DNA from: Arenicola marina
Taxonomy: Eukaryota; Annelida; Polychaeta; Arenicolidae
Length of the DNA stretch: 64,000 nt
Reading direction: 5' to 3'
NCBI GenBank assembly: GCA_964019135.1
Contig: OZ025255.1
Coordinates: forward strand, 21,553,708 to 21,617,707
The translations under genes and the position numbers were made by a program. Shown here in pieces: positions 1 through 64,000 of the stretch (position 1 is the stretch's first letter; each line of letters begins with the position of its first letter). Under the pieces are notes generated by a model. It did not search any database. It was given only the letters and a program-made list of their open reading frames with translations, and was not told where the DNA came from.

Positions 1-1413
1 TTACCCCGTAAAATTCTTGGTTCAACGCAAAGACCCTTTCCCTATTTACCGCGATCAATTATAGCAGTCTTTGAAGGGGCTTTGGAGGGCCGCCCCCCCC
101 CCTCCTCGTAACTTAAGCCTAAGTAAGTTTTTATCGTGGTTCCTTGCTGTATTTTCGCCACAATTAGCCGGAAAGGACGACTGAAGGAGAAATGCATGTA
201 GGTTCACGTGGGGATTTTGTTCATAGTTAATGTCATATTTGTTTTGATTTGTACAGCTAAGCTAATGACAGCGGGCAACGGGATTGCACAATTTTGTAAT
301 GATATAGTAAATTACGTGACATTCGTGTAGGCGGCAACCGAAAGAAACACTAAACCTATATTTAGTAGCATGTGCACGGCCAATAATCAGGCACAGACTG
401 TGAACTGGTCGGTCAGCAGGTCAGAAACTAGCTGAGCCAACGCAGGCCGAGTTCAATGATGATGAAACGCGGTATGTTTTTCGGGAAAATGAAGGCTAGG
501 CGATACACTAGGACTTAAGACGTTATATATGTATCAGTCTTCACACACAGGCACAATATGGACATGCAACAATCATGGAACGGATTATTAGTGAATCATT
601 TTAGTGATTAAATAAGGTTCTTGCCAAGAATATTTATGTGCTGTCCTAGTGTACATGTCTCGTGTTCCGCGACATCAAATTCTGCATGTTCGCGGTCGAA
701 GTTTACCAGTTGGAATAAAGTTAGATATAAACACATAGCAATTTTATGAATCATTTTCTGCATAATTCACATACAAATTCGCAAACAGTACAGGCAGTAC
801 TGTCAGATTTTCGCACGTCCTACAGCCACAGAACTGGGGCTAAGAGAAACTAGGCAAGGCCATCATTTGATGTTTATGCTGCTAGCTACTCGCTGACGAG
901 CGATCGATGTTAACCTTCAGTCACGGAATTAACGTTGGGAACCCAGATAAGGCCATAGGGCGATAAAGGAAGGAAAACAACATGCTTGAACAGATCTCGG
1001 CATCTCCACGCCAGCCGCAGGGGATAGGCTACAACTTCCGGTTGCTAGTGGCTGCTGGGCCGTCCGACGCTAGATCCACGTCAAACTGGATATCTTAACA
1101 TCGGATTGGTTGGTATGGCAATGTGATATCCCGTAGCCTTGGATATAGGCAGTGGAAAGCATCTTCGAAATGGTGGGCACAATGAAAACTGGCTTGAAGA
1201 AAATTTTATTTAGCACTGAGTCTCGGTGTAAAGTAAAGCCTGGCGTAACGTGCCCCCCCCCCCCCCCCCCTCCAACCCCAATAACGATGCCACGCGATTC
1301 ACTGAGCAAGGAATAATAATGAATAATATGAGACACTTACCTTCATTTACCTCAATGTACATGGATGTTCAAACTCTATTCTGTTAATGAAACTTACATG
1401 GATATCCAAAGCC
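1..1413. other. No gene seen; duplicated non-coding sequence
   Basis: AT-rich sequence matched piecewise in copy 2 (43110-50400). The only notable feature is a run of 18 C's at 1253-1270, which is 16 C's in copy 2 (50262-50277). No coding frame is convincing. Confidence 0.6.
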
Positions 1414-1708
1414 CATGGGCGGGTCTAGGAAGTTGAAAAGAGGGAGTTGGCCATTGAAACTTGCGACCGAGGGAAGGCTCGAAACAAAATTGCGACCTAG
1501 GGATCCACCAAGTTTTTGACGACCTGGGGGGAGGGGCACTGAAAATTTGCGAACGGGGGATGTCCACGCCGCGTTATTTCTCACAAAGGGGGGGGGGGGT
1601 CCATGCCTCAGATGGCCTAAATTTTGCAATGAGAAACGACACTTTTCGTCAAAACGGGAGGCCGGGATCCCCGGAACGTCTGGTTCCGCCCACCTGGATT
1701 CACCCTTG
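1414..1708. mobile_element. hAT-like MITE, copy 1
   Basis: About 295 bp with imperfect inverted ends: the left end begins CATGGGCGGGTCTAGG and the right end is CCTGGATTCACCCTTG. The better preserved paralogue at 50526-50812 shows the consensus. It is non-coding and sits inside a short tandem motif built on TGTCAATGAAACTTACATGG. It predates the segmental duplication because both copies carry it. Confidence 0.75.
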
Positions 1709-2370
1709 AAACCCAAATCCTGACAATGAACTAACATGGATATCCAAACCCCCGTTCTATCAATGAAATTTACATCGCCCTTGTGTAAGGTTCGAGTATG
1801 CCGGTGTGCATGCGGCAAAATGTGCAGCGACTATGTGATGGCCCTCCAGTGTCCGCATCCAGGACGTCTTAGAGCACCGCACGGGGGTTGGGAAGCGTAC
1901 TTATTTCATGAAATGTCGTGCAGGTGCTAAAAATGGTATTTTCTCAGAATTAATTTTAATCGTGGAAATGAATTAGACAGATTGATCAATCAGTTTCAAA
2001 TATTCATGAAATATACACTTTATCTTAACTTTCTTGGGATTAAGTGGCAAACAGCGTCAGCAATGCCCACAGTTTGACGTCAATAGAGCATTTCCCGTTA
2101 ACCTCTCTGTACCTGGTATAAAATGTTCTTTTTCGTTCTTGTCTTTTTGCAATACGGACTTCAATAGATGATATCCGTCGGCAATATGGGAAGAAATACT
2201 GAAAATGAGCAATTGTCACACACATATGACACTGTGACATTTATAATATAACGAAATATGGTACGGTGTTGATTTCACCGATTGCATAGATATCATATAA
2301 CACACTTAACTAAATGCAAACCAGAAAAATTAGCAAAGGCGGCGACGCTACATTGGGTGACGGCGACAAA

Positions 2371-3725
2371 GACACGCCAGCTCACACACTGTGCTTGTCT
2401 CAAACACACGCCAGCTCACACACTGTGCTTGTCTCAAACACACGCCACCTCACACACTGTGCTTGTCTCAAACACACGCCAGCTCACACACTGTGCTTGT
2501 CTCAGACACACGCCACCTCACACACTGTGCTTGTACCAAACACACGCCAGCTGACATACTGTGCTTGTCTCAAACACACGCCACCTCACACACTGTGCTT
2601 GTACCAAACACACGCCAGCTCACATACTGTGCTTGTCTCAAACACACGCCACCTCACACCCTGTGCTTGTCTCAAACACACGCCAGCTCACACACTGTGC
2701 TTGTCTCAAACACACGCCAGCTCACACACTGTGCTTGTCTCAAACACACGCCACCTCACATACTGTGCTTGTACCAAACACACGCCACCTCACACACTGT
2801 GCTTGTACCAAACACACGCCACCTCACACACTGTGCTTGTCTTAAACACACGCCAGCTCACACAATGTACTTGTCTTAAAGACACGCCAGCTCACACAAT
2901 GTGCTTGTCTCAAGCAAAAGCCACCTCACATACTGTGCTTGTACCAAACACACGCCACCTCACACACTGTGCTTGTCCCAAACACACGCCAACTCACACA
3001 CTGTGCTTGTACCAAACACACGCTACCTCACACACTGTGCTTGTACCAAACACACGCCACCTCACTTACTGTGCTTGTCCCAAACACACGCCACCTCACA
3101 CACTGTGCTTGTCTTAAACACACGCCAGCTCACACACTGTGCTTGTCTCAAACACACGCCACCTCACATACTGTGCTTGTACCAAACACACGCCACCTCA
3201 CACACTGTGCTTGTACCAAACACACGCCACCTCACACACTGTGCTTGTACCAAACACACGCCACCACACACACTGTGCTTGTCTCAAATATACGCCACCT
3301 CACACACTGTGCTTGTCTCAAACACAAGCCACCTCACATACTGTGCTTGTTTTAAACACAAGCCAGCTCACACACTGTGCTTGTCTCAAACACAAGCCAC
3401 CTCACATACTGTGCTTGTCCCAAACACACTCCAGCTCACACACTGTGCTTGTCCCAAACACACGCCACCTCACACACTGTGCTTGTCTCAAACACACGCC
3501 ACCTCACACACTGTGCTTGTCTTAAACATACGCACCTCACACACTGTGCTTGTCTCAAACACAAGCCACCTCACATACTGTGCTTGTCTCAAACACACGC
3601 CACCTCACATACTGTGCTTGTCTCAACCACAAGCCACCTCACATACTGTGCTTGTCTCAAACGCAAGCCACCTCACACCCTGTGCTTGTACCAAACAAAT
3701 GCCAGCTCAGACACTGTCCCAAACA
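2371..3725. repeat. 34-bp minisatellite array, copy 1 (about 40 units)
   Basis: Tandem 34-bp units built from ACACACGCCACCTCACACAC then TGTGCTTGTCTCAA. Variants at the join (CTCAAA, ACCAAA, CCCAAA) and CCAGCT versus CCACCT are interspersed. The unit has no stop in any + frame and 34 is not a multiple of 3, so all three + frames stay open and encode the same cyclic 34-residue peptide. The long His/Thr/Cys-rich ORFs are therefore a by-product, not genes. Confidence 0.97.
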
Positions 3726-3741
3726 GACGCAAATGGCCTCC

Positions 3742-3769
3742 GGTTTGTTCCACGATCGTGGAACAAACC
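3742..3769. repeat. Perfect 28-bp palindrome at the end of array 1
   Basis: The sequence from 3742 to 3769 equals its own reverse complement, centred on CACGATCGTG with arms GGTTTGTTC and GAACAAACC. In copy 2 only the left half survives (about 52877-52890), followed by about 345 bp absent from copy 1. Confidence 0.95.
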
Positions 3770-4151
3770 ACGCCGGACGATACTGCTTGATGTCGCCAAT
3801 ATTGCCTAACGCCCCATCGACCTTTCACAGAAATGATGAAATGCATGTAAGAAGCGGATATAGTATTCCCTTGACCTGATCTCGCATAACGTCTGACACA
3901 AAACAATTATCAGGCTTTATACTCGAGCCCAAAACATATCTGACCCCCATTAATTTTCACCCGGGCCTTTTTACTTCGATCCAAGCACGAACAAGCAAAT
4001 GGTTAATTCTCATCTGAGCCCATATTGCTTCAATACTTCATCGACAAATATTCTAGTTTGGCACAGCCCAAATTCGGCTTTTAGATTTTCTGTTACTTCA
4101 TAAAAGCACGATGGGCTCTATAACATGACAAGCCATGCACTCACCAATGCT

Positions 4152-4683
4152 TGATTGGCATATGACCGTATCCGCAAGACTATTGACTTAAAGCCAATTT
4201 TCTTTAAAAGAATGGCGTTTCCAATTGATCTTAAGATAGTTGCGCCTTCGGTTGATGAAGCCAATTTGATAGTGCCAGACATGTCGGCAATAATCTCGTC
4301 GATGTCCTACCATTTGGGCCTGTCTATTTTTTCATATGCAGTTTCGCGAACCAGAACTCATCGTGGCAGACCACTCAGCGGTGGACGAAACGGTTCTGCA
4401 CTCTCTTAAAGGCAATTTTGGTTATCGTTATCCGGGGAATGTCATCTGCTGTCGTTGCAACGGCTGAAAGACCCAAATGATCATTACCAAGGCGGTGCCA
4501 ACAATAAAAAAAAAGCAATATTCAGTAGGAACTATTGGTAGCAATTATGCGTTTCAGTCGCTGGTATTTGAGCCCCATGTTTTGTTCTTTAAACCCATTG
4601 ATCAAATCGAATTAAGGCTGGCAGAAGCCATGGTAAAGAAAAGTCGATACAATAAACATGAAGCTACTGAAACTGCCCCATGA
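4152..4683 (+). pseudogene. Unrecognised broken coding-like stretch, copy 1
   Basis: A coherent frame from 4152 (with an ATG at 4212) reads through PIDLKIVAPSVDEANLIV and then loses frame in a T run near 4330. A second short frame at 4477-4683 ends EATETAP and is followed by an AATAAA-like motif. The copy at 53684-53935 keeps reading across the point where this one shifts. Composition looks protein-like, but I cannot name a family. It could be the 3' part of a captured or decayed gene. Confidence 0.4.
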
Positions 4684-4689
4684 GCGCGA

Positions 4690-7540
4690 TGTATTATAGA
4701 GTGCATTAAAAGAAAAACACGGAAACATGTTGACGCAACAATAGAAAATAATTACGGAAAGATATACATAATGCATCATATAATTTTATTCATTTTGGGG
4801 ATTTGCATTTTGTGCCAAAAAACCTTCTTCTCCCCCAATTCAAAAAAAATGCATCCACAGTGATGTGACCTGCTTGGTCGAAACCACATCTACCACATTT
4901 TAGAAATTAGCGAAAGAAAATTGATTCTATTTGCCAAAAAACACCATTTATGCCCGAAAGGCCGTACTATGTCAGTTCAAAATGCCTTCTTCTCCTCCAA
5001 TTCGGAACATTTTGCATGAACAGTGATATGACTTCCTTTGTTTATGCCATATGTAAGAAATTAGCGAAATGTATTTTTAATTTTGTCATTAAAAATGGCC
5101 ACTGTGCATAGTTGTGAAGAATGTATGCTCAAAAGTAGAATAAAAATATTTGTCACATTTAGTTAAGCAGATCATGATGCAGAACATACTTACCATGGAC
5201 ATATGTTACATTGCTGTTGATGTGCTCATGTGTGCTGTAAGCAAACGCAAATAAATCGCTTATGTCGTACTTTCTACGTGTTCTGTACATTTATTCAGTA
5301 GTATTGTAGTATGAGGTGCCTTTGAAGACAACAAAATATTGACGTATTCTGTGCAATATTAAAACAGCCTTTTAAGTAGATGAAAGTAGATTGTTTGACC
5401 TTTTAGAATCAAGACTAAAAGTTTCTCAAAAAGCTGCGCGGACTATTTTATCGCGCGGACGTCCTAGCGAGCCACGGTCGACATCACACAGATTGCCGAA
5501 CAGCGAACAGGTGCGCAGGGATATAAAACCGGCCACCAACTTCTGCTAATTTTTTCTTATTTGTTCCGCCTTAATTTGATATCAATAAGAGACAGCATAT
5601 CCTTTTAAAGCAAACTAAATGACTCCCTATCGTGCCATCGCATTGTCATCGCCAAAGAGGAAAGCCCTATCCAGGGGGGGGGGGGTGCAAAGGGTATGTG
5701 CGTTCCTCGGGATTTGGTGTTTCATTTCACCGTGAACTGGGAATAAGAAAAATAATTCTTCGTGAACTGGGAATGGGGTATTAGCCGACCGCCGTGATCA
5801 AGGATATTCATTAATCGTGAACTGGGAATTTTCATGAATAAAGACATTTTGGGGAATAAAGAAATTTATTCTTCGTGATGTGGGAACACACCCCTCCCTT
5901 GCCCCCTCCCCCCCCCCTATCCGCCCCCCGCCCCCCGAAGCAGGTTGATGCAACGGTCCACTTTTTGGCCGGTTCAAAAATAGCGGAAGGGTGGCGCTGT
6001 ATAAAATCTTAACGACCGGGATTGGCCGGTGTCATTAAAAAAAGACATCCGCGCTTGGAAACGGGAACCGGATCCAGTACCCCTGGCTTCCTGAATGGAA
6101 GTTACGTTACTGCCTCACAAATCTGCCAGACGGTTTTCCAATATCTATGAAACCAGTGACTCCATTTTAGTCTGCTGGAAGCTGTTGAATCGTGCTTCCA
6201 TCTGGTGACCTATTCGGCGATAATAGGATTGGGACAGTGCAACGAGAAGATACCGTCTGGTGTAGATAGATAGGTGTAAGTCACGCAACCGTAGCCGTAG
6301 CAAGGCATCAGCGAGATGCACAGTCGCAAGTTCTTACGTTTTTTTGTCGTTTTTTTTTTGTTTTATGCTGATCTCGGAAACACTGAAACCGGACACTAAT
6401 ATCAGCGATAACTGTGCAACTTTTCATGACGCGGTTACCATGTTACCATGACGACATATTTTTACCTTCTGATTTTCGCCACACATTTAGTTTAAGGAAA
6501 TGTGACCCAAAAGGACTGTTTAAGTGCAGACGGCCACTGGACGCACGACCAAGTTCGCTATGTTGGAGATCGGGCTGAAATCTCGACGGCACACCGACCG
6601 ACGACCGAAAAATAGAAAATGTCACAACGCGGAGCCACGTCGGCACCTCGTCGGCACCGCATACAGTGGGCGTCAGCCAAGTGAAACTCAAGTATTCTAT
6701 TTTTGGGGCCCGCCTCTGCGTCTATTCCGTTGCCGTATCTAGTGGGCGTTAGCATATATATTACATATTATTTTACTAAATGAAACCGTGTCTATTTAAA
6801 GCGGGTAAAAACGTTAATATAATCGTGAGGCCTTAGTAATGTTTTGGTCCTGAAAGCAACATTGCAAAATAAGACACGTCTTAGAGAACAACGGGTTCAA
6901 AGATTCTGAAATAAATTTGCAATCCTGTCCGAGAACCACTTTCGATTAAGCAATTAAAAATTCAACAGATTATATCAGTCTAATATGAGTGCTTGGACTT
7001 TTTATAGTGTGTTAAATATGAGCAAAGTTAGGCAAACATCGGCCCTTTCGCTATTTCCGGTTTGGGTCTCGCTCTCTGATTAGCTAGCGCCAGCCATGCC
7101 CACCAAGAGAGCTGCGCCCGGGAAAGTTGCGTTTTCTCGACAGGCGGTCACTTCACCATAAGTCACTTGACCATAATTACCCAAATATGCGCAATAAACA
7201 TATGATAGAATTCATATTTCTTAAGAACATTGTGGATAAGTTTCAACACGTTTAAGACTTAGCCCTTTACTCAGCCTGTCCATGTCCATCACAATAGCAT
7301 TGCCTAAATATATCCAGGCGAATTATGGGTAATTCATACTTGCAATGATATATCTATATCTGGTTACCACACACGCACAAAATTATGGAATATCTAATTA
7401 ACTAATCTATGTGCAAGATATATATATTGACGGATGCAGCATCTCATATTGAACAAACGAATGTAAGTGTCGACGTGTCTTAGAGTGATTATTGCCCAAG
7501 GAAAGTCAATCTAAAGATAGCAAATTTTTTTCAGAATTTG
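4690..7540. other. No gene seen; duplicated AT-rich sequence
   Basis: Matched in copy 2 by about 54160-56500, except 5510-6005, which is present only here. 5400-5545 contains a dispersed repeat (TTTTAGAATCAAGACTAAAAG ... ATATAAAACCGGCCACC) that is also found inverted at about 48255-48480. I see no coding exon. Confidence 0.5.
5669..5935. mobile_element. GTGAACTGGGAAT-family MITE between G and C runs
   Basis: Bounded by a run of 10 G's on the left and C-rich sequence on the right. The interior has repeated GTGAACTGGGAAT and ATTCTTCGTGAACTGGGAAT, then TATTAGCCGACCGCCGTGATC. Relatives lie at 9186-9320, 15240-15462 and 35745-36073. It is absent from copy 2 and has no coding capacity. Confidence 0.7.
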
Positions 7541-7795
7541 CTATACATTAAGCAAATCCATCACCTGGTTCCAAACTTCTGACATGTCAGGCAATCTAGA
7601 GAACACAGTGGCGTCTTGTGCCTCTATTTGGCAGGCAATTTCAAAATCTCTGTGGTCTGGCTCATGGACTACTATATATTCTGAATTATCGCGTTCGGTC
7701 AAGATGGGGCACGGTATTTCTGCTGCTGTGACCGCTTTGCTTTGCCCATTTTCTCAGCTTGGTAACAAGCGCATTAGGATTCCATAGTCTTTCGG
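7541..7795 (-). pseudogene. Unrecognised gene, last exon, copy 1 (frameshifted)
   Basis: On the minus strand a pyrimidine tract and AG acceptor (TCTCTTTTTAAAG) precede ERLWNPNALVTKLRKWAK. The frame is lost at a one-base difference in a C run, and resumes in another frame through YIVVHEPDHRDFEIACQ to WNQVMDLLNV and a stop at 7541-7543. The paralogue at 56514-56767 reads through. Differences between copies are mostly amino-acid changing, so neither looks under selection. No family recognised. Confidence 0.5.
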
Positions 7796-8521
7796 CTTTA
7801 AAAAGAGACCTTTGTCTGTCAGACGGGTGGGCGGGGGGCGGTGCGGTTAGGTTCTAAAATTAAGCCTCCTTTTGCGACTTGGCCAATAGACTATGAGGAA
7901 AGACGACTCTGGCTGAATGCCCGCGGCCAGGATATTATACCCATGACAAAACATCCTAACTCTCATTCCAGTGTCTGACCCTTAATCTCTAATCCCTGAC
8001 CCCTAATAACTAACTCTGTCAATGTCGGGTCATTGACAGCGCCAATCATGACCCTGATTTCCAATGGCTGACCCTTAATCCCTGAGCCCTTAATCCTTAA
8101 TAAGTGAATAATATCGGTATAGACCGCTTGTATCATGGGAAGATCAATTTATATACTGAGTGGGTGTTCTTCAGAAAAGAAACTCATAATAGGAAATATA
8201 TTGATGCCTCCCTCTGAAACTAATAATCAACGGCATCACGGGGCTCCCCCCTTCCCCCAGGTTGGCATAATAGTGCCCCCCCCCCACACCTCCCCCTTGG
8301 GTGTGCCTCCCCCACAGACGCATCGCCCACACCCAACACCCTATGACATCCATCCCTCAAACCAACAGAAATCTTATCGCATTTGTTGGCGGAAGCAATT
8401 TTGGATGCTGCCCCATGATCTCGAGAAACAAACCTAACCATTGAAGCTTTGATTTATATATATATACCTGACAACGCGGAAGAGTATCCGCACAAAACAC
8501 CACACCGTGGCACGTATCACG

Positions 8522-8925
8522 TTAAAGTTGCATGTCGAGTTCTTTCCCGCCAAAACTAAGCCCATGCTAAATTTATATCAAAATTTGCAGAAAAGCAGAT
8601 TGTTTCATTCTATAAATTCAGAAACCTGATAAACATCGCCGTTTTGTCTGCTGTGTGGCAAACGTGTGTATCCCGTGACACAGAACTCTCCTGCGGCAAT
8701 GCTACTTATACCAAAGCATCGCGAAGCACACGAACTGATGACATTTACCACTAAAATGAAAACTTGTGGTAAATCGATATCACGGGTAAGGCTAAGAGAC
8801 ACTATTTGGCAGTCTGGCATGGGTAAGTATAGACAAAAGAAATCTTGAACCATTCAAGGACTGATTCTTATATGTCTTTTGACCTCCGTAGTTTTGGCAA
8901 CAAAGAGCTCGACATGCAACTTTAA
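8522..8925. mobile_element. TTAA-flanked MITE (piggyBac- or Kolobok-like ends)
   Basis: TTAA at 8522-8525 and 8922-8925 brackets inverted ends of about 32 bp: left AGTTGCATGTCGAGTTCTTT at 8526, right the inverse AAAGAGCTCGACATGCAACT ending at 8921. Total about 404 bp, non-coding. TTAA target duplications are typical of piggyBac and Kolobok families, but the ends alone do not decide which. Confidence 0.8.
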
Positions 8926-9324
8926 TAAAATTCATGCCTTCTGCCGCATCTCAAGCTAATTTATTTTGACACGTTTTGGGTCAGAACATATTGGTTTGCC
9001 AAAAACAACCGCAATCTATCCTCACCGGGGCGACAACCGGTCTGTTTACACTCTGACCCACTCTCTCACTCTGACACTTTATACTCTCACTTTCTCCATT
9101 TGGGAAATCATTGACTGGCATCGAGTAAGTGTAGGCCTCCATCTGCTCTCTGGTCAAAAGGAAACATATCACGGGGCAGATCACGATTAGATGAAGGGGC
9201 GGATACATGATATAAATTGGCGATTTCCCCATTCAAGGTTATTTAGTATTACAATTCTCAGTTCACGATTAATGAAAATCATTGATCACGACGGTCGGCT
9301 AACATCTCATTCCCAGATCATTAA

Positions 9325-9655
9325 TGCACACGTACTATAATGTTATCAGAAATTCGTATGTACCGTTTCTTTTTAATCTGTACGTACTATCATTTCATCA
9401 AAAATCCGTACGTAGTGTAATGTTATCACTAATCAACTACAATGCTATCAGTAATCCGTACTTAGATCCACTATGATGTTATCAATAATCACTACGAATA
9501 TCTACTACGATGTTATCAGTAATAAGTAGTAGGTATACTATGATGTTATCAGTAATTAGTAGTAGGTATAATATGATGATATCAGTAATCCGTACCTAGA
9601 TATACTATGCTGTTATTTTTAATCAGTACGTAGATCTACTAGGATGTTACCAGTA
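9325..9655. repeat. Degenerate 31-36-bp tandem array
   Basis: About nine diverged units with the core TACTATGATGTTATCAGTAATC plus GTACGTAGAT-like linkers. Spacing between cores varies from about 31 to 36 bp. It ends about 75 bp before the 40-bp array. Non-coding. Confidence 0.85.
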
Positions 9656-9730
9656 CGTTATAAGACCTGCAGGTCTCAATATGCGCATGCCGTTCATTCC
9701 AATCTTAGAACAAAATGGAGTAATCTATCA

Positions 9731-9955
9731 TCCCTTTCTCGGCGAACACGCCCGTTCTCGGCGGTGTACGTCCTTTTCTCGGCGAACACGCCCGTTCTCG
9801 GCGGTGTACGTCCCTTTCTCGGCGAACACGCCCGTTCTCGGCGGTGTACGTCCCTTTCTCGGCGAACACGCCCGTTCTCGGCGGTGAACGTCCCGTTCTC
9901 GGCGAACACGCCCGTTCTCGGCGGTGAATGTCCCGTTCTCGGCGGTGATCCTCCC
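9731..9955. repeat. 40-bp minisatellite made of two 20-bp halves
   Basis: About 5.5 copies of a 40-bp unit: TCCCTTTCTCGGCGAACACG followed by CCCGTTCTCGGCGGTGTACG. The two halves resemble each other, so the unit probably arose by doubling of a 20-mer. It is GC-rich in AT-rich surroundings. Arg-rich frames on the minus strand and matching + frames are artefacts of the repeat. Confidence 0.95.
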
Positions 9956-10823
9956 GTTGTCTGCGGAATTGTCCACGTTCTTTCACTATTTCATAAATAA
10001 TACTATAATACAATAATACAATACAATACAATAAATTTTCTTTTATCCACTTTATGGCTTTAACAAATAAAGTATGCATCTTGGTGCCCAACGTGTCTGT
10101 TATGATGGGCTGACACATGAGAAAAGTCGCACACAAACACATCATCCAAGAAGCAAATTTGTTCGCCGGATCAAAAGTTGGTGGCCGGCTTTATTTCTCG
10201 CACTCTGTTTTTAGTGGCCAATGTTGACACCAGTTCCGGGAAAAACCCATCCCGGTATACGTGTCAGAAATTGAGATGTTATCGTATTTATGTTACAGTC
10301 TGACAAATTAGTTCATGTGGCAAATTTCGGCGGCTTAAAAGCTGAAACTTACTTTGTAAAATCCATTTTAGTTTTCCAATCGTGCGTTGCTTTGCTGCCG
10401 CCATTCACGTTACAGATACAGGTGTCAACGCGCGTAACTGATATTTACATAAATAGTTCCAACAAACCAACCGAACTTAATAACTATAGACCTGAATCAT
10501 ATGAAATCCAACTATAGAAATACAGGCCTAGCTACAATTTGCGAAACAAAAGGTTCATTTAAGAAATATATACCATTTTGCCTAAAACAATTAATATGTT
10601 CGTTAAGCCTACCTCCGCCGCAGAGGCGTAATCACTTTGACGACGTCATATCTCCAGAGAAACACGTCGCGCGAAACCCTTAGTTACTGGTGCTATTGAG
10701 CGCCACTGTTATGATTTTGATCAAATATTGACGTGCAGTTGTGAGTAGATCTATTATTGTCATCGTTAGATCTCCGTGTTGACTTAATGGCGACGTTTAA
10801 AGTTTCATTCGAGCGAGAAAATA

Positions 10824-10973
10824 CATATGGCATTGCTTCTCGTGCGAGAAGAGTTTATCTCAGCACGCATCTCCGAAATCCTGCTTTCGCCTAAAGGCTC
10901 AGGCAGGATTTTGGAGACTTGTGCTGAGATAAACCCATCTCGCACTCGACGCAATGCCATATGCATATCATCC
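10824..10973. repeat. Long hairpin (foldback) in copy 1
   Basis: Arms of about 65 bp pair across a short loop near 10895. The left arm runs from CATATGGCATTGC through GAGTTTATCTCAGCAC and a TCCGAAATCCTG segment. The right arm is the inverse, ending GCAATGCCATATG. In copy 2 (59727-59773) the centre is missing and only the outer arm tips remain. Confidence 0.9.
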
Positions 10974-11196
10974 CTGCGCGCATGTTCGCTGTTTGGTATT
11001 CTGTGTGATGATACCATAAATGTGATGATAAAATAATCCACGCAGTTTTATGCTGAAGTTGTTGTTTCACAGACTCAAAGGCGAGAGGCCGAAAGCCGAT
11101 AAAGAAAATACAGGGCTGCTACAGATCGATGAAGAACCAACAAAATGCCTAACGCCATGTGACCGGCTGCCATGAGTGTTTATTACATGATAAAAT

Positions 11197-12018
11197 GTGT
11201 ACTGGTACTGGTTCCGAATTGTATTAGATTATGTTAGATCGATATATTCGAAGAGTTGCTGCTACAATGTGTTGTACAATTTAGACCAGGCAGGCAGAAC
11301 CACATGGGTAATACATGTGAAGAATTTATTATTTCGCAATGGATTTGGGGCAGTGTGGCTTAGCCAATGTGTGGGAGATACAAACCGTTTTATATTTGAA
11401 TTGAAACTGAAAGCCAGTCTGTCTGATATAACAGACCATACTTGCATGGAAGAGTCTCAAGCTCCAACAAAGTTAAATAATTATCGTGAAATTAAATCCT
11501 TATTAAATTTATTTACATCATATTCACCACAGGCGACATATGATAGCTCTTACCAAGTTGCGTAGGCTAGTAGTAATCACAGACTTGCTATCGCGATAGA
11601 GAGGGGTCAGAAAGAACGAAGAGAAAGATTTTGCCTATACTGTAAAAGCAAGGGAATCGATATATTAGAAGATGAATATCACGTTGGGATGATATGCAGG
11701 TAATATGAAGAACTCCGCATAAAATATTTACCTAATTTCAACTTTCCAAGCAAACTAAAATTTATTTCACTTCTGCGCTGTAAGAATAGTGTATTACTGG
11801 GTAATCTAGGTGCATTTCGCGACCATGCAGCAACATTACACAGTTTGTCAAAAATAGCGCGCAACTTGTCATATAAATGTTTGTATATGTTCAATGGGCC
11901 CGTGGCCCGAAAGTACAATGTAGAAAATGTCTAACGCCATGCAAAACAAAGCAGTATTACTTATTATTGCCAGTTCAATTTTAATTCAAGTTTACCTCAC
12001 ATATGTGCTAGGGGTTAG
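11197..12018 (+). pseudogene. LINE-derived reverse transcriptase tail, copy 1
   Basis: A non-LTR retrotransposon C-terminal region with the zinc-binding signature (C-x2-C ... EDEYH ... C). The frame is broken near 11560 and contains stops at the codon after MICR and again at 11931, then ends PHICARG. Only the tail is present, consistent with 5' truncation or decay. The copy at 60009-60821 is more intact. The LINE clade cannot be fixed from the tail alone. Confidence 0.75.
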
Positions 12019-12344
12019 CATGTCTCCTTGCTTCTTTGGTTTAACTTTCGCATACAATGTTTGAAGTAAAATGTCTAGCCCTTACAAGCCTCCACACACC
12101 TTGTGAGCCAGTCGCCTTCTTTACACAATATCAGAATATATATAAGCATGTCGTGACCAAGAAGCCTGGCACATTAGAGTAGAATAACCAGTTGGCAGCC
12201 ACGATGGTCAACAATACCTGTTATCTGTATGGTTATATATGTACCCCTTACACATATGCACTGCTGTATCAATTGAGTTTTGTTTTTGGGCAATAAATCT
12301 TCTTTTTTTTAAAATTATAATACAACCTGGCACGTGCAACAAGG

Positions 12345-12932
12345 CGAGCCGTTTAAATCTATAACCACAATTAGTGCGTGACGTCATGCTTCATTGTTTT
12401 TTGCTATGTGACTATGGCAACGATTAAATATTGAAGAGGTCACAGGGCGGCTTGGGTCAGATTGCACTATGGTCGTATTCGATTATGCAATCGGAGTGCT
12501 CGGGGCCTGAGGAACGTTAATCGAACACCTCGTGTTGTGATCCGATTGAACACTCGTGTCGTACTCCCCACTTTCCTGGGTGCATGCAAGAGCAAAGTGG
12601 CAGACAAGTGAGGCAAAGAGAACGAAACAGCGTTCATATCGACCCTTTAACACGATTGCGTGCCAAGCGTTCGGTTTCGGAACAACACGATGCCAACTGA
12701 CGCATGCGTATTTCAAGTTATCGGATCAATATCGAATACGACCTATTTCAGCGGCCTTTAAATTTAATGCTATTGTACCAGTCAACACGACCATTGACTC
12801 GTAATAACACGACTTGATGTTCGTATTTGTTCCTTCGATCGACAATCGTTGACATAATGAGGTTGCATAGCAATGAAGCATGACGTCACGCAAGAAAAAT
12901 TATGATTGCTGATTATTGATCTAAACGGCCCG
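12345..12932. mobile_element. Non-autonomous element with about 85-bp TIRs, copy 1
   Basis: The left arm (about 12345-12430) begins GAGCCGTTTAAATC and includes GCGTGACGTCATGCTTCATTG. The right arm (about 12845-12932) is its inverse, ending CTAAACGGCC. A second, inner inverted pair, GGTCGTATTCGAT near 12472 and ATCGAATACGACC near 12731, suggests a nested structure. Non-coding. Target duplication not clear. Confidence 0.75.
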
Positions 12933-14639
12933 TGTACCCTCATGTTCCACGTTTTGGGGCGACTAGAACACAATATGTGGGCAGGCTTGCGATTTGTCAA
13001 ATATGTCAGTATTTACCACAATTTAACGGCGTGAACGTTAGAACCGTATTCATTGCCGATGTAACGTTGGTGCATCTATTGCTTTGTATCAGTATAAGGT
13101 ACTGGCGGATCCACTGGGTGCAAAGTTTCCAGATGTAAACCACCCCCACTCCCATCCTTTTACCGGCTGCCACGTTTTAATGAAAATTGTGAGCCTATTC
13201 CATTCTAGATGAAGACGCCCCTGTCTTTTTGGATGAGTTTTCGGATCCCCCTCCCAGGGTTTGCAGATATATTCCAACGCCACCAATTTTTTAGGGCGAC
13301 GGCCATTTTTAATACAAATTGAAGGTCTATTCCGATATAGGTGAAGATACCTAACCTCTCCTGGTTTTTCAGAGCCAGCTCTCATCCGCGGCCTATTTTC
13401 CAAATCCTGAATAATTTCCTTAGGTATTTGGCAGTTATACACAACATGCAAACACTACCTTCTACATCTATGTGTAGAATACGCCGATCCCCAATCGATG
13501 TAGATTTGTGCCTAATATTTGTCGGTGTATCACGTGCATTAGCTTGGCACGCGTTCGAGGGACTGTCGGTGCTGCATTGTACAACGAAATTATCTAGTTG
13601 TCATGGTGTGTGCCTGGCCTGTGCAAATATGGAGAGCGAATTGTCCCGACCGCGCGCATGTCATGGCAGATCATTTTTGGACGTGTTTTTTATTAGTACC
13701 ATTAAAATGGTACCGTGTTGCTTGCTCACCTCAGTGATTTTCAGAGCGATCGCGGAAAATTCGCGGAAAAGATTTGACGCTAGGTCGGGAAACACCCAGT
13801 TCTGATGACGTAATGCGCATCGCGTTATGTCTGCGGGATACGTTGAACGAAAACGTAGTGGAATAAGTCCCTACTGCCTACTGTGGTGCTCAAGCAGGTT
13901 TGGCTCTGGATAATGAATGTAATCATTATTTTAGTAGGGCGGTACAGTTTTCCCGGGTTCTATTTCCGGTTTAGGGGCTTTATTCGGGGACCAACGAACA
14001 AAGTGTTCTTAAAACGATTGCGCATCACGCTGCTGTCTAACAACAGTCTAACCGCTCATTTACTACATAAACTTACTCTAATAGTTATACTTCTGATATG
14101 CGCCTTATAGGGCTATAAAGTATAGTTCGCCAAGACTTCCGGTATACTTATTTTGTGGACAAACAAACGAAGCACGTGTTCGGGACGAGTTTAGAATCTC
14201 TGCGCACACTGTTATCCTGACTATCTGTGACGTTGACGTAACGTATATGTTACGCAAAGACAGAGACAGGGAACAGGGAGACTGCCTGCGCACCAGCCAG
14301 GCACCAAGGGTGTGGGTCCATTGCGGAAGGCATAGCGACATGATTAAGAAATATAGCTTCTCGCATGTAAACACATTTTTGGTTCAGCGGAGGGTCGTCG
14401 TCGGTGACCTCAACACCTGGCGTGTGATTGGCTAACTCTGGTCACGTGTTCCGAACATGTCGACACCCACCTGATGGGCAAAAATCAGTGCTTGATACTG
14501 TTGATGTGCAATTTTCTCGATGATGGTTTCTTTTTAAACAAAACGATTAACGGCAAATAGATTGTATACCAGCAGAGTTTAACTTTTATATCACATTGCA
14601 GCCGCCCGGTAATTTCTTTTAAGTGGCTAAAGGCAATAA
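12933..14639. other. Duplicated sequence with short conserved ORFs, no gene called
   Basis: Copy 2 equivalent is 61743-63463. A frame at 13438-13805 (copy 2: 62218-62628) stays open in both copies, but the differences are nearly all amino-acid changing. A second frame at about 14110-14434 (copy 2: 62932-63258) is almost identical in both, but its ATG exists only in copy 2. Neither encodes a family I know. Confidence 0.4.
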
Positions 14640-15239
14640 CCCAGCCAGCATGGCATTATCGGCCCAACGTTGTTTTTAGGTAGGCAACGCAACCGTTTGC
14701 TAGTATACATAGGCGCAACGTAATACCGACCGTCATCTGCGCTCTGCACCCAACCGTTGGCAATGGAATGTTGGCCCAACGTTGTGCCTACGTACCAGCG
14801 TACTGCCGTTAGCGCAAAACACAGCGCCATCTAGCGAGTTTTTGAAGCGACACTTTGATGCGGCAATTTTCTAAGTGACTGAATATCGTGAATTTTGAGA
14901 TTTTGATTCATTTGGCACATTATTATGGTCTTGTCGGTCTGCTTTATAGTACCGGATTATGTAATTTATACACTGACTTAATTAAAACTGTAATATAATG
15001 GTACAGCGGAAGAAAACGGTCACTGAGTATGCAGTTTCTGACCTTTCCTGTATTATCGCTCACACGAGAGCCTAGTTCTTGGGGCTCTTTATCAAACACT
15101 GACTGTCAAACCAGTGCAAAGCCATCGGCAGGTGAAGGCTTGAATAGCACTTCAAACGTTTTTCTTTAATCTTACCACAGTGTTTGACTAGCTGGCCTGC
15201 CCCTGGCTGAAGGTTTTGATGTTAAGAGCCATTAAACCC

Positions 15240-15462
15240 ATTAGGGATGGGGCAGGGGGTAGTTCCGTTCCTCGGGAATGGGCTTTTCATTTCACTGTGA
15301 ACTGGGAATGAGGAAAATAATTCTTCGTGAACTGGGAATGGGATATTAGCCGACAGCCGTGATCGAGTATTTTCATTAATCGTAAACTGGGATTTTTTAC
15401 TATTAAATAACTCTGAATTGGGAAATGGCCAATTTATATCATGTATCCGCCCCTTATTACAC
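15240..15462. mobile_element. GTGAACTGGGAAT-family MITE inside the transposon
   Basis: Contains TTCCGTTCCTCGGGAATGGG, TTCATTTCACTGTGAACTGG, AATTCTTCGTGAACTGGGAA and TATTAGCCGACAGCCGTGAT, as at 5669-5935 and, inverted, at 35745-36073. It lies within the 14640-17291 element, so it is nested. Confidence 0.7.
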
Positions 15463-15709
15463 AAGGCACATAATTATGGAAAATATAAATGGATTATTCC
15501 TATTGGTCCAAAAGAAGAAGGGTGCAGACAAATATAGAGAACGCGTATCTGGGTTGGGTGGTCAGACCCTTATATCTGCCGATGCATTCTGAACTTCTAT
15601 GTTGATGTGAGTTATTTTCTCGTGGAACTAAAGAGATCATTTTATTTAGTTAGGCCAACTGGTTATAGTGTTACCTATAACAATATGCTGTTCACATTTT
15701 GTTTTACAG

Positions 15710-16880
15710 TCTGTTTTAAGTTCATTGACAGTGACAGAGTATGATATTGCCCTCCTGCACGCTTTGGAGCGCGTGCAACAGCAGCAGGAGCCCAATGGTG
15801 TGATGCTTGGCAAAATTTGCCAGCATCTCAACATGACTTGCACGCCAACCCCTCCGCCAGATGGAGTGCCCTTCCCCATCCTGACCTTAGACGCCCTACA
15901 CACATTGGACAAAGTCCCCGCTAATGATGAGACCGTGTGGAAAACGGTATGCTGTAATATTTAACGATTAATGTTTTTTGCTGTTAAAGCCTGGCCACAC
16001 AAAACACAGCTATATATAAGTCTCAGAGAACCCCCTTAGTCTATTGGTCAGTGTACTGGACTAGAGATCAAGGCGTCCATGGTTTAGTGGACGGTCCCCA
16101 TATGGGGCATATTTCATTCATCATCATTTCGTTGCCCCGAAAGCTTCCACTGGCCCAATTTTAGTCAAGTATGCACGAATAAGAGACCAGCATTTTCAGT
16201 TCTCATAGGTTTGGCCATGTTTTTGCATTGCTTTGTGTAATTTAATTTATGTCTATTCTATCTTCAGTTTGACTCTTTATTTTGCATATGTCCAATTAGG
16301 TCAGCAGCATCACCTTGATGGGCGTATCCACTGTCGACAAGACAGTGCAGCGTTTGATGAACTAAGTGCTGTCAAACAGTGTGGCAAAGCAAATACATTG
16401 GCAATGGAAGAGTGGGAAAGTGCCATTCCCTCGCCTAAACTTACGCCAGGTGGTGTATGGTAAGTGTGGCTGTATTCTTCTGATAAGATAAGGATTTACA
16501 CTTTTCCCACTGTCTACTTAACTCATTTGCGTTACCTATTCAATGGGATATGACAGATCTGTCAAAAAATCCTGCGAACTGCAAATTATGAACAGTATCA
16601 TTACTTTGTATGTGGCTACCACTGTATTGCCTTTAACAGGGTTCCAGTAATATTAAGCTAACAAAAAACATGTGTTAAGTATACCAGTATAGGTAAATGC
16701 TATTCATGCATATTATCGGACCAGCATGATGTTTTAAACAGCTTTGCCATTGAGTCTACTTTGATTTAATTCAGGGGGTACTCGCAGCAACCCGAATACC
16801 AGTTGCGCCACAAATTCAGAGGTGGTGAAGAAAAGGCTGCGATTTGCTGGAGAGCGGGATGGCGGGCGACGAGAGCGTGA
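15710..16880 (+). CDS. Possible spliced gene carried inside the transposon
   Basis: Three candidate exons with consensus sites. Exon 15710-15946 has acceptor TTTTACAG and donor GTATGC, and reads TVTEYDIALLHALERVQQQQ and GKICQHLNMTC. Exon 16300-16459 has acceptor CAATTAG and donor GTAAGT, and reads HLDGRIHCRQDSAAFDEL. Exon 16775-16880 has acceptor AATTCAG and ends with a stop after RHKFRGGEEKAAICWRAGW. Exons 2 and 3 join in phase. Exons 1 and 2 do not join in those frames with the sites named, so the model is incomplete. An AATAAA follows at about 17054. Family not recognised. It may be a transposon accessory protein or a captured host fragment. Confidence 0.4.
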
Positions 16881-17291
16881 CACAGCTGGCAAACGCAAGA
16901 ATCAGGAATGAGTGGAAGCGACCGCATCTACGAGCGACCACCTCTATGAGCGGCCATGCACCTGTATGAGCGGTCACGAGCGATTTTATTAAGACATTAC
17001 GCGTCATGTATACCTATTAAGAATTCATGTATTGCACTTTTTAAGGTTTTTGTCAATAAAAAAGTTAACAACATTTGCAGTGGTTCAATAGTGGATCAAT
17101 ATCGGTAGAACGTCGGCGGCGCACATTGGCCCACTGTTGGCAGATGGTTGGGCCATTGTTGGCAGACAACGTTGAAACAACCATTCCCCAATGAGCACCC
17201 ACTCGATGGCCCAATGTTCTTTGCCGACATTGACCCAACATTGCCGAGAACGTTGTTTCACTATTGGCAGATGGTTGCCATGCTGGCTGGG

Positions 17292-18180
17292 AATACCCGT
17301 AAATTTTTCATGGCGTAATACACGAATGCGACCTTTCTGTGCAACCAGTATGAGAGCAATTGTCTCTAAAAGCATGTCCCCTTATATTCTTGTAAACTAT
17401 AATATTGTCGTTGTGTAATAAGGAGCTCAATACATGATTTGCACCTGAAACTTAAAATATCTTTCACGGAAATGGCAGTATGAGCAGCTTTCAATGTCGC
17501 TGTTCTTTCAAACTATATGTCTACGAAAAGACAATACCATTTCAAGAAGATTGCATTTCTGCAGAAATATCCGCTTTGAGACGAGTGGCGACCATCAGCA
17601 TATTACATAAAAATAGCATGTTTATATAGTTGTCTTATAGCATGTGGGATTTGTCTTATAGAATGTGGGATTTGTCTTATAGCATGTGGGATTTGTTATA
17701 ACATGTCTATAGATTTCTATGAAATGAATGTGCTCAATATCATGTCTACATGTGTGTTCTATGTGTGGAAATGAATTTTAGAAGAAAAAAAGTCAGTGTA
17801 GCGGGAGGCGGGTCGGCCTATGGCTGTTCAGTCAGAACGATTAGTGACGTTTTTAGCGTGTGAGATGGTAGCGTACGACAGGGGAGAGGAGAGTACAAGT
17901 GAGTGGCATGACACAAACGGCTGCAATACTTCCAACCAGTGGCGCCGGTGGTTGGAAAACTTGGATTGTGGCAAGGTGAGAGGAAGGTTGTCGTCGTCAA
18001 CAGGAATTGTCTTCAGCACCGAGGACAATAGGGTTGGAGGGGGGTGGGGGGTACTGGGGAGAAGTGCAGTGTCGTTGTGGTGAGTAAATGGAAACTCGGA
18101 CCGGCTTGGCCTCGTTTAATGGGCAGTTTACAAATCTTATGACGACGGGCCTCTGATCAGTGGCATTAAGTGAACAGACT
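17292..18180. other. No gene seen; end of copy 1
   Basis: 17292-17830 matches 63463-64000. It includes three tandem 21-bp units GTCTTATAGCATGTGGGATTT at about 17631-17694 (copy 2: about 63801-63864). Past 17830 the sequence blends into the composite repeat: 18080-18180 resembles 28310-28380. Confidence 0.6.
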
Positions 18181-21100
18181 CATGCCTTTCGTTGTTGTGG
18201 CAAACAATTCCGTACAACTGACGTCGCTCTCTATCTCTTTCTAATATCAAACTAGTAAAATGGCATCAGCTATATTTTGGTGGCCCAGATATCGGGAATC
18301 TAAGCCGTATTGAATTTTCTCCCGCCGACGGAGTTTATATCCACAGTATAAGAGGCCCAGATCTAGACATGCCGGCCCAGGTACAGCCATGCCAAGGGGA
18401 AGGTTGTCGTGAAAACAAATTATTTGAAGAAGGGTAAATTAGACGACAGCATGCGGCAAGATTAGGGTTGATAGCCCCATGAAAAAGCAAAACAATGTTG
18501 GTTCTTATAGGAGACTGATTGGGTTTATGCAACAGGAGCGGGATCCTCAGCGGCCCACATCAATCCTCATTGATCACGTGAAGCGTTCATGCAACAACAG
18601 ACCAGAACCTCGGTGCTACCATTACATTAAAATACCCACGTTGTACATGGAGCTGGCTTTATTCCACCCATTGTTGCACGTTTCGTGGAATATACGAGGT
18701 CTGATCAATGCCATAGCCATGAAAATCGCAAGTGCATTTTCTCAGCCAGATGAACTCTATGTGGTGCTTTCTCCGCAGAAACTGAACCGGAAATCATTCC
18801 ACCTTCCGGTAGAGGGCGTGCCGCTAGCGATGCTCTGCCCCGCATAAAACTAGCTACAAAATGTAGCTATCAAATATATTTTTCACACGCAAAATTGAAA
18901 ATTCGCTTTTGCATGATCCATAATTAATACGATCTACACATTCCGGCTTGGAACCAACTCATTAACCCCTCCCCTTTTAAAATCTTGGATCCGTCCCTCG
19001 TATAAGGACCACCGCCTGAATTGGCTAGGCATCTAAACGTCTATGGAATTACAAGTAAACTACCGGGTATATTACGACTGGAGGGGAGAGGGTGGCAGTC
19101 AGGACGGAGGAAAGGGGCAGTCGTGTCCCGAAGGGGGTGGAGTGGGATTGGATTGGCCGCTGTCATACCACCCAATACAGCGCAAGGCAACGAACAACCT
19201 TCAGCAACAGAGCATCAATAATATCCATTACGACCAACAAGGTCTGCCTCATGCTGGGTTTACAAGGTACGATTATTCACTGAACTGTCGTAAAAATTTC
19301 GAAGAATCAGTCGGTCAGACCGCGTTCCAAGCGAATTACAGAACGCGGGTCATCAGCAAGACCGCCGGGTCAACACCGCCCCCCCCCCCCCCTTCCTCCC
19401 CCACCCTCGTGCCAAAGTCATTAGGCGTTAGTATGGAGGGTAGTATGGAGGATTCCGGAGGGTTCCAGAGATTATAGCGTAGACGAAAGTACTGACGCAA
19501 GAGCTCGGCGGACTGATTACGTGTGGCTCTGATGGTGTGATGGAGCTCAACGAACGACTGATGCGAGTGGGTTGTACGGCTTGCTGCATGACGTGTCGCT
19601 GCCCATCAACGGAGCGTCAGCTTTCATGTGCTGCAAAAAGTAGTCTCATGGCAGAAATGTCTGCAGGTCAACTAGGGTCTGTGTCGTGAATGACGTATCA
19701 GTTTCAGACTAATGCTCTCATAAGGGATAAAATCCCCTGGCGACTAACTTGAACAGAAAGCGGCCTTAACATTGAATTGTCTGGCTGGGTGAGCCTATTA
19801 TCACAGACGCGTAGTAAACAAGCTGTGATGCACATTCTGTAGCAACATTACATCAGAGCCAAATATAGACATGGCGATATAGACTGTTATGATGGCGCTG
19901 TCGGCGATATTGTTGTTCTTTACACCTAAGGCTGGTTTATATGCGTCCAGAAGTCTATCTCCTGTCTAGACTGAGTAGGGGCAATAAAGCGACAAGGTAT
20001 GACCTTAATTTGGAAATATGGAAGCGCATTAGACCTCACGTGCTGACTTCTCGTAGCATGAGCCACAAGCCATGTCATTATCCCGACCAGATAGCACTCC
20101 CTTTCCAAGAGTACGCTGATTGATATATGCACACTTGGTCATTACATTAACGGTTTTGGTCACGATATGCAATAGGTGAAAAAAATCACCAAATGATCTA
20201 GCACGTGAGATGGTTCATAGAATAACTTTGCACGTTGTCGGTTTGTCAGTTGGCTTGGGTAACTAAATGTTCCATTATTCCATTTGAACATCTCTCTGTA
20301 TTTACTTTCTCTTTCTGACTCTGTCTCTTTCTAATGCCAAAATTGTAAAATGGAATATGCTTTATTACGGTGGTAAGCCGTTGGCCAGATATCGGGAATG
20401 GAAGCCGTATTGATGTTTCTGTCCCGCCGACAAAGTTTATATCCACAATATAAGAAGCCCCAGATGTAAACATGCTGACTAAGGCGCAGTTATGACAAGG
20501 GGAAGGGGAAGGTTGCAAAGCCAACAACAAATTACTTGGAAAAAGGTACAAAAAACCGACAGCATGTGGCAAGATGACAGTTGATAGCCACCTGGAAAAG
20601 CAATATCATCTTGGTATCTTTAGGAGACTGGTTGGGTTTATGTTGAGCACTAGTGAATAAAAACAATGACAACACAGGAAAGGAACCGCGTTTGTCACGT
20701 GTTTTGTACCAGGAGCGGGATGTGTGGAATACTAACGTTGCTACGGCAGGACCATAAACCACCTAACCCATCACCTCTTTCCCGAGCAACTGCTGAGGAT
20801 AGCGTGTTATTTGGTTGTGAATGTCCTCAGCCACCCACATCAATTATGTCATGTCAGTGCACACCATCACCTCTTTCCCGATTAACTGCTGAGGACATCG
20901 TGTCATTTGGATATGAATGTCCTCAGCCACCCACATTCATTATGTCATGTCAGTGCACACCATCACCTCTTTCCCGATTAACTGCTGAGGACATCGTGTC
21001 ATTTGGATGTGAATGTCCTCAGAGGCCCACATCAATCATCGTTGCCATGAAGCGGTCACCCACAACTGACCAGAACCATGGTCGCTGTTATCAACTGTAG

Positions 21101-22690
21101 TTATCACTGACCTAATAGGCATTGACAATAATGTGTGCATGTGTAACGGAGGCAATAAATGGGACTATAATTTATGGAATCCTGATTGAAAGTGCAAATA
21201 TGACAGGGTATAGGCTTCCTTTAAATGTGACCTTATTGTACATGGGGGACATGGACTGTAGCGTTAGTGGGAGCGGAAGATTAAGTGTTGTGGGGATTGA
21301 TTAAGAACCGACCAAAACCAACATGTTTACGCAGAGAGAGAAACAGGAAGGGTCATAGAGGCAGCTTAAAAAAATTAGGGTATGTAATATACAATAACAA
21401 GTTGAACAAGAAATAGCTAGGACATGAAAATACTCTCCCAAATTGTCAAATTCTTCTCATATGATATATGCAAAGATGAGTGGATCGGAGGCAACAAGCA
21501 CCGCCACCTTATAAAAAGTGCGGTGATGGCAAAATGCACAGCGGCCCAACGATGGACTGTAGCAGAGGGCACCAAAGGCAACTCAGCGGCCCTACCCTGA
21601 TGCCTCCCCCCCCCCTCCCCCTCCCCCGCCCCGCCCTCTGCCACTGGTTTCTCCGCCTATGTCGGGGGTTGGGGCAAGTTGGGCGAGGGGCCAAGCTGCC
21701 GCCGTCCATAGGAGAGAGCGTGACCCCGTCCTCAGTGACGGCGACAGTAGCGGGGGGGGGGCGTTCTGGGGAGGACCTAGTGTCGTTATGGTGAGCAATG
21801 GGTAATGGGGACCGGGCGGGGTCCGTGTCGCCGTTGCCGTCGTCGTTTAAGACAAGGAGAAAGGCCAGGGGTCGCTTTGGTGGTTGAAAAAAGACAAGGG
21901 ATGGCTCTGCCCCAACATTCTGCCGATAGCCCGCAGATAAAAGCCGTTGTCTAGCCAGGGTAGTTACCATTTCAATTTTCCCCTTGCCCAATCGATAACA
22001 TTAGTTCTGGTTAAATGGGCAGCAGTCCTTATCACCTCTGGTTCGTGCCGTGGCGTGAGGGGAGGGGGGCGCACTTCAGCACCCAATCAACGACAAGCGG
22101 TGACACGTGGTGAATGGGATAGCATAGGGATACTGCTATCATTATTTATGGATCGGAGATTAGGGGTTGATGCATCGGGTATGTATCAGGTATCTCGTTA
22201 GTTCCATCCCCGAATCCTAAAGCAACGGCTGACGCTATCAAAGTTTCGCACGGAAGCTCATTGTCCTGACCTAAAAGGCTAGCAATAAATCAAGACGGAG
22301 AAAAAAGTTAATTGGTGACTTGAGCATGACAAGGAGTGGCTGAGAGCTCACAACTCTACCGTCGGCCTACAGGTCAAAGCCGATATCTAGCCAGGACAGG
22401 TAACATTTCTACTCTTGTTTTGCCCAACTGATCACATTTGGGGCCCACATCAATCATCATTGATCACGTGAAGCGTTCATGCCACAATGGACCAGAACAA
22501 TGGCCGCTGACACCAACGCTACTGACCTAATTGGCGGGAACAATAATGTGTGCATGTTTGACGGGAGCAATAATGGGACTATAATTTATAGAAGCAATAC
22601 TCGGGGCATATATTTAACTGCAATAATAATGCCGGCATATTTTACGGGAGCTACGACTTGCGAATTTAACGTGACTGAAAAGGAACATTT
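18180..22690. repeat. Composite repeat unit 1 (blocks A-B-A-C-F-G-H-D)
   Basis: Block order by similarity to 24415-28340: A (18180-18530, again 20240-20640; CCCAGATATCGGGAATC), B (19060-19870; GGCAGTC...GGGGCAG, then CATAAGGGATAAAATCCCCT), C (20690-21050), F (21285-21370), G (21400-22020), H (22050-22440) and D (22440-22690; GAACAATAATGTGTGCATG). No conserved long ORF is seen in the unit. It is probably a large, old non-autonomous mobile element or a local tandem duplication. A run of 15 C's at about 19378-19392 interrupts B. Confidence 0.7.
20767..21040. repeat. Three tandem 92-bp units with a CTGAGGACA hairpin
   Basis: Units start CACCATCACCTCTTTCCCGA and contain CTGCTGAGGACATCGTGTCA, then GAATGTCCTCAG, so CTGAGGACA and TGTCCTCAG can pair over a loop of about 20 bases. 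The same hairpin occurs singly at about 33714-33755 and, decayed, at about 25876-25915. Confidence 0.85.
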
Positions 22691-22936
22691 GGGGGGGGGG
22701 GCCTCTGAACCACATTGCGACCTGAGAGTTCACCAACACCAGTTTTTTTACGACGGGGGGCAGGTCCAATGAAAAGTTGCGCGGGCGGGCGGTGCAGGCC
22801 GCCTCAGATAGTGTTCTTCTTCAAAGAGGGGAGGGGGGTTTCACGCCTCAATAGCCTGAATTTTGCATTGAAAAACGGCATTCTTCCTCAAAAAGCGGGG
22901 TCCGGATCCTCATGACCCCCTTTGGATCCGCCCTTG
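22691..22936. mobile_element. Third, diverged copy of the GGGCGGATCC MITE
   Basis: Starts in a run of 11 G's and ends GGATCCGCCCTTG. The interior shares the phrases TTGCGACC, CACGCCTC, CCTGAATTTTGCA and CTCAAAAAG with 1414-1708 and 50526-50812. It lies just after a D block of the composite repeat. The left TIR is not clear. Confidence 0.65.
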
Positions 22937-24414
22937 CACCCCCACAGGTTTGTACCCCCTGGAAGCGTTATCTGGATCGTAAAACAGGATTACATTGTAG
23001 TACAGACGTAAGTTTGGTATCATTAAAATTGCCCGGTCTTGCTTACTAGTTCGCGGAAAATATGAGCTCACGTGACGCCACACGTAATAAAAGATATCCC
23101 AAAGAGCGGACAATTTTGATGAAACGGATATAAGTGATAGTTCATAAACTATATTTTAAAACTTGCAATCGCGGGGAGCGTGTGGTGGGAGGGGGGTCGT
23201 CTCTGAAATCATGTTCATATCTGCGGGTTTGCGGGTAAAAAGAATAGCCAGCGGGTTTGCATGGAGCGGTGATATCAATGGGACAAATATACCGCTTCCG
23301 AGCGGATTATGGGACTGAAATACCTCTTTCGAGTGGATTTTGGGGGTGAAAATGGGGAGGGGGGCTTCACCGCGGGACACCCAAAAAAGGGGAAATTCTG
23401 ATAGGCGCGTGTTTCGGGTAGCGCTAGCTCGCTCTGTGATGCATAACATGCAGAAGGCGAGTACTGACATATAGCTGAATAATTTTCAACAGTTTATCAT
23501 AGGTCAACAAAAACACAAAACCCCACTTTGCACAGATAAATGTCTTAACTATCAAATAATACAATTTTAAGAACGAGATGGAGGCATAATAGAAGAGAAA
23601 ACAGCTGATATAAATGCCAAACGGCGAACGTAATCACTGTCACAACGAAGCGCGTGGCAGGAAAGCGGCCATATTCTCGGTTTGCTGCTGTTCTTCAGTG
23701 CGGAAATAATGATCGTTTTGGCGTCAATTTTGTCTAGATATGTTACAACTCTGATTCAGGGCTACATTTTGTATAGAATACATACAGATGTGTACCGATT
23801 ATAACTTGTTATAAAGCGATTATATGGACCGGTATACACTGTCTTTTCAATACGAATCCGAGTGCACGGAAGTGGCCTTGTTGTGTAGCAACCAGGAATG
23901 TCGAACGGGAAACCGAACAGATAGGATTGTTAAACTGTTCCTTATCTAGTAAAATATAAGCTGTGATTCCATTATATAATATAATACTTACAGGAATTGC
24001 TATAAAACACACCTTGCCCTGACAAAGGAACGTTGAAGCCGGGCGCCTGACCTAAATCCATAGGCATGCATGGTAAGCGCATGCGAGAATCTTCTTTCAC
24101 ACAGTGTATATTTTTGACAATAGATGTCGCCTGGGGTATCTGGAACGGTCTATTGACGTCATCATACCGGTTAACATGTTGATTTATCACTGCAAACTTA
24201 AAAGCGTATATGTCCCTGACCAGTTTTTCTTTTTTAACCTGCATCCGTTCTCTAATTTACATTTATTTGTCGCTGCGCGCGAATGAGTGCACATTTACTT
24301 CGCAGCCGCTAGATGGGGCTGCGCAGAGCTCGTCACAATGCAACGTATAGCAAATGCACCCTCTTGTTATGTTACACTCTTTGATTAAGTTTCGCTGCTT
24401 AGACATCAACGGTC
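22937..24414. other. No gene seen between composite units 1 and 2
   Basis: Includes a G-rich stretch at 23175-23370 with repeated GCGGATT/GTGGATT phrases that partly resembles 27610-27870, possibly another short repeat family. The rest is AT-rich with no convincing exon. Confidence 0.45.
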
Positions 24415-27400
24415 CCGATCACCATATGCAATTGGTGAATAACTTTGCACGTTTTCGGTATGTCAGTTGGATTGGGTAAATACACGTTCCTTTATTCCCT
24501 TTGAACACCTCTCTGTACTTTACTTTCCTTCTCTGACTCTCTGTCTCTTTCTAATACCAAAATTGTAAAATTGCATATGCTATATTTTGGTGGCGTGCCA
24601 TCGCCCAGATATCGGGAATCTAAGGCGGTATTGAATTTTCTCCTGCCGACGAAGTTTATATCCGCAGTATAAGAAGCCCTAGATCTAGACATCCCGGCCA
24701 AGGCACAGCCATGCCAAAGAGAATGTTGTCGAGAAAACAACAAATTAATTCGAGAAGGGTAAAACAGACGACAGCATGCGGCAAGATGAGAGTTGATAGC
24801 CCCATCAAAAAGCAAAACAATGTTGGTTCTTATAGACTGATTCGATTTTGTTTGAGCAAGTGTAGCGCAAAACTATTTTTTGCAAGATTGCCATAAACGA
24901 CTGGAGGGAAGAAGGTGGCAGTCAGAACGGAGGAAAGGGGCAGCCGTGTCCCGAAGGGGGTGGGGTCGGATTGGATTGGCCGCAGCCTTCGACCCAATAC
25001 AGCGTCAGGCAACGAACAACCGTCAGCAACAGGGCATCAAGAATATCCATTACGACCCACAAGGTCTGCCTCATGCTGGGTTCACAAGGTACGATTATTC
25101 TGTGAACTGTCGTAAAAATTGTCGAAGAAACGGTCGGTCGGACCGCGTTATAAGCGACTTACAAAACGCAGGTCAATAGCAAGACCGCCGAGCCAACACC
25201 CTCCACCGCATCATGTGTCATGTCGGAAAAGTCTTCAGGTCAACTAGGGACTGTGTCGTAAATGTCTTATCGGTCTCAAACTAATGCCCTCATAAAGCAT
25301 AAAATCCCCTGAGGGCTAACTTGAGCAGAAAGCGGTCATAATACTGAATTATCTGGCTGGGTAAGTCTATTTTCACAGACGCGTAGCAAAGAGGCTGGGG
25401 TGCACATTCTGTAACAACATTACACCAGATATTGATATGGTGATATAGACTGTAACAGTTTATGTTTCTGTCCCCCCGACAAAGTTTATGTCCACAATAT
25501 AAGAAGCCCCAGATGTAAACATGCCGTCCCAGGCGCATTCATGGTAAGGGGGAGGTTGCCGAGGCTCGCGACAAATTAATTGGAGAAAGGTACAATAAAC
25601 GACAGCATGCTGCAAGATAAATTGCCTTTTGGAAAAGCAAAATAATCTTGGTTGTATTACGAGATTGGTTGCTAGCTGTTTATGTTGAGCAATTGTGGAT
25701 AAAAAAATGATAAGACTTGTCGTTTGTTCAATTGTTCTGCAAGAGTGCCATCAAAACAGGAATGGGACCGCTTTTGTCACGTGTTTTGTACCAGGATGTG
25801 TGGGATGTGTGGAATACTAACGTTACTGCGGCAGGACCATAAAACCACCCAACCCATAACCTCTTAACGAGCAACTGCAGAGCACATCGTATTATGTGGA
25901 TATGAATGTCCCCAGCGGCCCACATCATTCATCATTGCCTTCAAGCGGTCATTCCACAACAGACCAAAATAATGGGCGCTCCCATCAACGCTGATAACTT
26001 GAAGGACAGGAACAATAATGTGTTCATGTTTAACGGCAGCAAGAATTGGACTATAGTTTATTGAAGCAATACTCGCAGCATATCTTTATCTGCATATTTA
26101 ACGGGACCAATAATGGGCGCATTTAACCTGACTGAAATGGAACTATTAGACCAATTTAGCCTACATGTTCATACAAGAAGCCTAAGCACATCAACATATC
26201 ATTTCATTTATTGAAGGCCTACGCGCACCGAACGCCAGCCACTAACCATGACCCAGTACGACGCTCCCAGCACACAGACACGCACATTTTAAATGCCCTT
26301 GTACTGCCAAACCGAAATACACAAACCGGCCAGGCTGCCACAACATGTGTGATGACGTCAGCCAAACATTGATGTAGCCCGCTTCCAGATAATGTCCCGG
26401 CAGAAGGCGTAATCAACCCGGCTTATGCGTTGTCCGCGTTCTCCCAGCAGATGGCGTTCATTCCTCACATCGCTGCTGCCCCACAAAAATGATCCATACA
26501 ACGATTGGTCTCATTGATATGTAGTTCGCAACGGTTCCTGCAAACCGTTTTTGTTGTAATTCGCTCATACATATAGAACGTTTACAAAGGAGGAACTAGA
26601 CGGAAAATATGTCGGTATGCCACAAGGTTAAGGCGCTACACACCCTGGGCTCTGCATATGAAGCCAAACTACAAGTATTTCTTTGCTTAAATTAACTTTG
26701 TGCATGCATGAAGTATACCTTTGGCCTATACCAGCAGATCGTGTGTTTTGGGAATTGACTAAGAACCGAGCAGGACAAACATGGCGACGAAGCGTTCACA
26801 CAACGAGAGAAGCAAAAGCCAGGGCCATAGAAAAAGCTCACGTAGAAATAAAACTAACCAAACAAATATCATGTACGACCATCAAACCGTTTCAGTATAT
26901 AAATCAAATACACCATCTGCATAATATACAATATGCACTAATATTTTTAACAAGAAATACCTAGGACGTGCAAATACGCTCAATTTTATCTTACATGATA
27001 TACACAACGAACAGTAAGGTGATGGTAATAGGCCGAGCCACCTGATAAACAAGTGCCGTGATGGCAAAATGTACAGTAGCCCAACGAAGAAGTGTGGCGA
27101 TGTCAATACACGTGGAGGTTCCCAACGGGAACACAGCACCACTACCCCCTCCCCCCGCCCTCTGCCACCGGTTTCTCCGCCTATATCGGGGATTGGGACG
27201 ATGGATGAGGGGCTAGGGTGCCGCCGTCCATAGAAGAGAGCGTGACCCCATCTTCAGTGCCGGGGACAGTAGCATGAGGGGGGCGTTTTGGGGAGGAGCA
27301 GGTGTCGTTATGGTGAGTAATGGGTAATGTAGACCGTTTCCGTGTCGCCGTTGCTATGGTCTCCTAAGACACAGAGAAAGGCCATGGGTCGCTTTGGGGG

Positions 27401-28340
27401 TTTAAACACGACAAGGAGTGGCTGTGCCCCAACACTCTGTCATCGGCCCGCAGGTCAAAGCCTTTGTCTAGCCAGGTAGTTAACATTTCAATTATCCCCT
27501 TGCCATAACATTGGTCAAATGGGCAGCAGTTTTTATCCCCTCTGGTCAGTGTAGTGGTCTGGGGGGACAGCGCACTGCCGGGGAGGGGGTTACTTAATAC
27601 ATTGCTGTGGGCGAGGGTGTTCCGCCCTCCCTTTTTCACGACCAAAATCCGCTCGGTCGGTACGTTTTACGGCCAAGATCCGCGGAGGGGGAGTATTTCT
27701 TCGCGTATTTAACCCGGTCTATAAACGCACGTTTTAGACCCCCCCCCCCCCTCCCTCTCCGGTTGCAAGTTTTCAAATATCCGCTCCATAGGAAAATCTT
27801 TTTAACTGTTTCATCACTAATGTCCGCTCCCTCAGACATCCAGGAGCGCCAGCCGAACCCTCCCACCAGAGTCGTATAACAGTGACCCACCCTCCCCCCA
27901 TGGGGGCGCACTTCAGCACCCACTCAAAGACAAGTGGTGACATCTGGTCAGTGGGATAGCATAGGGGTACTGCTGTCATTATTTATGGAGAAGGGGTTAG
28001 GGGTAGATGCATGGGAGTGCATTAGATTTCTGGTTAGTTCCAGCCCCGAATCCTACAGCAACAGCCTACGCCAAAAAGGTTTCGCACGGAAGCTAATTTT
28101 CCGGACCAAAACTTCTGCTTTTGTATGATGTGTGGAACCGACAATTCTGGCAAAAAATCAAATTCAAAGTCAAGACAAGGAATAGGAACAGGGTTGTTAT
28201 TGGTCGCTGTGCACTCTGCCCTCGGACCGCAGCCAAAGCCAATGTCTAGTCAGGACAGTTACCATTTCTACTTGTCCTTTGCCCGACTGATCACATTTAT
28301 CCTGGTTAAGTGGGCAGGCAGTTTACAATTGTTATGACGA
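24415..28340. repeat. Composite repeat unit 2 (blocks A-B-A-C-D-E-F-G-H)
   Basis: A (24415-24845), B (24895-25440), A part (25440-25700), C (25760-25930), D (25915-26150), E (26215-26420; AACGCCAGCCACTAACCATG), F (26725-26850), G (26960-27540) and H (27895-28330; GTGGGATAGCATAGGGGTAC). A C-rich insert at about 27600-27895 splits G from H. E is missing from unit 1 but present in unit 3 (34090-34300). Confidence 0.7.
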
Positions 28341-29589
28341 CGAACCTCTGATCACTGGCGTTACGTGAATAGACTAGTGCGGACGTTTTTTTGCTTTTCA
28401 TTTCCGGCGCGGACTCTTCCGCAAGACAGACCTCGCGTGATGACACATACAACACAATGATGACGACCACTGAAGAAACCAGTCGATACGTGCTTTGATT
28501 CCCAAGTTACAGTTACAGTAAAAAAACGGACTATGCCTCGCAATATAAGAGTTATAGCCCCATGGTAATAAAAATAAAAGCGTGCTTTTTGTTCAGTGCG
28601 CAGTCTGAGTCGCCTCCTGCGTAACAATGGATACCGCGTGCAGAGGGCTGTGATACATAGGATGTGGAACCAGCCAAGCTGAGCGGCAGGTGCGGCAAAC
28701 AAGGGGTGCCGCAATTCGCCTTTCGTTCGTCTTAAATCAAGAGCTGTTAAATTTTTGGTGTCAATCTATTGGTAGATGACATTTGAACTTGTAATTTTCC
28801 ATAATACTGGCCACGATCAGTAAACTTGGCGCACAATAGTTAGATGATTCGCCAATGTTTACACTGATCTGGAGTGATTCAGAGACAAGTACGGACAGCC
28901 ATCACGGTCAAAATTTCCGTTTTTTAATCATCAATGCAACTAGAATTCGAATAGGCAAATATCGAAAGAACAATGCTGTACAAAATCTTTCTAAATTGTT
29001 GTTTTACCTTCATAATTTCAATTTGTCACTGTTAGTTCCTTCTCCTATATTTTACTACGATTATGACAAGAGCACCAAGACATGTTGCTTTGTTAATAAA
29101 TTCTGTGTGTTGTAATAAATAAATTTATGTCGTATCATAATTTTTTTAGACTTCTGCTCAGTTGCTATTGCATATAATATAAGGTGTTCCATTATTTGAA
29201 AAGATCAGTTTACGACATTTAAAATTACAATGACATTACAGTTCAAGTTTTTACTTTCCGTGATGATAAACTTTATTCATGACATTCGCAAAATCATAAA
29301 TATTAGTTGAATAATGGTCCTTTCTATGGCTTTATGTAGTATGAACCTTTTTCATTTGTTCATAGATTTGGTTGACCTTTGCAACTACGTACTTGTACTC
29401 TTGTCTGATTCACATTTTCATACTTTTCAATGTTTAATTGATAAGGTAACTTTATTGTTACTTAAAAAAAACTCCAATGTTATCAACAACAAATTGACAA
29501 ATTGAAATAAAATTAATCATAGCTAAAAAGTATGTACAATAAATATTTACTTATCGTAAGTTTAGATCTATATCTATGTGTAATACCGG
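28341..29589. other. No gene seen; AT-rich
   Basis: Sequence from about 28720 is AT-rich and apparently single copy in the window. Short frames at 28855-29115 and 29314-29505 have AT-driven compositions and no recognisable domain. Confidence 0.5.
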
Positions 29590-29591
29590 AT

Positions 29592-30272
29592 GTAGCGCTT
29601 AAAAGTATCCGACGACCATCGACCCATAGCTCTGATCTGGGCGTCAGACATACCAATTTGCACGGCGTGAGTTGCAGCCCCAATACGGAAGTGGTGGGAC
29701 TTGTAAAACGTGCAATCCACTCCGAGAAAGGAAAGAGAGGCGTTTAAAACACGGGTGAAAGGGGGCCTTGTGACACCTTTGCCATGCGGCAGTAAAAACA
29801 GGTAACCGGGTGATGTACCCCTAAAGCTTGAAGTAGGTTTGTAAAGCAGCTACCGGGCAAAGCCCGTCTTGGCGACACGCAATGTTGAAGAGGTCGCTTT
29901 ACCAGGTGAGTGTTTGAACTTGTGGAAGGGTAGATAAAAGCAGGTGGCACCCAAGTCGAAATGGACTTGTTGCCGGGTCAAAATGTTTCGGGAGCACCCA
30001 TGTGACTCGCACATTTCGCCTACGCGAAGGAACCCAAAGAAAGCTAGGAAAAACATAGCACGAAGCAATGCACGACGGTAGGGCGTGGAGTCGATATAAT
30101 CGAGCGAACTACAAATGGAGGAAAGTAAAGCGAGATAAACGAGGAGTCGGACATCATGTGTTCTGGACATATTTCTGGCGCCTTGGGCCGCTTTCTGAAC
30201 GCGGAACGATTGGGTAGGATCCGGAAAGGCCGACTCGATGTCCCTTTTGGCTAAAACACAGTTCTGCCCCAT
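29592..30272 (-). pseudogene. DIRS-type tyrosine recombinase part (fossil)
   Basis: Contains RRALLRAMFFLAFFGFLRVG with the catalytic-region Arg, then HHFRIGAATHAVQIGMSDAQ with the HxxR box, and GRWSSDTFKRYIRYY with the candidate Tyr nucleophile. The order and spacing match DIRS recombinases. Broken relic. Confidence 0.85.
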
Positions 30273-30605
30273 TGATAGGATGATAGAATGATATTGATGG
30301 CTTCGTCAATCGAGGCATATTGGACCTTCACGTATTGATCTGGGCTACCGGAATTAATAGAGTCACCGTCTGGGAATGAGACTTGGTGGATAAGACGAAA
30401 GGACCCGGGATGTTTCTTCGGGACAAGGCCGATCGGAGAGAAAATCATCCCGATAGAGGGGGCTGAGGGAAAGGGCCGGCGATCCTCCCTGCCTGAGACT
30501 CCTGCAGTAGTTTTTGGGTGACGACATGCGGAGCCCTTGACACCGACGACAGAATATCGACAGGGTTACCGGTGCAGGTGCCGCCGTAATGAGTATGAAA
30601 CCCAT
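30251..30605 (-). pseudogene. DIRS-type reverse transcriptase part (fossil)
   Basis: Contains FSPIGLVPKKHPGSFRLIHQ and QYASIDEAINII, the N-terminal fingers region typical of DIRS RT (SPLGLVPK, FRLIHDLS in relatives). Only a small part of the domain is seen. Broken relic. Confidence 0.8.
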
Positions 30606-30670
30606 GAGTAAAGCCCGGAACTAAGAATCGCCGAATGCGAGCATTATAACCGTGAAGGGCGTGGGCTAGT

Positions 30671-31630
30671 CTAATTGGGTTTACTGGCGTCGGTAGCGGG
30701 GGAATGACGTTTGGAAGGACGGCCCCGCGGGTTGGGAGGGGAGAAAGGCGGTTGGGGTCCGGAGTTGACGGTGCCAGGGGCGCTAAAGCACTTGCTGGCA
30801 GGGTGGAGGCGCTGGCATTTAAAACATTGATGGCTAAAGTTGCAGCCTCCCCCGCAATATCTCCCCTTATGGTAGTTCCAACACGTCCCCCGCGGAAAGG
30901 ACTGGGGTTGACCCAACAGGTTGGACCCTTTGTTGGTGGTGGACATGCGGTTGGTGTTGGTGGGGAAGGATGAGGGGCGAAAAGAGCCGGTCATGGCCTT
31001 CAGATAGAGTTCCCCGTGAAAATGATCCCAGGGCACCCCCTGTGTTTGACGCAGGAACCGGAAATCTGAATCATACGATATAAAGTCACCACCCCGCGGT
31101 GCAACTTGGCGAACGGTCTCGCCATATCGTGGCAACGCGGGCAAGTGACAAGCAAATTTGGTGCCATATACAGCCTGAACGATAGCAAAGGCTGTCGACC
31201 ACTGGTCGAGAGTAAGAATCCGGCCCTTAGAACCACTGATCAAACTCAAGGCCGGACCCGACACTCCCGAGGTAACAGCCAACTGGTATTGTTCATCGGG
31301 TTTCAAAGGCTGGGCCAGGTCGACAAACTCATCCGCCCATAACTGTTCTTTAAGGGAAAGCGGGACTCGCGCGTCCAGAGGAAAAGAGCTCGATAAAGGA
31401 ACGCTCCCATCATTACCGGGGGGGTGGTTGCTGGGCCGGGACAGCGGCCTCGACCGCCGTCCGAATGGTGTCCTGGATCAGGGTTGAGAGGGTGCTCGTG
31501 ACGTCACGTGTCACGGTCTCGATCAAGGCAGCAGCGGGAGGTCGGGGTGCCGGTGAGTCTGTGGGTGGTCCAGCCAGCTTCTAGGTAGTCCGTGTCCGCG
31601 GTGCGGAAGCCGTGCGCTTCGGCATGCTGA
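30671..31630 (-). pseudogene. DIRS-type gag-like part (fossil)
   Basis: Encodes a Ser/Pro-rich lead-in and then a C-terminal Cys/His cluster with GTCWNYHKGRYC, FSHQCFKCQRLHP and KC, like the zinc-knuckle end of DIRS gag proteins. A conserved SLKEQLWADEFVDL helix region precedes it. Broken relic, part of 29590-33250. Confidence 0.75.
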
Positions 31631-32084
31631 AACTGCACTTGACAATATTAAAGAAAAGGCTGTCAGCGCCAAGGGTAACCGAAAACAAAGTGATGTGTAC
31701 CAAGACGTGAGCATTGATTCATGCCAGTGTGGTAGCCCGGTGCGAACTAGGCTGTGGAATAGAGAAAACAACGGTGACAGCCTTGACCCTGGAACCAAGT
31801 GTAAAGGGCTCCCGGAAAGCAACGAAGCATTTCCGTAAAAGGGGCAAGATGACACAAAAAGCCAAGCAGGCCGTAACATTGTGTAGATGAATGGCATAAC
31901 GCCAAAGACACCCCATAACGTCGAGGCGGTAGGTGAGCTAACGCATCAATCTCATGCGGAAGCACATAAGGTCGACACAAAGCCAGCCTACTGACAAATG
32001 AGTCGGGTGCACTCACTGAGAGGAACACACTATAGGGAAATACATATGGTGAGCTCCAGCGACTCGGCCAGTGACAACGGGACT

Positions 32085-32745
32085 CGTAAGGTAGGCGTAA
32101 AGCCAAATGCTGAGAATTAAGGAGCCAACAATCACAGCTTGTTCTAAGGAACTGGACCATGAAAATCAGTGTATAGCCTGAGCAGGGCAACGCCCGACAC
32201 TTGACGTCATGTATAGCCACAGCTAATGATATTGGGGCGAAACGGCGGGGTCAGGATAGCCGGCGTATAGCCAAACAAAGGTAAAGAATGTAGCCAAACA
32301 AGCACCGCTTGTGGGTAAGAGCTGGACCATGAAAATCAGTGTGTAGCCTGAGCAGGACAATGCCCGACCACTGACGTCATGTATAGCCACAGCTAATAAT
32401 ATTGCGGCGAAACGGCGGGGTGAGGATAGCCGGCGTATATCCAAACAAAGGTAAGGAATGTAGCCAAACAAGCCCCGCGTGTAGGTAAAAGCTGGACCAT
32501 GAAAATCAGTGTGTAGCCTGAGCAGGACAATGCCCGACCACTGACGTCATGTAAAGCCACAGCTAATGATATTGGGGCAAAACGGCGGGGGGAGGATAGG
32601 CGGCGTATAGCCAAACAAAGGTAAGGAATGTAGCCAAACAAGCCCCGCTTGTGGGTAAAAGCTGGACCATGAAAATCAGTGTGTAGCCTGAGCAGGACAA
32701 TGCCCGACCACTGACGTCATGTAAAGCCCAGTGAACGATACTATG
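32085..32745. repeat. 170-bp tandem repeat array at the gag-side end of the DIRS element
   Basis: The phrase GGACCATGAAAATCAGTG recurs at 32154, 32324, 32494 and 32664, exactly 170 bp apart. The last three units are nearly identical and the first (from about 32085) is diverged. Units contain TGACGTCATGTA (a CRE-like palindrome) and GGCGAAACGGCGGGG. Overlapping minus-strand frames (SCSGYTLIFMVQLLPT) are repeat by-products. Confidence 0.93.
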
Positions 32746-33629
32746 TGCTAAAAGTAACTGCGTAGCCCCGACAAAGTAATGCCGGACCACGGACCGCATG
32801 GGCCGCCACCGCAAGGAAACAAAGATACATAAGAAAACGTACACATAATAACAGGAAAACGCCGGCAGAACCAGAAACGAAGAATCCGAGCGGGGGACAA
32901 GCGACCTAGTGCGAAACAAGTAGTCCCAGTACACACATCCGTAGGCAAGATATCATCACTAGCAGGCCGGAGACCGCAAAGCGGTGCCGTTTGCCAGAGC
33001 CACTGAATAAGTACCAAGGGAGCCTGACGCAGGCGCCTGACGCTGGGCGGTACTGGCTGTCAAAGCCGGCGCGGACTCTCAAAGCCGCGCCGCACACCTC
33101 TTGGTGAGTCACAGTCCCAGCGGCCCGGCCCAGCCCGCCCGTGGGGCGTGGCAGCCTGACGCCCCGGAGGCGTGAAAACGGGGACACGGCTAGCGCCGCA
33201 TGGCGCGCGGCAAAGATATGTTAAGTAGGAGGGTGTGACTGTGACCGGATTCTGGATCATAGGGATTGAACAAAAGCTGAAATTCGCAAAAAGAACTCCG
33301 CTATCAAATCAAAATTGATCTTTGATAGATATAATAACTAGGCTCGGAGTGAGCCTTAACAGTTTTCAACAAAATTTAAGTCGTTGTAAGAAATTGCGAA
33401 TAATTTGAAACAGTAGGAAAAACAAAACAGTAAGGACACGTCCGACCTGTTCGACTGCGGAGTCAGAAAAGGACGTTGAACACTCGTGAGTTTTAGACCT
33501 TGGTGTCTCTCTGGGGATCGGTACCCGCTCCGTTTCAACAGAATTATCTCCCGGCATATAGCCGGAAGACACATTATAAATCGCGGACACGCCTCTATAA
33601 ATAAACTTGCAGCTAGCCACAAGTTCATT

Positions 33630-34560
33630 TTGTACGAGAGGGATGTTCGGGCCACTAACGTTGCTACGGCAGGACCATATAACTACCTAACCCGCATCTC
33701 TTTCTCGATTAACTGCTGAGGACATCGTATTATTTGGATATTAATGTCCTCAGCGGCCCACATCAATCATCATTGATCTCGTGAAGCGTTCATGCCACAA
33801 CGGACCAGAACAATGGCCGCTGACACCAACGCTACTGACCTAATTGGCCGGAACAATAATGTGTGCATGTTTGACGGGAGCAATAATGGGACTATAATTG
33901 ACAGAAGCAATACTCGGTGCATATATTTAACTGCAATAATAATGCGGGCATATTGTAAGGGAGCCACGACTTGCGAATTTAACGTGACTGAAATGGAACG
34001 TTTAGAATTCTTGGAGCTCTTCTCGGGAAATTTATTGGGCATAAAAGAGGCCTATAACATCAACACTTCTTTTCATTTGTTGACGCTTTACGCCTACCGA
34101 ACGCCAGCCACTAACCATGACCCAGTATGACGCTCCCAGCACACAGACACGCACATTTTAAACGCACTATTACAGCCAAACAGCAATACACAAACCGGCC
34201 AGGCTGCCACCACACATGTGGTAACGTCATCCAGACATCGATGCAGCCCGCTTCAAGATAATGTCCCGACAGAGGATGCAAGCAACCCGGTCTATCTGTC
34301 TATCTGTCTTCTCTACCCAGCGATCGTGTGTTGTGGAAATTGGCCAGGAACCGACCAGTACCAGACATGGCGATGAAGCGTTCACACAGCGACAGAGCAA
34401 AATGCATGGCGAAAGAAAAAAAAACTCACGTTAACAAGCCGGCTGGAAACATAATCAAGGATCATGATGCAATTTAAGGTAAGGATCATGGTGACGGTAA
34501 TGTGCACAGCCACTTAGTTATTAAGTGTGATGGTAATATGAGACTGAGTCAGATAGACGG
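33630..34560. repeat. Composite repeat unit 3, partial (blocks C-D-E-F-G start)
   Basis: C (33630-33765) including the CTGAGGACAT...ATGTCCTCAG hairpin, D (33755-34010; near-identical to 22448-22690), E (34090-34300; like 26215-26420), F (34310-34440) and the beginning of G (34490-34560). It starts at about TTTTGTAC, immediately beyond the DIRS-flanking sequence. Confidence 0.75.
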
Positions 34561-34942
34561 CAAAGTGCGATCAAGTTGTATCCCCTTGGCAACAGCTTGG
34601 ACATAATGTGGCAATTAACCCATCACTATTACAGTCACCGTCCACCCTACCAGACCGGACGACCACACGCGTCAACAGGGGATTTGACCCGGAAACCCCC
34701 ACCCCCCACCCCCACTCGTTCAACTGTATATAATGTTTAGAATGTTTATTACTAGTATTTATTTTACTCTACCCCTTTTTGTCACTGACTTTACAGTGAT
34801 TTTACGTATATATTCGCATAACTTGGTAAATCTATTTTTAAACTAACCTAACTATCCTTGTAATCGTTTCCTGGCGGTGCCGCCACTCGGTGTGCGCGTG
34901 TTGTTGCACAGTGCCGCCGTCAACAGGCATCAACTTCAAGTT

Positions 34943-35505
34943 TGTTCTGCCATAAATTGCGCGAATTTACGAAATATCAAAGAAGGCCATTCTTCAGATT
35001 CCCCAATGAAAAAGAAAGGTAAGACCTAAGCTTCTTGCGTTAATTTATCAGTCATTTATATCGTGCATCGATTATCACCGCCAAAATTGCCGATAATTCT
35101 CTATTATCGCCCGCGTCGAAGTGGGCTGATGCAAGTAAAAGCAGTCAAAAATCTATCGTTGCCAATTAGTACTCAATAATTATCAGATGACAAACTTCAA
35201 GTGACTGCTAAGGCCTAACGAATGTGCAATCAGGTGTCCTGATCAATGTCCTGGGGTTTAAAACAAGATTAGGTGAACTCAAACCATATAGTACATGATC
35301 ATATATAGACCTATAGCTGCCATGGGTGTCCAGCTCCCAGTGTCTGGCTAGCTTTGTCAGATTCGTTAAATAAAACCAAAGCCTTTGTCTGCATTTCTAT
35401 TTTTGTTATGTTTATAGGCATTTATAAAATGATGTTTTTTATTATTATTTATCAGATCCCAGAGATGAGCGGTCAATACAAGAAGGGAAGACTTGTTGAA
35501 TAAGT
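34943..35505 (+). pseudogene. Dead THAP-domain gene, two exons
   Basis: Exon 1 (34943-35018) reads CSAINCAN, then after a one-base frame change QRRPFFRFPNEKER, and ends at donor GTAAGA. Exon 2 (35456-35505) follows acceptor TTATCAG and continues in phase as SQR, a stop where THAP domains have Trp, then AVNTRREDLLNK. The C-x4-C pair, PFFRFP and R-x-W positions are those of the THAP zinc finger, and an intron at this point is common in THAP genes. The later C-x2-H pair and AVPTIF box are missing. It could derive from a host THAP gene or a P-element-like transposase. It is inactive. Confidence 0.7.
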
Positions 35506-35744
35506 CCATTTTCCGCATCAGCTGAAGTAGTTGATATTCTTAAAGCTGCTCATGTCTCAGAGTTTCTGTAAAAATGAGTAATCTAGTTGATGTGTGTATT
35601 TTTGTATTAAAAAAATATCAATTGGTTAAGCATGGCGTTGTTGTTTATTATTAATATTTATGCTTAGAATATATATCACTGAATTTCGGGCGTCGTGGGG
35701 TTTGTTATAGGCCTACACTTTTTGGGAGACTGTGTTTGCAGTGT

Positions 35745-36073
35745 GGGGGGGGGGGGGCAAGTGGAAGGGGGGTCGTATTTCCAGATCAAGAAGAATATAT
35801 TTCTTTATTACCAGCTCACGATGAATTAAAAAGATAACTACCAGTATACATAGGAAAGCGGATGAATGATATAAATTAGCGATTTTCCGATTCACGATTA
35901 TTTACTATTATAATTCCCAGTTCACGATTAATGAAATTCCTTGATCAAGACGGTCGGCTAATATCCCATTCCCCCCAGTCCACGAAGAATCATTTGCCTC
36001 AACCCCAGTTCACAGTGAAATGAAAACCCCATTCCCGAGTAACGGAAATATCCCTTACCCCCCCCCCCCCCCC
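35745..36073. mobile_element. GTGAACTGGGAAT-family MITE bounded by G13 and C16 runs
   Basis: A run of 13 G's (35745-35757) at one end and 16 C's (36058-36073) at the other act as simple inverted termini. Inside are TATAATTCCCAGTTCACGAT, GACGGTCGGCTAATATCCCA and CCCCAGTTCACAGTGAAATG, which are inverse to 5669-5935 and 15240-15462. This is the most complete member of the family in the window. Confidence 0.75.
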
Positions 36074-39000
36074 ACTCCCCCCTGCAGTGGCGTCGAATGG
36101 TAGATTAATCTATGGTGTGACAATATAAAATACAGACAGGAGACCGCCTATGCATAATAATTGTTAAGTTGTCTTCAATAATCGAACAGTCAAGGGTACA
36201 TCTTACTTTTCAGCCAGCAAAGTTCTAAGCAAGTTAGAGGAGCCAAATACTTTGAAACATTTGACTGTCAGCGATTAACGTTCTCGGAATATGAAGCCTT
36301 GATGACGCTAACAACTATTTATTGCCGCCTAAAAAAACAAGGCGAGTCACCCTGGTGGCTGAGAGCTTATGGCTCAAATAGACGTCTGATGACGCATGAC
36401 TGATTCATGGGGTCGTCTCGCTGCACATTATAAATAAAACCGGGATTTTCTGGGCCGATTATTAAAGAAATTACAGCGTTTCGCAGCTTTACATGCCCGA
36501 TGCCATCGCTGTCATCTCGACCTCAATTGAGGGGGGGGGGGGTCAGCCGTGGGGACGCTCGCATCACGATAAGAGCACCATGCAGCAAGCAGCTGACCGG
36601 CAGCGGACCGGCCACCAATACATAGGGTACGGATGTGCGGTAGGGGTGGAGGGGTGAGTTGAGCCCTGTGCGCCAGCGTTGCGGTTCACAGCTTGCATGC
36701 AAGTGTGTATTGGCGGGCAGGGAGAATGCGGTGCGGGGCGGGGGATGTTGCGGTAGGAGAAGGGAAAAGCAGTATAGTTCACCTTTAGCAACGATTGTTT
36801 AGTCAGTTTACGCAAAAGTGCTAATACGGCGATTTTTGAGCTTATTTTTCCCGGACGGGCAATACAATTCCTCATTGTTATATACCATTGAAGTCTCTAC
36901 AGTCAATATTGAGGGCACTGTGAATTTCGTAAATGTTCAATTGAAATGACTATTTATGCCAAAACCGCTAGTGCGATTGTAATCAAATTTTAAATATAAG
37001 GTCCTAATTTATGCCCCAGTCTGTGGTAAATATCTTAGAGCGATAGCTTAGAGAATTGAAAAAAAGTCGGGTTCGAACCCCCGACTTCCAGGCGCTCTGG
37101 CACCGTTACGTTGCGTGCTCCGGGTTCAAGCTGAGATTGGATTTGGCATAAGCTACATCACCTCCATACACCAGGGCAAGTTTGGTGCTCAGGTGTCTTT
37201 TAGTTTTTGAGCTACAATCGAGCACTCGACATTTACAATAATCAAGGTCACGACTTTGACCTTTGACCTAGGTGGTTGAAATATTGAGATATTACCTTAC
37301 ATAACCTTTGTATTTAGCACGAGGCGCGTAGCTTATAGGTTTCTATATTTTGTTGGCACATTGTTAATTGTAAAATGTCCTATCTTTCACCATTTGACCA
37401 TTTTTCTGTTGCCATGGAAACAAAAAATAACCGTTCGAATGCATTGATCTTGCACCTAATATATGAGGCCGACCTCTAGTAGGCCTATACGAAGTAGTTT
37501 TCAGCGACGTGGATTGTAACTGCACCAAAATGGAAAAAAAGTAAAATTCGCATCTTTTACAATGGGGACTTTTGTCGCCATGGAAAACGACAGTATTTAT
37601 AGGATCGCTCGGATTTGTGACATACGGTATCTCAGCGGTACCCTTAATGTCACTGCAAATGTTGGTAACGATCGGAACACCGTACCTGTACCTGAATTTT
37701 GTGACGTCAATGTTGTCATTTTGACATGACGTAGCTCGCAAACTATTGGTCCCACGTCAAATTTGATGGCAGTAACGGGAAAAATATTCAGGAGCTAAGT
37801 ATGATGGCACTAACTCCGCGTGTTTAGCTATAATCTTAAGCGAGCATCCAGAGTTAACACTAACCGCATTCGGCCAAAGGGAACTTACATTTGGCACAAG
37901 GCTCTTGGCGTCTTTTAGTACGGCACCGAGCCTGGACTAGGATGTCACACCTATGCAACACTTTATATCATGAAATCCTTTCATTTTTCGCGCTTTTGCC
38001 CAAGGCATTTTGGTTTAGTACATATTTATTCATATATTGGCACAATATGAATATATACAACATGAACAGCATGGAGGTAGCATGTTTTAAGTAAAACACA
38101 CTTTAACCCTTACGTTTATATTCATTTGCCTGAGTTTAACCTTGTATCATTTTAACGAGCTTTGGGCTGGACTTGCTCAAATGAAACGCTAAAAATAATA
38201 CACAATTTGACAGTTATAGCGAGCGCAAGCGAGCTCTTTAGGTAACATGCATGCATAATCAAAGTCATTTTAAGCAAAGGCTTAGGGCTTTCATTTCGCG
38301 TAACAGACCCCATGAGACGTTTCTGAGTAAGGAGCAAATTTCAGCGGCACCAACTAATTATCCCCTAAACACTGTTCAAAAGGTGTTATGTCAAGTCTTT
38401 AATAATTTAATTATCTACCCTAAAATTAATTATTAAATTATAATTATTAAAAACTACAGATGGTCAATAGCAGGTTGCGTGATATACATATGTTAACACT
38501 ATGGAATTCATAAATGTATTTTCGATAAATGGTTACATTATCATAATGCCCCATTATCAAACCATCAAGATAATTTTGTTTTGTTTTATTAATGATCATA
38601 GGAGCGTACTCAGTATTTCATAAGTTAATTAAACTTACAGGCCTACATTTTCATTTGCTTTGACATGCAGTTTATATATATCTACCTCAATTACAGATTT
38701 AAACTCACATAGTTTTCATTACCTTTCCAAGTAGCAAGTTATGCTTTATAAATGGACTTATATTAGCAATTATTATAGATGGGATGCACTAAAAATCTGC
38801 AACACTTCCCATATTCGTTCTAGATATATTCAGGCAATTCCGACAATCAGTACTTTTATTAATCTAGAAATTCGAAAACTCTTTCGATCCAAAAATAGTT
38901 GCGCTCGTTTCTTAGGCTTTACTTATGACATATTAATGTCACTGCCGTAGCCTTTATATCGATCATCTGCTCAACTGTATGTCAAAATGTAAGTCGCTGT

Positions 39001-39134
39001 ACACTGGCTCCATAAGAAACAATGTGCCCTTTGTGCGATACGTGATATGTCTAGAGGGTCTTTTACCTGGTGGCTTTGGGCCGATAAATCAGTTTCCAGT
39101 GCAGTTACTGCGAACCAAAAAAGACGTGCTCGTT
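36074..39134. other. Apparently single-copy host-like sequence, no gene called
   Basis: AT-rich with short frames only. A run of 13 G's at about 36530-36542 is present. 37055-37105 contains GGGTTCGAACCCCCGAC, a T-arm/B-box-like motif next to a T/A run, but no full tRNA fold. Frames at 36564-36875, 37364-37741 and 38741-38950 show no domain that I recognise. Confidence 0.5.
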
Positions 39135-39570
39135 TGCTGCAGCGAGGGAGGGGAGGGGTTGTGGTGAGGTGGATGTTGCCTGGGAGGACATTGACGAGGA
39201 TGATAATAGACTTGGTGACTGACGTGTTAACGGTAGGGTTAGCCTTCGGGTGTTTTCTTAAGCAGGGGAAACCCGGTGGGGGGGGAGGTGAAGTAGGAGG
39301 AGGAGGAGGGCGATGGGGTTGGCGGTGGACGGGGAAGCGGGTGAGGTGACGCAAGAGGGTGGGTGAGGAGGGGCTGGGGTTGTCGGTGGGTGGGGCAGCG
39401 CTTGAGATGACCTGGGCGAAGGAGGAGAAAGAGGAGGAGGTTGGGGTGGGGCGGGGGGCCGCGGTTGATGTGAAGTGGGCGGGCAGGAGGAGGTCGAGTG
39501 GGATGAGTGTGGGGGAGGCAGCATTTAAGCTGAAATGAGAGGAAGGTGGGGAAGAGGAGGAAGGTGGGGG
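39135..39570. repeat. Purine-rich G/GA tract upstream of the GPCR
   Basis: The + strand is almost all G, A and short T, with many GGGG and GGAGG runs (for example around 39275-39315 and 39430-39480). Such low-complexity sequence could form G-quadruplex or triplex DNA. The proline-rich minus-strand frames across it are composition effects. From 39570 to 40260 the sequence is of ordinary composition, and I see no recognisable coding or repeat feature there. It may hold the GPCR promoter or 5' exon. Confidence 0.7.
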
Positions 39571-40367
39571 TATAGGCGTTTTTATCCTGCATTCGGCTCG
39601 CTGCAGTTCGTTTCATATTGGCAATGCAGCTTGTCCGTCTGGTTGGCCGTGGCGTTTTGCCCTGGCTTGACTGTTGTGGCTGGTCCCTCTGGTGGCCTGA
39701 CGGGCCAGCTAGTTCCCAGCTCCGGTCACACTGAGTGTGGTCTCACAACGGCGACACCCGTTGTGGCGATAGACCGGCGCAAAACAATCAGTCACGCCAC
39801 AGACCATTCAATCCTCTCGGTGACTCCCAGTAAGAGTGAGTCCCCTTCAACATCGAACGCCGCCATCTGACACTCTTTCGTCTATATTTCGGATATATTA
39901 ACTGTTGCTGCTCAGGTGTGTTTTCGGCTCTACGTCCTTTTCCTTTTCTTCTCTAACTTGCGCTGTATTCAATGTTTCTGTGTGTGGCGGCGTACGTCAA
40001 AGGTTGAGAGAGGACAGAAGTACGGAAGAGAACACGCCCCAGCCAAACCACTGCTCATGTGTCTCGCCCATTAACGAGAAATGGATGATATTACGTCGCG
40101 AAGACACGCGCATCGAAAATAAGCACAGACCGGAGTATGGCTTCCGGGCTAATCGGTCGGCCTTGCTGCGTACTTCTGTGGAGCGAATATATATCATGAC
40201 TTGCATCTTGACTCTTGCAAACTGAACATATACGTTGGGATATAGTTATTATGGATTAACTCAGTAGGGATCAATATTGTGAAATGTAAAAAAGTCGTAC
40301 ATGAAGAAGACATTTAGTGGGGTAAAAAGCATCACTTTGGGTGCATCGCACTCGGAGTGCCGCAGTC

Positions 40368-40800
40368 GATGTACCGGTTTCTGTGTAACGCTCTGTGTGT
40401 AACGCTCTCTGTGTACCGCCCTCTGTGTAACGCTCTCTGTGTAACGCTCTGTGTGTAACGCTCTGTATAACACTCTGTGTACCGCCCTCTGTGTACCGCC
40501 CTCTGTGTAACGCTCTCTGTGTAACGCTCTGTGTGTAACGCTCTGTATAACACTCTGTGTACCGCCCTCTGTGTAACGCTCTCTGTGTAACGCTCTGTGT
40601 GTAACGCTCTGTATAACACTCTGTGTACCGTCCTCTGTGCAACGCTCTGGATGTAACGCTCTCTGTGTTACGCTTTCTGTGTAACGCTCCCTGTGTAACG
40701 CTATGTATAACGCTCTTTGTGTAACGCTCTGTGCGCTCTGTATAACGCTCTCTGTGTAACGCTCTGTATAACACTCTGTGTACCGTTCTCTTTGTAACGC
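40368..40800. repeat. GTAACGCTCTGT minisatellite just upstream of the GPCR
   Basis: Imperfect 12-16-bp units of the type (G)TAACGCTCTCTGT, with variants TACCGCCCTCTGT and TATAACACTCTGT, fill about 430 bp and stop roughly 50 bp before the GPCR start. A longer-order pattern is visible: the TATAACACTCTGTG variant recurs at about 40468, 40548 and 40612. Minus-strand frames across it (ERYTESVTQ-like) come from the repeat and are not a gene. Its position puts it in the receptor's promoter or 5' UTR. Confidence 0.9.
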
Positions 40801-40832
40801 TCCACCGTTCTTTTTTTTACGGGAGGGGCAAA

Positions 40833-40892
40833 ATGACAGTCGACGAATTGAATGGGTTCGATCCCGGATTGTTCTCGGATGCACGACATTGA
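40833..40892 (+). promoter_or_regulatory. Possible upstream ORF overlapping the GPCR start
   Basis: A 19-codon ATG frame with context AAA-ATG-A begins 19 bases before the first GPCR ATG, in another frame, and ends inside the receptor N-terminus. If the transcript includes it, it would reduce initiation at M1 and favour re-initiation at the better-placed M17 (40900). Whether it is transcribed is unknown. Confidence 0.3.
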
Positions 40893-42249
40893 CGATAATA
40901 TGGAGTTTATCTATAGATACAACGATTCTGATACCGCCGCATCGCGTTCGGATCAGAGTCACATTTCCATGGCTACCACGGATTCGATGTTGCTGGATGC
41001 AAACGCGACGCACTGGCATCCGAACAGTACCACGGAGTCATCGTCCCTCATCGCTGGATTGTCTCGGGAACAGGTCGATCCCGACGTGTTGTTTTTTCGG
41101 AAGGTCGTTCACCTCCTGGATCTGTATCTGGTCCCGGCCGTGGCGGTGATCGGGCTCCTGGGCAACACCGTGTCGTTCCTGGTCTTCGTGGGGACGTACC
41201 TGCGGCGGATGTCGAGCAGTATTTACCTGGCCGGCCTCACCCTCAGTGACAACCTCTTCCTCCTCGTCATGCTCATCTCTTGGGCCAACAACGTGGGATG
41301 GGACATCCACCACCGCACCGGCTGGTGTCAGCTCTTCGTCTACCTCGCCTACATCAGCAGCTTCCTCAGCATCTGGTACGTCGTCAGCTTCACGCTGGAG
41401 CGCTACCTGGCGGTGAAGTTCCCACTGAAGCGCCGGACGATGTGTACGCCGGGACGGGCCAGGAACGTGGTCGTCTCCCTGGCCGCGCTTTCCGGCATTC
41501 TCTACAGCTACTCGCTGTGGACCTCGGGCCTGGTGGAGATGTATCAGCGGCCTTTCTGCTTCGTCCTGCCCCGGTTCTACCACACCGTACACGTCATTTC
41601 CACGGTCGACACCTTCGTCACCCTCATCATTCCCACCGTTCTCATCATCGCCGGCAACACGCAGATCGTCTACGCACTGACCACCTTTTATCGCTCGCGC
41701 AGCCGCCTCCAGTCCATACAGGGGGCGCAGTCGCCGCCGGGTGGCGCTGACAGTAGTAACTCCTCTGCCGATGGCGGGTTGAATTTCTACGCCCACACGT
41801 CCTACAACCGACTCCAGATGAAGGTGACCAAGATGCTGCTCATCGTCTCCTCGGTGTTCCTCCTTTGTAACATCCCCAGCCACGCTATCCGTGTGTACGC
41901 CTTCGCTGTCTCGATGGTCGACCCCGCCTACAAACCCTCTCACCGCTTCCTTCTCATTCAAAAGTTGGCGCAGTTCCTCTTCTACATCAACTTTGCAACG
42001 AACTTCGTCTTGTACAGCCTCTCGGGGAAGATTTTCCGCAAGGCAACGGCTCTCATTGCCACCCGCGCCCGCCAAAAGACATCCAATTTCTTCCGCGTAA
42101 AGTATTCCATGCTAAGATCTAAATCCCGCTCCCGGTCGACCCGCAGCGATATCCATCGGGCCCGGGTGTCAGGCGAGCCGGAGAACCGCTGTCTGCACCA
42201 CGTGACCAAGGGCGGCCAGGCTTGCAAGGTCTGCGAGAAATATTCGTGA
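40852..42249 (+). CDS. Class A (rhodopsin-family) peptide-type GPCR, intronless
   Basis: An uninterrupted 465-codon frame, GC-rich against AT-rich flanks, encodes a seven-helix receptor of the plasma membrane. N-glycosylation sites lie at N24, N51 and N58. Helix 1 spans about residues 89-115 (GN at 104-105), helix 2 about 123-146 (D133 in LSD), and helix 3 about 157-181, with C159 for the disulfide to C236 and ERY at 183-185 in place of DRY. Helix 4 is about 203-225 and helix 5 about 248-274 (P261). The third loop (280-322) is Ser/Gly-rich. Helix 6 has CNIP (339-342) instead of CWxP. Helix 7 has NFVLY (384-388) instead of NPxxY, followed by a helix-8-like SGKIFRKA and a basic Ser/Arg tail. 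The SSSIYLAG, GWCQ and ERYLAVKFPL segments recall FMRFamide/TRH-receptor-like peptide receptors, so a neuropeptide ligand and G-protein signalling are inferred, not shown. Start is uncertain: M1 has a weak context, while M17 (40900) has A at -3 and G at +4. Confidence 0.93.
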   Translation: MGSIPDCSRMHDIDDNMEFIYRYNDSDTAASRSDQSHISMATTDSMLLDANATHWHPNSTTESSSLIAGLSREQVDPDVLFFRKVVHLLDLYLVPAVAVIGLLGNTVSFLVFVGTYLRRMSSSIYLAGLTLSDNLFLLVMLISWANNVGWDIHHRTGWCQLFVYLAYISSFLSIWYVVSFTLERYLAVKFPLKRRTMCTPGRARNVVVSLAALSGILYSYSLWTSGLVEMYQRPFCFVLPRFYHTVHVISTVDTFVTLIIPTVLIIAGNTQIVYALTTFYRSRSRLQSIQGAQSPPGGADSSNSSADGGLNFYAHTSYNRLQMKVTKMLLIVSSVFLLCNIPSHAIRVYAFAVSMVDPAYKPSHRFLLIQKLAQFLFYINFATNFVLYSLSGKIFRKATALIATRARQKTSNFFRVKYSMLRSKSRSRSTRSDIHRARVSGEPENRCLHHVTKGGQACKVCEKYS

Positions 42250-43109
42250 TTCATTCTTTGTCAAGCATGATTTCATGCGTTGCTGTGCGTGGCGTAGACT
42301 ACAGAAATTGTGCAAATTACAGTGGTGATCGAAAAAGTAGAATATATATGTATGATTGCCAATTTGACATCCTTAGGGACATTAGGTGGCAAACTGCTTA
42401 AGCTGGTGGATTAGTTATTGCTTTATACCTGATGTTGTGATAGGACACGGTGATGCAGTATTTAATGTCTGTAACTAAAGTGTTACTTATAAAGAGTTAC
42501 GGACAACCCGGTGAAAATGTCGTGTTGTCACGTATCGCCGCCTGAGACGCTGACAATGGACCGTTTCAAATGGCTGTCAATCATTCACTGACATCACTGT
42601 TGCTTTCATCCAATCATGTGATGAGAAAAGGTCTTCCTCGTGGCATGTCGGGCAAACAAGTCGGACAAACAAATCAGCATGTCACTTTCTTGTCAGTGAG
42701 TACTTCTCACTTCTACCTATCTTCAGTTATGATTGTCAATTTCATACTCACGATTAAGGAAAAGGGACTCAAGCGTGAGCGGAATTAGCTCAGAGTGTGG
42801 ATCGGTCTATTGTAAGGCTCTCGTATATATTGGTGTTTTCGGGAATAGATTGTTGGCGGACTCGTTGAACTACCATCCAAGTTACATCATCATTAGTGGT
42901 GATTTATTTGCTCAGTCGGTATTTGTGTGTTTGCTCAAATCAAGAAGCTGGTGAAAATTGTGCTCAAGCCAAAAAAGGTGAAATTTTTTTTAAAGCGTTG
43001 CTGAGGCCGTATTTGAGTGTGGGGGGGGGGGGTATCTTTGCGATTGGCTCCGGATTGGCATCCAGGAATTGTAAATGCGCTATTAGCTGTTGGCAATGTT
43101 AGGGGCTGG
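42250..43109. other. 3' flank of the GPCR, no gene seen
   Basis: Probably holds the GPCR 3' UTR, although no clear AATAAA is visible close to the stop. A run of 12 G's lies at about 43020-43031, shortly before duplication copy 2 begins. Confidence 0.5.
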
Positions 43110-44379
43110 TTATCCGTAAAATTTCTGGTTCAACACGAAAACCCTTTCCCTATTTACCGCGATCAATTATAGCAGTCTTTGAAGTCCTCGATATGTGCGA
43201 TATCACCGTTTAGGCGTTTTTTTCGCGCCCAGTCTTAAGCAGTTCTCTATTTGGAGATTCGATACTATTTATAATTTGTGGGGCTTTGCAATTCAGAGAG
43301 GGTGTCCCCCCCCCCGCCCCTTCTCTCCCTTGGTAAGCTAAGCCTAAGTAAGTTTTTATCGTCGTTCCTTGCTGTATTGCGATTTCCCTACATTCTTATG
43401 CTGCTGACTTTTCAGCTGTAGCGTTGATACTCGTTACACTTACCATACAGATACGTGGATAGATAGATATTTTGTTTCTTATGGTTATTGTGAGTTCAAT
43501 AATACAGCACACACGCATAACAACAGAAACATGCAGCACACCCAGCCATCATGGCTTATAAGTGACTTCAAATTGAACAATATAACTGAATATATATGAC
43601 CAATATTATATTTATCGTTTGTAATCTCCCGCAGTCTATTATTATTAACTATTATTAACCATGCTAACCATGAAAGACAAATAAAACATGTAACATACAT
43701 TAGATTTCATTTTCGCCACAATTAGCCGGAAGTGACGACTGAAGGAGAAATGCATGTAGGTTCACGTTGGGATTTTGTTCATAGTTACTGTCATACTTGT
43801 TTAGATTTGTACAGCTTATCTAATGACAGCGGGCAAAAGGATTGTTAAAAATTGTGCAATGAGATAGTAAGTTACGTGACATTCGTATAAGCGGCAACCG
43901 AAAACAACACTAAACCTATATTTAGTAGCATGTGGAAAACAATCTTTATTAATTATATCGAAAACAAAATGCTCAACCTTGGCCATAGTCACAGGCACAG
44001 TAAATCGACTGACACAGGGGGGGCGGGGAGGGTCCGCACGGCCTACTAATAAACAAGAAGGTGTCCAACTCAGCCCGCTGAGCGCCTACCCACCCTCGCT
44101 TCAAGACCAAATCCCCCTCTTACCGACTTTGTCTCGTCCGCTCAATGCCGTAATCGGCTTCCCGGGTAATTTATCTTGCTTTTCATGCAAACAACTACAT
44201 CTCCAACTCATTTAGACATCACGACACAAGCATTTATGTCGCTTACGAGGTAAACTAAAACAATCCCTCGTTCCCTGGTCGGCCATTACGAGACTGATAT
44301 AACTTCCGGTTTACTTTTGGCTGCTTCCAATCACAAGCGATGGCAAGCCAAAGTGAAATTTAATGGAGTATTTGCACAT

Positions 44380-44500
44380 TAATGTTCAAATATTTGCACA
44401 TGTCCAATTCATTTGCACATATGTTCAAATCTTTTTCAAAAAATGTTCAAATCATTGGCACAAATGTTCAAATCATTTTCACATGTCCAAATATGCCCAT
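44380..44500. repeat. ATGTTCAAAT repeats, left inner arm
   Basis: Several ATGTTCAAATCATTT-like phrases, the inverse of the larger array at 45600-45925, placed symmetrically within the foldback element. Confidence 0.75.
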
Positions 44501-44829
44501 ATCAGGGTTCCTACATATCAGGAAAACGGAAAATGAAAAAAAAAAAATCCTTGCAGAGAAAAACCTGGGAATTTCATTTTAGAAGAAATGAGGCAAAAAT
44601 CAGGGAATATCAGAAGCCTAGGTCATTTTTTGGTTACTGCTCCATCGCAGTTATTACTAATATCTTCCCTGTCTTATGTGGTTAATAATATCTTTATATG
44701 ATTAATTCATGATGATTCAGATTAAATAATCTTATACCAGAAGTTCTGGACCTGGTTTTACGAGTTACGAGCTCAAAACCGTAATTTTTACATGCTAATT
44801 TAACGACATATCTTAATTTTACGAGCAAA

Positions 44830-45110
44830 GAAGTTAATACATGGGGTCCGACAGAAACCTATAGGATCTAACAGAAACATGGGTCCGAGAGGCACCTATG
44901 GTTCCCACAAATACATGGGGTCCAACAGATACCGACATTGTAAGATATAGCCAGGGGTGTGAACGAGGCGAAGGGGTCTGAAACACTCAGGGTGTAATAG
45001 ATACTCTAGAAGGGTCTGAAAGACACTCAATAGTCTGAAAAACAATCATTGCAAGGGTCTGAAAGACACTCAAGGGTCTAAGTCACCGCAGAGTCTAACT
45101 AGTCGGAAAA
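44830..45110. repeat. Degenerate GGGTCTGAAAGACACTCAA-type repeats
   Basis: Loose tandem phrases such as CATGGGGTCCGACAGAAACC and AAGGGTCTGAAAGACACTCA recur with variable spacing inside the foldback element. Non-coding. Confidence 0.6.
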
Positions 45111-45599
45111 GCCTAGCGGTAAGGCACCTAGGTCTCAGCATCGATCTACATTCAACCTGGAATTTGATCATGTTAATATTACTCCCTCCAAAGACATGGT
45201 GTCACGATTTGTTACGTGTACAATTTACATGCTCCCATTATGCTTGCAGAGCTCGTATACGTAATAAGTTTATCCTTTTATGTATGCATTATTTACCTGT
45301 TTGAGCCTGCTGGGCTTCATACCCGCAAGCAGCTGCCTCCATTTGGACGAGAAATGCTTCAAATTCGGGTACCACTCACGGTTGATTTATTGATCTCAAT
45401 CATTTTGAAATTGTACCTACTGGACACATGTAGAATTCAATAGTTATTTATGGACAAATTATTTGAACATAAGTTATTTGGACATAGGTACAATTCAATG
45501 TTACATATGTTATGAATTGTAATGTTATGAATTGGACTTATGTGTAATTAAATTATACATGTATCCAAATGAATGGCACATATGTTCAAATATGTAAAA

Positions 45600-45925
45600 T
45601 TATATTTGAACAAATGTAAACTTAATTTGAACAAATGTAAAATGTGTTTGAACATCTGTAACATTTATTTGAACATATGTAAAATTAATTTGAACATATG
45701 TAAAATTAATTTGAACATATGTAAAATTAATTTGAACACATGTTAAATTAATGTTAACACTATGCAAACTTAATTTGAACATTTGTAAAATTAATTTGAA
45801 CATATGTAAAAATAATTTGAACTTATGTAGCATTATTTTGAACATATGTAGCATTAATTTGAACATATGTAACATTAATTTTAACATATGTAAAATTAAT
45901 TTGAACAATTTTATTAGGACATGTG
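45600..45925. repeat. 21-bp minisatellite in the foldback element
   Basis: About 15 units of a 21-bp repeat with core TTTGAACATATGTAAAATTA, some units with small changes (ACTTATG, GTAGCATT). Because 21 is a multiple of 3, each frame gives a 7-residue peptide repeat (for example HMFKLML on the minus strand), explaining the ORFs there. Confidence 0.92.
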
Positions 45926-48239
45926 GAAATATTTGAACATGTGTGCAACTACTCTATTAAATTCCACATGGGCTTGCCATAACAAACACGCGCTGTCACC
46001 GTAATTTCAAACTATCGCGGTCTGGCCAATCACAGTCGTTCAAAATCACAGCTGAAATCTCACGTTGTCGCGCGAAATGGCCGACCAGGGAACGAGGGAT
46101 TGTTTTAGTTTACCTCGTAAGCGACATAAATGCTCGTGTCGTGATGTCTAAATGAGTTGGAGATGTAGTTGTTTGCATGAAAAGCAAGATAAATTACCCG
46201 GGAAGCCGATTACGGCATTGAGCGGACGAGACAAACCCGGTAAGAGGGGGATTTGGGGTCTTGAAGCGAGGGTGGGTAGGCGCTCTGCGGGCTGAGTTGG
46301 ACACCTTCTTGTTTATTAGTAGGCCGTGCGCCCCCCCCCCCCCCTGTGTCAGTCGATTTACTGTGCCTGTGGCCATAGTGATCACAGGATCTGCCCGAGA
46401 ACCTTCGTCGGTTGATAACCGGCTACAAGAAGGTAAGCCCTCCTTACTCATTACGAAGATCAACAACTCCAGTTGACCTTCACCTTTATGTTACCTTGGT
46501 GTACCATTAGCGCGATACCCGGCCAATAATTAGGCACAGACTGATCTGGCCGGTCAGAAACTAGCTGAGCCAACGCAGGCCGGGTTCAATTATGGTGAAA
46601 CGCGATATGTTTTTCGACATCGAGTCTTATTCCTGACGAGGCTTTGGGGCCCCCCGGGGGTGACACCTTGAGCTCGGGCTCGAGGGATTGCGCTGATGAT
46701 GTCAAACCTTGTAATAACGCAAAATGAAGGCTAGGCGATACAATGGGACTTAAGACATTATATATGTATCACACTTCACACACCAGCAAAATATTTATTT
46801 GGTCCATATTGTGTTCAGTGTTACCTCGGCACCTCCTGGTGGGACCGGCAATATACCCTGCGCTTCAAGATTGGCTACCCCTTCCCCGATTAAGTAATCA
46901 TGCCCCCCCCCCCCGCTCACGTAATCCTACCCCCCCCCCCCCCACACACACACACACACACACGCACACTCACTTGAACAAATTCCGGGATATGCAACAA
47001 TCATGGAACAGTTTATTGGTGAATCACTTTAGTGAGTAAATAAGGTTCTTGCTCATATTGTTTAGGTGCTGTCCTAGTGTACACGTCACATGTTCCGCGA
47101 CATCAAATCCTGCATGTCGCGGTCGAAGTTTACCAATTGGAATAAAGTTAGATATAGCAATATACTCCTACAACATCCTTCTGTTTTCGTCAGCATTATC
47201 CTTCAGTCCTAGAAGCATATACTCAGTTTGCACTGTTGTTTTAATATACTTTATACACACAGACATTTCTCAATTTCTTTGATTCTTCATCTTTGTAATA
47301 TATATAGATATATACCCTATAGATTAAGGTTCTGCAACAATACCTCTGCAGTCTAAGATAACTTCAATTAGTTTTTACACTTTCGACCAAATGGCTTGTA
47401 AATCACGATGGAAGATAAAATGTCCTAAAGTTTCAATATTTCCATATGTCTTACAGTGAGGCCCTTTACATAACTTCCATTTGAATAGATTGCTTCGACA
47501 AGCTAAATTCCTGTAATATCTCATATTGAAAACTGTGTTTCTTCATACTACTACGCCTTACCTTGAGAGGGAGAGTAAAAAACGTTCTAAAATCAGCATC
47601 GTTCCAAAAAGGAAATTCTTCGATTCATCTGGCAATGAATGTGGGTGTTCTTTCTTTAAGCTCAGTTAATATTTTGCGTATCAACGCACTGGTAACATAC
47701 GTTATTGGATGCTTCAGGCCATTCAAGGTAACAACAAAAACAGTTGTTGCATCTTCATCGTTATTATTCGGAGTATACGGACCCATTGTTGAGGTATCGC
47801 ATGACATATACTATTATATAACATAGAATTGATATGAACATTATACCTTGTCTGTAAATATTGCGTACTAAGTCATCTCCCTTCGTTATTTAGTTAATGG
47901 CCAACTACATTAATGCCGCCTGCCTTCCACTTTGTAAAACCAGTGTGATGTTTTTTATGATGGCCTTGTTGATTAAAATGAATTTGTTGCGCCTTCGGCT
48001 CTGATATCCTGTATGTTTGGCGCGAAAGAGAAAAAAATATACCAGATATCTAGCACTTGCTGGTAAAACGTGCTTACTGGTTTACTAATGAATTTTTTTG
48101 ATAACTTGCTAGTTAATTCATCTGTTGTGATATTCATTAAAGTAATATATTCCGTATTTTTTCGTATTACCAACCTCTTCTCCATGTCAAATAAGTACAT
48201 TCTGTCATGAATTTAAATCCTGAAAGCATGTGGGCGGAG

Positions 48240-48480
48240 AGAATCATTTTGGTCACTGGAGCAAAGTTGGTGACCGGCTTTATATCCCTGCACGCCTGTT
48301 CGCCGTTTGGTATTTTGTGTGTGATGTCGACCGCGGCTCGCTATCAGGTTCGCGCGCGATATAAATAAACCGCGCAGTTTTATGTTGAAATGTTTGTTTT
48401 ACAGACTCAAAGACATATAAATCATATGCATCATAATTTTTGAGATACTTTTAGTCTTGATTCTAAAATGTAACAAATCT
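48240..48480. repeat. Dispersed repeat with TATA-like box
   Basis: Contains GGTGACCGGCTTTATATCCC, TGTTCGCCGTTTGGTATTTTG, CGCGCAGTTTTATGTTGAAA and ends TTTTAGTCTTGATTCTAAAA. Related pieces lie at 5400-5545 and 54780-54860 (inverted) and at 10970-11095 and 59785-59885 (direct). It looks like a separate small mobile repeat inserted in the LINE. Confidence 0.7.
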
Positions 48481-48615
48481 AAGATGGCGCATGTAAGTAT
48501 AGTGCTTCCATTGATATGGCAAAATGTTAGTAGTCGGTTCCTGTTGTAATAGTCGTTTTATACTCATGAACTTTTTACTTAATATTATCGAATCAAAAGA
48601 TGGCATCTTTAAACC

Positions 48616-49357
48616 GCCATTATAATTTTTGTCAGATATCGTGGTATCTCTTTTTACCTTGGTTTGGCTTACTGTTCCATACGAAGTTAACAATTTCTTT
48701 ATTTACACGTTGAATTAATTCAAAAAGAACATATAAGACAACTGTTGCATATTTTAACTGAGAGATTGCCAGACTTTTTAGTACGGTAATTTTCCCTTCA
48801 GGGATATGTTTCTTACAGACCGTTTCAGTTTAGCTTGAGCGCATATAAATTCTTACACATACACCGTCGAAGACAAAACACCGTCGATGAATAAAAGCCG
48901 AAATGTGGGTGATTGAAACAAACTCTTCTGGTGTCTGGTGACCACAGAGGGTGCTCGGCAGCCACCCAGGCTTATCTATGCCATTATCTACGCCATTATA
49001 ATTTTTGTCAGATATCGTGGTATCTCTTTTTACCTTGGTTTGGCTTACTGTTCCATACGAAGTTAACAATTTCTTTATTTACACGTTGAATTAATTCAAA
49101 AAGAACATATAAGACAACTGTTGCATATTTTAACTGAGAGATTGCCAGACTTTTTAGTACGGTAATTTTCCTTTCAGGGATATGTTTCTTACAGACCGTT
49201 TCAGTTTAGCTTGAGCGCATATAAATTCTTACACATACACCGTCGAAGACAAAACACCGTCGATGAATAAAAGCCGAAACGTGGGTGATTGAAACAAACT
49301 CTGCTGGTGTCTGGTGACCACAGAGGGTGCTCGGCAGCCACCCAGGCTTATCTATGC
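48616..49357. repeat. 376-bp tandem duplication inside the LINE
   Basis: 48616-48991 and 48992-49357 are near-identical and directly adjacent (for example GTACGGTAATTTTCC at 48781 and 49157; CTTATCTATGC at 48971 and 49347). Few differences are visible, so this is more recent than the LINE's decay. Confidence 0.95.
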
Positions 49358-49480
49358 TTGGGTCTATGACATCGTCAATGTAATGCTTAAATAACACGTC
49401 TGTTCTTGGCGCTTTGGCGCTAATATGGCAGAACGATATCAGCCCGCAAAACAACGAATTTAACATAACTTGACATCGCC

Positions 49481-50525
49481 CGTTAAGTTTGCATACCAGC
49501 TCCGGAAGTCGAACGACGGGCAGTTAAACTGCTTGACTTCAAGCGACTGCTTCAGCGTCGCTCTGTCCGTTCATAGAAACCAAACTAATAACGTAGTACG
49601 GATGGGAAAAACTTAACCCCAGTTTAACTTCCGGAGAGACTAGTGGCGAGCGGCGGGCGATTCGAAATTTGTTGTCTGAAGAAAGATTGACATGTCATGA
49701 AACATCTAGTCTGTTGACAGACATCAACAGTACTACCTAGTAACATAACATCTACGGAGTTAAATAATCAAATACTGGATTTGGCGGTGAGTGTTGCTCA
49801 GTTTGTTTTACAGAGATGCTGTTAGACGGCAACCCAGGGCGTTCAGGGGTACAATACAGAAATGGGGCTAGGAGAAACTAGGCAAGGACATCATTTAATG
49901 TTTATGTTGCGAGTTACCCGCGGACGAGCGATCGATGATAACCTTCGGTCATGGAATTAATGTTGGGAGCCCAGATAATGCCATAGGGCGATAAAGGGAG
50001 GAAAATAACATGTTTGAGCAGATATCCGGGACTCGGGTCTCCACGCCAGCCGCGGGGGATAGGCTACAACTTCCTACGCTAGATCAACGTCAAACTGGAT
50101 ATCTTAACATCGGATTGGTTGGTATGGCAATGTCATATCCCATAGCCTTGGATATAGGTAGGAGAAAGCGCATTCCAAATGGTGGGCACAATGAAAACTG
50201 GCGTGAAGAAATATGTATTTGGCACTGAGTCTCGGCGAAAAGTAAAGCCTGGCGTAACGTGCCCCCCCCCCCCCCCCACCCCCCACCTCCATCCTCTATA
50301 ACCATGCCACGCGATTTACTGAGCCAGGAATAATGTATCATGAATAATATGAGACACTTACCTGTAGGGAACATTGAACTCACCTATCTACACTGAAACA
50401 CTGAAGAGCAATTCGTCATCTCATATGGATATAATGGACACCCATTCCCCTATCCTGTCAATGAAATCTACATGGATATTCAAAACTCTATTCGGTTAAT
50501 AAAACTTACATGGATATCCAAAGCC
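49481..50525. other. No gene seen
   Basis: 49481-49850 is present only in copy 2 and unrecognised. 49850-50400 matches copy 1 (about 830-1340), including the 16-C run at 50262-50277. 50400-50525 carries the short TGTCAATGAAA..ACATGGATAT tandem motif in which the MITE sits. Confidence 0.5.
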
Positions 50526-50812
50526 CAGGGGCGGATCCAGGAAGTTGAAATGGGGGGCATCATTGAAACGTGCGACGGGGGCAAGGCTATAAACAAAGTT
50601 GCGACCAGGGGATAAACCAAGTTTCTGACGACCGGGGGGGGGGCACTGGAAACTTGCAAACGGGGGGTGTCCACGCCGCCTCAGATATCGTTTTTCCTCA
50701 CAAAGGGGTGGTTCACGCCTCAGATGGCCTAAATTTGAGAAACGTCATTCTTTCTCAAAAGGGGGGGGGGCGTCCCGGAACCTCTGTATCTCCGCACCTG
50801 GATCCGCCCTTG
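50526..50812. mobile_element. hAT-like MITE, copy 2
   Basis: 287 bp with inverted ends CAGGGGCGGATCCAGG and CCTGGATCCGCCCTTG (one mismatch). Flanks AAAGCC and AAACCC hint at a decayed target duplication. No transposase is encoded. CAGGGG-type ends are common in hAT elements, so the family call is by termini only. The interior has several G runs. Confidence 0.8.
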
Positions 50813-51502
50813 AAACCCAAATCCTGTCAATGAAGTTACATGAATATCCAAACCCCCGTTCTGTCAATGAAATGTACATCGCCCTGGTGTAAGGTTCGAC
50901 TATGCCGGTGTGCATGCGGCAAAATGTGCAGCGATTATGTGATTACCCTCCAGTGTCCGCATCCAGGACATCTCAGAGCACCGTAAGGGGTTTTGGAAGC
51001 GTACTCATTTCATGAAATATCGTGCACATGCGAAATAAAAAGTTAGAATTGCTCACATAATAGTATTTTCTCAGAATGAATTTTAATCGTGGAAATGAAT
51101 TGGACAAATTGGTCAATCAGTTTCAACTATTCATGAAATATACACTTTATCTTAACTCTCTTGAGATTAAGTGGCAAACAACGTCAGCAATACCCACAGT
51201 TTGACGTCATAGAGCATCATATTTTTTTCCCTTAACGTCACTGTACCTGCTATAAAAAAAATCGTTCTGGTACAACCTTGTCCTTTTGCAAAACGGACTT
51301 CAATAGATTATATCCATCTGCAATATGGGAACTAGTACTGAAAATGAGCAATTGTCACACACATCACTGTGACATTTATAATATAACGAAATATGGTACG
51401 GTGTCGGTTTCACGGATTGCAAAGTTATCATAGGACACACTTAACCAAAAGCAAACCAGAAAAATTAGCAAAGGCGGCGAACCTACATTGGGTGACGGCG
51501 AC

Positions 51503-52866
51503 AAACACACGCCAGCTCACACACTGGGCTTGTCATAAACACACGTCACCTCACACACTGTGTTTGTACCAAGCAGACGAAACCTCACAAACTGTGCTTG
51601 TCCCAAACACACGCCACCTCACACACTCTGCTTGTCCCAAACACACGCCAGCTCACACACTGTGCTTGTCCCAAACACACGCCACCTCACACACTGTTCT
51701 TGTCCTAAACACACGCCACCTCACACACTGTGCTTGTCCCAAACACACGCCATCTCACACACTGTGCTTGTCCTAAACACACTCCACCTCACACACTGTG
51801 CTTGTCCCAAACGCACGCCAGCTTACACACTGTGCTTGTCCCAAACACACGCCACCTCACACACTCTGCTTGTCCCAAACACACGCCAGCTCACACACTG
51901 TGCTTGTCCCAAACATACGCCACCTCACACACTGTGCTTGTCTCAAACACACGCCACCTCACACACTGTGTTTTCCTAAACACACGCCACCTCACACGCT
52001 GTGCTTGTCCCAAACACACGCCACATCACACACTGTGCTTGTCCCAAGCACACGCCATCTCACACACTGTGCTTGTCCCAAGCACACGCCATCTCACACA
52101 CTGTGCTTGTCCCAAACACACGCCACCTCACACACTCTGCTTGTCCCAAACACACGCCACCTCACACACTATGCTTGTCCCAAACACACGCCACCTCACA
52201 CACTCTGCTTGTCCCAAACACACGCCAGCTCACACACTGTGCTTGTCCCAAACATACGCCACCTCACACACTGTGCTTGTCTCAAACACACGCCACCTCA
52301 CACACTGTGTTTTCCTAAACACACGCCACCTCACACACTGTGCTTGTCCTAAACACACGCCACATCACACACTGTGCTTGTCCCAAGCACACGCCATCTC
52401 ACACACTGTGCTTGTCATAGACACACGCCACCTCACACACTGTGCTTATACCAAACAGACGAAACCTCACAAACTGTGCTTGTCCCAAACACACGCCAGC
52501 TTACACACTGTGCTTGTCCCAAACATACGCCACATCACACACTGTGCTTGTCTCAAACACACGCCACCTCACACACTGTGTTTTTCCTAAACACACGCCA
52601 CCTCACACGCTGTGCTTGTCCCAAACACACGCCACCTCACACACTGTGCTTCTCTCAAACACACGACAGCTTACACACTGTGCTTGTCCCAAACACACGC
52701 CAGCTCACACACTGTGCTTGTCTCAGACACACGCCAGCACACACACTGTGCGTGTCCCAAACACACGCCACCTCACACACTGTGCTTGTACCAAACACAC
52801 ACCATCTCACACACTGTGCTTGTCGTAGACACGCGCCACCTCACACACTGTCCCAAACACACGCAA
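51503..52866. repeat. 34-bp minisatellite array, copy 2 (about 40 units)
   Basis: Paralogue of 2371-3725 with similar length but a different mix: CCCAAA joins dominate here, ACCAAA in copy 1. A block of about 10 units at roughly 51840-52060, marked by CTCTGC, CATACGCC and TGTGTTTTCCTAAA variants, is repeated at about 52185-52410 and partly at 52500-52630, showing local higher-order duplication. Multi-frame ORFs here are repeat artefacts. Confidence 0.97.
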
Positions 52867-53683
52867 ATGGCCTCCGGTTTGTTCCACGACCGTTTCGTCT
52901 TTCGATAAATTCATCCAGTCGTGAAACCCATTTGACACGCGCATTAGTTAAGCACTACAGAATGACTTGGCTAAGGCAACATAGGAATACGATGAACAAG
53001 GCAATAACATGACCCACTTTCTAATTGGTATTATTGATTTTAAGATAGCTACATGGAGTCCGTGTCAGAAAAAACAAGTACTGACATCCATTATAACCGA
53101 TTACTGGGTGCCACTACATTCAATTACTTTTGCGATTTGATGGTCCCGTCAACCAGTACTTTAGCGTTAGATCAGAAGGCGGCTAAAATTATGTAACCTG
53201 ACCCGAACCGCCCTGCGACCTCCGGCAGAAAATGATTACTGGCCGGATGCTACTGCTTGATGTCGCCAATAAAATTGCCTAACGCCCCATCGACCTTTCA
53301 CATAAATGATGAAATGCATGTAAGAATCGGATATATTATTCCCTTGACCTGATCTCACATAACATCTGACACAAAACAATTATCAGGCTCTTCTATTCGA
53401 GCCTAAAACATATCTGACCCCAATTAACTTTCATCCCTGCCTTTTTACTTCCATCCAAGCATGAACAAACACATGTTTAATTCTCATCTGAGCCCATATT
53501 GCTTCAATACTTCATCGACAAATATTCTAGTTTGGCACAGCCCAAACTCCGTTTTAAGATTTGTTATTGCTTCACAAAAGTACGATAGGCTCTGTAACAT
53601 GACAAACCGTGCACTCGCCACTGGTTAATTAGCATACGACAGTACCCGCAAGACTATTGATTGAAAGCCAATTCTTTTAAAAA

Positions 53684-53938
53684 TTGACGTTTCCAATTGA
53701 TCTTAAGGTAGTTGCGGCTTCGGTTGATGAAGCCAATTTGATAGTGCCAGACATGTCGGCAATAATCTCGTCGATGTCCTACCATTTGGGCCTGTCTATT
53801 TTTCATATGCACTTTCGCGAACCAGAACTCATCGTGGCAGACCACTCAGCGGTGGAAGAAACGGTTCTGCACTCTCTTAAAGGCAATTTTGTTTATCGTT
53901 ATCTGGGCAATGTCATTTCTCGTTGCAACGGCTGAGAG
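53684..53938 (+). pseudogene. Unrecognised coding-like stretch, copy 2
   Basis: Open for 84 codons, from PIDLKVVAASVDEANLIV through FREPELIVADHSAVEETV to YLGNVISRCNG and a stop, but without an ATG. Compared with 4152-4409 it avoids the T-run frameshift yet lacks that copy's in-frame ATG and upstream reading. Family not recognised. The two copies are damaged differently, as expected of an already dead gene that was later duplicated. Confidence 0.4.
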
Positions 53939-54159
53939 ACACACATGATCATTGCCAAAGGGGTGCCAGCAACAACAAAAATCAATATTCAGTAGGAACT
54001 ATTGGTAGCAATTATGCGTTTCAGTCGCTGGTATTCGAGCCACATGTTGTTTCTTTAAAACCATTGTCCAAATCGAATTAAGGCTGGCACAGGCCATGGT
54101 AAGGAAAAGTCGATACAGTGAACATGAAGCTACTGAAACTGCCCCATGAGCGCGCTAGA

Positions 54160-56513
54160 TTAGAGAGTGCATTAAAAGAAAAACACATAAACATGTTGAT
54201 GTAACAATAGAAGATATATAATTAATTAAATATGTTTATATTGCATGAAATAATTTTATTTATTTTGGGGGGATTTGCATTTGTTGCCACGAAAGCCTTC
54301 TTCTTCCCAAATTAAAAAATATTTGCATCCAAAGTGATATGGCCTGCTGGTCGTACCACATCTACGATATTTTAGAAATTAGAGAAAGAAAATTGGTTCT
54401 ATTTTCTGAAAAACGCCATTTATGCACAAAAGTTCGTACTTTTGTTAGGTCAAAAAGCTTTCTTCTCCTCCAATTCGATTTTTTTTGCATAAACAGTGAT
54501 GTGAAGAATGTATGCTCAAAAGTAGAATAAAAGTATTTTTCGCATATAGTTAAGCAGATCATGATGCATGACATTATTACAATGGACATATGTTATATTG
54601 ATGTTGATGATCTCATGTGTGCTGTAAGCAAACACAAATAAACCACTCATGTCGTACGTTCTATGCTTTCTGTACATTTATTCAGTAGTATTGTAGTATG
54701 GGGCGGCTTTGGCGACGACAAAATATTGACGTATTCTGTGCAATACTAAAGTATCCTACTTAGATTTTTTGACATTTTAAAGTCAAGACTAAAACGTTTC
54801 TTAAAAAGCTGCGCGGACTATTTTATCGCGCGCGGACGTACTAGTGAGTCACGGTCGACATCACAACGAATACCGAACAACGAACACGAAATCTTACGAC
54901 CGGGATTGGTCGGTGTCATTAAAAAAAACACCCATGCTTGAAAACTGGAACCGGGTCCGGAACCCTAGCTTCTTGAATGGACGTTGCGCTGCTGCCTCAC
55001 AAATCTGCGAGACGGTTTTCCAATATCTATGAAACCAGTGACTCCATTTTAGTCTGCTGGAAGCTGCTGACTCGTGCTTCCATCTAGTGACCCATTCGGC
55101 CCTAATGATATTGGGACAGTGCAACGAGAAGATGCCGTCTGGTGTAGATAGTTCACGCAGCCGTAGCCGTAGCAAGGCATCAGCGAGATGCAAACTCGCG
55201 AGTTCTAGCGTTTTCGTTTTTTTTCGTTTTTTTTATGCTGGTCTCGGAAGCACTGAAACCGGAACTAATGTGCAACTTTTCATGACGCGGTTACCATGTT
55301 AGCATGACGACATATTTTTACGTTCTAATTTTCGTCACACATTCTGTGACCCATAAGGATTGTCTAAGTGCTGACGCCCACTGGATGCAACTCGTCGCGC
55401 GACCAAGTTCGCTATGTTGAAGATCGGGCGGTTCATCGCGCTGAATTTCTTTTTTTTCTACCTGATTGGGTGAAATCTCGACGGCACGCCGACCGACGAC
55501 CGAAAAATAGAAAATGTCCCAACGCGGAGCCACGTCGGCACCGCGTCGGCACCGCATACAGTAGGCGTCAGCCAAGTAAAACTCAAGTGTTTTATTTTTG
55601 TGGCCCGCCTCTGCGTCTAGTAGATTCCGTCGCTGCGTCTAGTGGGCGTTAGCATAAATATTACACACTTTTTACTAAATGAACCCGTATGTTTAACGCT
55701 ACGTAACATCTATTTGCCCGCTGGCACTCCCTATTTGGCATATGAACCCCGTCATATCAGGTGGTGGTGTCACTTACACTCCCTATCTGGTACCGACACA
55801 CGATCACATCTGAGGGTGGATAGAAGCTGGCCGTTTGTGATGCTTTGTGCATCCGCACAACAATGAGGGTTTGTCATTTATAAATATGACGAGTCAACAT
55901 TTAAATGATATAAATACGAAAGACATGTTGCCAAACTAAGTCGTATCAGTGATATGTCATAAATTAGCTCCTAAATTATTGATGATGCATTGCCAGAGTG
56001 CCAATGAAAGATTGTGTATTTGTATCGCAAATATCAGGAATGTGTTTATGTTATTAAAGCCAACCAATTATTGTTTGGCACCTTATAGATTTATTTAATT
56101 TATGTGATCGCAACTTCACTGCACAGATAAATTTCCATGATACTTGATCAATTGATATAACAAAATTTACAAACCACCCAGTGAAGCTGGATTCAATTTT
56201 GAGAATATTGATATTCGCAATAAATATATGATCGAATGCATATTTTCTTCAGAACATTGTGGATAAGTTTTAACACGTTGCAATGGAATATCTACATTTG
56301 GTTACCATTTAAAAACACACACACACAAAATGTGTTGTTAAATTATGGAATATCTTAACCTAATTAACTAATCTTTGTGCAAGATATATATATATTGACG
56401 GATGCAACATCTCATATTGAACAAACGAATGTAAGTGTCGACGTGTCTTAAGGTGATTAATGCCCAAGGAAAGTCAATATACAGAGAGAGAGCACATTTT
56501 TTTCAGAATTTGG
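54160..56513. other. No gene seen; duplicated sequence
   Basis: Equivalent of about 4690-7540 in copy 1, lacking copy 1's 5510-6005. I see no coding exon or RNA gene. Confidence 0.5.
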
Positions 56514-56767
56514 CTATACAATAAGCAAATCCATCACCCGGTTCCAAACTTCTGACATGTCAGGCAATCTAAAGAACACAGTGGCCTCTTGTCCCTCCAT
56601 CTGGCAGGCAATTTCAAAATCTCTGTGGTCTGGCTCATGGACTACTATATATTCTGAATTATCGCGTTCGGTCAAGATGGGCGCGGTATTTCTGCTGCTG
56701 TTACCGCTATGTTTTGCCCATTTCCTCAGCTTGGTAACAAGCGCATTTGGATTCCATAGTCTTTCGG
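56514..56767 (-). pseudogene. Unrecognised gene, last exon, copy 2 (open)
   Basis: Open for 84 codons on the minus strand from a plausible AG splice acceptor at about 56768 to a stop at 56514-56516. It passes through ERLWNPNALVTKLRKWAK, LTERDNSEYIVVHEPDH, FEIACQ and LPDMSEVWNRVMDLLIV. There is no ATG, which fits a terminal exon. No upstream exon was found before the G run at 56810-56824. Family not recognised. It may be a relict host exon or a captured fragment. It lies back to back with a transposase relic on the + strand (56918-57250). Confidence 0.5.
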
Positions 56768-56917
56768 CTTTAAAAAGAGATTACAAAACCTTTGTCTGTC
56801 GGCCGGTGTGGGGGGGGGGGGGGGTGCGGTTCTGTCAACTTAAAATTAAGCCTCCTTTTGCGACTTGGCCGATAGACTATAAAGAAAGACGCTTCTCCAG
56901 CTGAACGCTGCGGCCAG

Positions 56918-57250
56918 GCTATTATACCTATGGCAAAAGAATCGGCTGGGAAAGGTTTAATGCCTTTGTGACTCCCAGCGAATCTGGTTGAATGGGCTCA
57001 GAGACATTCACAGATTGGCTGGGACACTTTATTGCTACTGTCACACAACTAACAGATGACCCAGTCCCACTAGAGCCGCATGGCCATATATCACATGGAA
57101 CTGGCTATTGGTCTGGACCCCCTGCTGCAGGAAAAATGTCAAGCTGATGCCGCTCGCCCGCAACTAGTTCCGTATATGTTCCAAAATTATGGATACTTCA
57201 GTGCCATTGAAGGCGACATGATCAACGCAGAAATGCCTCTAAGGGTCAAT
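56918..57250 (+). pseudogene. Pogo/Tigger-like (DDE_1) transposase relic
   Basis: Reads YYTYGKRIGWERFNAFVTPS, then ESG, a stop where relatives have W, MGSETFTDWLGHFI and DDPVPLEPHGHISHG. This aligns by eye with the DDE_1 core GKR...SESGWM-SE-F--WL-HF and PVLL-DGH-SH. Then, in another frame from about 57086, HMELAIGLDPLLQEK. The second catalytic Asp is replaced. It is a plain DNA-transposon fossil. Copy 1 lacks this block: its sequence jumps from about 7945 to the equivalent of about 57385. Confidence 0.65.
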
Positions 57251-57389
57251 CCCGTATGGTTGCTTGGAAGAACTTATGAGGGGCCTTTGTGTCCTCTTGG
57301 TGTTATGTGTCCCTCATCGCTGTTCAACCGGCTGCGTGGCCCACCGCCGTGGGCCTTAACCCGTGGATCCTATCCATATTCCCTAAGTC

Positions 57390-57680
57390 CTAACTCTCAT
57401 TCCAATGTCTGACCCTTAATCTCTAATCCCTGACTCCTAATACCTAACTCTGTCAATGTTGGGTCATTGACAGCGCCAATCATGACCCTGATTCCCAATG
57501 GCTGACCCTTAATCCCTGAGCCCTTAATCTTCAATCCCTGACCCATAATTCCTAATACCTGACCCTTAATCTTCAATCCCTGACCCATAATTCCTAATAC
57601 CTGACCCTTAAGACCTAACCGATGACCTTTAATGCCCAATCACAGATTCATAACCCTTAATCCCCGAGCCTAACAATAAT
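57390..57680. repeat. Degenerate CCTGACCCTTAATC tandem repeats
   Basis: CCCTGACCCTTAATCT, CCTGACCCATAATTCC and CTAATACCTGACCC recur with loose spacing, and two 56-bp stretches (about 57525-57640) are close repeats. Copy 1 has a shorter version at 7965-8105. Confidence 0.8.
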
Positions 57681-60008
57681 CGAGGGGGCTGAATCGGCGA
57701 TGAGGGACACATAAGACCTGGAGAACACGCAAGGCCCCCACAAACGTATCATATCCCTAATCCAACCCAAATAGAGATGCTCGCGGAACTAGAAATTGCG
57801 ACAGTTTGCAACATTATAAAGAAACCAATAGCATGACAGGTATGCTTTCAGAGTATGTCCATGTTCAACGAATATGTTGGTCATTTCTACTGTTATCTCA
57901 GACCGACCGCAGCAAAGATGCCTTAAGCGGCGATGACAGAACCGTGCCTTCCAATTCGTCTCCGATGCTGGAAAAGACATCACCACAATCCTACCGGCAC
58001 TGCTGTCTGTTTCAAAAGGAGCTCCGTTAGTTCGCAAGCGAAAGTCCCACACGTCCGTACTCACTTGCAGCCTTTACATCGAATCACTGGGAAAGGGGAA
58101 AAAGTACGGTAACTACAAATCAAGCCTGTCAGTAAGAATAACGTTTTACATCGAGTGGGTCAGGGGGGCCGGATGGCCGTGTAGACTTGGAGAAGAAAAC
58201 ACGGAAAGAGACGTGGTTTGGTGTCAGGGTTGTGAAAGGTAGTGGCGTGTCGGATACCTGTGTCAAAATTGTTTGTATGGCGGATATCACAACAAAAACT
58301 AAATTGTAATATTAAGAAACCAACATATTATTATTGATTTCCATGGCGATAAGTGACTGAAATGCTGTTGTTGCTTTAGATATATATACATCAATTATTG
58401 TAATCGGTTATATCATAACATGTTTTCGTTTGAAATTGTTTGTTATGCAGATATTCCAATAAAGAGAAAGGTTTACTTAATAAGCTTTACCCAATATATA
58501 CCCATCGGTTTCGATTTACATGTAAATAAGTATTTGCAAACGGAAATGTAACCGGGTAAGTTCGGAGTCTGTCGGTAGATTCCGGTAAGTAGGTATTTGG
58601 TGCGTAGCGATAACGTAGCGTTTTTATCTGCCTTTGTATGTCAGTTTAAATATATGTTCAATCTCAGCAAAATGTGTTGAACTAAGACATACAGTGGATA
58701 AAAAGCAATGACTGATATAAATTAATTTCTAAGGGTAAATATCGTAGTACCCATGGTGGACTATTAATGTATTTAAGTGAATAATATCGGTATTGACTGC
58801 TTGCTTCTTTCACTATTTCACTTCTTTCACTATTTCATCCATAATACAAATAAATGTTGGTTCTTTGATCCACTTTATGGCTTTAACAAGTAAAGTATGC
58901 ACCTAGGGGTCCAACGTGTCTGTTATGACGGGCTGACACGGGACCTGCATATGAGAAAAGTCGCACACAAACACATCACCCATCGCGAGGAATGCCGACT
59001 GGTGTACACACTTATGCCATTAGGCCCCTTTCAGTTGTAACACTTCTGTTTAAAGCAACGTATTCTGTATTTTTTTGTATTACCAAACTCTTCCCTATGT
59101 CAAATAAGCATATTCCGTCTTGAATTTAAATACTGAAAGCATGTGGGCTATGCGGAGAGAAGCAAATTTGTTCGCCGGATCAAAAGTTGGTGGCCGGCTT
59201 TATTTCTCGCACTCTGTTGTTAGTGGCCAATGTTGACACCAGTTCCGGGAAAAAACCCATCCCGATATATGCGTCAGAAATTGAGATTTTATCATATTAT
59301 GTTACAGTTTGACAAATTAGTTCATGTGGCAAATTTAGGCGGCTTAAAAGCTAAAATTTACTTTGTAAAATATATTTTAGTTTTCTAATCGTGCGTTGTT
59401 TTGCTGCCGCCATTCACGTTACAGATACAGGTGTCAACGCGCGTAACTGATATTTACATAAATAGTTCCAACAAACCAAACACGAAAAAAAGGCTCATTT
59501 AAGAAATATATACCATTTTGCCTAAAACAATTAATATGTTCGTTAAGCCTACCTCCGCCGCATATCTCCAGAGAAACACGTCGCCCGAACTGGTGCTATT
59601 GAGCGCCACTGTTATGATTTTAATCAAGTATTGATGTGCAGTTGTGAGTAGATCTATTATTGTCATCGTTAGATTTCCGCGTTGACTTAATGGCGACGTT
59701 TGAAGTTTCATTCGAGCGAGAAAATACATATGGCATTGCTTCTCTTAGCACGCACTCGACGCAATGCCATATGCATATCATCCCTGCGCGCATGTTCGCT
59801 GTTTGGTATTCTGTGTGATGATGCAATAAATGTGATGATGAAATAATCCGCGCAGTTTTATGCTGAAGTTGTTATTTTACAGACTCCAAAGGCCGCGAGG
59901 CCGAAAGCCGATAATGAAAATACAGGGCTGCTACAGATTGATGAAGAGCCAATAAAAAGCCTAACGCCATGTGACCGTCTGCCATGAGTGTTTATTACAT
60001 GATAAAAT
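57681..60008. other. No gene seen
   Basis: About 57681-58770 is present only in copy 2 and is unrecognised. 58780-60008 matches 8107-8130 and then 9979-11196 of copy 1, including the collapsed hairpin at 59727-59773. Confidence 0.5.
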
Positions 60009-60821
60009 GTGTACTGGTACTGGTTCCGAATTGTATTAGATCATGATAGATCGATATATTCGAAGAGTTGCTGCTACAATGTGTCGTACAATCTAGACCA
60101 GGCAGGCAGACCCACATGGGTAACACATGAGACTTTATTATTTCGCAATGGATTTGGGGCAGTGTGGCTTAGCCAAAGTGTGGGAGATACAAACCGTTTT
60201 ATATTTGAATTGAAACTGAAAGCCAGTCTGTCTGATATAACAGACCATACTTGCATGGAACAGTCTCAAGCTGCAACAAAGTTAAATAATTATTGTGAAA
60301 TTAAATCCTTATTAGAACCTGAAGTGTATTTACATCTAATTCACCACAGGCGACATATGATAGCTCTTACCAAGCTGCGTTTTAGTAATCATGGACTTGC
60401 TATCGCTATAGAGAGGGGTCAGAAAGAACGAAGGGAAAGATTTTGCTTATACTGTAAAAGCAAGGGAATCGATATATTAGAAGATGAATATCACGTTAGG
60501 ATGATATGCAGGTAATATGAAAAACTCCGCATAAAATATTTACCTAATTTCAACTGTCCAAGTAAACTAAAATTTATTTCACTTCTGCGCTGTAAGAATA
60601 CTGTATTACTGGGTAATCTAGGTGCATTTCGCGACCATGCAGCAACATTACACAGTTTGTCAAAAATAGCGCGCAACTTGTTATGTAAATGTTTGTATAT
60701 GTTCAATGGGCCCGTGGCCCGAAAGTACAATGTAGAAAATGTCGAACGCCATGCAAAACAAAGCGGTATTACTTATTATTGCGAGTTTAATTCCAATTCA
60801 ACTTTACCTCACATATGCTAG
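60009..60821 (+). pseudogene. LINE-derived reverse transcriptase tail, copy 2
   Basis: A 168-codon frame ends with ALTKLRFSNHGLAIAIERGQ, RERFCLYC and EDEYHVRMIC, the C-C-H-C finger found after the RT domain in many LINEs. An in-frame TAA follows MICR, and reading then resumes in the same frame (YEKLRIKYLPNF ... FISLLRCKN ... LGAFRDH) to a stop at 60821. No RT catalytic YADD or endonuclease is present, so it is a dead 3' fragment shared by both duplication copies. Confidence 0.8.
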
Positions 60822-61154
60822 GCGTTAGCATGTCTCCTTGCTTCTTTGGTTTAACTTTCGCATACAATGTTTGAAGTAAAATGTCTAGCCCTTACAAGCT
60901 TCCACACAGCTTGTGAGCTAGTCGCCTTCTTTACAAAATATCAGAATATATATAAGTAGGTCGTGACCAAGAAGCCTGGCACATTAGAGTAAAATAGCCA
61001 GTTGGCAGCCACGATGGTCAACAATACCTGTTATCTGTATGTTTATATATGTACCCCATACACATGTGCACTGCTGTATCAATTGAGTTTTGTTTTTGAG
61101 CAATAAATGTTCTTTTTTTTAAAATTATAATACAACCTGGCACGTGCAACAAGG

Positions 61155-61742
61155 CGGGCCGTTTAAATCTATAATCACAATTAGTGCGTGACGTCATGCT
61201 TCATTGTTTTTTGCAATGTGACTATGGCAACGATTAAATATTGAAGGGGTCACAGGGCGGCTTGGGTCAGATTACACTATGGTCGTATTCGATCATGCAA
61301 TCGGAGTGCTCGGGGCCTGAGGAACGTTAATCGAACACCTCATGTTGTGATCCGATTTAACACTCGTGTCGTACTCCCCACTTTCCTGGGTGCATGCAAG
61401 AGCAAAGTGGCAGACAAGTGAGGCAAAGAGAACGAAACAGCGTCCATATCGACACTTTAACACGATCCCGTGCCAAGCGTTCGGTTTCGGAACAACACGA
61501 TGACAGCTGACGCATGCGTATTTCAAGTTATCGGACCAATATCGAATACGACCTATTTCAGTGGCCTTTAAATTTAATGCTATTGTACCAGTCAACACGA
61601 CCATTGACTCGTAATAACACGACTTGATGTTCGTATTTGTTCCTTCGATCGACAATCGTTGACATAATGAGGTTGTATAGCAATGAAGCATGACGCCACG
61701 AAAGAAAAATTATGATTGCTGATTATGGATCTAAACGGCCCG
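61155..61742. mobile_element. Non-autonomous element with about 85-bp TIRs, copy 2
   Basis: Paralogue of 12345-12932 with the same outer ends (GGGCCGTTTAAATC and CTAAACGGCC) and the same inner inverted pair. Both duplication copies carry it, so it predates the duplication. Confidence 0.75.
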
Positions 61743-64000
61743 CGTACTCTCATGTTCCACGTTTCGTGGTGACTAGAACACAATATGTGGGCAGGTCTGC
61801 GATTTGTCAAATATGTCAGTATTTACCACAATTTAACGGCGTGAACGTTAGAACCGTATTCATTGCCGATGTAACGTTGGTGCATCTATTGCTTTGTATC
61901 AGTATAAGGTACTGGCGGATCCACTGGGTGCAAAGTTTCCAGATGTACCCCACCACCCCCACCCTTTTAATGAAAATTGTGAGCCTATTTCATTCTAAAT
62001 GAAGATGCCCCTGTCTTTTTGGCTGAGTTTTCGGATCCCCCTCCCAAGGTTTGCAGATATATTCCAACGCCACCGATTTTTTAGGGCGACGGCCATTTTT
62101 AATGCAAATTGAAGGTCTATTCCAATATAGGTAAGGATACCTAACCTCTCCTGGTTTTTCAGAGCCAGCTCTCATCCGCGGCCTATTTTCCAAATCCTGA
62201 ATACTGTCCTTAGGTATTTGGCAGTTATACACAACATGCAAACACTACCTTCTACATCTATGTGTAGAATATGCCGATCCCCAATCGATCTAGATGTGTG
62301 CCCAATATTTGTCGGTGTATCACGTGCATTAGCTTGGCACGCGTTCGAGGGACTGTCGGTGCTGCATTGTAAAACGAAATTATCTAGTTGTCATGGTGTG
62401 TGCCTGGCCTGTGCAAATATGGAGAGCGAATTGTCCCGACCGCGCGCATGTCATGGCAGATCATTTTTGGACGTGTTTTTTATTAGTACCATTAAAATGG
62501 TACCGTATTGCTTGCTCACCTCAGTGATTTTCAGAGCGATCGCGGATAATTCGCGGAAAAGATGGGCTGAAACGTCACTCCACGGCAGTTATGAATTTGA
62601 CGCTAGGTCGGGAAACACCCAGTTCTGATGACGTAAGGCGCATCGCGTTATGTCTGCGGGATACGTTCAACGAAAACGTAGTGCAATAAGTCCCTACTGC
62701 CTACTATGGTGCTCAAGCAGGTTTGGCTCTGGATAATGAATGTAATCATTATTTTAATAGGGCGGTACAGTTTTCGCGGGTTCTCTTTCCGGTTTAGGGG
62801 CTTTAATCGGGGACCAACGAACAAAGTGTTCTTAAAACGATTGCGCATCACGCTGCTCTCTAACAACCGTCTAACCGCTCATTTACTACATAAACTTACT
62901 CTAATAGTTATACTTCTGATATGCGCCTTATATGGCTATAAAGTATAGTTCGCCAAGACTTCCGGTATACTTATTTTGTGGACAAACAAACGAAGCACGT
63001 GTTCGGGACGAGTTTAGAATCTCTGCGCACACTGTTATCCTGACTATATGTGACGTTGACGTAACGTATATGTTACGCAAAGACAGAGACAGGGAACAGG
63101 GAGACTGCCTGCGCACCAGCCAGGCACCAAGGGTGTGGGTCCATTGCGGAAGGCATAGCGACATGATTAAGAAATATAGCTTCTCGCATGTAAACACATT
63201 TTTGGTTCAGCGGAGGGTCGTCGTCGGTGACCTCAACGCCTGGCGTGTGATTGGCTAACTCTGGTCACGTGTTCCGAACATGTCGACACCCACATGATGG
63301 GCGAAAATCACTGCTTGATACTGTTGATGTGCGATTTTCTCGATGATGGTTTCTTTTTAAACAAAACGATTAACGGCAAATAAATTTTATACCAGCAGAT
63401 TTTAACTTTTATATCACATTGCAGCCGCCCGGTATTTTCTTTTAAGTGGCTAAAGGCAATAATACCCGTAAATTTTTCATGGCGTAATACACGAATGCGA
63501 CCTTTCTGTGCCACCAGTATGAGAGCAATTGTCTCTAAAAGCATGTCCCCTTATATTCTTGTAAACTATAATATTGTCGTTGTGTAATAAGGAGCTCAAT
63601 ACATGATTTGCACCTGAAACCTAAAATATCTTTCACGGAAATGGCAGTATGAGCAGCTTTCAACGTCGCTCTTCTTTCAAACTATATGTTTACGAAAGGA
63701 CAATACCATTTCAAGAAGATTGCATTTCTGCAGAAAAGTCTGCTTTGAGACGAGTGGCGACCATCAGCATATTACATAAAAATAGCATGTTTCTATAGTT
63801 GTCTTATAGCATGTGGGATTTGTCTTATAGAATGTGGGATTTGTCTTATAGCATGTGGGATTTGTTATAACATGTCTATAGATTTCTATGAAATGAATGT
63901 GCCCAATATCATGTCTACATGTGTGTTCTATGTGTGGAAATGAATTTTAGAAGAAACAAAAGTCAGTGTAGCGGGAGGCGGGTCGGCCTATGGCTGTTCA
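61743..64000. other. Duplicated sequence to the window end, no gene called
   Basis: Matches 12933-14636 and then 17290-17830. It contains the empty target site of the copy 1 transposon at about 63455-63468, and a 33-bp in-frame addition at about 62565-62597 relative to copy 1. Confidence 0.6.

Follow-up and report, generated by a model that had tools for sequence, protein, structure and literature searches.

Architecture of the receptor array

The 64,000-nucleotide stretch that we analysed (the window, C8:21,553,708-21,617,707) holds one recognised gene, a class A G protein-coupled receptor (GPCR), and lies within a tandem array about 243 kb long. In the assembly that it comes from, the only COX1 match is on C762; the frame contains 15 TGA and 5 AGA codons and stays open under genetic codes 4, 5, 9, 13 and 14 but not under 1 or 2, so a vertebrate is excluded, and with the GPCR we read the source as an invertebrate animal. 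After adding neighbouring sequence on C8 (180 kb to the left of the window and 100 kb to the right), comparing the region with itself and searching the assembly (867,369,267 bases in 762 contigs) with the GPCR, we resolved the array into six head-to-tail units of about 40 kb, U1 to U6, all in one direction and each carrying one open 465-codon class A GPCR. The array spans about C8:21,413,072, where a remnant lies, to about 21,656,107, and there is not a single N across the 344 kb of window and added flanking sequence. The whole unit recurs together with its GPCR, the spacing from one GPCR to the next being 39.8, 40.3, 40.0, 43.2 and 43.6 kb. Unit junctions are in phase, and at least three head-to-tail copies, here six, stand on one chromosome of the assembly. 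The window takes in the right part of U4 and the left part of U5, the boundary of U4 having been placed at the point that matches the left edge of U1. The features discussed below are as follows, in window positions (negative positions lie to the left of the window).

1-25853, plus strand: right part of U4, type B (whole unit, -18035 to 25853)
2367-3717, plus strand: 34-bp minisatellite of U4, 39.8 repeats (tandem repeat analysis)
14640-17291, no strand assigned: DNA transposon of 2652 bp whose terminal inverted repeats match perfectly over at least 12 bp, present only in the B units U2 and U4 and with an empty site in U5
25306-25340, no strand assigned: point where the near-identity of the A-B-A-B block ends on the right (identity to U2 99.76% leftward, 96.3% rightward)
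25854-64000, plus strand: left part of U5 (the unit ends at 72341), putatively type C to about 57.1 kb and type A beyond
29586-33627, no strand assigned: U5-only interspersed-repeat segment with an internal 170-bp tandem array (the genome query ended at 33500)
40380-40802, plus strand: 14-bp minisatellite of U5, which stops 49 bp upstream of the GPCR start codon
40852-42249, plus strand: GPCR of U5, 465-codon ORF, class A (Pfam 7tm_1), from ORF analysis, Pfam scan and genome search
43935-46519, no strand assigned: U5-only 2585-bp segment with inverted ends at 43990-44290 and 46073-46371 (95.7%)
51502-52851, plus strand: 34-bp minisatellite of U5, 39.8 repeats (tandem repeat analysis)
57135-57547, no strand assigned: sharp identity switch in U5, read as a recombination breakpoint (identity to U1 per kilobase rises from about 91-97% to 98.5-99.8%)
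59751-63462, plus strand: linker stretch of the unit, with five full-length assembly copies, all in the array (U1-U5)

At both edges the outermost pieces of the array are remnants of a unit at 68-94% identity, which fits the decay expected at array ends. Sequence on both sides is present once: a left flank query (2.6 kb) and a right flank query (4.0 kb) each had one full-length place in the assembly among the best 40 candidates scored, and the other matches listed for them (44 and 64) were partial only, consisting of array remnants or dispersed repeats. The search with the 3.7-kb linker piece scored the best 40 of 7689 candidates. Because such a search scores the best candidates only, we regard the absence of further flank and linker copies as strong but not absolute. 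Within the unit, internal repeats about 75-89% alike, some of them 5-6 kb apart, lie at 18227-28111 and recur in other units. A second tandem duplication lies about 40 kb beyond the right end of the array, at window 138848-149403 and 153495-164000 (C8 about 21.69-21.72 Mb), with a spacing of 14.6 kb, 98.3% identity and satellite arrays of 59, 12 and 45 bp.

Receptor genes and minisatellites

The GPCR of U5 matches Pfam 7tm_1 over the seven-helix region (profile positions 3-260 of 260) with 84 bits against a cut-off of 30.5 (E 1.6e-23). It has neighbours on both sides, that of U4 at -2365 to -971, 2.4 kb before the window, and that of U6 at 84,407. The nearest solved structures are neurotensin receptor 1 and the TRH receptor (best PDB match E 1.5e-16); the array receptors resemble these peptide-type class A GPCRs in their 7tm_1 domain, but the match is distant. 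When the assembly was searched with the U5 GPCR, 91 of 498 candidates were scored and 35 matches were obtained at E up to 1e-20. Six of these lie on C8 at 21.431-21.640 Mb, all on the plus strand, all open over 465 codons and all with 95-100% amino-acid identity to the query; the next best among the 35 matches listed is a single paralogue at 72% with an open ORF (C8:44168317-44169522), near the end of the array's chromosome.

Five distinct receptor coding sequences occur among the six units, those of U2 and U4 being identical and those of U1 and U3 showing two differences. Synonymous divergence (dS) among the six ranges from 0 to 0.079, and dN/dS is 0.22-0.31 in 14 of 15 pairs, namely those that differ. 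An excess of synonymous changes over the neutral expectation was found in five of the five pairs tested (p from 0.011 to 8e-6; about 3e-5 for U1-U2), in a test for which the share of synonymous sites, 332/1395, is an approximation and the pairs are not independent. All six reading frames are open and are held by purifying selection. In an alignment whose regions were named by reading, the differences cluster in the N-terminus, the third intracellular loop and the C-tail, with a few in the helices and other loops.

A 14-bp minisatellite of 32-46 repeats precedes the GPCR in six of six units, ending 36-50 bp before the start codon. The 34-bp minisatellite, which has the same 39.8 repeats in U2 as in U4 and U5, counts 20.8 in U1 and U3 and 20.2 in U6; long ORFs at 2314-3809 and 51730-53012 are by-products of this minisatellite and were rejected as genes. 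Once segments lying mostly in tandem repeats had been set aside, the window contained 171 stop-free segments of at least 75 amino acids, one of which is the GPCR. A Pfam scan of 20 others of the 171 for a second gene in the unit gave none that reached the cut-off, a weak DUF981 match having 15 bits against a cut-off of 29; an ORF of 211 aa that overlaps one of these segments likewise had no Pfam match.

Unit types and exchange between units

The sequence-only reading had reported two long collinear copies, 1-17,830 and 43,110-64,000, matching throughout at low divergence. The match itself stands: in BLAST, 43,110-64,000 covers 11,930 of the 17,830 bases of the first segment, against 901 bases when the target is reversed and 347 for either of two stretches of equal size taken from outside the array, and the order in U4 and U5 is collinear, with large segments absent from one or other copy. 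The copies come from the right parts of U4 and U5 and belong to a set of six units, not two. Nor is divergence low throughout, since substitution identity between U4 and U5 is 85.5-92.8% in the blocks up to 7,951, after which it is 95.3% (148 sites) and 85.5% (166 sites) and then 95.9-97.7% from 10,149 on, with an overall value of 94.88% over 18,339 aligned sites for the extended pair. The limits at 17,830 and 64,000 reflect only the window edge, as homology runs on to 25,853 and 72,341; leftward it continues through the GPCR, itself repeated.

The chained alignment of U4 and U5 contains 16 one-sided segments of at least 100 bp, four in U4 and twelve in U5, which do not all bear out the large clean insertions described earlier. 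The clearest is the 2652-bp DNA transposon at 14640-17291, which combines inverted ends, an empty site in U5 and dispersed copies with the same ends: it lies at the same place in U2 (99% identical), is only 7% covered in the A units, and has 17 near full-length copies elsewhere among the matches listed, 92-94% identical and starting and stopping at about the same bases. This segment and the 382- and 1876-bp segments of U4 are whole in U2 and 0-7% covered elsewhere, except that the 1876-bp segment is 60% covered at 82% in U6. The fourth U4 segment (2244 bp) is no insertion; it is present in all units (85-100% coverage) and is unaligned homologous sequence opposite a 1995-bp segment of U5. Ten of the U5 segments are found wholly or largely in the A units (61-100% coverage), one of 254 bp being absent from U6. 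For two of these ten (1995 and 254 bp) the B units, too, give 82-96% coverage; the other eight are absent or nearly so in B and thus mark unit lineages, not individuals. The remaining two, of 129 and 2585 bp, occur in U5 only (0-7% elsewhere). Both U5-only segments in our feature list (29,586-33,627 and 43,935-46,519) consist mostly of dispersed repeats, and an interspersed repeat with many genome relatives lies between the inverted ends of the latter.

Substitution identities over chained alignments (17-37 kb per pair) separate the units into types. U1 and U3 are 99.59% identical and U2 and U4 99.88%, while U1 and U3 (A) compared with U2 and U4 (B) give 95.2-95.6%, about 95.4%. U6 is 98.69% identical to U1 and 98.77% to U3 against 94.3% to U2 and 93.7% to U4, and U5 is 94.2-96.6% identical to the other five units. 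From these unit-by-unit identities we read the order of types as A-B-A-B-(C/A)-A. Within the A-B-A-B block, which ends on the right at 25,306-25,340, U1 and U3 differ by about 0.3% and U2 and U4 by about 0.09%. U4 carries an 8.5-kb segment (window -15155 to -6667) that has no counterpart in U2, where the empty site shows a clean overlap of 2 bp; the segment adjoins an 8-kb linker deletion, the linker between U3 and U4 being without 8 kb present in that between U1 and U2.

U5 is a chimaeric unit. Over 34-57 kb its identity to U1 is 91-97.5% per kilobase where aligned, before the sharp switch at 57,135-57,547. At 945 diagnostic sites, where U1=U3 differ from U2=U4, it agrees with A at 281 of the 289 that fall in 58-70 kb, and left of 58 kb at 424 of 656, with B at 214 and neither at 18; at 42-44 kb the B letter is in the majority. 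We infer that the left part of U5 derives from a third type, a separate lineage C; a mosaic of A, B and an older component is no less possible than an unmixed third type. Unequal crossing-over would be expected to leave chimaeric units in which identity changes abruptly, as it does at 57.1-57.5 kb and at 25.3 kb.

Origin of the array

Unequal crossing-over is the standard model for tandem arrays. Very probably the window samples part of a genuine tandem array on a single chromosome, in which a GPCR unit of about 40 kb has been multiplied to six by unequal crossing-over, with patchy exchange and, recently, the doubling of a block of two units. When units on sister chromatids or homologues misalign, unequal crossing-over between them would add or remove whole units and could thereby have produced six in-phase copies; patchy exchange between units would account for the chimaeric U5, a recent block duplication would have turned A-B into A-B-A-B, and transposon insertions, deletions and changes in minisatellite length would have driven types A, B and C apart. 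Against this account, a simple single block duplication does not predict the unequal divergence of U1/U3 (about 0.3%) and U2/U4 (about 0.09%) unless exchange followed later. That crossing-over was the agent, and that the order in the assembly is the order in the animal, is our interpretation of these patterns. Segmental duplication, one of the two origins proposed earlier, was thus right in kind and too small in scale, the GPCR lying inside a unit that occurs six times in tandem; its supposed youth suits the A-B-A-B block (0.1-0.4% substitutions) but not the U4/U5 pair, which is about 5% diverged.

The other proposed origin, an end-to-end join of the two alleles of a single-copy locus, is very improbable. 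In a very polymorphic genome, large indels could give collinear copies such an appearance, and false heterotype duplications of such a sort, in which collinear copies on one contig differ by indels as they do here, are documented (PMC9516828). A join of two alleles, however, allows at most two versions, and we find six units in phase, whose receptors have five different coding sequences. To carry that many, a diploid would require three or more loci on each haplotype, or two if U1 and U3 are treated as a single version. The flanks should repeat as well, and each query found a single full-length place among the best 40 candidates scored; the assembly gap that is usual, if not universal, between such copies is lacking throughout the 344 kb. 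It is by its six copies, in-phase junctions, single full-length flanks and lack of a gap that the array differs from the cases documented there, and we reject the join because of the number of copies, the distinct coding sequences, the flanks and the missing gap. Less credible still are a dispersed segmental duplication and the transposition of one large GPCR-carrying element. The units do contain mobile elements, but the closest receptor outside the six, among the 35 matches, is the 72% paralogue at C8:44.17 Mb, and the linker piece is full-length only in the array among the best 40 of 7689 candidates; the receptor and linker searches led us to discard this origin.

An inflated count within a real array deserves more weight, if still improbable. 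The A-B-A-B block would then be a shorter array whose two haplotypes the assembler had strung together in phase, with a true number of about three to five units per chromosome. The identities of U1/U3 (99.59%) and U2/U4 (99.88%) are, in our judgement, within the allelic range, and U2 and U4 share a single receptor coding sequence; being near-identical, the block could be partly allelic or an assembly double. Against this, the region contains no N and the join must fall exactly in unit phase, the 8.5-kb segment of U4 and the missing 8 kb of the U3/U4 linker set the second A-B pair apart from the first, and the two halves have diverged unequally. Haplotigs also look purged elsewhere: 34 TCP1-family matches, judged by place with their sequences uncompared, fall at 11 places on C1-C18 and none on small contigs, so that the assembly looks purged of second haplotypes. 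The tandem array is most likely a real structure, and one ordinary in kind.

What had been suspected as an assembly artefact is replaced by a tandem receptor array, in which six adjacent receptors of the peptide type, nearly identical to one another, occur in one animal assembly. In such arrays copy number may vary among individuals, and short reads or gene models could merge the copies; the identity switches record exchange between units. As a doubtful but conceivable extension, the array might be a receptor locus that varies in copy number and whose units still exchange sequence. Its receptor types A, B and C would then differ chiefly at the N-terminus, in the third intracellular loop and in the C-tail, around a nearly fixed seven-helix core, and the minisatellite just before each start codon, with its unit-specific length, could tune the expression of each copy.

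Clusters of opsin, globin and chemoreceptor genes are tandem gene arrays that evolve by unequal crossing-over together with gene conversion. The array described here resembles them in its head-to-tail units, in-phase junctions, chimaeric unit, near-identical subsets and decayed edge copies, and differs from them in having a long unit (about 40 kb) that contains many repeats and a single recognised gene.
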